Origin: Ectothiorhodospiraceae bacterium
GTDB lineage: Bacteria > Pseudomonadota > Gammaproteobacteria > Nitrococcales > Aquisalimonadaceae
Direction of reading: 5' to 3'
Assembly: GCA_003565775.1 (NCBI GenBank)
Contig: PXAT01000085.1
Span: 1-64,000 of the forward strand
DNA length: 64,000 nt
The position numbers and the translations under genes were made by a program. A model generated the notes under the pieces. That model was not told where the DNA came from. It saw only the letters and a list, made by a program, of their open reading frames with translations, and did not search any database. Of this stretch, positions 1 through 64,000 are shown piece by piece (position 1 is the stretch's first letter; every line of letters starts with the position of its first letter).

Positions 1-203
1 ATGATCAGGAAGAACAGCGTGACTGCCCCCGAGAACATGAACACGCTGCCGTGGAGATCCAGACGGACGCCGAGCGGTTTCGCCGTGTAATTGTCCTGAC
101 CTACAACGTAATCGGTGTCGATTGGATTTGCCGCACCTTCCGGTGCCGGAACGCCCTCACTCTCCGGAATATCGGACGATGCATCATTCGGGTTTCTGGC
201 CAT
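1..203 (-). CDS. BCCT family transporter, N-terminal fragment (runs off window start)
   Basis: Reverse strand from ATG at 203 reads MARNPNDASSDIPESEGVPAPEGAANPIDTDYVVGQDNYTAKPLGVRLDLHGSVFMFSGAVTLFFLI, resembling BCCT N-termini (DYxVGQDN...). Confidence 0.6.
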   Translation of the reverse strand, partial: MARNPNDASSDIPESEGVPAPEGAANPIDTDYVVGQDNYTAKPLGVRLDLHGSVFMFSGAVTLFFLI

Positions 204-476
204 CGAATGCGTCCTCTCGCATGTTGTTCGAAAAGGAAAAAACTGTGATCGTCAGAGTCTTTCTGCAGTCCGCCGGTCGGCGATGCGGGATCAGTGCTGT
301 GACGGTATCCGGTGCACGAGAGACCAGCGGGGCGATGGCCGAGCCCGGGCCATCAATGTGCACCCTACACAAACATGGGCGTGACGCCTACTTTCAGGCG
401 TTGCACTATAAAGAGTGGATTGAAGGAGGTCCGGCAACGGTGATCGGGCCGACGGGGCAAGTGGGAGTAACGGGCC

Positions 477-743
477 ATGGCTAGCGGTTGGGCACGTGAA
501 GGTGCCGTCCAGGACCAGATCGACAGCACGGTGGAAGATGGCGTTATGCGCGCGCGCAGTCGTCTGCCGACCGGTGATAGCGCGGAATTCTGCGAGGAAT
601 GCGAGGCGGCCATTCCCCAGGCGCGCCGGGAGGCGGTGCCGGGTGTGCGTTTCTGTGTAGCCTGTCAGAGCAAACGTGACGCCGAGCAGGATGCCTATTC
701 CGGCTACAACCGGCGTGGCAGCAAGGACAGTCAGCTCCGGTAG
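477..743 (+). CDS. DksA/TraR C4-type zinc finger family protein
   Basis: 88 aa with CEEC...CVAC zinc finger (FCEECEAAIPQARREAVPGVRFCVACQ). Confidence 0.85.
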   Translation: MASGWAREGAVQDQIDSTVEDGVMRARSRLPTGDSAEFCEECEAAIPQARREAVPGVRFCVACQSKRDAEQDAYSGYNRRGSKDSQLR

Positions 744-798
744 ACCGGTTGATCCGGGTTGTCACGTGCTTGCATGATCTGAGAGGAATGCTTGCCCC

Positions 799-1380
799 AT
801 GTCAGTCGATACGGCGGCGCTCAATGCCGCGAGGCACCGTCTGGCCGATGACGCGCCGGTCTGGCTGTTCGGTTACGGGTCCCTGATTTACAAGGTCGAT
901 TTTCCCTTCGTGCAACGGACGCCGGCGGCGATCTACGGCTGGGAGCGGCGTTTCTGGCAGGGGTCGGAAGATCATCGCGGCGTGCCCGGCGCCCCGGGTC
1001 GGGTCGTGACGCTGATCGACAGTCCCGGTAGCCGCTGTGGCGGGATCGCCTATCAGATCGCCGCGGGCGTGTTCCGGCATCTGGATGTGCGGGAAAAACA
1101 CGGTTATCTGCGCCTTTGGCAGGCCCTGCACTTTGCCGATGGCAGTACCGTTGACGGGCTGGTCTACATTGCCGGTCCCGAGAATCCCGGGTTTCTCGGT
1201 CCGGCCCCGGAGCCGGAAGTGGCGGCGCAGGTGGCGCGCGCCGTCGGGCCCAGTGGTGACAATCGAGGGTATCTCCTGCAACTCGCCGCGGCCTTGCGCG
1301 AACTTGGCGAGCGGGATGAGCATGTGTTTGCGCTCGAGGCCGCCGTGCTGGAGCGTCAGCGTTCCGTGTCGGGCGGATAA
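799..1380 (+). CDS. chaC: ChaC-like gamma-glutamylcyclotransferase
   Basis: VWLFGYGSLIYK...RRFWQGSEDHRGVPGAPGRVVTL signature. Confidence 0.9.
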   Translation: MSVDTAALNAARHRLADDAPVWLFGYGSLIYKVDFPFVQRTPAAIYGWERRFWQGSEDHRGVPGAPGRVVTLIDSPGSRCGGIAYQIAAGVFRHLDVREKHGYLRLWQALHFADGSTVDGLVYIAGPENPGFLGPAPEPEVAAQVARAVGPSGDNRGYLLQLAAALRELGERDEHVFALEAAVLERQRSVSGG

Positions 1381-1457
1381 GCCGACATCAGTCGATCGGG
1401 CATCGGGGCAATGCCGGTGTTTCCCGGAGGACAAACCGCACGTAGTGTTGTCAGCCA

Positions 1458-1734
1458 TTAAGGAAACGCTGAAGTATTCCCGCGCCTGCGCCCGAGACCG
1501 GTTTTGGTCATCTGGCAAGGCGTGGTGCCGGTTCGGTAGTGATTCTACCGGGCCGGTGACGCAACGCCGGCAGGGGCCAAAACCGGCCGGTCCCTTCGGG
1601 TTGGGCCGCATTTTCCCCGACTGCGGTGTTGCGCTGCTTGACCGCAGAATGACTGCGGCGCTGCGCAGCGCGCCTTGCCTCGGAGAAAATGCGGACTCCA
1701 ACGCAGACGTGCGAATACTTCAGCGTTTCCTTAA
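1458..1734. repeat. Full-length terminal-inverted-repeat element (family copy E1)
   Basis: Left arm ttaaggaaacgctgaagtattcccgcg; right arm gcgaatacttcagcgtttccttaa; internal modules shared with 10631-10875. A second TIR start follows immediately at 1731-1746. Confidence 0.85.
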
Positions 1735-1783
1735 GGAAACGCTGACGTCGATTCCTGACAGGCAACCGATCGGAGGCGCCAGT

Positions 1784-4306
1784 TTGAAGAAGGTCCTGTT
1801 CTGGTGCGCACTGGCGCTGGTCGTGCTGATCACGGCCGGCGCGCTCGTCGGCACGGAATCCACGCGCTCGCCATCCCAGGCCGGCGGCGTCGATGGCGAC
1901 GCCGGCGACCGCCGCGGTGCCCTGGTGGATCAGGTCGTGTTCACCCAGGAATCCGACATGGGCAAGGTCAGTGGTCTGATCGAGGGTGGTGCGCATCAGG
2001 TCTTTGCCCAGGGCATTACCAGCGCCTCGGTGTTTCACCGCATCCGTGATTCCCAGAAGGTTGTCAGCGATCTCTCGTATGGCTCATCGGTCGAGTTGTC
2101 GCTGAACCCCTCCGGCCCCGAATTCGATGACGGCAGCCTCAACCCGTTCCATGTCCCGGCCATGCGTGAGGCCATGAATCGCCTGGTGAACCGGCGATAC
2201 ATTGCGGAGGAGCTCTACGGCGGCCTCGCGGTACCGCGCTATCTGCCGATCAATACCGCGTTCCCCGATTATGCGCGGCTGGCCGACGTCGCCCGCGCCC
2301 TGGAACTGAAGTATCAGCATGACCCGCGCGCGGCGGCCGACGTGATCAGCGAGACCATGCGTGAGCTGGGTGCGGTGAAACAGGACGATCTCTGGCATTA
2401 CGACGGCCGTCCGGTGCGGCTCATCGTGCTGATCCGGACCGAGGACGAGCGCCGGCGGGTCGGCGACTACGTGGCCAATCTGCTGGAGGATCAGGGGTTC
2501 CGGGTCGAACGGCGCTACCGCACTGCGGAAGAGGCCTCCCGGATCTGGATCGCCGCGCCACCGTCGTCCGGACAATGGCATATCTACACCGGCGGCTGGA
2601 TTTCGACCTCGATCAACCGCGACGTGGCCGCTGATCTTGCCTATTACTACACGCCCCGCGGCCGCGCCGAGGCACTCTGGCAGGCCTATGAGCCGGACCC
2701 CGAGTTCGACGCTCTGGCCGATCGGCTGCAACGTCGGGATTATCGCAGCTGGGCCGAGCGCCAGGCTCTCATGGCGCGCGGCCTGGAACTGGCGATGGAG
2801 GATTCCGCTCGGGTCTGGCTGGTGGATCAGCTCAACGCCTGGCCGCGGGCGGAAAACGTGGAACTGGCGGCCGATCTGGCCGGTGGCACGGCGGGCTCCG
2901 CCCTCTGGCCCTATACCCTGCGCTACCGCGACAAGGTTGGTGGCAATATGGTGCTGGCGGCGCCGAGTCTGCTCACCGAACCCTGGAACCCGGTTTCCGG
3001 CAGTGGCTGGATCTTCGACCGCATGATCCTTAACGCGATCGAGGATTCGGCGGTGATGCCGGATCCGTTTACCGGTCTGTTCTGGCCACAGCGCCTGGCC
3101 GGTGCCGAGGTGACGGTGGAAGAAGGCGTGCCGGTCAACCGCACGCTGGACTGGCTGACGCTCGAGACCGAGGCCGAGATCGTGGTGCCGGGCGATGTCT
3201 GGATTGACTGGGACGCCGCCGAAGGCCGCTTCATCACGGTCGAGGATGCCCGGGGCGACGAACCACTGACCGCCCGCAGCCGCATTCGCATTCGTTACGA
3301 GGATGGCTATCTGGATCGCTACTGGCACGATGGCAGCCAGGTCTCGATGGCCGACGTGCTGCTGCCGTGGATCCTCAGCTACGAACGCGCGAATGAGGAC
3401 AGTGAGCTGTTCGATCCGGCGCATGTGCCCACTTTCGAGGTTCACCGGCAGCATTTCCGCGGCTGGCGCATCGTCTCCGAGTCACCACTGATCATCGATG
3501 TCTACAGCGACCAGATCTATCCGGATGCCGAGAACATGGTCGGCGCGCGGGTGCCGGCGGTACAGCCCTGGCACATGCTCGCTCTCGGTATCCGCGCCGA
3601 GCGTGCCGGCGATCTGGCATTCTCGTCGAACAAGGCGGACCGGCTGCGGGTTGACTGGCTGAATCTGGTCGGCGGTCCCAGCCTGCGGACGTTGGATCGT
3701 CATCTGGAGCGCGCCAGGGACGAGGGCTTCCTGCCGTTCGCCGAGGTTCTCGGGCCGGCTCTGCGCGACAACGAGATCGAGGAACGCTATCGGGCCATCG
3801 GCGACTGGTATCGTGACCGTGGGCATTTCCTGGTCGGCGACGGCCCGTTCTATCTGCATTCGGTGCATGCCGTGGAACGCAGTCTGGTGCTGCGCCGGTT
3901 CGCCGATTTTCCCGATGCCTCGGACAAATGGCTGCGCTTCACCCGCGCCGAGATCCCCGAGTTGAATCTGGACGGGCCACTGGTGGTCGAGCGCGGCGAA
4001 GGAGCGGAGTTCCTGCTCCGTATCACCTTCGAGGGCGAGACCTACGCGGCCGAGGATATCGAAGCGGTGCGCTATCTGCTGTTCGATGGCAGGAGCGAGC
4101 TGGTGCTGCGCGGTGATGCAGAGCAGAACGAGGACGGCGACTGGTATGTGGAATTGAGTCCCGGCCAGGTGGAGATGCTCGGCACCGGCGCCAACAGCCT
4201 CGAGTTCGCGGTCACCACCCACCGCGTCGCCTTACCCAACTTCGCCACCCATGCGTTCGCCACGGTGCCGTCGCGGCGTGCGGCGCAGTCCGGAGACAAC
4301 GAATGA
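1784..4306 (+). CDS. ABC transporter substrate-binding protein (peptide/nickel, SBP family 5-like), membrane-anchored
   Basis: In-frame TTG at 1784 with GGAGG SD; N-terminal hydrophobic segment KKVLFWCALALVVLITAGALVG; followed by OppB/OppC-type permeases and two ATPases. Confidence 0.8.
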   Translation: MKKVLFWCALALVVLITAGALVGTESTRSPSQAGGVDGDAGDRRGALVDQVVFTQESDMGKVSGLIEGGAHQVFAQGITSASVFHRIRDSQKVVSDLSYGSSVELSLNPSGPEFDDGSLNPFHVPAMREAMNRLVNRRYIAEELYGGLAVPRYLPINTAFPDYARLADVARALELKYQHDPRAAADVISETMRELGAVKQDDLWHYDGRPVRLIVLIRTEDERRRVGDYVANLLEDQGFRVERRYRTAEEASRIWIAAPPSSGQWHIYTGGWISTSINRDVAADLAYYYTPRGRAEALWQAYEPDPEFDALADRLQRRDYRSWAERQALMARGLELAMEDSARVWLVDQLNAWPRAENVELAADLAGGTAGSALWPYTLRYRDKVGGNMVLAAPSLLTEPWNPVSGSGWIFDRMILNAIEDSAVMPDPFTGLFWPQRLAGAEVTVEEGVPVNRTLDWLTLETEAEIVVPGDVWIDWDAAEGRFITVEDARGDEPLTARSRIRIRYEDGYLDRYWHDGSQVSMADVLLPWILSYERANEDSELFDPAHVPTFEVHRQHFRGWRIVSESPLIIDVYSDQIYPDAENMVGARVPAVQPWHMLALGIRAERAGDLAFSSNKADRLRVDWLNLVGGPSLRTLDRHLERARDEGFLPFAEVLGPALRDNEIEERYRAIGDWYRDRGHFLVGDGPFYLHSVHAVERSLVLRRFADFPDASDKWLRFTRAEIPELNLDGPLVVERGEGAEFLLRITFEGETYAAEDIEAVRYLLFDGRSELVLRGDAEQNEDGDWYVELSPGQVEMLGTGANSLEFAVTTHRVALPNFATHAFATVPSRRAAQSGDNE

Positions 4307-5409
4307 CGACGGCCACGGAAGGCACACGCGCGCAGGGCCTGCGCCGGGATGTCCGGCGCCTCGGGCTGTTCACCGCCAAGCGCCTGCTGGCGCTGTTTCT
4401 GACCATTCTGGTCGGGGTCTATCTGACCATCCTGATCGCCAACATGGGCGGCCGGGTGGATGACCTGCGCATGGTGCAGATTCAGGGCGAAGTCTCGGAA
4501 ATGGTGCGTGGCGACCCCGCGTTCCAGGACATGCCCAGCGAGGAGCGCAATGCCCTGGTTCAGCGGCAGGTGGATCTCGAGGTCGAGCGCCTGCGGCTGG
4601 ACCAGCCGTTCATCGTGCGCAGTTTCGACTACCTGCATCGGGCCATGCTGCTCGATCTCGGGCGCGCCGAGCAGATGCACAGCGACAGCGGTTCGCGGGA
4701 CGTCTACGACATCATCGTGGAACGCCTGCCGGCGACCTTGCTGCTGTTCGGTACGGCCAACTTCCTGGTTTTCTTCTTCTCGGTCTACATCGCCTTGTCG
4801 CTGTCGCGACGGTACGGCAGCATGCTTGATCGCAGCGTTATCGCGCTGGCGCCGAGTTCGGCCGCGCCGGCGTGGTTCTATGGCATTTTCCTGATCCTGC
4901 TGTTCGCATTCGTGCTGCCGGTGCTGCCGTCGGGCGGCATGGTGCAGGCGCCGCCGCCGGAGAATCCGCTGCATTACGCACTGGACGTGTTGCGGCACAT
5001 GCTGCTGCCGGTGCTTGCCATGTTCCTGTCCCAGATTTTCATTTCGATCTACTCCTGGCGCACGTTCTTCCTGATTCATTCCAGCGAGGATTACGTGGAG
5101 ATGGCGCGGGCCAAGGGTCTGCCGGATAACCTGATCGAGCGGCGGTACATCCTGCGACCGACGTTGTCACCGATCATCACCAGCTTTCTGCTGATGCTGA
5201 TCGGCCTGTGGAGTGGCGCGATCATCCTGGAGCAGGTGTTCAACTGGCCAGGGCTGGGCACCTTGCTGTTCCAAGCCATCGGGCATCGTGATACGCCGGT
5301 GATCATCGGTTCGGTGGTGATCTTCGCCTACCTGCTGGCGATCACCGTGTTCCTGCTCGATATCCTGTACGCGGTGCTGGATCCGCGCATTCGCATTGGA
5401 GGCGACTGA
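4303..5409 (+). CDS. ABC transporter permease (DppB/OppB-like)
   Basis: EMARAKGLPDNLIERRYILRPTLSPIITSF permease motif; overlaps SBP stop. Confidence 0.88.
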   Translation: MTTATEGTRAQGLRRDVRRLGLFTAKRLLALFLTILVGVYLTILIANMGGRVDDLRMVQIQGEVSEMVRGDPAFQDMPSEERNALVQRQVDLEVERLRLDQPFIVRSFDYLHRAMLLDLGRAEQMHSDSGSRDVYDIIVERLPATLLLFGTANFLVFFFSVYIALSLSRRYGSMLDRSVIALAPSSAAPAWFYGIFLILLFAFVLPVLPSGGMVQAPPPENPLHYALDVLRHMLLPVLAMFLSQIFISIYSWRTFFLIHSSEDYVEMARAKGLPDNLIERRYILRPTLSPIITSFLLMLIGLWSGAIILEQVFNWPGLGTLLFQAIGHRDTPVIIGSVVIFAYLLAITVFLLDILYAVLDPRIRIGGD

Positions 5410-6740
5410 TGGGCCGGTTTGCCGCCCTGTCCGAGCTGCGCAACTACCCGTCGGCGGTGGTCGGCATGGCGATAATCGCCTTCCTGATTGCGCTCTCGGT
5501 CTACACCGTGATCACGATCCCGTACGCGGACGCGCTGGACAAGTGGCGCGGTGGCGAGCAGTGGCGACTGCATCCGGTGAACGCCAGTCCGGTCTGGGCC
5601 GATCGGCTCACCGGCGGGCGGGCACCGGAGACGCAGGTGGTGTCGAGTCGCGACGCGGCGATCGAACGGCAGCCCTTCGAGGGCGGTGAACGGCTGCATA
5701 TTCCGCTGCAGGTGAACTATCAGGCGGGCGACTTTCCGTCCGAGATGACCCTGTTCCTGAGTGCCGAGGGACACGAGCGCGAACCCTTTGCGCGGCTGGT
5801 CTGGCGCACGCCGGACGGCCGTGAGTTGGCGCTGGGCGGGACTCGCGTGGCCACTCAGGATCGCGTCTCGATCTCCCAGGACCGCTCTCTGGAACAGCGT
5901 CTGGGGCTGGTGCCCCATATCGGCCTGCTGGCAACGCCGGATTCCGAGCCCGGAGCGGCCGAGGTGCTGACCGGCGACTATGAGCTGACGCTCGACGTTA
6001 TCCTGTTCCAGGAGGATGCCGGGTTCGAGGCCGATCTGGTGCTTTACGGTCGGGTGCACGGCCTGGCCGGAACCGATCACCAGCGGCGCGACCTGATGGT
6101 GGCGTTGATGTGGGGAACGCCGGTGGCACTGGCTTTCGGGCTGCTGGCGGCCGTCGGCACCACGATCACGACACTGATCATCGCCGCCACCGGCGTCTGG
6201 TTCGGTGGCTGGGTCGACGCCACCATCCAGCGACTGACCGAGGTCAACATGATTCTGCCGCTGTTGCCGATTCTGGTCATGGTCGGAACGCTGTATTCCA
6301 CCAGCATCTGGCTGATGCTCGGCGTCGTCGTGGCGCTGGGGATCTTCAGCGCCGGCATCAAGATGTACCGCGCCATGTTGCTGCCACTCCGGCAGGCGGC
6401 CTATATCGAGGCGGCCCTGGCTTATGGTGCCGGCAATACCCGCATCATTCTGCGCTACATGATCCCGCGGATCCTGCCAGTGCTCATTCCGACCTTCGTC
6501 ACGCTGATCCCGACCTTCGTCTTCCTCGAGGCCTCGCTTGCGGTACTCGGCCTCGGTGATCCGGTGCTGCCAACCTGGGGCAAGGTCCTGAACGACGCCC
6601 AGAGCGAGAGCGCACTGTACAGCCAGTACTACTACTGGGTGCTGTCGCCGGCGTTCCTGCTGATGCTCACCGGGCTCGGCTTCGCGATGCTGGGATTCGC
6701 ACTGGACCGGATCTTCAACCCGCGACTGAGGGCGCTGTGA
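5409..6740 (+). CDS. ABC transporter permease (DppC/OppC-like) with large extra domain
   Basis: C-terminal permease with EAALAYGAGNTRIILRYMIPRILPVLIPTF; about 170 aa hydrophilic insertion after TM1. Confidence 0.85.
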   Translation: MGRFAALSELRNYPSAVVGMAIIAFLIALSVYTVITIPYADALDKWRGGEQWRLHPVNASPVWADRLTGGRAPETQVVSSRDAAIERQPFEGGERLHIPLQVNYQAGDFPSEMTLFLSAEGHEREPFARLVWRTPDGRELALGGTRVATQDRVSISQDRSLEQRLGLVPHIGLLATPDSEPGAAEVLTGDYELTLDVILFQEDAGFEADLVLYGRVHGLAGTDHQRRDLMVALMWGTPVALAFGLLAAVGTTITTLIIAATGVWFGGWVDATIQRLTEVNMILPLLPILVMVGTLYSTSIWLMLGVVVALGIFSAGIKMYRAMLLPLRQAAYIEAALAYGAGNTRIILRYMIPRILPVLIPTFVTLIPTFVFLEASLAVLGLGDPVLPTWGKVLNDAQSESALYSQYYYWVLSPAFLLMLTGLGFAMLGFALDRIFNPRLRAL

Positions 6741-6777
6741 TGCGGCACTGCTCCATGCAAAAACGGGGAGGGGACTG

Positions 6778-7752
6778 ATGGCGGTGCCCCTGCTCAGCGT
6801 CGAGAACCTGCGCCTGCGCTACCGGACCCGTCAGGGCCCGGTGGAAGCGGTGGCCGGCGTGGACTTCGAGATTCGCCACAAGGAAGCCCTGGTGATTCTG
6901 GGTGAATCCGGTTGCGGCAAGAGTTCGCTGGCAAAAGCCCTGATGCGCACGCTGCCGCGCAATGCAGAGCCGGCCACCGGTCGCGTGCTGCTGGAGGGCG
7001 AGGACATCATGGCACTGGATGAGGAGCGGTTCCGGCGCGAGGTGCGCTGGCTGCGCATCTCCCTGGTCATGCAGGCGTCGATGAATGCGCTCAATCCGGT
7101 GGTCCGGGTCGGTGAGCAGGTGGCGGAACCGCTGCGTGTGCTGCGGGGCTGGTCGCGGGAGCGGGCCCGGCAGCGTGCCGCCGAGGTCTTCGATCTCGTG
7201 GGTGTGTCCACCGATTTTCTGACGCGTTATCCGTTCGAGCTCTCCGGTGGCATGCGTCAGCGTGTGGTGCTGGCCATGGCGCTGATTACCGACCCGCAGC
7301 TGGTGATCCTCGACGAGCCTACCTCGGCGCTGGATGTGCTGACGCAGGCGAGCATCATGAACGTGCTCAAGCGCATCAAGCGCGAGCAGGGCACCAGCTT
7401 CATCCTGATCACCCACGACGTGGCGACCTCCAGCGAACTGGCGGATCGGGTGGCGCTGATGTATGCGGGCCAGATCGTCGAGAGCAGCAGCGCCGCCGAG
7501 TTCTTCCGCGAACCGGCACACCCTTATGCGCAGATGCTGATGGACAGCGTACCGCGGCTGCATCAGGAAACCCGGCCGACGCATATTCCCGGTCAGCCGC
7601 CGAGCCTGCTGGAACCGCCGAGCGGTTGCCGGTTTGCCGATCGCTGTCCGTCCCGTTTCAACCTGTGTGACCGCGATCCCGGCGCCTTCCGCAAGGGTGA
7701 CCGGCGCCGGGTGCGTTGCTGGCTGCATGCCGGCGGGAGTCAGTTGTCATGA
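6778..7752 (+). CDS. Oligopeptide/dipeptide-type ABC transporter ATP-binding protein (DppD-like)
   Basis: Walker A GESGCGKSS, LSGGMRQRV, C-terminal PPSGCRFADRCPSRF oligo_HPY-type motif. Confidence 0.93.
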   Translation: MAVPLLSVENLRLRYRTRQGPVEAVAGVDFEIRHKEALVILGESGCGKSSLAKALMRTLPRNAEPATGRVLLEGEDIMALDEERFRREVRWLRISLVMQASMNALNPVVRVGEQVAEPLRVLRGWSRERARQRAAEVFDLVGVSTDFLTRYPFELSGGMRQRVVLAMALITDPQLVILDEPTSALDVLTQASIMNVLKRIKREQGTSFILITHDVATSSELADRVALMYAGQIVESSSAAEFFREPAHPYAQMLMDSVPRLHQETRPTHIPGQPPSLLEPPSGCRFADRCPSRFNLCDRDPGAFRKGDRRRVRCWLHAGGSQLS

Positions 7753-8759
7753 GCGCGTCGGCCACTCCGGCAAACCGGGCCGCGGAGCAGCCACTGGTGG
7801 ACGTGCGAGAGTTGCGTACCTGGTTCGAACTGCGTCAGTGGGGGTTTCTGAAGCTGGGTTCGGTCAAGGCCGTCGACGGCGTCAGCTTCTCGCTCTATCG
7901 CGGCGAGTCGGTGGCCTTCGTCGGCGAATCCGGTTGCGGCAAGAGTTCTCTGGCGCGAACCCTGCTCGGTCTGCACCGGCCGACCGAGGGTGACGTGGTG
8001 TTCGAAGGCGAGTCCATGTCGCGTCTCGGGCGGCGCGGCATGCGCGATTACCGGGCGCGGGTGGGCTACGTCCAGCAGGATCCGTTCGGTGCGCTGGCGC
8101 CGTTCATGGATGTGCGTCGGATTCTGGCGGAGCCGCTGAAGGTGCAGGGCGTGCGCGGACGGGCCGAGCGCGAACGGCGGATCCGCGACGTGCTGGAGGA
8201 AGTCCGCCTGTCGCCGGCAGATGATTATCTGCGCAAGTTTCCGCATATGCTCTCGGGCGGTCAGCAGCAGCGGGTGGTGATTGCCCGGGCGCTGATTCTG
8301 GAACCGTCGCTGCTGATCGCCGATGAGCCGGTGTCGATGCTGGACGCCTCGGTCCGCGTCGAGATCCTCGATCTGCTCTACCGCATCCAGCAGAAACGCG
8401 AGCTGACTCTGGCATTCATCACCCACGACCTGTCCACGGTGCGCCACTTCGCCGACCGTATCTTCGTCATGTATGCCGGCCGCGTTGTCGAGACCGCAAC
8501 GGTCACCGAACTGCTGGATCATCCGCAGCACCCCTATACCCGGGCGCTGCTCGCGGCGCTGGCCGATCCGGACCCGGACAATGCGCTGGCAATGCGCGAA
8601 GTCCCCGGCGGCGAAGCCCCGAGTCTGCTCAATCCACCATCCGGCTGCCGTTTTCATCCCCGTTGCCCCAGGCACATGCCGGGCGTCTGCGATGTCGACG
8701 ATCCCGGCAATTTCGAGCCACGGCCCGATCATCTGTCGGCCTGCTGGCTGCATCGCTGA
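7749..8759 (+). CDS. Oligopeptide/dipeptide-type ABC transporter ATP-binding protein (DppF-like)
   Basis: Walker A GESGCGKSS, LSGGQQQRV, C-terminal PPSGCRFHPRCPRHMP; ATG overlaps upstream stop (ATGA). Confidence 0.93.
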   Translation: MSASATPANRAAEQPLVDVRELRTWFELRQWGFLKLGSVKAVDGVSFSLYRGESVAFVGESGCGKSSLARTLLGLHRPTEGDVVFEGESMSRLGRRGMRDYRARVGYVQQDPFGALAPFMDVRRILAEPLKVQGVRGRAERERRIRDVLEEVRLSPADDYLRKFPHMLSGGQQQRVVIARALILEPSLLIADEPVSMLDASVRVEILDLLYRIQQKRELTLAFITHDLSTVRHFADRIFVMYAGRVVETATVTELLDHPQHPYTRALLAALADPDPDNALAMREVPGGEAPSLLNPPSGCRFHPRCPRHMPGVCDVDDPGNFEPRPDHLSACWLHR

Positions 8760-8763
8760 CGCC

Positions 8764-8946
8764 ATGCGCCTGATTCTGTCCGGTCTCGCCCTGATGCTGG
8801 CAAGCCTGGCACTACTCATGGCCATGGTAGTGCCGCTGCTGGCGCCGAGCCTGGCTCTTTCCCTGCTGGCCTATGCCGGTTGCTTTTCCGGCCTGCTGCT
8901 TGCCCTCGGCGGCGCCGTGGAACGTCAGCGCCGGCTGCGCGGTTGA
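8764..8946 (+). CDS. Small hydrophobic membrane protein
   Basis: 60 aa MRLILSGLALMLASLALLMAMVVPLLAPSLALSLLAYAGCFSGLLLALGGAVERQRRLRG, 4 nt after the preceding stop. Confidence 0.55.
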   Translation: MRLILSGLALMLASLALLMAMVVPLLAPSLALSLLAYAGCFSGLLLALGGAVERQRRLRG

Positions 8947-8998
8947 ACGCAGCCGGGATACGTCGGTCTCAGTGATTCGTTCTGCACGGGAGACGACG

Positions 8999-9757
8999 GT
9001 GAGTGATTCCCCCCGCGATGCAACAGTCGATCCGGACGAGGTGGCGCGGTACCGCGCGCTGGCGGACATGTGGTGGCAGGAGGATGGCAGACTCTGGCCG
9101 CTGCACACCCTGAACCGCCTGCGCACCGGATACATCCGTGATCAGCTCTGCCGGGAGTTTGGTCGTGATGCGGCCGGGACGAAGCCGCTGGCAGACTTGC
9201 GCCTGCTGGATATCGGTTGCGGTGGCGGTTTGTTGTCCGAAGCGATGGCCCGGCTCGGAGCCACGGTCACCGGCGTCGACGTGGTCGACAGTAATATCCG
9301 GGTCGCCGAACTGCATGCGGCCGAGCAGGGGCTGAGCATTGACTACCGCCTGAGCACCGCCGAGGCCCTGGCCGATAGCGGCGCGCAGTTCGATGCGGTG
9401 CTGAACATGGAGGTGGTGGAGCATGTTGCCGAGCTGCCGGCGTTCATGGCCGCCGTGAACCGCATGGTGCGACCGGGAGGTCTGCAGTTCATTGCCACCA
9501 TCAATCGCAATCCGGTGTCGTTCGTCGTGGCGATTCTCGGCGCCGAGTACATCTTCCGTCTGTTACCCCGCGGCACCCATCAATGGCGCCGCTTTCCGAC
9601 ACCGGGCGAGATCCGCGCGCTGCTCGCGCCGGACGGCCAGCGGGTGATCCGCGAAACCGGGGTCAAGGTCAACCCGTTGACCCGCCGCATGTGGCTGTCG
9701 CCGTCGATGAGCGTGAACTACATGCTGCTGGCGCAGCGGGAGGCAGGAAATGACTGA
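8999..9757 (+). CDS. ubiG: Ubiquinone biosynthesis O-methyltransferase
   Basis: VARYRALADMWWQEDGRLWPLHTLNRLR...LLDIGCGGGLLSEAMARLGATVTGVD; GTG start at 8999. Confidence 0.92.
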   Translation: MSDSPRDATVDPDEVARYRALADMWWQEDGRLWPLHTLNRLRTGYIRDQLCREFGRDAAGTKPLADLRLLDIGCGGGLLSEAMARLGATVTGVDVVDSNIRVAELHAAEQGLSIDYRLSTAEALADSGAQFDAVLNMEVVEHVAELPAFMAAVNRMVRPGGLQFIATINRNPVSFVVAILGAEYIFRLLPRGTHQWRRFPTPGEIRALLAPDGQRVIRETGVKVNPLTRRMWLSPSMSVNYMLLAQREAGND

Positions 9758-10130
9758 ACGGACACGGCCGATTGTCTATTTCGATGGTGGCTGTCCGGTT
9801 TGTCGCCGCGAGATCGGTTTTTATCAACGTCTGGATCGCGACCATGCCATTGACTGGCGCGATATCGTCGCCGAGCCTCGAGCACTGGAGGGCAGCGGCC
9901 TGTCCTGGGAAAGCGCCATGCGACGGTTCCATGCACGCGACCCGGAAGGCCGCCTGCGGACCGGTGTTGATGCTTTCGCGATGGTCTGGGAGCATCTGCC
10001 TTACTGGCGGTATCTGGCGAAGACGGTACGCTGCCTGCGCCTGATCGGGCCGCTGGAGCGTCTCTACGCCTGGTATGCTGATCGTCGTTTCCGGCGTCGT
10101 TGCTCGGATGACGTCTGCGGTCCGGACTGA
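9750..10130 (+). CDS. DCC-family thiol-disulfide oxidoreductase-like (DUF393)
   Basis: VYFDGGCPVCRREIGFYQ motif. Confidence 0.88.
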   Translation: MTERTRPIVYFDGGCPVCRREIGFYQRLDRDHAIDWRDIVAEPRALEGSGLSWESAMRRFHARDPEGRLRTGVDAFAMVWEHLPYWRYLAKTVRCLRLIGPLERLYAWYADRRFRRRCSDDVCGPD

Positions 10131-10161
10131 GCCGGACCGCAGCTTGCAGACGTGACGCCGG

Positions 10162-10599
10162 CTAGTTCGTGAACAGCCGGGTGTCGGGTCGGCCCATGAT
10201 GTCCGCGATGGTATCCGGCCGTGCGATGCCGACACCTTCCCGCAGATCGGCCTCGGTGACCTCCCGGTTGGGCAGGAAGATGGCGCAGACGTCGACGCTG
10301 ACGCCCGCCTGCATAAGCGCTCCCAGCATGTCGCGGGGCGAGGCGTCGGCTGGTTGCACCACCGTCGATCCGGTGTCCGAATCCTGCAGAGCCATCTCGG
10401 CTGCCGTATCGCACAGCAGGACCTGAGCCGACCCGCCGGCCTGGACATGGTGACGGGTCAGTATCAGGGCCATGGCCTGGCTGTCGTTGGAAGCAGAGGT
10501 GACGATGGACAGCAGGTGCGGCTTGTCCTGATCGGCTGCGGCCGTGCTGCCGAAGGTCAGGAATGCCGCAGTGATGAGGCTGGTCAGTATCGATCGCAT
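10162..10599 (-). CDS. DsrE family-like exported protein
   Basis: Signal peptide MRSILTSLITAAFLTFGSTAAA; LLSIVTSASNDSQAMALILTRHHVQAGGSAQVLLCDTAAEMAL. Confidence 0.75.
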   Translation of the reverse strand: MRSILTSLITAAFLTFGSTAAADQDKPHLLSIVTSASNDSQAMALILTRHHVQAGGSAQVLLCDTAAEMALQDSDTGSTVVQPADASPRDMLGALMQAGVSVDVCAIFLPNREVTEADLREGVGIARPDTIADIMGRPDTRLFTN

Positions 10600-10630
10600 T
10601 GGTTCAATCTCCTTGTCCTGTTGACGTTTC

Positions 10631-10875
10631 TCAAGGAAGCGCTGACTTATTCGCACGCCTGTGTTGGAGTCCGCATTTTCTCCGAGGCAAGGCGCGCTGC
10701 GCAGCGCCGCAGTCGGGGAAAATGCGGCCCAACCCGAAGGGCCCGGCCGGTTTTGGCCCCTGGCGGCGTTGCGCCACCGGCCCGGTAGACTCACTACCGG
10801 ACCGGCACCGCGCCTTGTCAGCTGACCAAAACCGGTCCCGGGCGCAGACGTGGGAATAAATCAGCGCTTCCTTAA
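10631..10875. repeat. Full-length terminal-inverted-repeat element (family copy E2, inverted relative to E1)
   Basis: tcaaggaagcgctgacttattcgcacgcctg ... cgtgggaataaatcagcgcttccttaa; internal modules match E1 on the opposite strand. Confidence 0.85.
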
Positions 10876-11058
10876 CGCGCAGCTGCTGAACCCCAGCGGG
10901 GCATAGGCGGGGCACCAGCCGATCATGGCTGTGGCCAGGGGGATGAGTCCGAGCCAGCCCCAGGCACTCTGAGGGCCGACTACCGCCAGACTCAGCAAAG
11001 CCAGTCCGACAGCGGCACGGATCGAGCGGTCGAGAGTTCCCATGTTGCGTTGAAACAT
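10861..11058 (-). CDS. YgaP-like/DUF2892 transmembrane protein
   Basis: MFQRNMGTLDRSIRAAVGLALLSLAVVGPQSAWGWLGLIPLATAMIGWCPAYAPLGFSSC; last codons ALRKR* lie in the repeat arm. Confidence 0.8.
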   Translation of the reverse strand: MFQRNMGTLDRSIRAAVGLALLSLAVVGPQSAWGWLGLIPLATAMIGWCPAYAPLGFSSCALRKR

Positions 11059-11209
11059 GCCGTTCTCCTTAGTCCTGTGCAGTTCGGTGACGGTCCAAGT
11101 CAACGCCATTGTGCTGTTCCCGTCAGTGACAAGGTCACAGAGCGGGTCGAGAGACCGGCTATGATGCAGGTCGGACGTATCGCATCGCGGACGCGGAGAG
11201 CATGTACCG

Positions 11210-11872
11210 ATGACCCTGACGGATTCCCGCCATCCCCTGTTGTCGGTATTGACGCCGGCGCTCCGCCAGTGGGCCCTGGATCAGGCGCCCATGGTGCAAC
11301 TGGCCGCAGGGCAGCAGGTGTTTCGGCCCGGAGAACAGTGTCTGGGGTTGCCTCTGGTTGTCGAGGGCAGTGTCAGGGTGCAGATGACCGGCTGCAGCGG
11401 CAACGAGATTGTGCTCTACCGAATTGGCAATGCCGATGTCTGCACCTTGTCGATCGGTTGCCTGATGGCCGTGCATGCCTATCGTGCCGAGGCGGTTGTC
11501 GAGGAGCCCACCAGCGCCCTGATGCTCTCGGCGGCCCTGTTCGATCAACTGATGGCGTCGTCCGCGGCGTTTCGACGCGAGGTGATGGCAGCCTACGGCC
11601 GTCGTCTCGACCGCCTGATGCTGGTCATCGAGGAGGTCGCCTTCAAGCGCCTGGATAGCCGCCTCGCCAAATGGCTGACGGAGCGCGCCGGGCAGAGTCC
11701 GCTGGCGGTGACACATCAGGCGGTGGCGGTGGAGCTGGGCACCGCGCGCGAGGTGATCAGTCGCCTGCTCAAGGACTTCGAGAATGCGGGTCTGGTTGCC
11801 CTGGCCCGTGGTTCGATCCACGTCGTCAATGCGGATCAGCTGCGACGGATCGCGCAGCGCGACGAGCATTGA
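11210..11872 (+). CDS. Crp/Fnr family transcriptional regulator
   Basis: cNMP-binding-like domain plus C-terminal HTH VAVELGTAREVISRLLKDFENAGLVALARGSIHV. Confidence 0.88.
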   Translation: MTLTDSRHPLLSVLTPALRQWALDQAPMVQLAAGQQVFRPGEQCLGLPLVVEGSVRVQMTGCSGNEIVLYRIGNADVCTLSIGCLMAVHAYRAEAVVEEPTSALMLSAALFDQLMASSAAFRREVMAAYGRRLDRLMLVIEEVAFKRLDSRLAKWLTERAGQSPLAVTHQAVAVELGTAREVISRLLKDFENAGLVALARGSIHVVNADQLRRIAQRDEH

Positions 11873-11879
11873 GCGGGAA

Positions 11880-13325
11880 TCAGCTCAGCGCAAACAGCGC
11901 GACGCCCAGCAGGATCACCCCGGCTGTTGCGAGGCAGGCCTTGAGCACGCGGCCCGTGCTGCCGCGGCGGTTGCCCAGCGTGTAGCGGAAGCGTTCGGAG
12001 ATGACCTGCTCCGGGGGTACGCCGAATTCGTTCAGCAGGGTGTCCTCCACGGCATCGATCATCGCCGCGGGTCCGCATATGTAGTAGACGGCATGCTGCC
12101 GTTCCTGTTCCGGGATACAGCGGCGCAGCAGCGCGGCATCCGGAACACCATGCTCGCCCTCCCAGTTCGCCGGCGGCTCGGCCAGGACCTGATGTACCTG
12201 CGCGGTTGACGCGGCAGCCAGTGATGCCAGTTCCTCGCGATAGAGGATCTGGCTCTCCCTGCGGTTGCCCTGGATGATCCGCAGGCGCCGTGAAACTCCG
12301 CGACCGACGATATCCCGCACCAGCCCCATCAGCGGTGCCATGCCGACGCCGCCGCCGATCAGGATCAGTGGCCGCACATCACCCCGTTGCAGGGTGAAAT
12401 TCCCGTATGGACCGTCCAGATAGACCCGACTACCCAGCGGGATATCGCCGATGCCGTTGGTAAAGTCGCCGGCCTGTTTGATGGTGAAGCGGATCGTCGG
12501 CCATTCGGCCGGCGCCGAACTGATCGAGAACGGGTGCTCTGTCAGCCGGAACAGGGGCCGTCGGAAACGGAGCCAGGCGAACTGGCCGGCCCGATACGGA
12601 AACGGCGTTCCCGGATGTCCGGCGTCGATGTCCGGCTCCAGTTCCATTGTCCATGTGCGGTCCGCGGCCTTGCGCAGCGCCGCGATCCGGTAAGGGCGGC
12701 TCCTCTGCCGCAGCGGGGTCAGCAAATGCACGTTCAGCAGCGCGAGGACGGCAATGGCGACGGCGGCGATCCAGACGCCGGCAAGCAGCGGGTCGCTGCT
12801 GTAGCGGCCGGCTTCCAGCGAATGGTGCAGGCCGAACGCCGCGATCAGAAGGGCGCCGATACCATGGCTGGCGCGCCAGGTTTCATAGCGGATGCCGAGA
12901 TCGTCACGAACCGCGGCGGTGAACACGAGGATCAACAGCAGGAACCAGGCAACCCAGCCGGACAGGCCGGGCCACAGGGTGAGTTTCAACCAGGTGGCGC
13001 GGTCCGGGTCGAGAGGTCGCTCGACCCCCATGGGCAACGTGTAGAGAAAGGGATGTAACACCAGGAAAAGCACCAGCAGCCAGGCCATGAGCTGGTGGAA
13101 TTGCATGACACGGTCCATGCCGATGCTGGCGGAAACGGCCTTGAAGCGACCCGACACCAGGAACTCCATCAGCAACATGGCGAAACCCGCCAGGGCCAGG
13201 CCACTTGCCAGGTCATCCATGAAGGGGCGCGAAGGAAGTCCCTGTGCTCGCGCCAGAAGCAATGGCAGCAGCGCCAGAAGGGCATAGCTGCTCAGCAGGA
13301 GCGTGCATAGCCGTCGCATGGTCAT
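11880..13325 (-). CDS. Ferric reductase-like transmembrane / FAD-NAD(P) oxidoreductase
   Basis: Multi-TM N-terminus plus RLTEHPFSISSAPAEWPTIRFTIKQAGDFT and YYICGPAAMIDAVEDTL flavoreductase motifs. Confidence 0.88.
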   Translation of the reverse strand: MTMRRLCTLLLSSYALLALLPLLLARAQGLPSRPFMDDLASGLALAGFAMLLMEFLVSGRFKAVSASIGMDRVMQFHQLMAWLLVLFLVLHPFLYTLPMGVERPLDPDRATWLKLTLWPGLSGWVAWFLLLILVFTAAVRDDLGIRYETWRASHGIGALLIAAFGLHHSLEAGRYSSDPLLAGVWIAAVAIAVLALLNVHLLTPLRQRSRPYRIAALRKAADRTWTMELEPDIDAGHPGTPFPYRAGQFAWLRFRRPLFRLTEHPFSISSAPAEWPTIRFTIKQAGDFTNGIGDIPLGSRVYLDGPYGNFTLQRGDVRPLILIGGGVGMAPLMGLVRDIVGRGVSRRLRIIQGNRRESQILYREELASLAAASTAQVHQVLAEPPANWEGEHGVPDAALLRRCIPEQERQHAVYYICGPAAMIDAVEDTLLNEFGVPPEQVISERFRYTLGNRRGSTGRVLKACLATAGVILLGVALFALS

Positions 13326-13624
13326 GAGTGACGCTCCATGGTTGTTTCTCCCGAATCGCAAAACTTTCCGATCCGCATCCGGCTGACGGCATCGGCGGGA
13401 TGTCGGAAATTGCGATCCGTTCGCCGGTACCTCGCGTCCGGGCCTGCGACGATTGCCGGATGTTTTCTCCGTTCTCGTCATTCAGGGTAGCCGGTGCCAT
13501 TGCCTGCGCGAATCCCTGGCATCCCCGAGCCTGTCGTCATTCTGCGACAATCTCTGCTTATGATGGCACGGATTTCGCCGATCAGACAGAACAGGCAGGC
13601 CGGTAGTCGCCCGGCATACTGGAG

Positions 13625-14932
13625 GTGCTTGTGTCCCGGATTGACCCGCTGAACGATGCGGAAACCCGTGCGCTGATGAGGGCTCTGTGGCGCGATGCCG
13701 CAGCGCGATGCATGCTGCTGCGGCCTCGGCCGGACCATGGTCTGCAATGTCTGTCGATCAGCCCGGCCATGCGCGCCTCCCTGGGCCTCGCCGGCAGCGA
13801 GATCGCGGACGTCGATCTCGGCCACCTCCTGAGTGCGGCCGGACGACAGCAGCTGGATGACGTCATCAGGCAGGCCGAGCCCTTCGGGCACAGCGGGGCT
13901 CTCGTATTGCAGTTGCCGTTGGCGCAAGGGCTTGCGCGGACGGCCATCGACGTACGGCTCTCCAGCATGCCCGAAACAGGCGGGCTGATTCTGCTCAGCA
14001 TGACCGACAGCAGCAGTGAACCGTTACCTCGCGTGCTCGCCGACATTGATCTGCAGTTACCGGGTTTCGTCTACGACATGGAGCTGCTACCCGGCGGCGG
14101 TTTTCGCTTCCGCTTCGTGTCCAGGGGGGTCGAGGTTCTTCTCGGTCTGGCACCGGACGAGATGACGGTGGATGCCGCTCGTCTGCTGGACCGGTTCGAT
14201 GCCGATGATCGGGACGCCTTCCTGGCTCTGGTCACGAATCAGGCCGATGACCTGAAGCCAGCGAATGCCTGCTTCCGCATGCACCATCCCGGCCATGGGG
14301 GAAGTGCCTGGATCGAGTTTCGGGATCGTGTCCGTCAGTTGCCGGATGGCACCGTGCGCCGGGTCGGATACGCCAGTGACGTCACTCTGCGCATGGAACT
14401 GCAGACCAGACAGCGACAGCTTGCGCATTACGATCCGGTGACCGCGCTGCCGAACCGTCGGCTTTTCCTCGAGTTGCTTCAGCATGCCCTGGAACTGGCG
14501 GAACGCGAGCGGCAAGCAGTGCCCTTGTTGGTTCTCGACCTTGATCATTTCGCCAGCGTCAACGACAGTTACGGCCGCGAGGCCGTCGACGAGCTGCTGC
14601 GGGAGGCGGCGCGTCGCATGGTGACCGCGTTGCGGGCCTCGGATGTGATCGGTCGTGTCGGGCCCGATGATTTCGCTGTTCTCCTGCCCACCACCGAGTC
14701 GCGGTCCGCGGCCATTCTAGTCGCCAACAAGCTGCTGGCGGCGTTGCAGGAGCCGATGCGGCTGTCGGCAGCCGGCACCGTACATCTGTCGGCCAGCATC
14801 GGCATCGCCTGGTTTCCCGATGATGCGACCGGTTTGACCGAGTTGCTGCGTCGCGCCGGAGTGGCCAGGGACCGGGCCGGGCGCGTGCGCGACACGGTCG
14901 TCTGTTACAACGACAAGGGGCTTGATCACTGA
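13625..14932 (+). CDS. PAS-like/GGDEF domain protein with degenerate GGDEF (GPDDF)
   Basis: HYDPVTALPNRRLFLELLQ ... RVGPDDFAVLLPTTES ... LSASIGIAWFPDD. Confidence 0.88.
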   Translation: MLVSRIDPLNDAETRALMRALWRDAAARCMLLRPRPDHGLQCLSISPAMRASLGLAGSEIADVDLGHLLSAAGRQQLDDVIRQAEPFGHSGALVLQLPLAQGLARTAIDVRLSSMPETGGLILLSMTDSSSEPLPRVLADIDLQLPGFVYDMELLPGGGFRFRFVSRGVEVLLGLAPDEMTVDAARLLDRFDADDRDAFLALVTNQADDLKPANACFRMHHPGHGGSAWIEFRDRVRQLPDGTVRRVGYASDVTLRMELQTRQRQLAHYDPVTALPNRRLFLELLQHALELAERERQAVPLLVLDLDHFASVNDSYGREAVDELLREAARRMVTALRASDVIGRVGPDDFAVLLPTTESRSAAILVANKLLAALQEPMRLSAAGTVHLSASIGIAWFPDDATGLTELLRRAGVARDRAGRVRDTVVCYNDKGLDH

Positions 14933-16640
14933 GATGGGCGTCGAATCGAAAGCGCGTGAAATGATCAACGCGGATCCGTTCTATGGTCAGGCGGAGCGCG
15001 GTCTGCTCAAGGGCATGAATCCGGGAGTGGCGATTATTTCCATGCTGGTGGTGCTGTCCGCGGTGGTGGCCGGCGGCGCATACACCGATGCCAGCGCGCG
15101 GGCGGTGGCCGGCGCGCGCGGATTTCTGACGCCTTTTCTCGAATGGTACTACGTGCTGCTGGTGGGGTTCCTCCTGTTCTTCATGGCCTGGCTCGGGACC
15201 GGACGATACAAGAACGTGCGTCTCGGGGGCGATGACGAGCGCCCCGAATTCACCTATTTCTCCTGGATCAGCATGCTGTTCGCAGCCGGCACCGGCGTCG
15301 GCATTCTGTTCTGGGCCGTGGCACAGCCGATCCTGCAGTTTCAGTCCAATCCGTTCGTCGAGGAGGGGATGACCGCGGAAGCGGCGACTGTCGCCATGCG
15401 GTTGAGCTTCTTTCACTGGGGTCTGAACGGCTGGGCCATTTTTTCGTTTGTCGGCCTGGTGCTGGCCTACTTCGCTTTCCGGCACGGCCTGCCGCTGACC
15501 ATCCGTTCTGCGCTGTTTCCGTTTCTTGGCGAGCGTTTCCAGGGGCGCTGGGGTGACTGTGTCGATGTTCTGGCCGTTTTCGGCACGGTATTCGGAGTCG
15601 CGACCACCCTGGGCCTCGGTGTGCAGCAGATGAACGCCGGACTGGGTCATGTGTTCGGCATCGAGACCTCGGTGACGCTGCAGTTGACGGTCACCGCGGT
15701 CATCATGGGCATTGCGACCCTCTCGGTGATGTCCGGCGTGCAGCGTGGCGTCCGCCTGCTGTCCGAGTTCAACGTCTGGCTGAGCATCGCGGTGGTGCTG
15801 TTTCTGCTGCTGTTCGGCCCGACCCAGTACCTGATCGGTCTGACCATCGAGGCCACCGGCGATTACATCCAGAACCTGCTGGCGATGACGTTCCATACCA
15901 ATGTCACGCGCGGCAGCGACTGGCAGGCTGAATGGACGGTGTTCTTCTGGGGGTGGTGGCTGGCCTGGTCGCCGTTCGTCGGCATGTTCATCGCGCGGGT
16001 TTCACGCGGGCGGACCTTTCGCGAGTTCGTCATGGGCGTGCTGCTGGTACCGACCGGGATCACGATTCTCTGGATCGGTCTGCTGGGCGGGACCGCGCTG
16101 CATCATGAGCTGTTCGGCGATGGCGGTATCGTCGACGCGGTGTCCGTGGACGAGGCGGTGGCCCTGTTCGTGACCATCGAAGCGCTGGATATCGGCGTGC
16201 TGGCAGGCGTCGCCAGCGGCGCCATGATCGTGCTGATTGCGACCTATCTGATCACGTCGGCCAATGCCGGCACGCTGGTCATTACCACGATCCTCGCCGG
16301 CGGTGATCCCGAACCGCCGACCCCGCACCGGCTCCTCTGGGGCGTGATCCTGGCCCTGCTCACCGGAACCTTGCTGCTTGCCGGCGGGCTGGAGACCCTG
16401 CAGAACGCGGTCATCACGGCTGCCTTGCCGTTTTCGCTGGTCGTGGTGCTGATGATCGGTGGCTTGCTGCGTGCCCTGCACGGCGAGCGTTTCGCCGCCC
16501 GTCGGGGGCAGCGTTCGGCGCTGCCGCACGAGCCCTGGGTTGAATCCGGCAGCACCGGGGAGGAGGCGACGGACCAGCTGGAAATCAATCCGGTCATGCA
16601 GGGGGATGGCGAGCATGAGGCGGCGGAGGATCGCACCTGA
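14922..16640 (+). CDS. BCCT family (choline/glycine betaine-type) transporter
   Basis: GTGVGILFWAVAQPILQF, FFHWGLNGWAIF, FFWGWWLAWSPFVGMFIARVSRGRTFREF signatures; overlaps the GGDEF gene stop. Confidence 0.95.
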   Translation: MITEMGVESKAREMINADPFYGQAERGLLKGMNPGVAIISMLVVLSAVVAGGAYTDASARAVAGARGFLTPFLEWYYVLLVGFLLFFMAWLGTGRYKNVRLGGDDERPEFTYFSWISMLFAAGTGVGILFWAVAQPILQFQSNPFVEEGMTAEAATVAMRLSFFHWGLNGWAIFSFVGLVLAYFAFRHGLPLTIRSALFPFLGERFQGRWGDCVDVLAVFGTVFGVATTLGLGVQQMNAGLGHVFGIETSVTLQLTVTAVIMGIATLSVMSGVQRGVRLLSEFNVWLSIAVVLFLLLFGPTQYLIGLTIEATGDYIQNLLAMTFHTNVTRGSDWQAEWTVFFWGWWLAWSPFVGMFIARVSRGRTFREFVMGVLLVPTGITILWIGLLGGTALHHELFGDGGIVDAVSVDEAVALFVTIEALDIGVLAGVASGAMIVLIATYLITSANAGTLVITTILAGGDPEPPTPHRLLWGVILALLTGTLLLAGGLETLQNAVITAALPFSLVVVLMIGGLLRALHGERFAARRGQRSALPHEPWVESGSTGEEATDQLEINPVMQGDGEHEAAEDRT

Positions 16641-16690
16641 AAGCTGCCGCTGAATACCGGCATTTTTCCGGGATTAAGGCTCGCCGCGCC

Positions 16691-16719
16691 GCGGTCCTGC
16701 CGGATTCAGGCAGGACCGC
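16691..16719. terminator. Stem-loop between convergent genes (11-bp stem)
   Basis: gcggtcctgcc ggattca ggcaggaccgc; no strong U tract. Confidence 0.5.
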
Positions 16720-16775
16720 GAAGCAATCTTGAAAAGCCGGTTTCAGCTTCGGCCCATGAGTGGATCAGAGCGTCC

Positions 16776-17840
16776 CTACACCGTGATGCTCGGCCGTTCC
16801 GGCGTGGCCGAAGGCCTTGCAAAAAGGTAGCCCTGCACGAGGTCCACCTGCCGCTCGCGCAGCCAGTCCCAGTCTTCCCGGGTTTCGATACCCTCGGCAA
16901 TCAGCTTCACGTCGAGATCGTGCGCCATGTCGATCAGGCGCGAGGTGATCGAGGCCAGGTAACGGCTGCCCGAGACGCCGTCGATCATCTCGCGGTCCAG
17001 CTTGACGAAATCCGGCCGGATGCTCTGCATCAGATTCAGCGAACTGTAACCGGCCCCGAGGTCGTCCAGCGCGACCCGAAAACCCTGTCGGCGGTACTCG
17101 GCGAGAATCGCCTTGAGGTGGCCGGTATCGCTGATGTGGTCCGTCTCCACCACTTCGAACACGTATCTGTCCGGCGATGTGCCGAGGGCGTTGACCGCAT
17201 CGAATGTCGTCTTCAGGCAGAAGGTCGGGTCGTAGACCGAAGTCGGGTTGAAGTTGATGAAAAGGTTCTCGTGAATACCGGCGGCATGACCCTGTCGGAT
17301 CGCCGCTACGCGGGCTGCGCGGTCCAGGTGGAACATCAGGTCCGCCGAGCGCGCCGCGCCGAACAGCGCGTTCGGCTGAATCAGTTCCTTGTCCCGGCCG
17401 ATACCGCGAGCCAGTGCCTCGAACGCGAATACGTCGCTCCCGTCAGCGTGCAGGATCGGCTGGAAGTGCATTCTCAGCCGCTCTTCGGTCAGCAATTCAC
17501 TCAGCCACTCGCTCTCCTTGCGTGCCACCAGCACCCGTAACGGCGTCATGGCCGCGAGTTGACCGATCCCGAAAGCGTCGCTGGAGTTCAGCATCATTGC
17601 CGGGCAATTCGACTGTTCCGGCGACGTCATGATGCGCCCCAGATCCTCCAGCAGTTCCCGAGCCCGGTCTGTCGGCACGTCGACCGACAGCACTGCGCCC
17701 TCGACCTGTTCCACGGTCCAGCCCGCGTCCTGCAGACCGCGCGATGTGGTGGCAAGGGTATGGGCCAGCTTGGGTGCCAGGTAGAGTTTGATGTCGCCAC
17801 GAGGCAGATTGGGAACCACCTCACATCCAACACAGGGCAT
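16776..17840 (-). CDS. EAL domain phosphodiesterase
   Basis: FEALARG, NFNPTSVYDPTFCLKTT, EVVETD, VALDDLGAGYSSLNLMQSIRPDFVKLD, IAEGIET: catalytic motifs present. Confidence 0.92.
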   Translation of the reverse strand: MPCVGCEVVPNLPRGDIKLYLAPKLAHTLATTSRGLQDAGWTVEQVEGAVLSVDVPTDRARELLEDLGRIMTSPEQSNCPAMMLNSSDAFGIGQLAAMTPLRVLVARKESEWLSELLTEERLRMHFQPILHADGSDVFAFEALARGIGRDKELIQPNALFGAARSADLMFHLDRAARVAAIRQGHAAGIHENLFINFNPTSVYDPTFCLKTTFDAVNALGTSPDRYVFEVVETDHISDTGHLKAILAEYRRQGFRVALDDLGAGYSSLNLMQSIRPDFVKLDREMIDGVSGSRYLASITSRLIDMAHDLDVKLIAEGIETREDWDWLRERQVDLVQGYLFARPSATPERPSITV

Positions 17841-17975
17841 TGAAAAGATCTCCAGACGTCATTCAAGTGGGGTTAAGCGTTAAGCAGACGCGGATCCATT
17901 TTCGCGCCTGCCAGATGATCAAACCGGCATGATAACCGCTATCATTTTCGAGGGCTCGCTCGAACAGGGGACTGC

Positions 17976-18062
17976 CGTCAAGAGACCATTGATCGATTCC
18001 CGCGTCTGCGTTGGAGTCCACATTTTTTGCGAGACAAGGTTTCCTTGTTGGCAAGCTTGCAG
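17976..18062. repeat. Degenerate copy of the TIR element family
   Basis: gatcgattcccgcgtctgcgttggagtccacattttttgcgagacaaggtttcc matches E2/E7 modules. Confidence 0.6.
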
Positions 18063-18171
18063 CCGCTCCCGAGCTTCCCCTCTTCACGTCGGGACGTGAC
18101 TCGCGCCCTTTTGACGGATAGCCTGCCCCTGTCGCAGTCCCGCAACAAAACTGCCCATGGGAGGGCTCGCC

Positions 18172-19116
18172 ATGCCTCGTTTGTCTCTGGCCGCCGCCGT
18201 TTTGGCCTCCATGCTGTTATCGGCCTGCGCCGGCAATTCTGGAGCGGTGGTGTCGGATGCGCAGCGAGACACCGTCTGGGAAAGCAATAACGGCTACGTC
18301 TGGCTGGTGCCCAGCGAGCGTGACGCGGCCGCCAACGACCATCCGGTCACCCTCGATGCGGCTGATGTGGAACGCCTGCTGGCGAGCATGGTGGCCGCCA
18401 ACGCCGAGGGCCGCGGTCTGGAGGCGGCGACCGGCGCCGATCATGAAGGCCCGGTGTTCACCCGTGACATGCGCGAGCGCCTGGCGCAGCCGCTGAGCGA
18501 TGCGCTCGCGCGGGCGCGACCGAATCAGGACGTGATTCTGACCGTTCGCGGCTTTCGCGCCTTGCCCGGGTCGTCGCGGATCGGTAATACCGTGGTGAGC
18601 TCGGCCCGCGTGTTTCATCGCGACGATGCCCTGCATGTGATGGTCGGTGAGCTCAATCGGCGGATCGAGAGAGAGTTTCCGTTCCAGTACACCGGTCCGA
18701 CGGATCTTTCCCGTCGCGGCAGCGACGCCCGGTTCGGCAGCCGCACGGAGAGCGACGAGCGGCGTGGCTGGCAGTTGGTGAACGCGCCGGGCGTGAATCT
18801 GGCGCACGATAACGGCACTGCGCGATCGGATTACGTGCTGGTTGCGCTGGATGCGGATCCCGCCCGGGGGACCGAGGTTGGTGAACCTGCCCCGCCGGAA
18901 CCCGCAGCGGAGCCCCGCCCCGAACCTCCGACCGCGGCCCCCGAGGAGCCCGCAGCGGGTCCGCCGACCGAAATGCCGGCTGCCGATGAGCCGGCGACGG
19001 AGGAGTTGCCGGCGTCGCGTCGGGAGGAATTGCGGGAGCTGCGCGAGTTGTATGACGAGGGGCTCATTCCGGAATCCGTTTACCACGAGCGCGTTCGCGA
19101 GATACTGGCCCGCTGA
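18172..19116 (+). CDS. Lipoprotein with SHOCT-like C-terminal motif (paralog of 19876-20724)
   Basis: Lipobox LLSACAG; YVWLVPSERDAAANDHPV; C-terminal LRELRELYDEGLIPESVYHERVREIL. Confidence 0.75.
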   Translation: MPRLSLAAAVLASMLLSACAGNSGAVVSDAQRDTVWESNNGYVWLVPSERDAAANDHPVTLDAADVERLLASMVAANAEGRGLEAATGADHEGPVFTRDMRERLAQPLSDALARARPNQDVILTVRGFRALPGSSRIGNTVVSSARVFHRDDALHVMVGELNRRIEREFPFQYTGPTDLSRRGSDARFGSRTESDERRGWQLVNAPGVNLAHDNGTARSDYVLVALDADPARGTEVGEPAPPEPAAEPRPEPPTAAPEEPAAGPPTEMPAADEPATEELPASRREELRELRELYDEGLIPESVYHERVREILAR

Positions 19117-19177
19117 GCCTGGCGCGTACCGCCGTGACCGGGTTACCTACGCCCGAACGGTCGGGCGGTGGTCGCAT

Positions 19178-19738
19178 TCAGGAGTCTGACGGTAGCGCGA
19201 GGGCGTCCCTGTAGGTCAGCCTGGAGATGTCGGTCTGGCGCATGGACGCCTCCAGTGAGCGGCTCAGGGCATAGGCATAGACCCGGCGATAGAAACCGAG
19301 ATCTCCGCGGAAACGGGGCAGCGCGCCGCCCAGTGTTTCCGCGTTTTCCAGCTCTCGTTCGAAGCGTTGCCGACGACCGGCCAACTCGTCCTGCAGGGCG
19401 GTATCCCCGGTTGCCGCCTCACTCAGTTCGAGGGTCCAGCTCATGTCCTGATGCAGCCTGCATTCGCCGATAAACTGCCCGGCGATGCAGGGATCCCAGG
19501 CATCGGGAGGGGTCAGCGACAGGCGGAATCGGCCCTGCTTGCGATACAGCCAGTGCGGTCGACCGACGGTCGGCTGGAACGCGAAGTCACTCTCGAGGAT
19601 GAAGACCGCCGTGAACAGTTCGGTGGCCACCTGCGGTGCCGCCTTGGGCCGCGCCGCAGCGACGGCGGTATCCTGTTGCTCGATCACGGCCAGCAGCGGG
19701 GAGACGCCCTTGCCCTGAGGGTTTGCTTTCTTGCTCAT
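19178..19738 (-). CDS. DUF2452-like hypothetical protein
   Basis: MSKKANPQGKGVSPLLAVIEQQ N-terminus; conserved W/Y-rich core. Confidence 0.5.
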   Translation of the reverse strand: MSKKANPQGKGVSPLLAVIEQQDTAVAAARPKAAPQVATELFTAVFILESDFAFQPTVGRPHWLYRKQGRFRLSLTPPDAWDPCIAGQFIGECRLHQDMSWTLELSEAATGDTALQDELAGRRQRFERELENAETLGGALPRFRGDLGFYRRVYAYALSRSLEASMRQTDISRLTYRDALALPSDS

Positions 19739-19875
19739 GAGCGGGAAGACCGGCGCGCGCCGTCCGGGTTCCATTCGGCGATGCCGCCATGATCCCGCTG
19801 TAACGTCCCTGTCACATGCCGGCGGCAAGCTGCAATGCTTCAGGAAACGCTAAACACGCATGGCAGGAGCCAGTC

Positions 19876-20724
19876 ATGATTCGTCCCGGTTCGCGAACGA
19901 TCGTTCTTCCCCTGATTGCAGTCTGCCTGCTGGTGCTCGGCGCCTGTTCGGCAACGATGCCACGTGCAGCGGTGACTGACGCGACCCCGGTCTGGTCGGA
20001 CGGGAACGGTTATGTCTGGCTGGAACCGGCAGAGAACGGCGCGCGCAATGATCATCCAGCCGAGATCCCGGCCGACGTGTTGCGCGAGAGTTTGTCGGCG
20101 TTGCGCATGGAGACCCGCCCGGGGGAGCGGCAGGACCATGCGCTCTCCGCCTTTGCCGGCGATGAGGTGTTGACAGAAGGAATGCTGGAGCGCCTGGCAG
20201 AGCCGCTGTCGCAGGCCCTTGCCCGCGCCCGGCCGGATCAGGATGTGGTGTTTTCCGTGCGGGGCTTTCGCAGCAGTACCTGGTCCAGCTACGTGGGCCG
20301 GGACGTGGTGACATCAGCACGCCTGTTCCATGACGACCTGGGGCTGCAACTGGTGGTCGGCGAGATCAACACGGAACTGGACACCGATTATCGGTATGCG
20401 CGGGGGCCGGAAGCGGTGGCGACCGGCCAGGTGCCGGTACCACACGGCAGCCGGGGGCGGGCGGCCTCCGGGCGTTGGCAGTTGCTGGAGGCCGCTGGTA
20501 TCAAGCGACACGACGGCAATGGCCAGCCGCGTCACGACTGGGTGCGAATCGATCCCTCGGCAACCCTGGTTGGCATCCGGCCCGACGCGGCCACACCCGC
20601 GCCGGTGACAGATGAATACGGCACCCGCGAGCGCCTCCGGCTGCTCCGCGAGATGTACGAGGAGGGACTGATCCCCGAGGACGTCTATCGCCGTCGTGTC
20701 GAGCAGATCGCCGAGGAAATCTAG
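19876..20724 (+). CDS. Lipoprotein with SHOCT-like C-terminal motif (paralog of 18172-19116)
   Basis: Lipobox VLGACSA; GYVWLEPAENGARNDHPAEI; ARARPDQDVVFSVRGFR; C-terminal LRLLREMYEEGLIPEDVYRRRVEQI. Confidence 0.75.
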   Translation: MIRPGSRTIVLPLIAVCLLVLGACSATMPRAAVTDATPVWSDGNGYVWLEPAENGARNDHPAEIPADVLRESLSALRMETRPGERQDHALSAFAGDEVLTEGMLERLAEPLSQALARARPDQDVVFSVRGFRSSTWSSYVGRDVVTSARLFHDDLGLQLVVGEINTELDTDYRYARGPEAVATGQVPVPHGSRGRAASGRWQLLEAAGIKRHDGNGQPRHDWVRIDPSATLVGIRPDAATPAPVTDEYGTRERLRLLREMYEEGLIPEDVYRRRVEQIAEEI

Positions 20725-20822
20725 GGAGACGCTGAAACATTCCCCCGCCTGCCTTGGAGTCTGTCTTTACTTTCCAGGCAAAGCGGGCCGTGTAGCACCG
20801 TTGCCGGGCAACATGCGGCCCG
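20724..20822. repeat. Degenerate copy of the TIR element family
   Basis: agggagacgctgaaacattcccccgcctgccttggagtctgtctttactttccaggcaaagcg...aacatgcggccc. Confidence 0.6.
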
Positions 20823-21147
20823 ACAGCGGGCTTTGACGCCGAGCGGGCGGATGCCGGTCGCGCATCTGGGTGACGTGGCTTCGAACCCAGGCTGAATCCC
20901 GCACCGCAGTTCGGGCCGGGGTGAAGCATTCCCTCGGGATGGGTTCACCGCGGCCCCGGAGAGGGGGTGGCTTAGCCCGGCTGGGCACCCCACGATGAGG
21001 TTGATGCCCAAGTGGAAAGCCCTTCCCGGGTCAACTCCGTGACCGTTTCGTTGTCATAGTTGCGGTGGGGCGATCGACATCGCTCCGTGCATACGGCAGG
21101 CGGTGCCCGTTCGGGGCGTCGAGCAACGGTTTCGCGGGAGTCGGATA

Positions 21148-21684
21148 ATGGATCGGCGACGTTTTGTCGGTGGCCTGCTTGCCACCGGTTTTCTTGTGGC
21201 ATTGCCGATCGGCCCTGTGCTGGCGCGACAGGGCAGCGGGCATGACCTCGTGGTTGCTGCCGATGAACTGCAGCGGCTGGATCGCGACAAGGACTACTGG
21301 CGACAGCATGTCGACGCCGATGCGTGGCGCATCCTGTTCGAGGAGCGCACCGAGCCCGCATTTTCGAGTCCGCTGGACGGGTTCTACGAGAACGGGACCT
21401 ATGTCTGCGCCGCCTGTCATCTTCCCTTGTTCAGTTCCGAAACCAAATACGACAGCGGCACCGGCTGGCCCAGCTTCTACGATGTGATCGACGGCCATGT
21501 GGACACCAAGCCCGACTGGCTGCTGTTCTATCGTCGCACCGAATATCACTGCATTCGCTGTGGTGGCCACCAGGGGCATGTCTTCAATGACGGCCCCGAG
21601 CCTACCGGTGAACGCTGGTGCAACAACGGACTGGCGCTGCGATTCGTGCCGGCGAGTGATCCTCTGCCGGCGCTGCGCGGCTGA
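21148..21684 (+). CDS. msrB: Peptide-methionine (R)-S-oxide reductase, exported (Tat-like signal)
   Basis: [20 protein letters not shown] signal; [60 protein letters not shown]. Confidence 0.93.
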
Positions 21685-21731
21685 ATCGTTCTGCCGGAAT
21701 CCGGTTCCGGGGCGCCTACCAATGGAGTGTC

Positions 21732-22754
21732 ATGAGCAGGGAACGCAACAGCGTGAGACGACAACGTGATGCGCTCAGTGAAGCGGACGAGGCGGCCGGC
21801 GGCATGGCCGCTCCGGACACCCTTGCGGTCGAAATCCGTCAGCTGAACAAGCGCTACGGGGACGGTTTCGTCGCCCTGCGTGACATCAATCTCACGATTC
21901 GTCGCGGCGAGATCTTCGGCCTGCTCGGTCCGAACGGCGCCGGCAAGACCACCCTGATCAACATCATCTGCGGCATCGTCATCCCGAGCGGCGGCGTCGC
22001 GCTGGTCAGTGGCTTCGATATCCAGCGTGACTATCGCGAAACCCGCCGGCGGATCGGTCTGGTGCCGCAGGAACTGACCAACGAAGCGTTCGAGACGGTG
22101 TGGGCCACGCTCAGCTACAGCCGTGGTCTGTACGGCAAGGCGCCGGATCCCGGCTATCTGGAACAGCTGCTGCGGGATCTCTCGCTCTGGGACAAGCGCC
22201 ACAAGCGCATGATGAGTCTATCGGGCGGCATGAAACGCCGGGTGCTGATCGCCAAGGCGTTATCCCACGAACCGGAAATCCTGTTCCTGGACGAACCGAC
22301 CGCCGGGGTCGACGTCGATCTGCGGCGCGACATGTGGCAACTGGTCAGGGGGCTGCGGGCGCGGGGTGTCACGGTGATCCTGACCACGCATTACATCGAG
22401 GAGGCCGAGGAGATGGCGGATCGCATCGGCGTGATCCGCGACGGGGAGCTGATCCTGGTGCAGGACAAGCACGAACTGATGCGCTCGCTGGGCAGCAAAC
22501 TGGTCACGCTGGAACTGGCCGAACCGCTGGCGCGACTGCCGGCGGCCCTGGAGCAGATCGGCGTCGAACTCGGTGCCGACGGCCGCGAGTTGCGCTACCG
22601 GTTCAGTACCGAGAACGCCCGGGCCGGCGTTGACGCCTTGCTGCGCGCGGTGCAGCAGGCCGGGTTGACGGTGCGTGACGTGCATACCAGCGAGAGCAGC
22701 CTGGAGCAGATCTTTGTCCGTCTGGTGGGCAGGCAGCCCGGAGCCGGGGCATGA
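21732..22754 (+). CDS. ABC-2 type transporter ATP-binding protein
   Basis: [53 protein letters not shown]. Confidence 0.95.
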
Positions 22755-23512
22755 ACTGGTACGGCATACGCGCCATCTATCTGTACGAGATGGGCCGCAC
22801 GCGGCGCACCCTGTTGCAGGGCATCGTTTCGCCGGTGATTACCACCTCGCTGTATTTCGTGGTGTTCGGGGCGGCCATCGGCTCCCGTATCGACGAGATT
22901 CAGGGCATCAGCTACGGCGCCTTTCTGGTCCCGGGCCTGATCATGTTCATGGTGCTCACCCAGAGCGTCTCGTATGCGTCATTCGGGATCTTCTTCCAGC
23001 GTTTCAGCGGTACCATCTACGAATTGCTGTCGGCGCCAATGTCGGCGTTGGAGATCGTGCTCGGTCATGTCGGTGCGGCGGCCAGCAAATCCTTCGTGCT
23101 CGGCTGCATCATTCTGGCCACGGCCAGCTTCTTCGTGCCGCTCGAGATCCAGCATCCCGGCTGGATGCTGATCTTCCTGCTGCTCACCTGCATCACCTTC
23201 AGTCTGCTCGGTTTCATCATCGGCATCTGGGCGGACGGCTTCGACAAGCTGCAGTTCGTGCCGCTGCTTCTGATCACGCCGCTGGCCTTCCTCGGCGGCA
23301 CCTTCTATGCGATCGAAATGCTGCCGCCGTTCTGGCAGACCGTCACGCTGTTCAACCCGGTGCTGTACCTGATCAGCGGTTTCCGCTGGAGCTTCTACGG
23401 TGTGGGTGATGTCAGCCTGTGGGCCAGTCTGGGCATGATTGCCGTGTTCCTCGGCCTGGCCCTGTTGCTGGTATGGTGGATCTTCAGCACCGGCTACCGG
23501 CTCAAGGACTGA
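22751..23512 (+). CDS. ABC-2 type transporter permease
   Basis: Six-TM profile; [68 protein letters not shown]. Confidence 0.93.
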
Positions 23513-23515
23513 CCC

Positions 23516-23884
23516 ATGACCGACCACGACATGCAGAGAACCTCGGGCACGACAGCGGATCTTGCATCGCTGCGTACCGTCACCATGGTCGTCTACGGCC
23601 TGCAGGCCGCGTCCTTTCTGATCGGTTTGACCTTCGTCATCGCGGTGATCGTCAATTACGTGAAGCAGGGTGACGTGCGCGGTACCTGGCTCGAGTCCCA
23701 CTTCCGCTGGCAGATCCGGACCTTCTGGTTCGGGCTGCTCTGGTTCGTCGTGGGCATGCTCACGGCCATGATCTTCATCGGTTATCTGATCCTGGTGGCC
23801 AATACCATCTGGATCATCTATCGCATCGTCCGCGGCTGGCTGCGTCTGATGGATAACCGAAGCATGGATCTGGGAAGCGCCTGA
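23516..23884 (+). CDS. DUF4870-like membrane protein
   Basis: TWLESHFRWQIRTFWFGLLWFVVGMLTAMIFIGYLILVANTIWIIYRIVRGW. Confidence 0.8.
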   Translation: MTDHDMQRTSGTTADLASLRTVTMVVYGLQAASFLIGLTFVIAVIVNYVKQGDVRGTWLESHFRWQIRTFWFGLLWFVVGMLTAMIFIGYLILVANTIWIIYRIVRGWLRLMDNRSMDLGSA

Positions 23885-23931
23885 CGGCTCCGGTGGCACG
23901 CCCACTCGATCCCTGAGTCATCGTCCGCCAT

Positions 23932-23956
23932 AGGGAAACGCTGAAGTATTCCCCCT
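23932..23956. repeat. Solo arm of the TIR element family
   Basis: agggaaacgctgaagtattccccct upstream of the MCP gene. Confidence 0.65.
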
Positions 23957-24018
23957 CAAGAAGTCGCTGCAGCGGCCGACATCCCTGGCATACGCCGTTT
24001 CCAGGGGGGGGTTGGCCG

Positions 24019-26325
24019 GTGAATCGGGTTATTCAGTGGTTTCGTCGGTCGCCGCAACCGGCGCTGGTCCAGGCAACGCTGGCTGCCGGGCGGGATGCGG
24101 AAAACCGGGCCCTGCTCCAGCAGGTTGGTCCGCTCGGGTCGACGCTCAACGCGACCACCGACGAGGTGATTGCCGGCCTCGAACATGCGGCCCGTCGGGT
24201 CGAGGACGAGGTCAGTCAGTTCCGGGAACTGCTGGGCCTCGCGAACCAGCTCGAGGAGCGCAATCAGCTGATCGATCAGGCGGCCGGCCGTATCCGCGAG
24301 ACGGCGGCGGCGGCCTCGGATCAGGTCCAGCGGTGGCGCGGCGATATCGAGAGGGCGGTTGGCTCGGTCGGCGAGTTGACCGATTCCGTGAGTCTCATCG
24401 AGCAGCAGGTCAGCGGCCTGCGCCAGTCGCTGGGCAATGTCGCCCGTGTCGCCGAAGAAATAACCAGCATCGCCGAGCAGACCAATCTGCTGGCGCTGAA
24501 CGCCACGATCGAAGCAACCCGGGCCGGCAGCATCGGTCGGGCCTTTGCCGTGGTGGCGGAGCATGTCAAGGAACTGGCCGGCCAGACCGCCGACGCCACC
24601 GCCGAAATCCGCCGTCTGCTGGACAGTCTGACGCAACGGATCGACCAGCTCATCAGTCGCAGCACGGCCAGTGTTGAGCAGGCTTCCGCAGTGCGCCAGG
24701 GCGCAGAGGCGATCGATGCCCTGATCCAGTCCACGGTCAGCGCCATGGGTGATGTGGAGCGGGAAACCGACAACGTGGCGGTGTCGGTGCAAACGATCGA
24801 CGGTCATTGCTGTTCCCTGGTGCAGGGCCTGCACGGGATGGATGCCGGTATCTCGAGCGCCAACGAGACGCTGCAGCAGTCGCTGCGGCGGACCGGGCGT
24901 CTCGGCCGGATGACCGACGGGTTGGTGGGCCTGGACCGCGACACCGCGGAAGCAAGCTCTGCGCTGGCTGATGCCGCCGGCACCGGGCGGGCTGTCTGCG
25001 TCGAGATTTCGGACCTGGCCGGTGACGTGGATCTGATTGCCGCCCGTGTCACCGAGCATGCCGATGCTTTCGGCACCATGGTCGGTACGGTCGCGGACCT
25101 GGAGCAGTCCAATGTTGCGGTCGAGGAGGCGGTCGCCGCGAGTCGCGACCTTGCCGGTACGCTGCAGCTGGAACTCGGCCGCTCCCGGGATGTGGTGGCG
25201 GAATCGGTTTGCGGCATCGACGGGCTGGCCGACGAGGTCTCGGCGATCCAGGACGATCTGGTAGGACTGACCGAAGCCCTGCTGCAGATTCGCCAGGCGG
25301 CACGCGGTGTCGACACCATCGCCCGGCAAACCAATCTGCTGGCCCTGAATGCGTCCATTGAGGCGGCCCGCGCAAGCGGTGGCCAGGGGCAGGGTTTCGC
25401 GGTGGTGGCGGACGAAGTGAAGAAACTCGCCGCGCAAACCAGCATTGCCACCACCGATATCGACCAGACACTGCGCGGCTTGTCGGAACAGGCATCAGCG
25501 CTGCTCGAGGTCGGTAGCCGTGGCCATGCCCTGGCCGCCGAGGTGCGGCTGGCGACCGAGTCACTGGGAGAGGGCGTCACCGCCATCGGTGCGGCCATGC
25601 ACGAGGTCGACCACGGCACCACCGACATCGCCAACGCGGTGGCGGCCAGTCGGCAACTGGCGGAGAAGTTACGGGCGGCGCTGGCACTTCAGACCGAGCA
25701 GGTCGGCGAGTCCTCGACCCGGATGGATGCCATGCGGGCGCAGGTCGAGAGCCTGCTGCTGTCTGCCGAAGAGTTGCTGAACGTCGCCAACGACGGTGTC
25801 ATCGAAACGCCCGATCAGCCGATGATCGCGCGAGCGATGGAGGTCGCAGGTGAAATTGCCGCAGCGTACGAGGCCGGGTTGCGGGACGGCGAGATCAGCC
25901 GCGAGGCATTGTTCGACCGCAATCACCGCCCGATTGCCGAGACCAACCCGCCGCAGTTCCTGGCCCGGCATACCGAGTTCACCGATCAGACGCTGCCGCC
26001 GATCCAGGAGCCGGTCTACCAGTCCGACGACAAGATACTGGCCTGCTGTACCACCGACGAAACCGGCTATATAGCGACCCACAATCGCCATGTCTCGAAG
26101 CCTCAGCGCCCCGACGATCCGGTCTGGAATGCGGCCAACTGCCGCAACCGTCGCGTCTTTGATGATCGTGTCGGACTGGCCGCGGCCAGGAACACCGAGC
26201 CGTTTCTGCTGCAGGCCTATCGTCGCAACATGGGTGACCGTTTCGTCCTGACCATGGATGCGTCCGCGCCGATCCACGTGGCCGGTCGCCACTGGGGCAG
26301 TGTGCGCATCATTTATCTACCCTGA
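24019..26325 (+). CDS. Soluble methyl-accepting chemotaxis protein with two MA signalling domains and a C-terminal sensor domain
   Basis: Hairpin 1 [38 protein letters not shown]; hairpin 2 [40 protein letters not shown]-terminal FDRNHRPI...[24 protein letters not shown]; no TM segments seen. Confidence 0.93.
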
Positions 26326-26437
26326 GTCCCGCGCGGGGCATGGATCCGGTGTTTCCCTGTATGGGCAACCAAGTCGGGCCAGTGATGGTCGGATCGCGTA
26401 TCCTGTACGGAAAAATCGGACAGAGGAGACGTGTCTC

Positions 26438-26764
26438 TTGAGCAAGCAGACATCAGATATGGAAGCGCGGATCAGGGATCTGGGGCTGCCGGTGGGGACG
26501 GTTTTTCAGGGCTACGCCGTGCATCTGCCAGCGACCGAGCAGTATCTGGCGCATGTGGAACAGCGCGGACCCAGTCAGACCAATCGCCATTTCGTGCGTC
26601 GACCGGATGAAGCGCAATTGCATGCCGAGCCGGAAGCCGCCCGTGATGCCGCCGCCGACTGCCGGGCCGCCGGCCATGAGGCCGAGCCGTGGCAGGTTTT
26701 CAGTGACGGACGTCGTTTCTATGCGGCGCCGATGCCGCTCAACGGGGAAGTCCCGGGAACCTGA
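26438..26764 (+). CDS. Hypothetical protein (possible TTG start)
   Basis: In-frame TTG preceded by AGAGGAGA; 108 aa, no family recognised. Confidence 0.4.
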   Translation: MSKQTSDMEARIRDLGLPVGTVFQGYAVHLPATEQYLAHVEQRGPSQTNRHFVRRPDEAQLHAEPEAARDAAADCRAAGHEAEPWQVFSDGRRFYAAPMPLNGEVPGT

Positions 26765-27188
26765 GCACGACCGCGAAAACCCAGCCGCCGATCAGCCCGG
26801 TGGTGCTCAGGGCCAGCAGGCCGAGTGCATCCCGGGTCATCTGGATCGGTGTCAGCGGCATCAGCGCATTCATGGTGACCAGGGCACCCAATACCGCAGT
26901 GCCGCCGGCCAGGATGAACAGGGCCGTGCGACGGGCAGGGTGACGCCGGACAATCCAGCCGGCGGCGAGGAATGCGGGCAGGAACACGGCGGCCAGGAGC
27001 AGTGCGAAGACCGGTGCGAAATGGACGATGTCGGCACCGGTCATCGCGACGCGTTGATTCAGGCTTACGGCAACGTCCAGTCGGGTCAGGGCCGCGAGGT
27101 TGAACTGGGTCTGAACAACGGCTCCGACAATCGCCGCAGCCAGCACACTGATCAGAAACGCACCGAACCGTCGCAGCAACAAGGTCAT
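26739..27188 (-). CDS. Multi-TM membrane protein, hypothetical
   Basis: Four predicted hydrophobic segments; MTLLLRRFGAFLISVLAAAIVGAVVQTQ; 3' end overlaps the opposing ORF. Confidence 0.65.
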   Translation of the reverse strand: MTLLLRRFGAFLISVLAAAIVGAVVQTQFNLAALTRLDVAVSLNQRVAMTGADIVHFAPVFALLLAAVFLPAFLAAGWIVRRHPARRTALFILAGGTAVLGALVTMNALMPLTPIQMTRDALGLLALSTTGLIGGWVFAVVLRFPGLPR

Positions 27189-27269
27189 CAGTTTTCCGTC
27201 CTCCGGCCGCGCGCGATGCTCCGGGCACCGGCACATTTCATGTCATGATGCGTTATCCGCCTACGGTAT

Positions 27270-27300
27270 CTTAAGGAAACGCTGAAGTATTCCCGCGTCT
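27270..27300. repeat. Solo arm of the TIR element family
   Basis: ttaaggaaacgctgaagtattcccgcgtct, exact consensus arm. Confidence 0.75.
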
Positions 27301-27363
27301 CCTTGATCATCGGGCCGTGCGCAGGGCAGTGGCAAATCGCGCAGTCCGGATCGGAGGGGTGTG

Positions 27364-28458
27364 ATGCGGAGTCTTTTTCCTGTTCTTCTGTTGTTTCTGG
27401 TGCTGCCGGCTCTTGCCGGTGACGAATACCGGATCGAAACCGTGGCGGAGGGGCTGGACCATCCCTGGGCGGTGGCCTGGCTGCCGGACGGGCGCATGCT
27501 CGTCACCGAGCGCAGCGGACAGTTGCGACTGATCGACGAGACCGGTCTTCACGAGGAGCCGATCAGCGGCCTGCCCGAGGCGCATGTGCACTCACAGGCC
27601 GGACTGTTTCATGTCCTGCCGGCCCGCGATTTCGAAGACTCCGGCTTGATCTATCTGACCCTGGTCGAGGGCGACCGCGCGCGGAATACCCTGGTGCTGA
27701 TCCGGGGCCGATTGCAGGACCGGCGGCTGGAAGAGATCGAGACCCTGTTCCGGGTCGAGCCCTGGCGTGATACCAGCGTCCACTATGGCGCGAGGCTGGC
27801 TTGGCTGGCTGACGGCAGCCTGTTGCTGAGTTCCGGTGACGGGGCGGACTTTCGGTATCAGGCGCAGCGGCCGGAGGACCATTTCGGCAGCATCATGCGG
27901 CTTGATGCCGATGGTGGCGTGCCGGACGATAATCCGTTTGCCGGTGCGGGCGATGACGTGCGACCGGAGACATGGACCATCGGTCATCGTAACGTGCAGG
28001 GCTTGGCTGAGGATCCGGAAACCGGGGTGGTATGGGCCAGCGAGCACGGCCCGCGGGGCGGTGATCGCCTGCACCGGTTGGAACCCGGCGCCAACTACGG
28101 CTGGCCGGTGACCAGTCATGCACCCGACTACAGTGGCGCACGCATCTCGCCGTATCAGGAATACCCCGGCATGGAGCCGCCGGTGCATGTCTGGGGCCGG
28201 GCCATCGCACCCGGCGGCCTGGCGGTCTACCGCGGTGAGCTGTTTCCCGACTGGGATGGTGATCTGCTGGTTCCCGGGCTGGTCAGCCGAGCCGTGCATC
28301 GGCTGCGCGTCGAGGACGGCGTCGTCGTGGACGAACGGCGCCTGTTCCGCGAACTGGATCGGCGCCTGCGTGCGGTGGAGGTGGGGCCGGACGGCGCGAT
28401 TTATCTGCTGACGGATCACCCTAATGGCGAGCTGCTGCGCGTCGTCCCGGGCTCCTGA
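27364..28458 (+). CDS. PQQ-dependent sugar (aldose) dehydrogenase family protein
   Basis: EGLDHPWAVAWLPDGRMLVTERSGQLR...GHRNVQGLAEDPETGVVWASEHGPRGGDRLHRLEPGANYGWP. Confidence 0.93.
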   Translation: MRSLFPVLLLFLVLPALAGDEYRIETVAEGLDHPWAVAWLPDGRMLVTERSGQLRLIDETGLHEEPISGLPEAHVHSQAGLFHVLPARDFEDSGLIYLTLVEGDRARNTLVLIRGRLQDRRLEEIETLFRVEPWRDTSVHYGARLAWLADGSLLLSSGDGADFRYQAQRPEDHFGSIMRLDADGGVPDDNPFAGAGDDVRPETWTIGHRNVQGLAEDPETGVVWASEHGPRGGDRLHRLEPGANYGWPVTSHAPDYSGARISPYQEYPGMEPPVHVWGRAIAPGGLAVYRGELFPDWDGDLLVPGLVSRAVHRLRVEDGVVVDERRLFRELDRRLRAVEVGPDGAIYLLTDHPNGELLRVVPGS

Positions 28459-30425
28459 TCGTCCTCTGCAGGCCCATCCTCATCCCCGCGCTCGTCGTCC
28501 GGGGTCTCTTCGCCGGCTCCCGGCAGCCGGACCTCGATGTCGAGATCCGAGAGTGGGCCATGAATCCGCACCGGGACATTTATGTCCTGCAGCAGGGAGA
28601 GCAGCGTTTCGCTCTCCGTATCCAGGTTTTTGACCATGCGTAATTCGAGACGATAGTCGAGAGTCACCGGGTCCAGGTCGAGGAAGCCGCGTCCCTCGGC
28701 CTCGAAATGGGTCGATCGTGCCTGTGCCGCCGGGTTCTCGAGGCGGCCACCGGCCATCGTGAGCTCGCCACTGAGCTGACTGATGGCGGTGGTCGCGTCC
28801 TCCCGAAACGGCTCCTTGTCGGCGCCGCCGAGGGCGCCGGGCACGCTGTCTTCCACCTGATCGGTGAGGCTGAAGCCGCGAATTTCGGCGTCGGACAGCA
28901 TAAGGTCACCGTCAGCCACCAGGCTGTCCCGGATCTCCGGCCAGTAAAGGCCCCGGAATTCGCCGGAGATCGAAGCCTCCAGCGTGCCGCTCAGTGGTTC
29001 GGTCTCGAGCAGGGCCTTCAGCGGAATCGCCGGATCGATACCGAAGGCATTCACCGAAAAACGCATGGCGGTCGGGTCCGTGTGCAGATCCATGGCCACG
29101 CTGGCGTCCAGCTCGCCCTCCCAGGCGGCGGCGGTGACCGGATTCGCGGTCAGGGTGTCGCCATCGCCGCTCAGGTCCATGCGAAAACGCTCGAAGATCA
29201 GCCCGAGGGTTTCCAGTTCCTCGATTTCCACGTGACCGGCCACGTCCCGGTCTCTTGCCCAGGCGGCTTTGGCTCGCAGAATCCGGCGGATCATGTCGGG
29301 GTCCGGTGTTGCCGGCGTATAGCGGTCGGCGTTTACTGCCCCCAGTGAGAGCTGAAAACGGACCTGGCCCGGTTCCTGATTGAGATCGAGCGTCCCGGAA
29401 ATCTCTGTCTGGTCCAGTTCTCCGCTGAGGTCGACGACGCTGAAGCGTTGATTCTCCAGGCGCAGGCGACCGGCCAGCTCCAGCGTTCGCATCGCTTCGT
29501 CGTCGGACATGTCGAGCGTCACTCCGGAATCGGATTCCACTAGCTGACGGAGCTGGTCGGTCCGGAGTCGGAATTCCCCGGTCGCGCGCGGAATGCCGTC
29601 GCGCAGCAGCAGGGTTCCGGACAGCGCCAGGTCCAGCTGCTCGTCGAGCCGCAGCAGGCCGTCGCGGAGTTGCAGTCCGGGGCGTTCCAGGTCCACCAGC
29701 AGCCGGCCCTCGGCCGACAGCGAGCGTTGCCGGTTTGCTGTCTCCAGCTCGGCGGTGGCCTCCTCGATCTGCAAAGCGAGCCCCCAGCCATCCTCGCGCA
29801 GGCGCAGGCGACTCTCGAGTTGACCGGCGATGCGGGGTCCATCCTGCTCGCTGATCGACCAGCCCGTTTCCAGGCGGCCGCTGCCACCGGCCTCCAGATC
29901 GGTAAGGCGCAGATCCGACAGGATGAGCTGATAGGCATCCCCGGTGTCATCCGTACGGTAGCGCACGCGCAGCCTGTCCGCCGTGATGACCTGTGCGCCC
30001 CCCAGGGACAGACTTGGCCCCGAACCCTCGTTTTCACCGGCCCGGTGAAGGCGGAGGGCCTCCCAGTTGCCACCGGCTTCCCGCTGGTGAACCAGGTCGA
30101 GGCGACCATCGCTGACGTGCAGCCGCTGGACCACCAGTTTTCCGCGCAGCAATGCGCGCAGTGAAAGGGTCGCGTGGACCCCTTCCAGGGAAGCCAGTGG
30201 CTGGTCCGGGAAGCCGTCCGGAGCGTTCACCTCGGCTCTTGCAAAGCGGAAGCCGAGGCCAGGAAAGATGGTCAGTCCCGGATCATCGTCGAAGGTCAGT
30301 GGAACGCCGAAGTTGTCCGCGAGATGTTGCTCGATCTCGGACCGTGGATCGCTGACGTGCAGTAGCACGGCGATGACCGCAACGGGAAGCAGCAGGAGGA
30401 CGAGAGCGATCAGAAACCAGCGCAT
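28416..30425 (-). CDS. AsmA family protein
   Basis: N-terminal TM then EQHLADNFGVPLTFDDDPGLTIFPGLGFRFARAEV; C-terminal AsmA-like MVKNLDTESETLLSLLQDINVPVRIHGPLSDLDIEV. Confidence 0.88.
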   Translation of the reverse strand: MRWFLIALVLLLLPVAVIAVLLHVSDPRSEIEQHLADNFGVPLTFDDDPGLTIFPGLGFRFARAEVNAPDGFPDQPLASLEGVHATLSLRALLRGKLVVQRLHVSDGRLDLVHQREAGGNWEALRLHRAGENEGSGPSLSLGGAQVITADRLRVRYRTDDTGDAYQLILSDLRLTDLEAGGSGRLETGWSISEQDGPRIAGQLESRLRLREDGWGLALQIEEATAELETANRQRSLSAEGRLLVDLERPGLQLRDGLLRLDEQLDLALSGTLLLRDGIPRATGEFRLRTDQLRQLVESDSGVTLDMSDDEAMRTLELAGRLRLENQRFSVVDLSGELDQTEISGTLDLNQEPGQVRFQLSLGAVNADRYTPATPDPDMIRRILRAKAAWARDRDVAGHVEIEELETLGLIFERFRMDLSGDGDTLTANPVTAAAWEGELDASVAMDLHTDPTAMRFSVNAFGIDPAIPLKALLETEPLSGTLEASISGEFRGLYWPEIRDSLVADGDLMLSDAEIRGFSLTDQVEDSVPGALGGADKEPFREDATTAISQLSGELTMAGGRLENPAAQARSTHFEAEGRGFLDLDPVTLDYRLELRMVKNLDTESETLLSLLQDINVPVRIHGPLSDLDIEVRLPGAGEETPDDERGDEDGPAEDDQEPGTTRSSSPLG

Positions 30426-30635
30426 GGAGGACTGTCAGCCGGAGGAGACGTGTCGGCAGAACAATCTAGCACGCGGCATGTCCGGCCGCGACGATGCCGG
30501 CGTCGATCTGGCTGTCCCGGATGTTCCCGGGTACGGCCCCGCTGTTCCTCATGACAGGTGTTTCAGCAATCGAAAAAAAACCGACGGTGGGCGCCTGGCC
30601 CACCGCCGGTTCAGATCCTGCAGTGGCCTGGCGTT

Positions 30636-31925
30636 TTAGCGCTTGCCGCCAGCCATCGCCCGCTGACGCTGCTGCGGACGCGCACCGCCGGCCGGCTTGC
30701 CGCGCCGCGGTGCTGCCGACTGCGGCTTGCGGTTGCGAGCAGCGGCCGGTGCCTGGCGCTTCTTGAACAGCGGCTGTGGTCGCTCGTTCGGATCCGGCTC
30801 GAAGCCGGTCACCACCTGTCGGTCCAGCGGTCGACCGATCACGCGCTCGATATCCTTGAGCAGCTTCATTTCATCCACGCATACCAGCGACAGGGCAGCG
30901 CCCTCGTTGCCAGCCCGGCCGGTACGGCCGATGCGATGGACATAGTCCTCGGGGACGTTTGGCAGTTCGAAGTTCACCACGTGCGGCAACTGGTCGATGT
31001 CCAGACCGCGAGCGGCGATATCGGTGGCGACCAGAACGCGCACCTTGCCCTGCTTGAAGTCGGCCAGCGCGCGGGTGCGGGCGGTCTGGCTCTTGTTGCC
31101 GTGAATCGCCGCGGCGGTGATGTTGTCCTGTTCCAGCTGCTTGGCCAGACGGTCGGCGCCATGTTTGGTCCGGGTGAAGACCAGCACCTGACGCCAGTCG
31201 CCGTTGCGGATCAGCTGCGACAGCAGGGCGCGCTTGCTGGCGCGGTTCACCGGATGCACATGCTGGGTGATGATCTCGACAGCCGTGTTGCGCGCTTCGA
31301 CCTGAATCCGGACCGGGTCCGTCAGCATGCCCAGCGCCAGCTTCTGGATTTCATCCGAGAAGGTGGCGGAGAACAGCAGCGTCTGACGCTGTCTCGGCAA
31401 TTCGGCAATGACCTTGCGGATGTCATGGATGAAGCCCATGTCCAGCATCCGGTCGGCCTCGTCCAGTACCAGAATCTCCAGCTGCGACAGATCGACCGTG
31501 CGCTGACGGATGTGGTCGAGCAGGCGGCCGGGTGTGGCAACGATGATGTCGACGCCGCGACGCAGGCGATCGACCTGCGGTTGCATGCCGACACCGCCGA
31601 ACACCACGGTGGACTTCATGCCGGCATGACGACCGTAATTGGCGACGCTCTCCTGAACCTGAGCCGCCAGTTCGCGGGTCGGGGTCAGAATCAGGGCGCG
31701 CACCGGGCGCTTGCCCTTGGGCGTTTCGCGTTCGCCGAGGCGTGCCAGCAGGGGAAGTGTGAAGCCGGCGGTCTTGCCGGTGCCGGTCTGTGCGGCGGCC
31801 ATGACATCACTGCCGTTGAGAATCGCCGGAATCGCCTGCGCCTGGATCGGCGTCGGTTCCTTGTAACCCTGTTCGTTGACAGCACGAACCAGCTCGGCCG
31901 GAAGGCCGAAATCTTGAAATTCCAT
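30636..31925 (-). CDS. rhlE: DEAD-box ATP-dependent RNA helicase (RhlE-like)
   Basis: [42 protein letters not shown]; start [28 protein letters not shown]. Confidence 0.94.
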
Positions 31926-32163
31926 TATTGAATTAACTCCTGGGGTGCCTTCCGCGCGCCGCGCTCTGCGCAATACGCCGGATCCGATCCAGGCAAAATT
32001 AGAGTAAGCCGCTAGTCGGCGAGGTCCTGTGAAAGCGTTTGCTTGAACACGTCGAGGACGGGCTAGGAGACACTTCCGGCGGGAAAACACCCAGAGGCAG
32101 CAGCATGGATCGGTACATGCTGTGGGCGGAGTATACCAGAGCGATGGTGCAGTGCGAGCTTTT

Positions 32164-32295
32164 TTAAGGAAGCTCTGATCTATTCCCGCGTCCGCGTTGG
32201 AGTCCGCATTTTCCCCCGGGGGCAAGGCGCGGTGCGCAGCGCCAAGGTTATTCTGCGGTCAAGCAGCGCGACGGCGTCAACCGACTCCTTGAATC
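32164..32295. repeat. TIR element family copy (E7) with the optional insert seen in E1
   Basis: ttaaggaagctctgatctattcccgcgtccgcgttggagtccgcattttccc...gcaaggcgcggtgcgcagcgcc...attctgcggtcaagcagcgc. Confidence 0.75.
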
Positions 32296-32370
32296 GGTGT
32301 TCCTTCATTTCCACGAAAAAGGCCGCCGACAGCTGCCGGCGGCCTTCCTCCGAAGCGGAGCCTGAGGGGC

Positions 32371-32565
32371 TTACCAGCCGTACTCGTCCTCCTCGGTCCA
32401 CTCTTCACCGTCATCCTTGTCACCATCCTTGTCGACCACCGGTGCGTCCATGCCATCGTGCGAGGCGTCGCCGTCAGCAGCGATGGCCGGCGCCAGACCG
32501 CCCAAGGCCAGGCCCAGAGCGAGCAGCAGGGTGATCAACAGGTTCTTCACGTTGGAGATCATCAT
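32371..32565 (-). CDS. Small exported acidic protein
   Basis: Signal peptide MMISNVKNLLITLLLALGLALGGLAPAIAA then DGDASHDGMDAPVVDKDGDKDDGEEWTEEDEYGW. Confidence 0.6.
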   Translation of the reverse strand: MMISNVKNLLITLLLALGLALGGLAPAIAADGDASHDGMDAPVVDKDGDKDDGEEWTEEDEYGW

Positions 32566-32700
32566 CGAAACCTCCGTCGTCGCTTCGGACACCCGGATGG
32601 ATGCACCCGGCATGCCAGGATAAAAAAATCTGAAAAACAGAAACTTGTGAGAAACCTGTTTCGCGAAAGACTGTGTCAAAATGACACATGAGTCGATTTT

Positions 32701-33426
32701 TCAGCCGAGATTCGATGCGGCGCGGGTGATGGCCACGAGGGCCGCGCCGGTCGACAGCAGCAGGATCGCGGGGCGCAGCCAGCGCCGATCAAGCCAGCGA
32801 GCGACGCGGCCGGACAGTGCGAAGCCGAGGGCTATGGCCGGCAACAGGCTGAGACCTGCCAGCAGTTCACGTTCGCCGAAGCGTCCGGCCCAGTAAAGGC
32901 CGGCGAGGGCGAGGATACCCCCGGGGAAGAAGATCGCTGACAGGGTGCCGCGCAGCCGCGGCCCGCGGAGATGCTGGAACACCAGAGCCAGCGGCGGACC
33001 GCCGATCGCCGTCGTGGTTGCCATGAAGCCGGACAGGCCGCCGCCGGTCAGAATCACCCGTGGTGTTGGTCTCGGTGTCACTCCGACGATGCTCATGGCG
33101 ACGGCAAACAGGACCATGGTGCCGAACAGCAGGGCCAGGCCATCGGCGGAGAGAATGCCGATGACAATGCTGCCAAGGCCGGTCCCGAGCAGCGTTCCCG
33201 GCAGAGCCCAGGCGACGTCGGCGCCATGCACATGGCGCCAGTCACGGGCCACGATCAGTGCCGGCAGCACCATGCCGACGATAATGACGGGGGCAGGCAC
33301 GAGCGCCGGATTGATGAGGTAGAGCAGGGGTGCGCCGATCAGGCCCACGCCGAAACCGATACTGCCCTGGACGATCGCACAGAAGACCAGGACAACGCTG
33401 GCAAGCAGCCATTCAAACCCTGTCAT
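32701..33426 (-). CDS. Sulfite exporter TauE/SafE family protein
   Basis: Multi-[33 protein letters not shown] ... [24 protein letters not shown]. Confidence 0.88.
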
Positions 33427-33968
33427 CCGCTGATATCCAGCCAGTCACCGGGTGCCAGTCCATCGAGGGTCCAGGAGCCGATCCGATAACGGATAAGACG
33501 CAGGGTCGGGTGGCCGACCGCCGCCGTCATGCGACGAACCTGTCGATTGCGGCCTTCACTGATGGTCAACCGCAGCCAGCTGGTGGGAATGCTGGCGCGG
33601 TACCGGATTGGTGGGTCCCGTTCCGGTACTTCGGGCGGTGCCATGGGTTCGGCTCCGGCCGGTCGGGTAATGCCATCCTTCAGTCGGATGCCGGTTCGCA
33701 GCGCCACCAAAGCCTGCCGGTCCGGGACGTTCTCCACCTGTACCCAGTACTCCTTGCTCATGGCCTTGCCCGGCCGGGTGATGCGTGCGTTCAAGGGGCC
33801 GTCATCGGTGAGTACCAACAGCCCCTCACTGTCACGATCCAGCCGTCCGGCTGCGTACACGCCGTGTACCGGAATGTAATCGGCCAGGGTCGGCCGGCCG
33901 TTGCCGTCAGTGAACTGGCAGAGCACGCCGTGCGGCTTGTGGAACAGCAGCAGTCGCCTGGTCGGCAT
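33423..33968 (-). CDS. rluE: 23S rRNA pseudouridine synthase (RluE/RsuA family)
   Basis: [60 protein letters not shown]. Confidence 0.9.
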
Positions 33969-33976
33969 ATCCGGTA

Positions 33977-35260
33977 CTACTGCGCTCCGAGGGACGGTAA
34001 CCAGAGCGAGATCTGCGGGAACATGATCAGCAGCACCGTGGCGAACATCAGAATCGCGATAAACGGTGGCGTGCCCCGTATGACATCGAAGTACGGCCGT
34101 CGGAAGACCGCCATTGCCGTGAAGATGTCACAACCGAATGGTGGCGTGGCCGAGCCGATGGCGGCCTGCAGGGTCACGATGACACCGACGTGGATCGGGT
34201 CGAGGCCGGCGGCGTCCACGGCCGGTGCGAACAGGGGCGTCAGAATCAGGATGACCACGATCGGATCGACGAACATGCAGCCGATAAAGAAGCTGACGGC
34301 GATCAGTGCGAGTACGGCCGTGGGGTTGTCCGCCAGGTTGGCGATGACCGGTTGCAGCAGTGCGTCCGGAATACCGGCGAATGAAATCGTGTAGGTGAAG
34401 GCGTTGCCGGCGGCAACCAGAATGAAGACCACCGCGGTAATCAGACCGGTGGACAGAGCGATACTCCACAGATCCTGGATCCTGACCGCCCGCAGCACCA
34501 CGATCTCCAGCACCAGCGCATACAGAACGGCGATGGCGGCGGCTTCGGTGGGGCTGAAGAAACCACCGTAGATGCCGCCGACGACGACAAAGGGAAAGCC
34601 CAGCGGCAACAGCGCACGGCGGAAGGCCTGGTAACGCATCAGCCATGTGGCGCGTTCTTCCGGTTCGATACCCTGGATGCGGGAAGCGATGTAGCAGTAG
34701 ATGGAGATCATCACCAGGATCATCAGCCCCGGCACGATGCCGGCGATGAACAGGTCGCCGATGGAGGCGCCGGCGACCACGCCGTAGATGATCATGCCAA
34801 TACTCGGCGGGATCAGCAGCGCGATGTCACTGGCATTGATGATCAGGGCGATGGTGAATTTGTCGCTGTACCCCTTTTCCAGCAGTTTCGGCCGCATCGG
34901 GCCACCCATCGCGACCACGGTAGCCTGAGTCGATCCGGACACGGCGCCGAACAGCGTGCAACTGGTCGCGGTGGTGATCGGCAGGCCACCGCGCAGGTGA
35001 CCGACGAAGGTCTGCACCAGATCCAGCAGCCGGTTCGAGGTGTGGCCCTTGGTCATGATGTCCGCGGCAAAGATGAACAAGGGCACCGCGGCCAGCGCCC
35101 AGGACTGTACGCCGCTCATCAACTGGCCGATCAGCAGGCTGACATTGGTGGAGCCCAGTTCCAGAAACAGGATCAGGAGGGCCGCGCTGAGCAGCGGCAC
35201 CATCATCGGGAACCCGAGCAGCAGCAGGACAACCATGGTGATGAAGATGAATGTCAGCAT
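33977..35260 (-). CDS. dctM: TRAP transporter large permease (DctM)
   Basis: [77 protein letters not shown]. Confidence 0.95.
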
Positions 35261-35263
35261 GAT

Positions 35264-35866
35264 TCAGTCCTCTTCCCGTTTCTGGGCATCCGCGACCTTC
35301 CCGCGCCAGTCCGAGTCGGCCGGGACGTCGTCGTATTGCTCCTTGTCCTGGTAGGAGCGATAGATGCCGGGTGTCGTCAGATTACGGATGGCGGTCAGCC
35401 AGTACTGGATACCGGCCATGGCGAGACCGATCGGCGCTATCGCATAGGGGATCCACAGGGGAATCGAGAGAGCGGAGGAGATGCGTCCCCGATTGAACAC
35501 GCTCGTCACGTAACCGAGCGCATGCCAGGCGAGGAAGAACATCAGCGCGCCGGTCAGCAGGCTGATGCCGACCAGGACGGTCTTGCGCGGCGTCCCCGAG
35601 AGTTGGTCATAGAAGGCCGACATGCTGATGTGGCGGGCCTTGCGGACGCCGTACCCGATACCCGCGAAGGTGATGATCACCATCGACATCTGCGTCAGTT
35701 CGACCTGTCCGGGGATACCCATCCCGAAAAACTGACGACCAAGCACATGCACGATCAGCAGGCCCGCGAGAAACAGTATGGTGCCGCCGACGAGGAATTC
35801 TTCAATGTGCTCCGTGGCACGGTCCAGCCAGCCCAGCACTTTCTTCAGCATGTTCTTTTTCTCCAT
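35264..35866 (-). CDS. dctQ: TRAP transporter small permease (DctQ)
   Basis: Four-TM DctQ-like; TQMSMVIITFAGIGYGVRKARHISMSAFYDQL. Confidence 0.93.
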   Translation of the reverse strand: MEKKNMLKKVLGWLDRATEHIEEFLVGGTILFLAGLLIVHVLGRQFFGMGIPGQVELTQMSMVIITFAGIGYGVRKARHISMSAFYDQLSGTPRKTVLVGISLLTGALMFFLAWHALGYVTSVFNRGRISSALSIPLWIPYAIAPIGLAMAGIQYWLTAIRNLTTPGIYRSYQDKEQYDDVPADSDWRGKVADAQKREED

Positions 35867-36002
35867 CTGCCGGACTTGCCGGTGGCAGTGCCTCGCATGG
35901 TCGCTGCTGCGGTCAGCGCGCCCGGCGGAAACGCCGCGCCCGTCATCAACAGTATCGATCCTGCCCGGGATCGATCACAACGGCTGCCCCGCCCAAGGGC
36001 AT

Positions 36003-36100
36003 GCAGTTGAGGAAAAGCTGAAGTAGCTTGCACGCCCGCGCTGGCGTCCGCTTTTTCTCCGGGCCAAGGCGCGCCGCGCAGCGCCGCCGTCATTGAAAAT
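36003..36100. repeat. TIR element family copy (E8) in dctQM/dctP divergent region
   Basis: ttgaggaaaagctgaagtagcttgcacgcccgcgctggcgtccgctttttctccgggccaaggcgcgccgcgcagcgccgccg. Confidence 0.7.
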
Positions 36101-36228
36101 CACTTGCACCGGGGCCCGCCGCTGCAGGCCTTTTCCAGTCCGGATACGTGACTACATTTTGATGACGGATTTTGACCGTAGCGTACTTTTCCCGCGCTGA
36201 ACACCGCGTAGACAGCGGCAAACGCTGT

Positions 36229-36242
36229 GTTAAGGTTTTAAC
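36229..36242. promoter_or_regulatory. Palindrome GTTAA-N4-TTAAC, possible operator upstream of dctP
   Basis: gttaaggttttaac in the AT-richer divergent promoter region. Confidence 0.3.
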
Positions 36243-36405
36243 TGTAACGATCCAGCGGCAGTGCTGCGGCTGGCCGGTTTGCGTCGGCCCGTCGTTGGGT
36301 TGTGGGCCGGTTTCGGTCCGGTGACTGTCCGGCCGACGGTGTCGCCGGGATCATCGATTTCGGCCCCTGCGCCGACCATCAAAATGCAACACCCTGGAGG
36401 TTCTC

Positions 36406-37428
36406 ATGCAGTGGCGTTTTGGCTTGCTTGCAGTATCCCTTTTTGCCCTGGCCGCCTGTTCAGACGGTCCTGACAATGGCACACAGACCTGGGATTTCGG
36501 TCTCGAGGAAATCGAAGGCAGTGTGCAGCACGAATATGCCGTGCGGTTTGCCGAGCTGGTGCAGGAGCGTACCGACGGCGAAGTCGAGGTTCGGATCTAC
36601 CCCTACGGCCGGCTCGGCGGGCTCACCGACATTTACGACCAGGTTCAGGACGGTGCCATTGACCTGGCCTTCGGTTCCGGCTTTCTCGGTGGCACCGTGC
36701 CGGAAAGCCAGCTGTTCAGCCTCAACTTCATCCTCAGCGAAGACGAGCATCTGAATGCGCGCGTGCTGAACTCCGATGCGTTCCTCAAGAGTGACGATTT
36801 CCGGGATTCGTTCCGGGATCGGGATCTGCACCCGATCGCGGTGGTTCCGGAAGGCTGGCAGGTCTGGACCGCCAACAAGGAAATCCGTACGCCGGATGAT
36901 TTCAGCGGTGTGGCTATCCGCACCATGGACAATCGTCTGCTGCGCGAGACCTACAGGGCCTATGGCGCCGATCCGACCACCATGGAATACGGCGAGATCT
37001 ACAGCGGCCTGCAGTTGGGCCAGATCGACGCCAACATCCAGCCGGTGTTTGCGCACGAGGAAATGGACTTCTACCAGGTGCAGGACTACATGATCTTCGC
37101 CAACCAGGCGCAGTTCATTGCCACCTTCATGGGTAATCGCGACTGGTACGACGGTCTGTCCGACGAGCACCGCGATATGCTTAACGATATCGCCGCCGAA
37201 ATGGTGGACTACATCCATGACGTTCAGGTGCGTCTGAATGAAGAACGCATGGAAACCATCACCAGCGAAAGCGATATCGAGGTGATCGAACTCAGCGCCG
37301 AGGAACGCGAAGCGTTTCGTGAGCTCAGCGTGCCGGTTCGTGACGTCTTTGTTGACATGACCGGTGATCGGGGCGAGCGACTGCTCAGTCTGCTGCTCGA
37401 GGAAATCGAGGCAGCTCAGGACGACTAG
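36406..37428 (+). CDS. dctP: TRAP transporter substrate-binding lipoprotein (DctP family)
   Basis: Lipobox LAACS; GGLTDIYDQVQDGAIDLAFGSGFLGG; FSGVAIRTMDNRLLRETYRAYGADPTTMEYGEIYSGLQLGQID. Confidence 0.93.
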   Translation: MQWRFGLLAVSLFALAACSDGPDNGTQTWDFGLEEIEGSVQHEYAVRFAELVQERTDGEVEVRIYPYGRLGGLTDIYDQVQDGAIDLAFGSGFLGGTVPESQLFSLNFILSEDEHLNARVLNSDAFLKSDDFRDSFRDRDLHPIAVVPEGWQVWTANKEIRTPDDFSGVAIRTMDNRLLRETYRAYGADPTTMEYGEIYSGLQLGQIDANIQPVFAHEEMDFYQVQDYMIFANQAQFIATFMGNRDWYDGLSDEHRDMLNDIAAEMVDYIHDVQVRLNEERMETITSESDIEVIELSAEEREAFRELSVPVRDVFVDMTGDRGERLLSLLLEEIEAAQDD

Positions 37429-37456
37429 TCCGCTCCGCGCAGGTTGGTTGATCACC

Positions 37457-37504
37457 GGGGCGCCCGGGGGCTCATGCAGTGAGTCCCGGGCGCCCCGACT
37501 TTTA
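37457..37504 (+). terminator. Rho-independent terminator after dctP
   Basis: ggggcgcccggg ... cccgggcgcccc gactttt. Confidence 0.85.
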
Positions 37505-37520
37505 ACGGGGATGAAATCTT

Positions 37521-38081
37521 ATGCCGACGATTGCCGATTCCACCGTTCTGGTGAACGGTTCAGAAGCTCCCGCGTTTCGCCTGAAAGAAGCCGAGGGGGG
37601 CGTGGTGGCACGTGACGATTTTTCCGATTCGAACGCCCTGCTGGTGGCATTCATCTGCAATCACTGCCCGTATGTGGTTCACATCAGTTCCGCGCTTGCC
37701 AGTTTCGCCCGTGAGTTCATGCCCCGCGGTCTGTCCGTAGTGGCGATCAATGCCAATGACGCGGTGCGTTATCCGGCGGACAGCTTCGAGGCCATGGCCG
37801 AGGAGAAGCGGCGAGCCGGTTACCCGTTCCCGTATCTGCATGACGAGACCCAGGAGGTCGCCAAAGCCTACGGGGCGGTCTGCACGCCGGACCTTTTCCT
37901 GTTCGACGACGAGATGAAGCTGGTCTATCGCGGGCGTTTCGACGACAGCACCCCGGGCAACAAGCGCCCGGTCACCGGTGATGATCTGCGCGATGCGGTG
38001 ACCGCACTGCTTACCGGCAAGGCCCTGCCGGAAGATCCGCAGCCCAGCATGGGCTGCAGCATCAAGTGGAAGGAAGCCTGA
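37521..38081 (+). CDS. Thioredoxin-fold (AhpC/TSA-like) redoxin with CNHC motif
   Basis: VAFICNHCPYVVHISSALASFAREF; PDLFLFDDEMKLVYRGRFDD. Confidence 0.9.
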   Translation: MPTIADSTVLVNGSEAPAFRLKEAEGGVVARDDFSDSNALLVAFICNHCPYVVHISSALASFAREFMPRGLSVVAINANDAVRYPADSFEAMAEEKRRAGYPFPYLHDETQEVAKAYGAVCTPDLFLFDDEMKLVYRGRFDDSTPGNKRPVTGDDLRDAVTALLTGKALPEDPQPSMGCSIKWKEA

Positions 38082-38159
38082 GTGTTTCCTCGGCGGGGCA
38101 ATCACGGTCGGCGACGTCACGTTGATGGAACAGCGTCGGCGGGCAGCCGTCAGGCGGAC

Positions 38160-38341
38160 GACGGTTCGCCGCTTCCCGCGATTGCTGGCACGTAGTTTGC
38201 TGCGGGAGAAGAGGGAAGTGTCGATGAGCCTCTTCGGCTGACGTCCTGCGTCGGACCGGTTCTTTCGGTACTTCTTATCAAGGCTTCTTCTGAGCCGGCA
38301 AACGGCTGTTCGAGGGGATGGTGACATCCCCTCTTTTTTTT
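38160..38341 (+). ncRNA. Candidate structured RNA / sRNA ending in an intrinsic terminator
   Basis: Several small stem-loops (agcc tcttc ggct; gccg gcaaa cggc) and terminal gaggggatg gtga catcccctc tttttttt; no credible ORF. Confidence 0.4.
38312..38341 (+). terminator. Strong intrinsic terminator
   Basis: gaggggatg-gtga-catcccctc followed by T8. Confidence 0.88.
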
Positions 38342-38739
38342 GCCTGAAAACCGGGCTGTCCTCCGACAGCCTGTCGGGTACCTCCATCCTGCTCTCTTTG
38401 GCAGTCCGCGAAATGTCGCCGGACATCCGCTATGATCCAAAAAGGGCCTGATTGGAACGACTGCAAAAAAGGGTTGGGGAAAGGCGCACTCTATATCCCA
38501 GGCTGCCGCGGGAATAGATCACGGTCTCCGCAAAGCCCACCTCGTTATCAGGCTTCATCGCCAGCCTCCCGGGCCACTGCCGGCCCGCGCAGGCGTGGCA
38601 TTCGGCTCGATAAAAAAAAGACAGATGCGATTCACGGGATCTCGAGAAACATTCCGTCATGGCGATCCGCCGGCCTTCACACGGTCGATTCCGAGGATGC
38701 CCGTATCCGAGATGATTAAAAGAAAGGAGGAACCCTCTC

Positions 38740-40779
38740 ATGTCGCCCCGTCCCAACTCCCTGTCGGCGCTGGCCCTCGTGCTGTCGGCCGGTGCCATCG
38801 GTGTCGCCTCGGCCGAGTCCGTTCGTCTCGATCCGATAACCGTCACCTCGCCGCGCGTCGAGCGCGATATCACCGAGACCCCTCAGGCGGTCAGTGTCAT
38901 TGAACCCGAAGACATTCAGCAGGGCCGCCAGGGACTGCAGCTGGACGAATCCATCAATCGGGTTCCGGGGGTCTTCACCCAGAATCGCTACAACTTCGCC
39001 CAGAACCTCCGGGTCTCGATCCGGGGTTTCGGCGCGCGGGCGCCGTTCGGCATTCGTGGCATCCGGGTGCTGGTGGACGGGATTCCGGAAACGCTGCCCG
39101 ACGGTCAGTCTCAGGTGGATGCCATCGATCTGGAATCCGTCGACCGGATCGAGGTGATTCGCGGACCGTCGTCCGCGCTCTATGGCAATGCGGCCGGCGG
39201 GGTCATCGACATCACCACCATGGAAGGCCCGGATGAGCCTTACGCCGAGCTCCGGACCACCTTCGGCAGCCACAATTTTCAGCGTTACGGTGTCCGCGGT
39301 GGGGGCCGGGTCGGTGACTGGCGGGGTCATATAAGCGCCTGGGAGCTGGCCTACGACGGCTATCGGGATCAGAGCGAGACCCGGAAACGACTGGTTAATG
39401 CGAAGGGTTCCTACGATATCGACGAGGACCGTCGCATCACCGCTGTGGTGACGGCGCTTGACCAGCCGAAGGGTCAGGACCCGGCCGGGCTTGATCGCGA
39501 TCAGGTTCGTGAGGATCGGCGCCAGGCATCCGGCAACGCTCTGGCGCTGGATTCGGGGCAGAGAGTTCGACAACAGCGACTCGGGGTTATTTACGAGGAC
39601 AACGCAGTCTTGCCGGGGCAGATCACTGCCAGGGCTTTTTACACCAACCGTGACTTCCGTCAGCAATTGCCGTTTCCGGGACCCAGTCTGATTCGATTCG
39701 ATCGGGATTTTTATGGTGCTGGTCTTGAATATTCGGATGTAGGCAATCTGTTTGGCGTTGGCACTCGCTACACGGTTGGGGCAGAAGCGCAATGGCAGCG
39801 GGACTCGCGTGATCGATATGTTGTGTTGCCGGGCGCGGGTCGAGTGCGACAAACGCAGGATGCAGTAGAGTCCGCGGAGACGATCGGGCTGTTCGCGCAA
39901 AACGATTTTCTTTTGACCGAGCGCCTGACGGTCACTCTTGGAGGTCGTTTCGACAGGTTGCGACTGAAGATCGATGACCGTCTTGGTAATGGTGCCGCAT
40001 CCGGCCGGGAGTCATTCAGCGAGGCCAGTGGCACCGCGGGCCTGTCCTACAAGCTGTTTCCACAACACACTGTCTACGCAAATGTCGCTACGGCTTTCGA
40101 AAGCCCGTCATTCACCGAATTTTATGATCCGACCGACCCGGATGTTGGCTTCGAGCCCGGTCTTGATCCGCAAAAGGCACTGAATTTCGAGATCGGGATG
40201 AAGGGCTTTCTCGGCGATAACGCCCGATACGAAATTACCGCGTTTACGGTGGAAACCCGGGACGAAATCCTGCAAGTCAGTGAGGATTCGGATACGCCGG
40301 ATCAATTCGAGAACGTGGGGCGTACTCGGCGCAACGGTATCGAGGCCGGTGTTGAATACTTTTTCACTAGCCGCTTCAGCGCTTCCGGGGCGTATACATG
40401 GTCTGACTTCCGGTTTCGGACCAACCAGGGTGATGTGACCGAGCGAGGCAAGCGTTTGCCGGGCCTTCCGCGGCACGCTTTCTTCGGGGAGCTGGCCTGG
40501 CGTGAACCCGGTGGCTTTTACGCCATCGCCGACACGCTGCTGGTCAGCCATGTTTTCGGGGATAACTCCAATGATCGGCGGGTAGCAGGCTATGGCGTCG
40601 TCAACGCGCGCATCGGCACAACGCAGCAGGTCGGTGCCGTGGAGTTCGAGACCTTTATCGCGGTCAACAACATTCTCAACAATGAATATATCGAGAACGT
40701 GCGTGTGAATGCCGGAAGCAACTTCCTCGAACCGGCCCCCGAGCGCAACACCTTTGCCGGCGTCCGCGCCAGGTTCTGA
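38740..40779 (+). CDS. TonB-dependent outer-membrane receptor
   Basis: Signal peptide, plug domain [17 protein letters not shown]...[25 protein letters not shown], beta-barrel C-terminus ending in F. Confidence 0.94.
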
Positions 40780-40803
40780 GCCATCGCCGAAGCTGTTTCG
40801 TTG

Positions 40804-40839
40804 AAAGCAAAGGCCCCGCTTCGACGGGGCCTTTGCTTT
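40804..40839. terminator. Bidirectional-looking terminator after TonB receptor
   Basis: aaagcaaaggccccg cttcga cggggcctttgcttt. Confidence 0.88.
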
Positions 40840-40899
40840 GTGGCGTCCCGGTTCTGGCACAGCCGGTTCAAGCAGGAGCACTGGAGGTGACCCGCTACC

Positions 40900-40915
40900 G
40901 TGACACTCCCGTCAC
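40900..40915. promoter_or_regulatory. GTGAC-N6-GTCAC dyad, possible activator site
   Basis: gtgacactcccgtcac about 50 bp upstream of the -24/-12 promoter. Confidence 0.35.
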
Positions 40916-40966
40916 CCGAAGCTGGCAAGCGATGGAAAGCTCGCGTCTGCCCGACACCCCATCGCT

Positions 40967-40982
40967 TGGCACCGGTCTTGCT
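40967..40982 (+). promoter_or_regulatory. Sigma-54 (-24/-12) promoter
   Basis: TGGCAC-cggtc-TTGCT, matching consensus TGGCAC-N5-TTGCW. Confidence 0.75.
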
Positions 40983-41066
40983 AGACTTGGGGGTGGCCAG
41001 TCGTGGTCCACGGCGACTCCGTGTCGCCACAATCAATATAAATACAGAGGTTGGGAGGATTCTCCA

Positions 41067-42860
41067 ATGCGATTTACCCGAACCCGCAGCATGCTGACTG
41101 CCGGCGCGTCGTCCGCGCTGGTAATGGCAGCGCTGACGTCAGGCAACGTTGTCGCGTCCGACAACGGTCTCGTCACGCAGCAGATGATCAACGAAGATCA
41201 CATGACCACGGACAGCGTTGTGTCCTACGGCATGGGTCCGCATCACCAGCGTTACAGCACGCTTGATCAGATCAACCATGACACCGTCGACGCGCTGGTC
41301 CCGGCCTGGGCGTTCTCCTTCGGTGGTGAACAGCAGCGCGGCCAGGAAACGCAGGCGCTGGTGCACGACGGTGTGATGTACATCACCGGCTCCTACTCCC
41401 GCATGTGGGCGCTGGACGCCAAGAGCGGTCAGATGAAGTGGTCCTACGAGCACCGCCTGCCGGACGGCATCTCGCCGTGCTGTGACGTGGTCAACCGCGG
41501 CGCCGCGATTTACGACGATCTGGTTATCTTCGGCACCCTCGACGCCATGATGGTGGCGGTGGACCGGGAAACCGGCCGTGTGCGCTGGCGCGAGAAGATT
41601 GCCGACTATCAGGCCGGCTACTCCTACACGGCAGCGCCGCTGATCGCCAATGATCTGCTGATTCACGGCAACTCCGGCGGCGAATTCGGTGCCGTGGGCA
41701 TGGTCACCGCGCGCGATCCGCGCACCGGTGAAAAGGTCTGGGAACGTCCGGTGGTCGAAGGTCATGTCGGCATGCTGCCGGATGGCTCCGAGTCCATGAC
41801 CGGCGAACTCAACGCCACCTGGGAAGGCGAGACCTGGAAGCAGGGCGGCGGCGCGCCATGGCTGGGTGGCAGCTATGACCCCGAACTGAACCTGATCTAC
41901 ATCGGCACCGGTAATCCGGCACCGTGGAATGCCCACAGCCGTCCGGGTGACAACCTGTATACCTCCACCACGCTGGCGCTCAACGCCGACACCGGCGAGA
42001 TCGTCTGGTATTACCAGACCACCCCGAACGACCACTGGGATTACGACGGCGTCAACGAGGTCGTGCTGTTCGACCTGGATTACGACGGCGAGACTGTGAA
42101 GGCGGCTGCCAAGGCCGACCGCAACGGCTTCTTCTACGTGCTGGATCGGGAATCGGGTGCGCTGTTAAGTGCCGAGAAGTTCGTCAACGAAGTCAGCTGG
42201 GCCGATGGCATCGATCTGGAAACCGGTCGCCCGATCGAGACCGGTAACCGCCCGGGTAATCCGGCCGACGCCGACGGTGAAGAGGGCGAGTCCGTGGTTG
42301 CACGCCCGGCCTTCCTTGGCGGCAAGAACTGGAACCACATGGCCTATAGCCAGCGCACGGGCCTGTTCTATATCCCGACCAACGAGTGGGAAATGGAGAT
42401 CTGGAACGAGCCGGTGACCTATCGCCGTGGTGCCGCCTATCTCGGTGCCGGTTTCACCATCAAGCCCGTCTACGACGACAAGGTCGGCGTGTTGCGTGCG
42501 ATGGATCCGAAGACCGGTGAAATCAAGTACGAAGTGCCGAACCCGACGCCGTTGTGGTCCAGTGTTCTGACCACCGCCGGCGGACTGGTCTTCTACGGAA
42601 CCCCCGAGGGTTACCTGAAGGCCATCTGCGACGAAACCGGCAAGGAAATGTGGAAGTTCCAGACCGGCTCCGGTGTTGTCGGTCAGCCCGTGACCTGGGA
42701 GATGGATGGTGAGCAGTACATCACCGTTGCTTCCGGTTGGGGTGGCGCCGTTCCGTTGTGGGGCGGTGAAATCGGCCCGCTGGTCAGTCATATCACCCAG
42801 GGTGGCATGATGTGGACCTTCAAGCTGGCCGACATCCGGTCCGCTGCGGCGAGTCGCTAA
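41067..42860 (+). CDS. PQQ-dependent alcohol dehydrogenase with lanthanide-type DxD signature (PedH/ExaF-like)
   Basis: SD gggagga then [13 protein letters not shown]; adjacent-cysteine [25 protein letters not shown] carries the extra Asp associated with Ln-dependent enzymes; tryptophan-docking repeats. Confidence 0.92.
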
Positions 42861-42872
42861 GCAGGGAACCAA

Positions 42873-42915
42873 AGACCGAACATCGGAATCTATCCGATGT
42901 TCGGTCTGTCTTTTT
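42873..42915 (+). terminator. Terminator/attenuator hairpin between dehydrogenase and cytochrome genes
   Basis: agaccgaacatcgg aatctat ccgatgttcggtct gtcttttt (14-bp perfect stem). Confidence 0.85.
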
Positions 42916-42942
42916 CAGAGATCATCACTAATAGGTACAAGC

Positions 42943-43392
42943 ATGATGCATCACCTCAAGCGCGTTTCAGTAGCGGCCCTGGTTGTGGGCGGATTTCTTT
43001 TTGCTGCAGGGACGCTGCATGCACACGGGGATGTGAATCCTCAGCCGGTGGCAACGGACGGTCTGCCGGAGCTGGGCGAATGGAAGGACGAAAACCCCTA
43101 CCGTGATCTGGAGGGTGACGAATACGATCTGGCCGTGCGCATCGGCCAGCGTGGCTACCAGGCGAACTGTGCGGCCTGCCACGGCCTCGGCGGTGTTTCC
43201 GGGGGCATTGCTCCGGACCTGCGCATGCTGGAGCCGGGATTCGATGATGCCTACTACGTCGAAAAGGTGCGCAAGGGCGCCCGCGGCATGCCGGCCTTCG
43301 ACGGCGTCCTCGATCAGGAAGCCCTCTGGGCAATCAAGACCTGGCTCGAAACCATGCATGACGAAGCCATGGAGCAGCGTTATGGGCGTTAG
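42943..43392 (+). CDS. pedF: Cytochrome c-550 PedF-like
   Basis: HGDVNPQPVATDGLPELGEW...NCAACHGLGGVSGGIAPDLRMLEPGFDDAYYVEKVRKGARGMPAF. Confidence 0.88.
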   Translation: MMHHLKRVSVAALVVGGFLFAAGTLHAHGDVNPQPVATDGLPELGEWKDENPYRDLEGDEYDLAVRIGQRGYQANCAACHGLGGVSGGIAPDLRMLEPGFDDAYYVEKVRKGARGMPAFDGVLDQEALWAIKTWLETMHDEAMEQRYGR

Positions 43393-44392
43393 GAATGCAC
43401 TTGTCTCGGCCCTTGCGACCGTCGCCCTGATGGCGTCAAGCGGTGTTGGCGCCGAGCGGCTGGACGAAATCCGCGATGGTGGCACCCTGAAGATCGCGCT
43501 GTATAACGACTTTACGCCGTACTCCTGCGTTGGCCTCGAACGGGATCTGACCGGTGTCGACGTGGAACTGGCGAATGCCCTCGGCGAAAAGCTCGGCATG
43601 AACGTGGAACTGTTCGGCTTCAGTGCAGGCGACTCCATGGACAACGACCTGCAGCGGCTGATGGACGAAGAGCGGGACGATAGCTGGCGCGATGACTATT
43701 TCCCGGATCGGGCACCGGACATCATGATGCATGTGCCCATCGATCCGGTGTTTGCCGGTCGCAATCCGGAATACGAGTTCACTGCCGGTTATTTCCACGA
43801 AGCCATGGCGGTGCTCTATGACCGCGAGCGGCTTGGTGAGCTGCCGTCTGTCATCAACACCCCGGATCCGTTCCTCGGAGAGCGTCTGGGCGTCGAGATG
43901 TACACGCTGAGCTATGTGTTCCTGACCAACGGTTTCGACGGGCGCCTGCGAGACACCACGGTGAATCACACCAGTGTGGTGGAAGCCGTGGAATCGATGC
44001 TCAAGGGCAACGTGTCGGCGGTCATGGCGCCGCGTGGCGAACTGCATGCGGCGCTCGCCACGTTCCCGGACGCCGAAGGCAGTTTCGGCATGAGCGGCCT
44101 GGACGATCTGTTCCGCACCGACCGTGTCCGCAGCCAGTGGGACGTGGGCGTTGCCATGCAGAGCGGTAATCCCGGCTTGCAGAGCGCGGTGGAACAGGCA
44201 ATGGCCGAGCTGATCGACGACGGTACGGTTGCCGATATCTTCGATCAGTACGGCATTGCCTGGACCGCAGCGCGTGGCGACGCATCCGGCAACGGCCAGA
44301 TGCCGGCCGGCGACGGGCCGGCCGGTGTTACCCGGCTCGGGCTGGATCGCAGTCGTGTCTGTCGGGCGACATTGCCGGCGGGTCTTTACTGA
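43382..44392 (+). CDS. Quinoprotein dehydrogenase-associated periplasmic substrate-binding protein (XoxJ/MoxJ-like)
   Basis: ATG overlaps pedF stop; signal peptide; LDEIRDGGTLKIALYNDFTPYS SBP family 3 start. Confidence 0.8.
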   Translation: MGVRNALVSALATVALMASSGVGAERLDEIRDGGTLKIALYNDFTPYSCVGLERDLTGVDVELANALGEKLGMNVELFGFSAGDSMDNDLQRLMDEERDDSWRDDYFPDRAPDIMMHVPIDPVFAGRNPEYEFTAGYFHEAMAVLYDRERLGELPSVINTPDPFLGERLGVEMYTLSYVFLTNGFDGRLRDTTVNHTSVVEAVESMLKGNVSAVMAPRGELHAALATFPDAEGSFGMSGLDDLFRTDRVRSQWDVGVAMQSGNPGLQSAVEQAMAELIDDGTVADIFDQYGIAWTAARGDASGNGQMPAGDGPAGVTRLGLDRSRVCRATLPAGLY

Positions 44393-44442
44393 CATCATGG
44401 CGTGACGACGTCTCCAGACGCGGGGCGCGTTATGTTATGAAG

Positions 44443-44475
44443 AAGCCGTCGGATCCTGCGATCCGGCGGCTTTTT
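44443..44475 (+). terminator. Terminator/attenuator hairpin before SoxYZ-like gene
   Basis: aagccgtcggatc ctgc gatccggcggctt ttt. Confidence 0.75.
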
Positions 44476-44493
44476 GACATGGAGCGGACAACC

Positions 44494-45255
44494 ATGCGCG
44501 TACTGATAATCGGACTGGTGGGGCTCGCGCTGCTGGCGACGGGCATGGCCCAGGCGGCGGCGGTCGAGGATCCGATGCGGTCGCCTGGGTGGCGCATCAT
44601 CGAGCAGCGCTTCTTCAAGGACCAGACGGTGGTCTTTGACGAGCGGGTCCGGGTGCTGGCCCCGGCAAGCGCCGAGGATACCTTCGCCGTGCCCGGCTTC
44701 GTGCAGGTGGATGGCATCGAGGATATCGAGCGCCTGCTGGTGGTCATCGATCTCAATCCGATCCAGAAGGTGCTGGAGATGGACATCAACGAGGCGGTCC
44801 AGCCGTCTGTCGGGTTCCGCTTCAAGGTCCAGCAACGCACGCCGGTGCGCGCCGCCGTGCAGACCGCAGACGGCACCTGGTATCTCGGTGGTGTCTGGGT
44901 GGATGCGGCCGGCGGCGGTTGCACGGCGCCGAGCACCGCCAGCGCCAATCCGGACTGGGCCGAACGGATGGGTGAAATCGAAGCTGCACTCTGGCAGCGG
45001 GACAACGGTGTACAGCGTCTGAAAACCCGCCTGATGCATCCGATGGATACGGGTCTGGTGGACAATATCCCCGCGTTCTATCTCGAGACGCTGGAACTGC
45101 AGAACGAGAAGGGCGATGTCCTCTCCACCGTGAGCATCGAGTCGGCGATGTCGGAAAATCCGGTGCTGAGTTTCGACCTGGCGACGGACGGCCCGGTTCT
45201 GCTGCGTGGTCGCGACAATCAGGGCAACCGTTTCCGGGCCACGGTGACCCCATGA
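44494..45255 (+). CDS. Quinoprotein dehydrogenase-associated SoxYZ-like carrier
   Basis: Signal peptide; DQTVVFDERVRVLAPASAEDTFAVPGFVQVDG; WVDAAGGGCTAPSTAS swinging-arm-like Cys. Confidence 0.85.
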   Translation: MRVLIIGLVGLALLATGMAQAAAVEDPMRSPGWRIIEQRFFKDQTVVFDERVRVLAPASAEDTFAVPGFVQVDGIEDIERLLVVIDLNPIQKVLEMDINEAVQPSVGFRFKVQQRTPVRAAVQTADGTWYLGGVWVDAAGGGCTAPSTASANPDWAERMGEIEAALWQRDNGVQRLKTRLMHPMDTGLVDNIPAFYLETLELQNEKGDVLSTVSIESAMSENPVLSFDLATDGPVLLRGRDNQGNRFRATVTP

Positions 45256-46181
45256 TTCGTCTCGCCGGCCTGCTTTTCGCACTCATCCCCGGCGTGGTTG
45301 CGGCCTATAGTCTGACGCCGCAGCAGATCGCCCCCGGCGTCTACATGTTCGAGGGGAAGACCGAACATTTCACGCGCGCCAACAAGGGCGATATTGCCAA
45401 TACCGGGTTTCTGGTCACGGATGACGGGGTGCTGGTCTTCGATACAGGTCCGTCGCGCAGCTACGGTCAAAGCATGCGGCTGGCCATCGGGCTGGTCACC
45501 GACAAGCCGATTCACTCGGTCTACATCAGTCACCATCACCCGGATCACTTCCTCGGCAATCAGGCGTTCGAGGATGTGCCCATCTACGCCCTCGAACACA
45601 CCATCGAAACGATCAAGCGCGACGGCGATGCGGTGACCGATTCGCTGTATCGGCTGGTGGGCACGCCGATGGCCGGAACGGAGCCCGTAGCACCCGGCGA
45701 GGTTGTTTCGCTGGGGCGGCAGCAGGTCGGCGGGCGCGACATCGAACTGATCGCTGCCGGTGGCCATGGCGGGCACGGTGCGGCCGACCTGATGCTGCTC
45801 GACCATACCAGCGGCGTCCTGTTTGCCGGCGATCTGGTGTTCCATCAGCGGGCCCCGACCACGCCCAACGCCGATCTCGACGAGTGGCTGCAGGCGCTGG
45901 AAGCCATCGAGGCACTGGACTTCCGGGTGCTGGTGCCCGGGCACGGACCGTCCAGCCGCGGACCGGAGCCGATCAAACAGACCCGGGATTACCTGCAGTG
46001 GCTGGAGGAACACTTGCGGCAGGCAGCGGCGGAAGGCCTCGATGCGGCCGAAGTCATGTACCTGGACCTGCCGGAGCGGTTCCGGGGAATGGGCGTCCTG
46101 GAGGCCGAATACCGGCGCTCCGTGGCGCATCTCTACCCGGAAATGGAGCGCGAGACCCTGAAAGCTGTCGGTGAGCGGTGA
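45252..46181 (+). CDS. Quinoprotein relay system zinc metallohydrolase (MBL fold)
   Basis: QIAPGVYMFEGKTEHFTRANKGDIANTGFLVTDDGVLVFDTGPS; SHHHPDHFLGNQAF; LVPGHGP. Confidence 0.9.
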   Translation: MIRLAGLLFALIPGVVAAYSLTPQQIAPGVYMFEGKTEHFTRANKGDIANTGFLVTDDGVLVFDTGPSRSYGQSMRLAIGLVTDKPIHSVYISHHHPDHFLGNQAFEDVPIYALEHTIETIKRDGDAVTDSLYRLVGTPMAGTEPVAPGEVVSLGRQQVGGRDIELIAAGGHGGHGAADLMLLDHTSGVLFAGDLVFHQRAPTTPNADLDEWLQALEAIEALDFRVLVPGHGPSSRGPEPIKQTRDYLQWLEEHLRQAAAEGLDAAEVMYLDLPERFRGMGVLEAEYRRSVAHLYPEMERETLKAVGER

Positions 46182-46768
46182 CTGCTCGCCTGATCTGTCT
46201 GCTGTTGTTGTCCATCCTTACCGGTCCGTTGACCGCCAGCGCACCGGCGTCGGATGACTGCGCGGACGGGTTCCGTCACATCAACGACGACGGATACCGT
46301 GAAGAGCATTATATGGCGCGAACGCCCGATTGCGTTCCGGGTGGTACGCGTCTCGACACTACTGCCCTGCAGGCGTTGCTGGCTGAGGACCCGTCGCCGG
46401 TCCTGATCGATGTCATGGCAGCGCAGGATCACATTCTGCCCGATCTGGAGCGTGGCTGGATTCCCGGCGATGAGCGGCAGCATCTGCCCGGCAGTATCTG
46501 GTTGCCAAACGTCGGTCTCGGCTGGATCGACGACGAGATCCAGCGCTGGTTCGCCGAGCGCCTGCGGCGCCACAGCGGGGGCGAACGGGATTACCCCCTG
46601 GTGTTCTATTGTCTGCAGGACTGCTGGATGGCATGGAATGCCGTGAGGCGTGCCAGTCGTCTGGGTTACACTAATCTCTATTGGTATGCAGACGGAATCG
46701 ATGTCTGGATCGAGAAAGAGTTGCCGACGGTGACCGCTGAACCCGAGCCGCTACGCACTCGCGATTAG
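46178..46768 (+). CDS. PQQ-dependent catabolism-associated CXXCW-motif (rhodanese-like) protein
   Basis: CADGFRHINDDGYREEHYMARTPDCVPGGTRLDT; YPLVFYCLQDCWMAWNAVRRA. Confidence 0.88.
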   Translation: MTARLICLLLLSILTGPLTASAPASDDCADGFRHINDDGYREEHYMARTPDCVPGGTRLDTTALQALLAEDPSPVLIDVMAAQDHILPDLERGWIPGDERQHLPGSIWLPNVGLGWIDDEIQRWFAERLRRHSGGERDYPLVFYCLQDCWMAWNAVRRASRLGYTNLYWYADGIDVWIEKELPTVTAEPEPLRTRD

Positions 46769-46886
46769 CCGGCCGTTGCACCGTCGCGCACCAGCGATCC
46801 CGGCATCGACGTACCGGACTTCCCGAGCCTGAATCGGGAGTTACGTTGCGCAACGCCGGCACCGCGCCGAGGTTTGCCGCGGTGGC

Positions 46887-48908
46887 GTGTCACAAAAAGA
46901 GACGACCGATCAATCGGTCGCTGGAGGAGCAGTCATGGCCCGCATGCCTGGAGCTGGACAGGTGGACCCTTATGCCGTCGGCGGGGCCGCGGCGCCGCGA
47001 CCACGGGAAGACGGGCTGAAGATCATCCGGCGTTCCTGGGAGCGCTGTAACCTCGAGTACAGCATCGACCGGGTCGCGAACGATCCCCCGGCGGTGGCGG
47101 ACACCCCGAGCCTTGCCGAATCCCGGGACCAGTACGGCGAGCTGGTGCAGATGGCGCGCAACGAAATGCAGAGCCTGTACCAGCAGATCGCCGGGTCGGG
47201 CTATGCGCTGCTGCTTACCGATGCCAAGGGCATGATCCTGGAATATGTCGGCGAGGACAGCCTGAAAGGCATGTTCCGAGACGCCGGATTGCTGCACGGT
47301 GCCATCTGGGACGAAGCCCATGAAGGGACGAACGGGATCGGCACCTGCATTGCCGAGAGCCGTCCGGTCAATGTCTTTCGTGATCAGCATTTCCGTGCAC
47401 GGCATCAGCCGCTGAGTTGTTCCGGCGCGCCGATCTGGGATCCGGAAGGCAAGTTGCTGGCGGTCCTGGACGCATCCACGGTCAGCGCCTCCGATACGCC
47501 GCAGAGCCAGTTGCACACGCTGGCGCTGGTGACCATGTCGGCGCAGCTCATCTCCAAGTGTCGGTTCACCAGCAGCTTCAATGACGCCCTGATCCTGCGC
47601 TTTCACAGCCGTCCGGAATACGTCGGCCTGATCAACGATGGCGCTCTGGCAGTGTCCGGCGACGGCCGCATCCTGGCGGCTGATCACAATGCCGTCGGAT
47701 ACCTCGGGGCCAGCGATCGCAAGCAGGTGGTCGGTCGCCTGATCAGTGACGTCCTGGATATCGAGCCCGGCACCCTCCGCGAACGTGCCGCCCAGCCCTA
47801 CACGCCCTATTGGCCGGTGCATGCGCGCGGCCGGGGTGCGCGCTTTTTCGCCACGGTACAGAGTCCCACCCGCGACGGTCTGCCCGGTGAGCGGGTCCGA
47901 GCGCGTGAGTCCGTACCGCCGTCGCGTGCGCAACGGAAGCGTTTCCCGGCGGAGCTGACCTGTCTTGCAGGGCAGGATCCGGTCATGCAGGACAACATCG
48001 ACTGCGCCCAGCGGGTCATGGACCGGGACATCCCGATGTTGCTGATCGGCGAGACGGGAACCGGCAAGGAACTGTTCGCGCGTGCCGTGCATGGCGCCAG
48101 CAGCCGCGCGCATCGCCGCTTCGTGGCAGTCAACTGCGCGGCGATTCCGGAAAGCCTGATCGAGAGCGAACTGTTCGGTTACAAGCCGGGGGCCTTTACC
48201 GGCGCTCAGCGTGGCGGCAACAAGGGCCGGGTGCTGGAGGCTGATGGCGGCACGCTGTTCCTGGACGAGATCGGCGATATGCCGCTGGAGCTCCAGACGC
48301 GGCTCCTGCGCGTACTGGAAGAACAGGAAGTGTCGCCGCTGGGCGGTGGCGAGCCCGTGCCGGTGGAAATCAATCTGATCAGTGCGACCAATACCAACCT
48401 CGAGGATCGGGTGGCGAACGGCAGTTTCCGCGAGGATCTGTATTACCGGCTGAACGGCATTTGCCTGCAGTTACCGGCCCTGCGCGAACGCACGGACATG
48501 GCGGAGATCATCCACAACGTGCTCGCGCACGAACTGGACAGTCGGGATATCCGCATCAGTCCGGAGGCGTTCAACTGTCTGATGGGTTACCACTGGCCCG
48601 GCAATCTGCGGCAACTGCGGAATGTACTGCGCACGGCCCTGGCGCTATGCCGTGACGGCGTGATCCGGATCGAACAGCTGAGCCGCGAATTGCGCGCGTC
48701 ACAGCCGACGATGTCTGCGTCTCAGGAGGTTGAGCCCGGAACAGCGACTGCTGCGACCGGGCGGCTGGATGCCGCCGAGCGCGGGGCGCTTCTGGCCGAG
48801 CTCACGCGACAGGCGTGGAACGTGACGCGAACCGCGGCAGAGCTGGACATGAGCCGCAATACGCTCTATCGCAAGATGCGCAAGCACGGCATCACGCCGC
48901 CGGAGTAG
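46887..48908 (+). CDS. AcoR-type sigma-54-dependent transcriptional activator
   Basis: GAF-like N-terminus (DEAHEGTNGIGTCIAE), AAA+ GETGTGKELFARAVH, ESELFGYKPGAFTGAQ, C-terminal Fis HTH NVTRTAAELDMSRNTLYRKMRKHGI. Confidence 0.95.
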   Translation: MSQKETTDQSVAGGAVMARMPGAGQVDPYAVGGAAAPRPREDGLKIIRRSWERCNLEYSIDRVANDPPAVADTPSLAESRDQYGELVQMARNEMQSLYQQIAGSGYALLLTDAKGMILEYVGEDSLKGMFRDAGLLHGAIWDEAHEGTNGIGTCIAESRPVNVFRDQHFRARHQPLSCSGAPIWDPEGKLLAVLDASTVSASDTPQSQLHTLALVTMSAQLISKCRFTSSFNDALILRFHSRPEYVGLINDGALAVSGDGRILAADHNAVGYLGASDRKQVVGRLISDVLDIEPGTLRERAAQPYTPYWPVHARGRGARFFATVQSPTRDGLPGERVRARESVPPSRAQRKRFPAELTCLAGQDPVMQDNIDCAQRVMDRDIPMLLIGETGTGKELFARAVHGASSRAHRRFVAVNCAAIPESLIESELFGYKPGAFTGAQRGGNKGRVLEADGGTLFLDEIGDMPLELQTRLLRVLEEQEVSPLGGGEPVPVEINLISATNTNLEDRVANGSFREDLYYRLNGICLQLPALRERTDMAEIIHNVLAHELDSRDIRISPEAFNCLMGYHWPGNLRQLRNVLRTALALCRDGVIRIEQLSRELRASQPTMSASQEVEPGTATAATGRLDAAERGALLAELTRQAWNVTRTAAELDMSRNTLYRKMRKHGITPPE

Positions 48909-48962
48909 GCAGGCGGCGCCGAGCGGCAGCGAATGGCGGATTGCAGAAGGCCTTGCCCGGCG

Positions 48963-49412
48963 TCAGATCTTCAATCGCCGCCCGACCGCCGGGTTGCGAC
49001 GCAGTGTGTCCACCGCATCCGCATCCGGGATCAGCGGGCGGTCCCGTTCCCGGTCGACCATGCACAGAAAGCCCAGCGGCTCGTCACCGGTCGGGTGGAA
49101 CTGATGCACGGTATGCGGTGCGATATAGATGCAGTCATGCAAGCCGATGGCTTCGACCCGATCCTGCAGGATGACCTCTCCCCGGCCACGGATCACGATC
49201 ACCACATGGGGGTGCTCATGGTGCTCGAGTGAGGAGTAGCCGTCCGGCTGTACCTCGAAGTAGCGGGTAATGAAATTCAGCCGGCCTTCGTCATCGTTCT
49301 CGCCCAGCAGGGTCTGGCGCGTGATGTCGCGGAAACCCGAACCATCGGTCTTGTACTCCTTCAGCGGCACGTCCTGCCAGCGATAATCCTGTGCCCGAAT
49401 CACCTTCGCCAT
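48963..49412 (-). CDS. Cupin domain protein
   Basis: RYFEVQPDGYSSLEHHEHPHVVIVIRGRGEVILQDR...DCIYIAPHTVHQFHPTGDEPLGFLCMVD. Confidence 0.88.
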   Translation of the reverse strand: MAKVIRAQDYRWQDVPLKEYKTDGSGFRDITRQTLLGENDDEGRLNFITRYFEVQPDGYSSLEHHEHPHVVIVIRGRGEVILQDRVEAIGLHDCIYIAPHTVHQFHPTGDEPLGFLCMVDRERDRPLIPDADAVDTLRRNPAVGRRLKI

Positions 49413-49418
49413 AAGCGC

Positions 49419-50522
49419 TCAGCGTCCCAGAGTTGTCAGTAATGCGCGGGTTGCGGCAGTCAGATCGCCGTCGGCATACAGGCTGCCACCGATCAACACC
49501 ATGGTATCCGGGCCATAGCACTCGATCCAATGGGCGGCTCGCCGTACATCCATGCCACCGCCGGGAGCCGGCATGGCGCCGCGAAGTGCGCCCAGCGGGC
49601 GCCGCAGCGCATGATTGATGGATTCGCAGGTTGCCTGGCTGAAGCCGAAACGACCGCCGGCATTGGGATAGATAACCGCATCGGCGCCGGCCACCCGGAA
49701 CAGGTCACCCAGCATCACCGCCGGATCGAGCCCGTGGCCGTCGGCAAAGTAGCTGCCGGTCATGGCCGGATGTGCCAGCACGGCGAGGCCGTAGCGATCC
49801 CGCGCCAGACGCAAGCTGTCCATGCCGGACAACCAGGGCGACAGCAGCACGCCCGCGCAGCCGGCGTCCCGTGCCGCCGCCAGGCGGTCCGCGAGATCGG
49901 CCGGTCCGGCCGTGGCATTGGGGAAATACAGACTGTTGCAGCCGTTCTCCCGGTTAGCGGCCGTCACGGCCTGCTGGCAGGCCTGCAAACGCTCCAGATA
50001 GGGCGCGGAGGGCTGGTCGGCCAGGCCGTGGTCATCCTTGATGATATCCACGCCGCCCCGGGCAAAAGCCCGCGTCAGCGCCGCCAGTTCGCCGGCATCC
50101 GCACCGACCGGCTTGAGCGCGGTGCAGGTCAGCGGCCGCTTTTCCGTGACACCGGTCAATTGGCGCAGACCGTCGATGCCGAATGCCGGGCCGCGGAAAT
50201 GCTCAAGCAACGAGGCAGGCCAGTCGATGCCGGTGATGCGGATGCCGGCCTTCATCGAAATGTTGCCGAACAACAGGTTCAGCAGCTGAGTGGTCTCGCC
50301 GCCGGCCAGTTCCGGTGCGTAGGCAATGGACGCGGTGAAGGTGCCGTCGCTCACTGGCTCCAGCGAACGGACCTGACCGACATGCGTGGCGAGAAGGGTC
50401 TCCGGCACGCATCGCGCCGGCAGCTCCGCAGTCTGCTCCAGCGCAATGCCGCGTGCCTTGTCGTCGGCGCGTTCGCCGGGCTGCAGCCGCAGGCGGTAAT
50501 GAACCAGCAGTTCCTCATCCAT
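49419..50522 (-). CDS. RuBisCO-like protein (form IV-type)
   Basis: TALKPVGADAGELAALTRAFARGGVDIIKDDHGLADQPSAPYLERL; MDEELLVHYRL N-terminus; GGGMDVRRAAHWIECYGPDTMVLIGGS. Confidence 0.92.
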   Translation of the reverse strand: MDEELLVHYRLRLQPGERADDKARGIALEQTAELPARCVPETLLATHVGQVRSLEPVSDGTFTASIAYAPELAGGETTQLLNLLFGNISMKAGIRITGIDWPASLLEHFRGPAFGIDGLRQLTGVTEKRPLTCTALKPVGADAGELAALTRAFARGGVDIIKDDHGLADQPSAPYLERLQACQQAVTAANRENGCNSLYFPNATAGPADLADRLAAARDAGCAGVLLSPWLSGMDSLRLARDRYGLAVLAHPAMTGSYFADGHGLDPAVMLGDLFRVAGADAVIYPNAGGRFGFSQATCESINHALRRPLGALRGAMPAPGGGMDVRRAAHWIECYGPDTMVLIGGSLYADGDLTAATRALLTTLGR

Positions 50523-50558
50523 GGTCATGCGCATCCGATGCGTTGTGTCCGGTGTGGT

Positions 50559-50780
50559 TCATAGGTGACGGATCGCGCGTAGCGCGGCGATCGGTGAGCC
50601 GATTACCAGCACGGCGATCAGCAGGAACCCCAGCAGCATCGCCCAGGGCGGTAACAGCGGCCAGATTCGGGAAAAGAACCAGTAAAGGGCGGCAATATAG
50701 CCGGCCACCACCGTGCTGCCTACCAGCAGGGCCGTGAGCAAGCGGCCACGGCGGTTCGGATCGTGCTGCGTGTCAGGCAT
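50559..50780 (-). CDS. Small two-TM membrane protein
   Basis: LLTALLVGSTVVAGYIAALYWFFSRIWPLLPPWAMLLGFLLIAVLVIGSPIAALRAIRHL. Confidence 0.6.
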   Translation of the reverse strand: MPDTQHDPNRRGRLLTALLVGSTVVAGYIAALYWFFSRIWPLLPPWAMLLGFLLIAVLVIGSPIAALRAIRHL

Positions 50781-50816
50781 GGCGCTGTATCGTCCGGCCT
50801 TGTAAGTTTACGGGGT

Positions 50817-50910
50817 GAGGGAAAGACTGACCTGTTTCCGCGTCTGCGCCCGAGACCGGTGTCGGTCATCTGGCAAGGCGCGGTGCCGGAACCAGGTCAG
50901 TCTTTCCCTC
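50817..50910. repeat. Short complete TIR element (E9) with co-varied arms
   Basis: gagggaaagactgacctg ... caggtcagtctttccctc, 18-bp perfect arms around the shared cgtctgcgcccgagaccggtgtcggtcatctggcaaggcgcggtgccgg core. Confidence 0.88.
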
Positions 50911-50937
50911 TGATCAAGTCTACCGGGGAGGACCCAG

Positions 50938-51429
50938 ATGGCGGAATTGCGGACCACGGATCTTTGTGACGCCCATGGTCATGCGGTACGGGTTGTCGCG
51001 CCCATGTTCATGGATTATGGCGGTCGGCGGCTGTTCCATGGCCCGATCAGCACGGTGCAGGCTTTCGAGGACAACTCGCGGGTCCGTGAAGCATTGTCGG
51101 AGCCCGGTGGCGGGCGGGTGCTGGTGGTCGATGGTGGTGGCTCGATGCGCTGCGCGCTGCTTGGCGACAACCTGGCGCGCATGGGGCATGACAACGGCTG
51201 GGCAGGTGTGGTGGTGTACGGCTGCGTTCGGGACGCCGCCGAGCTGAGCAGGATTCCGCTGCCGGTCAAGGGCCTGAACACGCATCCGCGGCGCAGTGAA
51301 AAGCGCGGTCAGGGCGAACGCGAGGTGCCGGTGAGTTTCGGTGGTATCAGCATGCGCCCGGGCGAGTATCTCTACGCCGACGAGGATGGCGTGATCGTGG
51401 CGGACGGACTGCTGGAGCTTCCGGTCTGA
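50938..51429 (+). CDS. rraA: RraA family protein
   Basis: [72 protein letters not shown]. Confidence 0.93.
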
Positions 51430-51472
51430 CCGCATTGAATGCAGGTCCAGAAAAAATACTGCAGGAGGAGAC

Positions 51473-51916
51473 GTGGACCAGACAATCAGGAATCTGATGC
51501 GGGAGCGCGGTGGCCGCATCCACAGCATTGAGCCGGAGGCGATGGTGGCCGAGGCAGTGCAGCGCATGAACAACCTGAACATCGGGGCGCTGACCGTGGT
51601 GGATGGCGATACGCTCAAGGGCATTTTCACGGAGCGGGATGTCCTTCGGCGCGTGATTGACGGCAATCTCCCGCCGGACGACACACCGGTCTGGCGCGTC
51701 ATGACCAGCAAGCTGGTGGTGGTTCGCCCGGAGACCACGATCGGTGAGGCGATGGCACTGGTCGACCAGTACAACTGCCGGCATCTGCCGATCGTCGACA
51801 ATGACCGTTTGCTGGGTATGGTGTCGGTGCGGGACCTGATCGGGCATCTGGTGGAAGAGCACGAACACCGGATCGCCGAACTTACCAAGTACATCTACGG
51901 GGAGTTCGGTAACTGA
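51473..51916 (+). CDS. CBS-domain pair protein
   Basis: AVQRMNNLNIGALTVVDGDTLKGIFTERDVLRRVI ... GEAMALVDQYNCRHLPIVDNDRLLGMVSVRDLIGHLVEE. Confidence 0.92.
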   Translation: MDQTIRNLMRERGGRIHSIEPEAMVAEAVQRMNNLNIGALTVVDGDTLKGIFTERDVLRRVIDGNLPPDDTPVWRVMTSKLVVVRPETTIGEAMALVDQYNCRHLPIVDNDRLLGMVSVRDLIGHLVEEHEHRIAELTKYIYGEFGN

Positions 51917-51918
51917 TC

Positions 51919-52308
51919 ATGGCGGATGACGGTGTACGCGTCGACCGCTGGCTCTGGGCGGCACGCTTCTTCAAGACCCGACGGCTGGCGGTCGATGCGA
52001 TCAACGGCGGCAAGGTGGAGATCAACGACGCACGGGCGAAGCCGGCCAAAACCGTGCGTCCGGGAGACCAACTGCGCATCCGCAAGGATGCCTTCGAGTT
52101 TCATGTCGAAGTGCTGGACGTCGCCGGGCAGCGCGGATCGGCGGCGGTGGCCCGGACGCTGTACGAGGAATTCGCCGACAGTGTGGCGCGTCGGGAAACC
52201 CTGCGCGAACAACTGCGCGCCCAATCCGCCGCCTTCCCCCAACCCCGCGGCCGCCCCGACAAGCACAACCGGCGGGAGCTGGCCAGGTTCAAGAAGGAGG
52301 GGGGATAG
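51919..52308 (+). CDS. hslR: Heat-shock protein 15, S4-domain RNA-binding protein
   Basis: VRVDRWLWAARFFKTRRLAVDAINGGKVEINDARAKPAKTVRPGDQLRI; FPQPRGRPDKHNRRELARFK. Confidence 0.93.
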   Translation: MADDGVRVDRWLWAARFFKTRRLAVDAINGGKVEINDARAKPAKTVRPGDQLRIRKDAFEFHVEVLDVAGQRGSAAVARTLYEEFADSVARRETLREQLRAQSAAFPQPRGRPDKHNRRELARFKKEGG

Positions 52309-52359
52309 CGTACGGCGCCCGGCGCCCGGCTGTCGGGGGGCAGGCGTCTGAGCGATGGG

Positions 52360-52405
52360 CTCGAGGGCGGGCAGGGACGAGGAGCGAGGTTCGAGGGACG
52401 AGGAA
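52360..52405. repeat. Purine-rich imperfect short tandem repeat (gacgagg/gcgagg units)
   Basis: ctcgagggcgggcagggacgaggagcgaggttcgagggacgaggaa. Confidence 0.6.
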
Positions 52406-52461
52406 AAATCCCGGCAGTCGGGTTCGCCTCCTCCTGTGGCGGGGTGCCGGGCGCTTTCGGT

Positions 52462-55400
52462 TCATCGAAAATCCCTCGATCTCGTCCGTATCCGCCCGAG
52501 TAGTTCCGAATGATCCTCCAGCTTTCCGGCGACCAGGTGACAGACTTCGCCGCGGCGTTCCCAGATACCGCTGACGCCCAGCAGGCTGGCCCCCAGCAGG
52601 ATGCGCCGCTGGGATTCGGCGGTCCGTTTCCAGACCACCAGATTGATGTGGCCGGTCTCGTCTTCCAGGGTGACGAAGGTGACCCCGCCGGCGGAGCCGG
52701 GGCGTTGCCGGTTGATGACCAGGCCGGCGGTGCGCACCAGACGTCCGTGTTCCACGCCCTGCAAGTCGGCGGCGGTCATCAGTCGCTTCTGCTGCAGTCG
52801 GGCGCGGAGCAATGCCAGAGGATGTGCCTGGAGACTGAGCCCCAGACTGGCGTAATCCTCGGCCACATCGTCACCGGTGTCGGGTGCGATCAGGGCCGGC
52901 TCGGCCACCTGCTTGCCGCTGCCGGCCAGCAGCGGCAGATCCGTGTCCGTTGCCAGGACCTGCCACCAGGCCTGTCGCCGGTTGCCGGCCAGGGCGCGCA
53001 GCGCTCCCGCGGCACTCAATGCCTGCAGGTCACGACGTTGCAGACAGGCACGTCGCGCCAGGTCGTCGATGGTATGGAACGGGGTCTGGTCGCGGGCTTC
53101 CAGCAGTCGCATCAGACCCTCGGTCGACAGGCTTTTGACCATGCGCAGACCCAGTCGTAATGCCGGCCTGTTGGCGTCGCTGGTGACTTCCAGCGTGCAA
53201 TCCGCCCGGCTGTGCAGGATATCCACCGGTTCGACGGCGACCCCGTGGTCACGTGCATCGCGGACCAGTTGTGCCGGCGCATAGAAGCCCATGGGCTGGC
53301 TGTTGAGCAGGGCGCAGCAGAAGGCGGCGGGGTAGTGATACTTGAGCCAGGCCGAGACCCACACCAGCTTGGCGAAGCTGGCGGCATGCGATTCCGGAAA
53401 GCCGTAACTGCCGAAACCGCGGATCTGACGGAAGATCTGATCGGCGAACTCCCGGCTGTAGCCCCGTTCCGACATGCCCTGGCGCAGTCGGTCCTCGAAA
53501 TGCTCCAGGCCTCCCTTGAGCTTCCAGGCGGCCATCGAACGCCGCAGGTGGTCGGCCTCGTCGGCACTGAAGCCGGCTGCCACCTGCGCCAGCTGCATCA
53601 CCTGCTCCTGGAAGATGGGCACGCCCAGGGTCCGCTTCAGCACGTCCTCGACCTGGTCGCTGGGGTAGGTCACGGGCTCGCTGCCCTCCCGCCGGCGCAG
53701 GTAGGGGTGCACCATGTCGCCCTGAATCGGTCCCGGTCGGACGATCGCCACCTGGATCACCAGATCGTAGAAACAGGCAGGCCGGAGCCGCGGCAGCATC
53801 GCCATCTGAGCCCGTGATTCCACCTGGAACACGCCCATCGAGTCACCGCGTTGCAGCATGCCGTAGACAGCGCCGTCCTGTTGCGGGATGCCGGCCATGC
53901 TCAGGCGACGCCCATGATGCCGCTCTATCAGGTCCAGCGTCCGGTGAATGGCGCTGAGCATGCCCAGCGCCAGCACGTCCACCTTCAGCAGTCCCAGCGC
54001 CTCGAGGTCGTCCTTGTCCCACTGGATGACCGTGCGATCCGGCATCTGGGCGTTTTCCATCGGCACCAGCTCGCCGAGATCACCGCGCGAGATGATGAAA
54101 CCGCCGACATGCTGGGACAGATGGCGCGGAAACCCGACCAGATCGCGCACCAGAATCAGCAGTTGCCGGACCAGCGGCGAGGCCGGATCGAGGCCGGATT
54201 CACGAATCCGGTCGGGGTGGATGCCGCTGTCGTCCCACCAGTGCAGATTGCTGCTCAACCGCTCGGTCTGTTCGCCGGCCATTCCCAGGGCCCGGCCCAG
54301 GTCGCGAACGGCGCTGCGCGGGCGATAGCTGATCACCGTTGCCGCCAGCGCGGCCCGGTGTCGCCCGTATTTGCGGTAGATGTACTGAATCACCTCTTCC
54401 CGCCGCTGGTGTTCGAAGTCCACATCGATATCCGGCGGCTCGTCGCGGGCGCGGGAGATGAAGCGTTCGAACAGCAACTGACTGGTGGCCGGGTCCACTT
54501 CGGTGATGCCGAGGCAATAGCAGACCGCCGAATTGGCGGCAGAGCCACGACCCTGACAGAGAATGTCGCGGCTGCGGGCGTAGTCGACGATATCGTGCAC
54601 CGTCAGGAAATAGGCCTCATAGCGGAGTTCGGCGATCAGTTCCAGCTCGCGTTCGATCTGTTGTCGGACCGTCTCCGGAGCCCCCTCGGGCCAACGCCAG
54701 TCGGCACCGGCCAGCACCAGGCGCCGCAGATGACCGCCCGGCGTCGTCCCCTCCGGCACCAGCTCCTCGGGGTATTCGTAGCGCAGCTCGTCCAGCCGGA
54801 ACCGGCAACGGGCTGCGATCACCAGGCTCTGTTGCAGCAGCGCGTCGGGATACAGGGCGCGCAGGCGGGGCAGGCTGCGCAGATGGCGCTCGCCATTGGG
54901 TAGCCGGTCCAGGCCCAGTTCGCTGACCGGTTTGCCCAGGCGGATCGCGGTCAGGCAGTCCTGCAACGCGCGGCGGCCGCGACGATGCATGTGGACATCA
55001 CTGCTGGCGACCAGCGGCAGCCCCAGGCTGTCTGCCAGCAGTGCCAGATGTTCCAGTTGTCGTGCATCGTCCGGACCGTGGAAGCGCTCGAACGCCAGCC
55101 AGCCGCGACCGTGGAAGTGCCTGGCAAACCAGCCGGCGGCCGTGTGATCGGGTGTCTCGCCGGCAATGAACAGGGCCAGACAGTCCGGGACCAGCCGTTC
55201 CAGATCCTGCCGGTACAGCCGGTAGTGGCCCTTCGCCGCGCGGCGTCGGGCCAGCGTGATCAGGGACGAGAGTTGTCCGTAGGCCTGACGGTCCGGTGCC
55301 AGCAGCACCAGGGTCGGGCCGTCGACCAGTCGCAGTTCGCTACCGACAATCAGTTTCAGGCCGTTTTCGCGCGCCGTACGCCAGGCCCGGACGACGCCCG

Positions 55401-55533
55401 CCAGGGAGCATTCGTCGGTGATGGCCAGGGCGGCATAGCCCAGCGTCCGCGCGCGCTCTACCAACTCCCGCGGATGCGAGGCACCGCGCAAAAAGGTGAA
55501 ATTGCTCAGGCAGTGGAGTTCCGCATAGCTCAT
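52462..55533 (-). CDS. dnaE2: Error-prone DNA polymerase (DnaE2)
   Basis: MSYAELHCLSNFTFLRGASHPRELVERA; PPDIDVDFEHQRREEVIQYIYRKYGRHRAALAATVISYRPRSAVRDLGRALG. Confidence 0.96.
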   Translation of the reverse strand: MSYAELHCLSNFTFLRGASHPRELVERARTLGYAALAITDECSLAGVVRAWRTARENGLKLIVGSELRLVDGPTLVLLAPDRQAYGQLSSLITLARRRAAKGHYRLYRQDLERLVPDCLALFIAGETPDHTAAGWFARHFHGRGWLAFERFHGPDDARQLEHLALLADSLGLPLVASSDVHMHRRGRRALQDCLTAIRLGKPVSELGLDRLPNGERHLRSLPRLRALYPDALLQQSLVIAARCRFRLDELRYEYPEELVPEGTTPGGHLRRLVLAGADWRWPEGAPETVRQQIERELELIAELRYEAYFLTVHDIVDYARSRDILCQGRGSAANSAVCYCLGITEVDPATSQLLFERFISRARDEPPDIDVDFEHQRREEVIQYIYRKYGRHRAALAATVISYRPRSAVRDLGRALGMAGEQTERLSSNLHWWDDSGIHPDRIRESGLDPASPLVRQLLILVRDLVGFPRHLSQHVGGFIISRGDLGELVPMENAQMPDRTVIQWDKDDLEALGLLKVDVLALGMLSAIHRTLDLIERHHGRRLSMAGIPQQDGAVYGMLQRGDSMGVFQVESRAQMAMLPRLRPACFYDLVIQVAIVRPGPIQGDMVHPYLRRREGSEPVTYPSDQVEDVLKRTLGVPIFQEQVMQLAQVAAGFSADEADHLRRSMAAWKLKGGLEHFEDRLRQGMSERGYSREFADQIFRQIRGFGSYGFPESHAASFAKLVWVSAWLKYHYPAAFCCALLNSQPMGFYAPAQLVRDARDHGVAVEPVDILHSRADCTLEVTSDANRPALRLGLRMVKSLSTEGLMRLLEARDQTPFHTIDDLARRACLQRRDLQALSAAGALRALAGNRRQAWWQVLATDTDLPLLAGSGKQVAEPALIAPDTGDDVAEDYASLGLSLQAHPLALLRARLQQKRLMTAADLQGVEHGRLVRTAGLVINRQRPGSAGGVTFVTLEDETGHINLVVWKRTAESQRRILLGASLLGVSGIWERRGEVCHLVAGKLEDHSELLGRIRTRSRDFR

Positions 55534-55540
55534 CCGGATA

Positions 55541-55556
55541 CTGTACAAATGAACAG
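55541..55556. promoter_or_regulatory. LexA-type SOS box upstream of dnaE2
   Basis: CTGTacaaatgaACAG, exact CTGT-N8-ACAG, 8 bp upstream of the dnaE2 ATG. Confidence 0.8.
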
Positions 55557-55583
55557 CAAGAAAAGCACGATTCAGGCGCCCGG

Positions 55584-55616
55584 CTGTAGGAGCTCAGCCC
55601 TCTGAGCGAAAAGCCT
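55584..55616. repeat. Single REP-like sequence
   Basis: ctgtaggagctcagccctctgagcgaaaagcc, short imperfect palindrome resembling TGTAGGAGC...GCGAA REP sequences. Confidence 0.4.
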
Positions 55617-55731
55617 TGTGCGCACCCAGCCAACCCGCGGGCCACCGCACATCGCACCTATCCCTTCCCCTTGCAAGCCGGTCAGCGCGCCCACATGGTA
55701 CGGGCACTGACGTTATTGCCGGATACCCGCC

Positions 55732-56199
55732 ATGCCCCTGCTGATCCTGTTTTCGCTGCTGGTTGTCGTCCCGCTGGTGGAGATCTACATCCTGATTGCC
55801 GTTGGCAGCAATATCGGTGCACTCAGTACCATTGCGTTGTGCCTGCTGACGGCTGCCATCGGTGCCGCGCTGCTGCAACGGCAGGGGCTGAACACCATGC
55901 AGCGCGCCCGCGACAACCTGGACCGGGGCAAGTTGCCGGCGATGGAATTGCTGGAAGGGATCGCGCTGGCCGTCGGCGGCTTCCTGCTGCTGACGCCCGG
56001 CTTTGTCACCGACGCGATCGGCTTCGCCTGCCTGATTCCATTCAGTCGTCGCCTGCTGGTTGTCCTCCTGCTGAAGCGGGTGCGTGTGGTGCACGGGCCG
56101 ATTCACGGCCAGGCTCGCCCGGGCTCTGCCGAGGATTCCTCCGGTCGACGTACCATTGAGGGCGAATTCGAGCGGCGGGACGACAACGATCCGCGTTAG
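55732..56199 (+). CDS. fxsA: FxsA family protein
   Basis: MPLLILFSLLVVVPLVEIYILIAVGSNIGALSTIALCLLTAAIGAALLQRQGLNTMQRAR...GFLLLTPGFVTDAIGF. Confidence 0.93.
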   Translation: MPLLILFSLLVVVPLVEIYILIAVGSNIGALSTIALCLLTAAIGAALLQRQGLNTMQRARDNLDRGKLPAMELLEGIALAVGGFLLLTPGFVTDAIGFACLIPFSRRLLVVLLLKRVRVVHGPIHGQARPGSAEDSSGRRTIEGEFERRDDNDPR

Positions 56200-56316
56200 G
56201 AAATCCCCGAAGCCGGCCTCGCGGGTGTGTGCGGGACTGGCTCCGGACACCCGACAGGACCCGGCGTTTCCAGCGAGGCCGCACGGCGCGTTCGCCTGGC
56301 GCCGCAACGGAATGCC

Positions 56317-56547
56317 TTATTGCTTGCCGGCGGTGCCCCGGCGCAGTTCGTTGAGCATCTGGTTCAGCCGCCGCTCCTGGGTGGCCCGCCGTTTGGCGCT
56401 GCTGATCCACCAGATGTAATCCCGTTGTTTTTCCAGCGGGCAGGCGCGATAGGCCGTCATCAGCTGCTGTCGCTCCAGCGCGGATCGGACGAAACTCGGC
56501 ATCGCCTGTTGTTGTTGTCGGTTAAGTTCTTCGAAAGCGGACACCAT
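56317..56547 (-). CDS. YdeI/OmpD-associated-like C-terminal domain protein
   Basis: MPSFVRSALERQQLMTAYRACPLEKQRDYIWWISSAKRRATQERRLNQMLNELRRG. Confidence 0.6.
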   Translation of the reverse strand: MVSAFEELNRQQQQAMPSFVRSALERQQLMTAYRACPLEKQRDYIWWISSAKRRATQERRLNQMLNELRRGTAGKQ

Positions 56548-56620
56548 GCGAAACCCCTCCCCCGGGGTGTTGTCATCCGTCGCGTCGGGCGACGGGATGA
56601 CATCTCCCTGAATGACGTCC

Positions 56621-56748
56621 GGAAAACGCTGAGGCATGGCCGTGTTCGCGTCGGAGACCGCTTCAGGTCATCCGCCAGGTCGCAGTCTTGCGTTCCTGAC
56701 GGACCATGCGGCTCCCGACGCGAACAGGCGATGCATTCCGCGCTTCCC
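56621..56748. repeat. Diverged TIR element family copy (E12)
   Basis: ggaaaacgctgaggcatggccgtgttcgcgtcggagaccgc vs reverse complement of gcggctcccgacgcgaacaggcgatgcattccgcgcttccc. Confidence 0.55.
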
Positions 56749-56831
56749 AAAGCCGCCGATTGTGTCGTTGTATGGGTGTTTGTCCTGTCCAGCTCCCAGT
56801 ATAGGAGATGCCGCCGGCACACGACGGGACG

Positions 56832-58346
56832 TCATGGATATGTGGTGCCACCGCCCGGTCCCAGGGGCAGGCCGGTGACCACCCAGATTGCCAGAAGCAG
56901 GCTCCAGAAAATGGCGAAACTGATGGCATAGGGCAGCATCAGGGCCAGCAGGGTGCCGATGCCCGCGCTTTGCTGCCAGCGCTGGGCAAAGGCCAGAATG
57001 ATTACCCAGTAGGGGTTGAGCGGCGTGATGACATTGCTGACCGAGTCGCCGACACGGTAGGCGGCCTGGGTCAGCTCGGGGCTGAGGCCGGCCTGCATCA
57101 GCATCGGCACGAACACCGGCGCCAGCAGGGCATATTTTGCCGAGGCCGAGCCCATGACCAGATTGGCCAGGACCACCAGGGCAATGAAGCTGGTAACCAT
57201 CAGGGGTGCGGGCGCCGCCAGACTGGCCAGTGCCTCACCGCCGGCAATCGCCAGCAACAGGCCGAGCTGGCTGTAGCGGAAGGCCTCGATGAACTGCGCC
57301 GCGGCGAACGCAAGGACGATATACGGGGCGAGCCCGCGCACCGTGTCGCCGAGCATGCCGGCCACATCGCGATCGTTACAGATGGTGCCTGCGGTGATGC
57401 CGTAGGCAAGGCCGCAGGCGAGGAATATCAGAAACAGCAGTGGCACCATCGCCTCGATCCAGCGGGCGAATTGCTCGCCGTCGCCATGCAGTGGCGCGCC
57501 CGGGATCAGGATCAGCAGAAGCACGCCGATCATCAGTCCGACGAGGGTCAGCCCGGCGGCACGCAGACCGGCACGCGGCCGTGTGCCGGCATCAGAATCC
57601 ACCACCGCATCGTCCGGCGCCGCGATTGCCTCCCGTTGCTGTCGCGGCTCCACGAAGCGCGCGGTGACCCACCAGCCGACCAGCGTGAGCAGGAACGCCG
57701 AGCCCGCGGCGAAGAACCAGTTGGCGGTCACCGCTACCCGGTAATCAGGAGCAATGATCTGGGCGGCGCTCTGGGTCAGGCCCGCGAGCAGCGGATCCAG
57801 CGCCGTGATGAACAGGTTGGCGCTGTAACCGGCAGACACACCGGCGAAGGCGGCGGCCAGCCCCACCAGCGGCGAGCGACCGGCAGCATAATAAAGCGCG
57901 GCCGCCAGCGGTGGCAGAACCACATAACCCGCATCCACGGTCAGCGAGGACGTGATGCCGAGGAAGATCACGGCCGGAGTCAGCAGCCGTTGCGGCGCAC
58001 TGCGCAGGCTTTTTTCGAGCAGGGCGGCAAGCAGTCCTGAGCGCTCGGCGATGCCGATGCCGAACATTGCCACCAGCACGATCCCGAGTGGCGGAAACTG
58101 CACGAAGTTCTGCACCATGTGGCTGAGCAGCCACCAGATGCCGTCACCGTCGAGCAGGCTCCTGACTTCGATCCTTTCCGCATCGGGTGTCAGTGCCGAC
58201 CAGTCCAGCCACGCCCCGAGCTGCGACAGCAGCATCACCAGCAACAGGGCCATGGCGAACAGGGTGACCGGCTCCGGCAGACGGTTGCCGAGACGTTCCA
58301 GCAGATCGAGCCAGCGATTGCCCTGCAGGTCGGTGCTGCCTGTCAT
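56832..58346 (-). CDS. AbgT family transporter
   Basis: LERLGNRLPEPVTLFAMALLLVMLLSQLGAWLDWS; MVQNFVQFPPLGIVLVAMFGIGIAERSGLLAALLEKSL; C-terminal PLNPYWVIILAFAQRW. Confidence 0.95.
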   Translation of the reverse strand: MTGSTDLQGNRWLDLLERLGNRLPEPVTLFAMALLLVMLLSQLGAWLDWSALTPDAERIEVRSLLDGDGIWWLLSHMVQNFVQFPPLGIVLVAMFGIGIAERSGLLAALLEKSLRSAPQRLLTPAVIFLGITSSLTVDAGYVVLPPLAAALYYAAGRSPLVGLAAAFAGVSAGYSANLFITALDPLLAGLTQSAAQIIAPDYRVAVTANWFFAAGSAFLLTLVGWWVTARFVEPRQQREAIAAPDDAVVDSDAGTRPRAGLRAAGLTLVGLMIGVLLLILIPGAPLHGDGEQFARWIEAMVPLLFLIFLACGLAYGITAGTICNDRDVAGMLGDTVRGLAPYIVLAFAAAQFIEAFRYSQLGLLLAIAGGEALASLAAPAPLMVTSFIALVVLANLVMGSASAKYALLAPVFVPMLMQAGLSPELTQAAYRVGDSVSNVITPLNPYWVIILAFAQRWQQSAGIGTLLALMLPYAISFAIFWSLLLAIWVVTGLPLGPGGGTTYP

Positions 58347-58517
58347 TGACGATACCCTGTGCCGGAAACCCCCCGGTCTACTGTATCCTGCGCCGGGCCG
58401 CAGTGGCAGGTCGGACAGCCGGGGATGCTGAACCCGGCCCGGAAAACGCTGTCCGCACTGAGTGGGCCGGCACGAGGAGCGGCCATCAAATTTTCAACAC
58501 CGAAACGGGGTGACACC

Positions 58518-59405
58518 GTGAAAAGCAGACATTGTTCACGACTGCAGATGCTGATTGTTGGCCTGATGGCCGCAATTGCCATGACCGCACTGCAGGCGCA
58601 GGCCGACTGGCCGGACGAGATGCCGGGCGACGCCGAAGGCATGAAGGCGTATCTGGAAACGCGCTACGACATGCTCGACGCCGAACTCGAGGCTGCCATC
58701 GAAGTGGCGAATCGTGAAGGCAAGCTCGACATCTTCGAGCTCGACGCGGCCTTGCATTACAGCATGTCCTCGGAGAGCAGCGATCGGACCTACGCGCGCG
58801 TCAACCAGGGGCTGCGCGAGGCTGCCGGGAGCGACGAGATCGACAGTGAAACGGTGCAGCAGCTCGAGGAGCTGGCTGCCGAGCGCAAGGCTGCCCACGA
58901 AGAAATCGGTAACGAACTGGTGGCGGCCCTGATGAACAAGATGGCCGAGACCGGTGCCGGAGACAATCAGCAGGCGCAGGCCTGGCTGGCCGTGTTTGCC
59001 CTGTTTGCCGTGGACTTCAGCGAAGCCATGGGGGCGATGAGTACCGATGCGGTGCGTGGTGCCGTCGACGGTATTCGACAGGATCTGCCATCGCAGATTC
59101 TGTCCGCCGCGACATCGGCTCCGGACAAGGAAACACGCGAGAACGCCTTCCTCGAGGTCATGCAATCCAGCGCCGAGGCCTCGGACACCGCCTGCCAGCG
59201 GCCGGCCGAACGGACTGTTCCCGGTGGACGCGAGGATACCGACCACCTGCGTGGCATGATGGCCGAGCATTGCCAGATCATCATCGCCGGCGTTGCCGTG
59301 GGCGAGATGCCCGAGGCCATGCTGACGCTGTACCAGGCCGCCGGCTGGGATGAGACGATGGCGCCCGTGATGGACGATCTGGTGTCCCGTACCCGCGACG
59401 ACTGA
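58518..59405 (+). CDS. Hypothetical exported alpha-helical protein
   Basis: GTG start; signal peptide LQMLIVGLMAAIAMTALQAQA; charged helical body; no family recognised. Confidence 0.6.
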   Translation: MKSRHCSRLQMLIVGLMAAIAMTALQAQADWPDEMPGDAEGMKAYLETRYDMLDAELEAAIEVANREGKLDIFELDAALHYSMSSESSDRTYARVNQGLREAAGSDEIDSETVQQLEELAAERKAAHEEIGNELVAALMNKMAETGAGDNQQAQAWLAVFALFAVDFSEAMGAMSTDAVRGAVDGIRQDLPSQILSAATSAPDKETRENAFLEVMQSSAEASDTACQRPAERTVPGGREDTDHLRGMMAEHCQIIIAGVAVGEMPEAMLTLYQAAGWDETMAPVMDDLVSRTRDD

Positions 59406-59427
59406 AGGTCGATGCAATGCCTGACGA

Positions 59428-59463
59428 AAGCCGGTCATCCTCGTGGTTGACCGGCTTTTTTTC
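59428..59463 (+). terminator. Intrinsic terminator
   Basis: aagccggtca ... tgaccggctt ttttt. Confidence 0.88.
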
Positions 59464-59538
59464 GGTTCAGCGTTCGTTCAGTTGCCCGCTGGCAAGCTGT
59501 GCCCGAATGCTGGAAAAGGGCAACAAGAGGACACAGGC

Positions 59539-59910
59539 ATGCTACGCAATACACTGATCGGATTGATGCTTTCGGCGGCGCTGGTGGCGCCGATGACGGC
59601 AAGTGCGTATGACCAGAGTACGCGTGCGGCCATTGGCGGCGGGGTTGGCGGCGCTCTGGGCGGCTACCTCGGCTCGGAGTTCGGGGGGCGCGAAGGGGCC
59701 ATCCTCGGCGGTGCCCTGGGTGGCGGCGCCGGCGCGGCCGTCAGTACGCGTGACCGGCAGCCGCGTTACCAGGAACCGCGGCGCTACGATGATCGCTATC
59801 AGCGGGGTGGTCGCTATCAGGAAAGCCACCCCCACCATTACCACAAGGCGCCGCGTCGCGGTGGACCGCCGCACTGTCCTCCCGGGCTGGCAAAACAGGG
59901 TCGCTGCTGA
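59539..59910 (+). CDS. Glycine-zipper exported protein
   Basis: Signal peptide then GGGVGGALGGYLGSEFGGREGAILGGALGGGAGAAV; basic/His-rich tail. Confidence 0.75.
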   Translation: MLRNTLIGLMLSAALVAPMTASAYDQSTRAAIGGGVGGALGGYLGSEFGGREGAILGGALGGGAGAAVSTRDRQPRYQEPRRYDDRYQRGGRYQESHPHHYHKAPRRGGPPHCPPGLAKQGRC

Positions 59911-59934
59911 AACGGCAGCATCAAGCAGCAACAA

Positions 59935-59960
59935 AAAAGCCGGGCTTCTGCCCGGCTTTT
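59935..59960. terminator. Bidirectional intrinsic terminator between convergent genes
   Basis: aaaagccgggc ttct gcccggctttt. Confidence 0.9.
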
Positions 59961-59979
59961 CGTTGGCCACTCACTTCAT

Positions 59980-60654
59980 TCAGTAACCGGGAGGTGCTTG
60001 CCGCCCCGCTTCGCCCGGGGTGCCACCGCCGCCCGGAACCCGACCCGGGCTCTGCCCCGGAAGCGGCTGCTGGCCCTGCTGTCCGGCCGGCGGCTGCTGT
60101 TGCTGTTGCTCGTCCTGCGGCTGGTTGGGCATGGCCCGCGGACCGGCCTGCTCACCACGCAACTGCTCGCCGGGCATCGGCTGACGTCCGCGACCTTCAC
60201 CGACACCCGTGGACTCCTGCCTCCGGGGCGCCAGTTGCGACTCGTCCGGAGCGAGGTCCGGCAGACCCTGTTCCTCGGCGGCCGGCGGTTGCTGCGCAGC
60301 AGCCGGTGGCTGAGCCGGATCTGCGGGCTGCGCCGGTTCGCCGACGTCACCCGGTGCCGGTTGTGCAGGCTGTGCAGGCCGGGTCTGCTGCCCGGTCGGT
60401 GGTTGCTCCGCACCGGCTGGTGGCGCCGGTGCCCGTTCGGTTTGCCCCGGCGGCGGTTCCGGCGGGGTTCCGGCATCCGGTTGCCGTCCGGGCGCCTCGC
60501 CCGGCGGCTGGGTGCGCTCCATGGCGTCGTCGGGAAGCTGCTCGCCGGGCATTTGCGGCGGCTCGGCATGCGGTTGGGTCTGTTGGCTGACGGCATGCCC
60601 GAGCGGGAGCGTCAGCAGGGCCAGGCCCAGTGCGCCTGTGCGAAGTCGAATCAT
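59980..60654 (-). CDS. Exported Pro/Gln/Gly-rich low-complexity protein
   Basis: Signal peptide MIRLRTGALGLALLTLPLGHAVSQ; body rich in PAQPAQPA, QQQQQPP, MPGEQL (twice). Confidence 0.6.
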   Translation of the reverse strand: MIRLRTGALGLALLTLPLGHAVSQQTQPHAEPPQMPGEQLPDDAMERTQPPGEAPGRQPDAGTPPEPPPGQTERAPAPPAGAEQPPTGQQTRPAQPAQPAPGDVGEPAQPADPAQPPAAAQQPPAAEEQGLPDLAPDESQLAPRRQESTGVGEGRGRQPMPGEQLRGEQAGPRAMPNQPQDEQQQQQPPAGQQGQQPLPGQSPGRVPGGGGTPGEAGRQAPPGY

Positions 60655-60851
60655 CTTGCGTTCCTCCTGAATGTCCGCCGGCTCGCCAGAGGAAAAGCCT
60701 CTGCGGGCTCGGCTCGCGATGAGCGGGACGCTTACGGGGCAACGCCGGTGAATTGCAGTGCGCGCGGCCGGAGGCCGGGGTGCAAGGGGCACGTTCGGAG
60801 CTGCCGCGTTCGTAGCTTCATCCTACGGCATTGGCAGGTCACGAAAAACCC

Positions 60852-60905
60852 GGAGAAACGCTGAAGTATTCCCGCGTCTGCGCCCGAGACCGGTTCGCGG
60901 CCGGC
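60852..60905. repeat. Half copy of the TIR element family (E10)
   Basis: ggagaaacgctgaagtattcccgcgtctgcgcccgagaccggttcgcgg. Confidence 0.7.
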
Positions 60906-60926
60906 TCGGCTTTGTCATGCAAACCA

Positions 60927-63200
60927 TCAGTGGACGCGCGATACCCTCTCATGCGGCGTATCGGGTTTCTCGCCACGACTGGCCGCAATGAAACCGTCGC
61001 TCCAGCGGCGGATATCGTGGTGATTGACGATATCGAACAGCTGTCGCAAGCGTTCACGGGCCTCGCTGGACGGAAGGTTGAGCGCCAGGTAGCAGGTATT
61101 GGCCAGATCCCGGATGTCATGCGGGTTGGTCAGCACGGCGCCGCGCAGCTCTGCGGCGGCACCGGCGAATTCGGACAGGACCAGCACGCCGGTGCCCTGG
61201 GTCAGGCCCTGAACGGCCACGAACTCCTTCGCCACCAGATTCAGCCCGTCGCGCAGCGGCGTGATCCACATGACGTCCGCCATGGCATACCAGGCCACGA
61301 CCTGCTCGAACGGCAGGGGCCGGAAGAAGAACTGGATCGGGGTCCAGTCCACGGTGGTGAAACGGCCGTTGATCCGGCCGACTGCCTGCTCGATCTGATG
61401 CTGCAGTTCCCTGTAGATCTGCATTTCCGCGGCCGCCGGCACGCACACCGTGGTCAGCTGCACCTTGCCCTGCAGCTCCGGGTTCTCTTCCAGCATCCGC
61501 TCGAAGGCATGCAGCTTTTCCAGAATGCCCTTGGTGTAGTCCAGCCGTTCCACCGACAGAATCAGGCGGGTGTCACCCAGTGCTTCTCGCAGTTCCTGCA
61601 TGTGGGCCTGCACTTTTTCGTCGTCCAGGCAGCCCTGCACCCGACTCATGTCCAGACCCACCGGATGCGCGCCGAGGCCGATCTCGCGATCATTGACCGA
61701 GATCGCGGTGGTGGTCTCTTCCAGTCCGACGGCGCAGCCGTAAGTCAGGAAACGGGGTGCGCAGTTCTCGCGCTTAAGGATCTCGATCGGTGTGACGCCG
61801 CGGGCAACATCGACGAAGTTCTCCACCTGCCGCGGCACGTGAAAGCCGATGTAGTCGCATTGCAGAAGGCTGCCGATGATCTCCCGGCGCCAGGGCACCA
61901 CGTTGAAGACGTCGGCGGACGGAAAGTAGGTGTGGTGGAAGAAGGCGATACGCAGATCCGGCCGCATTTCGCGCAGGAAGGCGGGCACCATCCAGAGGTT
62001 GTAATCATGCAGCCAGACCAGGGCACCCTGGGCGGCTTCCTCGGCGGCGCGTTCGGCGAAGGCGCGGTTCACGCGCAGGAAGACCTGCCAGTGGTCCTCA
62101 CGGAAGCTGGCCCGTTCCCAGAAGGTGTGCAGCGTCGGCCAGAACGCCTCCTTGGAAAAGCGCCGATAGAATATGTCCACATCCGACTTGCTCAGGGCGA
62201 TGCGCGCGCAGGTCAGATGCGGATAGCGTTCCGGGTCGACTGCGGTATGCGTCTCGAAGTCCTCGCCATCGGCGTCATCGTGCTCGGCCCAGGCAACCCA
62301 GGCGCCTTCGCGACCATTGCCGAAAAGACCGAGCAGCGTCGGGATGATGCCGTTCGGGGAGGTGGGGCGCCGTCGCACCAGCTTGCCGTCGATGCGTTTT
62401 TCCTCGTAGGGCAGTCGGTGATAGACGATCACCAGCTCGGCACCGCCGGGCTTGACCACCTCCTGCATTTCGGCGGACATGCCGTGCTGACCCAGAAAGC
62501 CGAACCAGGCCATCGCCTCGATGATGCCGCCGCAGCCGGGCTCCGCGGCATGCAGCACCCGGGCGTTGCCTTCGGTTGCATCCAGCAGCGCCGATTCCGA
62601 TTCGCCGACGCAGACGCCCTTGTAACCGGTACGGAACAGGCTCAGGTCGTTCAGCGTGTCGCCCGCCACCAGCACATCGTCGCCGTCGATCTGCAGCCAT
62701 TCGACCAGCGACTTCAGCGTGCTGCCCTTGTTGACGCCCGGTGGCAGCACGTCCAGATACAGGTCGGCCGAATACAGCAGGTCGCAGCCCAGATCCCGGA
62801 CCCGTGCCGCCAGCTCCTCATTGCCGGCTTGTTCCGGATCACAGAAATACGAGCAGCGACGGAGTTGCGGGATGTCCTGCCGCTTCAGCCAGGTCAGATC
62901 GGCCAGGGCTTCGGCAATCAGCTGTTCCCCGGGCCAGAGATCGTCGATCGGGGACTGCAGTTCGCTGATCGGCTGCAGCGTGTCGCCGTGGTAGATGCCC
63001 GCGCCGACATCGGTGACGATGTAATCCGGTACCGGCAATGTCGGGTCGGCCAGCAGGGGCAGCACCGACTCCAGGCTGCGTCCGGTCACATAGGCCAACT
63101 GGATATCGGGATGGCGCGCGATGCTCTGATAGAGCCGCAGCCGTTGGCTGATCTCGCCGCCAAGAAAGGTCCCGTCCAGATCGGTTGCAAGCAGCATCAT
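60927..63200 (-). CDS. Bifunctional glucosylglycerol-phosphate phosphatase/synthase-like fusion (HAD + GT20)
   Basis: N-terminal SPP-like HAD (LLATDLDGTFLGG...AYVTGRSLESVLPLL...DYIVTDVGAGIY...LVAGDTLNDLSLF); C-terminal GT20 (LVWLHDYNLWMVPAFLREMRPDLRIAFFHHTYFPSADVFNVVPWR...SVERLDYTKGILEKLHAFERML). Confidence 0.88.
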   Translation of the reverse strand: MMLLATDLDGTFLGGEISQRLRLYQSIARHPDIQLAYVTGRSLESVLPLLADPTLPVPDYIVTDVGAGIYHGDTLQPISELQSPIDDLWPGEQLIAEALADLTWLKRQDIPQLRRCSYFCDPEQAGNEELAARVRDLGCDLLYSADLYLDVLPPGVNKGSTLKSLVEWLQIDGDDVLVAGDTLNDLSLFRTGYKGVCVGESESALLDATEGNARVLHAAEPGCGGIIEAMAWFGFLGQHGMSAEMQEVVKPGGAELVIVYHRLPYEEKRIDGKLVRRRPTSPNGIIPTLLGLFGNGREGAWVAWAEHDDADGEDFETHTAVDPERYPHLTCARIALSKSDVDIFYRRFSKEAFWPTLHTFWERASFREDHWQVFLRVNRAFAERAAEEAAQGALVWLHDYNLWMVPAFLREMRPDLRIAFFHHTYFPSADVFNVVPWRREIIGSLLQCDYIGFHVPRQVENFVDVARGVTPIEILKRENCAPRFLTYGCAVGLEETTTAISVNDREIGLGAHPVGLDMSRVQGCLDDEKVQAHMQELREALGDTRLILSVERLDYTKGILEKLHAFERMLEENPELQGKVQLTTVCVPAAAEMQIYRELQHQIEQAVGRINGRFTTVDWTPIQFFFRPLPFEQVVAWYAMADVMWITPLRDGLNLVAKEFVAVQGLTQGTGVLVLSEFAGAAAELRGAVLTNPHDIRDLANTCYLALNLPSSEARERLRQLFDIVNHHDIRRWSDGFIAASRGEKPDTPHERVSRVH

Positions 63201-63207
63201 GCTCTCC

Positions 63208-63304
63208 TTAATCAAGCGCTAAATTATTTCCGCATCTGCGTTGGCGTCCGCATGTTTTCCGAGGCAAGGCACGCTGCCGCGGAAATGAATCAGCGCTTCA
63301 TTAG
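63208..63304. repeat. Short complete TIR element (E11) filling the MFS-ggpPS intergenic gap
   Basis: ttaatcaagcgctaaattatttccgcatctgcgttggcgtccgcatgttttccgaggcaaggcacgctgccgcggaaatgaatcagcgcttcattag. Confidence 0.82.
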
Positions 63305-64000
63305 CTCGGATTCTGCGCCGCCGCGCGGGTGTCTTCCTCGTCGGCATCCGGGTCCTCGTCCATGGACGCGGTGGACGCCATTTCCATGGCGACGGCACTG
63401 GTTCGGAGTATGGGTGTGAAATGGGCCGGCTGCGGTTCTCTCGCCTTGCTACGGGACACGGCCAGCGCAATCAGCAGGGCGAGCAGGCCCTGGCTGGCGG
63501 CGAGATAGAGGGGTAGCGCCATGCCGCCCAGCAGACTGATCAGATAGCCGGCCAGCAACGGCCCGACGGCGGCGCCACCCCCGTGGATCAGCAACAGGCC
63601 ACCGGAGCCGGTCAGGATCTCCTCCGGCGCCAGATGGTCGATCAGGTGCGCGACGGCGATCGGATAGACGGCGAACGCCAGCCCGCCCCACAGGAACGCG
63701 GTCAGCAGCAGCAGGTTGCCGGGCGGCAACTGACTCATGACGATGGCGGTGAACGCTGCCAGGCCCGTGGCGAAGCCGAGCACGCGTCGCCGGTCGAAGC
63801 GGTCGGAGAAACTGCCGATCGGCCACTGGAACGCGGCACCGCCGACGATTGCCAGGCTCATGAAGATGCCGATGCCGTCCCGGTCCAGGCCCGAGAGTCC
63901 GGCGAACAGCGGCGCCAGGCCCCAGAAGGCGCCCATGGCCAGACCGGACAGGCCGGCACCGACCACTGCCAGCGGTGCGGCCTCCCAGAGCGGCCACAGT
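63301..64000 (-). CDS. MFS transporter, C-terminal part (runs off window end)
   Basis: GAFWGLAPLFAGLSGLDRDGIGIFMSLAIVGGAAFQWPIGSFSDRFDRRRVL MFS loop motif; frame open to window end. Confidence 0.85.
   Translation of the reverse strand, partial: LWPLWEAAPLAVVGAGLSGLAMGAFWGLAPLFAGLSGLDRDGIGIFMSLAIVGGAAFQWPIGSFSDRFDRRRVLGFATGLAAFTAIVMSQLPPGNLLLLTAFLWGGLAFAVYPIAVAHLIDHLAPEEILTGSGGLLLIHGGGAAVGPLLAGYLISLLGGMALPLYLAASQGLLALLIALAVSRSKAREPQPAHFTPILRTSAVAMEMASTASMDEDPDADEEDTRAAAQNPS

Follow-up and report, generated by a model that had tools for sequence, protein, structure and literature searches.

Copies of the element in the window

The window, meaning the whole 64-kb stretch of DNA analysed, contains two near-complete copies of a small repeated element (E1 and E2, in opposite orientation) and about ten further copies that are short, broken or reduced to a solo arm. 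The terminal arm, GGAAACGCTGAAGTATTC, has four matches in the window at three or fewer mismatches, against 0.00 in shuffles. Twelve copies fall into one direct-repeat family, with several inverted matches of 50-180 bp between loci. The parts of E1, followed by the remaining copies, are located as follows.

1458-1461, no strand: left target-site duplication of the full copy E1, TTAA
1462-1479, + strand: A-end 18-bp terminal inverted repeat of E1; the complementary arm runs on to ~1490
1500-1581, + strand: hairpin unit A of E1, GGCAAGGCG...GCAACGC (model R1, 44.3 bits, E 2.7e-9)
1592-1600, no strand: junction of the E1 cloverleaf, with linker CCCTTCGGG (CCCNNNGGG), read from the sequence
1612-1693, - strand: hairpin unit B of E1, facing the other way (model R1, 68.9 bits, E 9.8e-16)
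1713-1730, - strand: B-end 18-bp terminal inverted repeat of E1
1731-1734, no strand: right target-site duplication of E1, TTAA, which doubles as the start of an adjoining solo arm (1731-1745)
10631-10875, - strand: near-complete copy E2, flanks TCAA/TTAA
10672-10721, + strand: shortened hairpin B of E2
10752-10833, - strand: hairpin A of E2
17880-17909, + strand: degenerate solo arm, 73% identity
17978-18045, + strand: truncated B-end arm plus a portion of module B
20721-20790, + strand: degenerate arm with a B-like start, truncated
23930-23953, + strand: solo arm
27271-27300, + strand: solo arm with TTAA
32164-32283, + strand: truncated copy, B-end arm and shortened hairpin B at 32213-32283 (E 6.5e-5)
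36003-36110, + strand: degenerate truncated copy with a weak shortened hairpin at 36049-36098 (E 0.049)
50817-50910, + strand: short 94-bp copy, part of module A between matched arms
56621-56745, no strand: diverged short copy whose arms match each other and not the consensus
60854-60895, + strand: arm and start of module A, truncated
63208-63304, + strand: short copy, shortened hairpin at 63249-63288 (E 2.3e-4) between both arms

The original prediction had placed arms throughout the window, and these are found at the predicted sites far above chance, except at 19848, where a match of about 11 bases lies inside an open reading frame and was dropped. The exchangeable modules A and B that it proposed are real: both occur in the long copies (1458-1734 and 10631-10875), and one of them, or a fragment, in the short ones. 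Solo arms exist as well (the arms at 23930, 27271 and 60854 are solo or truncated), and the element copies have no coding capacity, as had been claimed. The linker motif CCCNNNGGG recurs at the corresponding junction in most other full copies.

Copy number, ends and candidate transposases

In the host genome (3.2 Mb in 215 contigs), the genome-wide search that had been proposed along with the prediction, carried out at the DNA level with E1, returns at least 42 near-full copies of ~280 bp. The arm pattern gives 404 matches at three or fewer mismatches, compared with 0 for the reversed pattern, and relatives are positive too. The copies interrupt the assembly, many contigs of the host genome terminating inside one. 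A scan of named genomes located the exact arm pattern in Methylonatrum kenyense AMT 1 and in an Ectothiorhodospiraceae MAG. The arm abounds in the host genus and in further genera of its family, with middle bases that form a species-typical variant.

A target-site duplication, which the original prediction had suggested looking for, is present. The element ends are 18-bp inverted repeats flanked by a direct 4-bp duplication with the consensus YTAR. Among 112 arm pairs drawn from the host genome, M. kenyense and other genera of the family, 34 have palindromic identical flanks (TTAA/TTAA or CTAG/CTAG). Where the flanks are non-palindromic, 10 pairs are direct-only (for example CTAA/CTAA, CTTG/CTTG and CAAG/CAAG) and 0 are inverted-only. 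Base preference outside the ends ceases after four positions. The outermost four bases (TTAA, CTAG and so on) are the duplicated target site and no part of the arm.

As predicted, most copies lie between genes: by gene calls from a simple codon-bias method, 40 of the 45 copies in M. kenyense are intergenic, against 12% for random placement. The orientation of the genes around copies shows no preference (22 tandem, 12 divergent and 10 convergent, in proportion to all gaps). When filled sites were compared with empty ones, another of the checks proposed, about 20 copy sites of the host genome had an identifiable syntenic counterpart in M. kenyense, and nearly all of these counterparts are empty; the syntenic flanks are 75-80% identical, too diverged for the single target copy to be read.

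How closely do the two ends of a copy follow each other? Across 57 full copies, the variable columns of an arm match its own partner in 291 of 339 cells. When the partner is replaced by the right arm from the copy whose body is most alike, the match is 204 of 340, and with random partners it is 192 ± 8. The two arms of a copy change jointly, independently of the body. Selection for two ends that fit one transposase would explain this matching, as would local palindrome correction. Columns 19, 21 and 24 hold fixed asymmetries, and the arms are therefore not simply homogenised. An orthologous copy was also sought as proof that arms co-evolve in place; the sole candidate (L019 versus C1:131010 of M. 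kenyense, G001) resembles two insertions ~10 bp apart and was set aside.

A genome from another genus of the same family (G004) carries four copies of a 1.2-kb insertion sequence with the ends GGAAACGCTGATTTATTC / GGAAGCGCTGATCTAATG and YTAR duplications (CTAA/CTAA, TTAG/TTAG). Its 327-aa transposase contains DDE_Tnp_1 and DUF772 domains, which makes the insertion sequence IS5 type; past the ends, its body and those of the cloverleaf elements are unrelated by eye. In genome G274, a DDE_Tnp_1 gene adjoins GGAAACACTGATTTAATC and the cloverleaf element present there ends GGAGACGCTGATTGAATC, a juxtaposition suggesting that G274 probably holds an autonomous IS5-type element with matching ends as well. 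The transposase with matching ends that the original prediction anticipated is thus found in G004 and probably G274, but not in the same-genus genomes G001-G003, which have no IS5-type (DUF772) transposase, while the host genome has one weak 496-aa match.

Eight element-rich genomes that are complete or nearly so (G470, G466, G760, G788, G620, G595, G708 and G790) lack DUF772 as well. In G620, no autonomous element sharing the ends is visible, only ~266-bp pairs and solos. On these grounds, IS5 was rejected as the universal mover. Two proteins of the host genome were likewise rejected: a 393-aa DDE_Tnp_1 protein on contig C198 has no matching end and one 3-mismatch arm match inside a gene, and no arm was found near a weak 487-aa DDE protein on contig C214. 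Both transposase contigs are possibly binned contaminants. A search with PF01797 (Y1_Tnp) detected no Y1 transposase or RAYT in the host genome.

The copies are short, non-coding, dispersed and numerous, they have terminal inverted repeats and a target duplication, and they are present or absent at syntenic sites, as is characteristic of MITEs. Together with the matching IS5-type ends in other genera, this bears out the MITE-like non-autonomous family that had been predicted.

Folded body and distribution across Pseudomonadota

The body of the element takes the shape of a cloverleaf, composed of the end stem, hairpin A, the CCCNNNGGG linker (a tiny hairpin) and hairpin B. E1 folds with z = -11.3 on the + strand and -12.2 on the - strand. 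Both A and B are ~80-nt hairpins of a single kind that face opposite ways, and GGCAAGGCG ... GCAACGC is kept in both, forward in A and backward in B. The internal loops CAAGGCG / CAACGC are conserved; the stems vary freely, with compensation. In other genera of the family, the elements have equal length (255-270 bp between the arms) and the same fold with very different sequence. The bodies of closely related copies vary too little for RNAalifold, which returned a mixed fold from them; the cross-genus alignment solved this.

In the A1 set (42 hairpins, 87 aligned columns), eight columns are invariant, nearly all of them within or next to the internal loops. Paired cells amount to 88.8%, against 60.4% when shuffled, and compensatory changes occur in 22 of 24 pairs. 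Covariation is 0.738, compared with 0.214 for shuffled alignments (0/500) and at most 0.185 for slid ones. The A2 set comprises 39 hairpins found by the hairpin model R1 at loci outside those used to build it. Of its cells, 91.1% are paired, with a covariation of 0.801 against 0.196 shuffled, a score that leans upward because A2 was aligned by R1 itself. Most A2 loci have a second hairpin, unasked for, ~108-113 bases away on the opposite strand.

At E <= 0.001, R1 has matches in 127 of the 399 Pseudomonadota genomes; these represent 69 of the 213 genera and over 30 families, both in the class of the host and outside it; the other 272 genomes have no match at this threshold. The E-values are rough owing to a short calibration, and the best scores, of 60-85 bits, are well clear of the doubtful zone. 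Counted at E <= 0.001 each, R1 hairpins number at least 150 in the host genome (G000), 117 in M. kenyense AMT 1 (G001), 32 in G620 and 9 in G470. In Gammaproteobacteria, the pattern GGCAAGGCGN{22,52}GCAACGC occurs 109 times in the host genome and up to dozens of times in unrelated genomes (control, 0-2 per genome). The cloverleaf surrounds the matches in unrelated genomes, with end and stem sequences that are themselves unrelated.

Most full copies across genomes follow the two-hairpin plan beneath unrelated ends, and single-hairpin versions of ~160-180 bp also occur. Many additional genomes contain full elements, among them Azotobacter chroococcum and Halomonas plasmid records, most with the linker CCCNNNGGG, and cloverleaf elements are found on a Pseudomonas plasmid. 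A search of plasmid collections with the window copy and of phage collections with copy L312 returned no sequence near either. Two observations extend beyond the original prediction, namely that modules A and B represent a single structural unit in two orientations and that the family reaches far past the host genome.

Possible role of the hairpins and relation to known systems

The two strands of the hairpins are not equivalent. On the motif-sense strand, in pair columns chosen with RNA energy parameters, G-U exceeds A-C by 92 to 8 in A1 and by 68 to 10 in A2 (24 to 2 in the better hairpins and 44 to 8 in the partner hairpins), or 160 to 18 for both sets together. In the terminal-repeat stem, the ratio is only 18 to 26. 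The excess of G-U over A-C makes it probable that the motif strand works in folded form, either as RNA or as ssDNA. Selection appears to act on the hairpins as single strands, folded and of one polarity, and on the ends as double-stranded DNA. Because A and B face opposite ways, each strand, and each transcript that runs across a copy, contains one sense hairpin and no more, and the function of the hairpin would thus be independent of the orientation of insertion.

We consider it likely that these repeats are members of a superfamily of small non-autonomous transposons (MITEs) that extends across Pseudomonadota and shares a conserved folded body. Their ends would be bound by a DDE transposase acting in trans, which would cut YTAR with a 4-bp stagger and move the element; for the GGAAACGCTGA ends, the mover would likely be an IS5-type enzyme. 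Readout of the hairpins would follow the GGCAAGG...CAACGC sense, on a folded single strand. Since individual copies decay and the motif nonetheless persists in many lineages, selection would seem to act by way of the spreading element and not by way of a need of the host for each copy.

What might read the hairpin? It is quite possible, although we propose it with reserve, that the sense hairpin is present as RNA in read-through transcripts and is bound by a conserved host factor, making insertions tolerable or active. Reading as RNA ranks first because tolerance of G-U is most natural in RNA and because the copies are intergenic, where read-through is expected. The lack of a gene-orientation preference around copies means that an RNA role receives no direct support from their placement. 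Somewhat more speculatively, the CAAGGCG/CAACGC hairpin could be the true unit of inheritance, its ends being swapped to suit the resident transposases, and a conserved factor could read it as RNA or ssDNA in either insertion orientation.

Alternatively, and next in rank, the hairpins may act as ssDNA during replication or transposition, recognised by a transposase or by a host protein on the strand exposed at the replication fork. IS200/IS605, REP/RAYT and attC recombination are precedents for the recognition of ssDNA hairpins. The polarity, seen as G-T over A-C, fits this possibility too, and one sense hairpin per strand would render the element independent of the direction of replication. 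It seems less probable than a role as RNA: the direct 4-bp duplication points to a DDE enzyme working on double-stranded DNA, and no Y1 transposase was found in the host genome. The structural RNA role raised in the original prediction is half borne out, in that the structure is conserved by covariation across Pseudomonadota, and the folded strand may be RNA or ssDNA.

An ordinary MITE, namely an internally deleted IS5-type element with an arbitrary body whose palindromy stems from template-switch correction of the inverted arms, would possess the terminal repeats, the target duplication and the related IS5-type insertion sequence, and palindrome correction would yield the preferential match of an arm to its own partner. 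However, correction alone would not preserve asymmetric loops, a ~52-nt core, the CCCNNNGGG linker and the spacing of the units across unrelated genomes and stems, nor does it sit well with the fixed mismatches in the three arm columns or with the G004 insertion sequence, whose body has no visible kinship with those of the elements. The cross-genus covariation with conserved loops largely refutes this explanation, which is improbable. REP/BIME-type repeats mobilised by a RAYT, the other origin envisaged by the original prediction, are a most improbable source: the hairpin pairs are inverted, intergenic and numerous, but the host genome has no Y1_Tnp match, the ends bear a 4-bp target duplication, the unit is ~80 nt as against the 20-40 bp given for REPs (PMC3733652), and the arms do not start with GTAG/CGTC.

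If the superfamily of MITEs with a conserved folded body is accepted, it offers a testable case in which a selfish element, by spreading, brings a nucleic-acid structure under selection, and it directs attention to the conserved bacterial factor that would read the hairpin. The R1 search model reveals cloverleaf elements in about one third of the sampled Pseudomonadota genomes. The family accounts for hundreds of unannotated intergenic palindromes and for assembly breaks in these genomes.

Among known systems, MITEPsy1 of Pseudomonas syringae has 18-nt ends and a 4-nt duplication of CTAG or YTAA, transposes in vivo and is attributed to the IS5-family element ISPsy2 (PMC3189936). The likeness to MITEPsy1/ISPsy2 lies in the 18-nt IS5-type terminal repeats (one end of MITEPsy1 is GGAAGGTCTGAAAAAGCC), the 4-nt duplication and the lack of a gene. 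MITEPsy1 itself is 100 nt long with about six copies in its strain, and the accessible part of its description, on which the comparison rests, reports no conserved cloverleaf (PMC3189936). The Coxiella elements QMITE1 and QMITE2 are likewise non-autonomous, high-copy gammaproteobacterial MITEs, some of which yield sRNAs. Unlike the cloverleaf family, they come with no cross-species structure in the text available, and they differ in length and direct repeats (300-400 bp with 2-3 nt for QMITE1, reported there as without orthologues elsewhere; 150-190 bp with 7-11 nt for QMITE2) (PMC5896051).

TIMEs, which are Tn3-derived elements of Pseudomonas, are also foldable and non-autonomous at ~262 bp, but they are described as having 38-bp Tn3 ends and a 5-6 bp duplication and as usually single copy (PMC4133298); with 18-bp ends and a 4-bp duplication, the elements reported here were not identified as TIMEs. 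REP/BIME repeats with their RAYTs share the inverted intergenic hairpin pairs, REPs being described, in the portions available, as short GTAG/CGTC-tagged palindromes tied to Y1 enzymes (PMC3733652, PMC2817692). The intergenic repeats R200 (320 bp) and R6 (177 bp) of P. fluorescens are MITE-like and high copy, and identity with them is possible, the comparison being with their partial description (PMC2718517). A review of prokaryotic MITEs (PMC10969869) and a paper on stem-loop families (PMC2267715) describe other elements in the parts accessible.

Rfam 15 gave 0 matches in the window above the gathering score, and 11 loci compared with it at E <= 1 yielded sub-threshold, unrelated matches alone. 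No description of the cloverleaf family was found in the open literature surveyed. Subfamilies may already be catalogued elsewhere, for instance in ISfinder or in subscription papers; the unifying cloverleaf structure appears to be undescribed so far. MITEs are customarily defined by their ends, the interior being taken as filler. In the cloverleaf family it is the interior that compensatory change has preserved across classes, and the ends are almost free.

Insertion sites and target reuse

Within two tandem pairs of full copies in the host genome, and between the full copy E1 and the solo arm that follows it in the window, a single target sequence serves both neighbours.

Host C127:93950-94503, tandem pair L008/L009, single TTAA/CTAG common to both
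Host C143:12243-12794, tandem pair L004/L039, single TTAA/CTAG common to both
Window 1731, solo arm, target sequence common to it and E1

It seems that the target duplicated by one copy is reused as a target. Another host copy (L002, C153:17800-18076) lies exactly midway in a palindrome longer than itself, CTGCTCATCAACCG-TTAA...TTAA-CGGTTGATGAGCAG; the insertion has perhaps divided what was a terminator stem.

Neighbouring repeats

A heptamer array adjoins the copy at locus L013, with the unit GGTTCCA in the host and GGTTTTA in Methylonatrum kenyense. Within the window, repeat D7 (24465-24524 versus 25314-25373, 77%) points to a putative partial duplication of a coding stretch at 24392-25373, which by eye appears methyl-accepting chemotaxis-like.

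Arms, cargo and hairpin types

Some M. kenyense (G001) copies, 46-50 bp long, comprise two arms and a short loop and nothing else, one of them with a CTAA/CTAA duplication; such mini-copies result from deletion or else are the smallest units able to move. Elsewhere in this genome the arms are normal but a different palindromic module (CGTAGGGTGGGTCAAGCGAAGCGGACCCACGC) stands in for some of the body that they enclose, and the arms therefore carry differing cargo hairpins.

C24:6124-6173, mini-copy (example)
C1:15242-15291, mini-copy (example)
C1:442466, CGTAGGGTGGGTCAAGCGAAGCGGACCCACGC module
C1:18890, CGTAGGGTGGGTCAAGCGAAGCGGACCCACGC module
C12:83675, CGTAGGGTGGGTCAAGCGAAGCGGACCCACGC module
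C12:159337, CGTAGGGTGGGTCAAGCGAAGCGGACCCACGC module

An element's two hairpins often differ in sequence type, the types being CGCAGGCAATGG.. and GAGGAGAGAAGTTTGG.. (loci L312, L315, L321, L323, L328, L359 and L360), which suggests an old duplication with a conserved division of labour.
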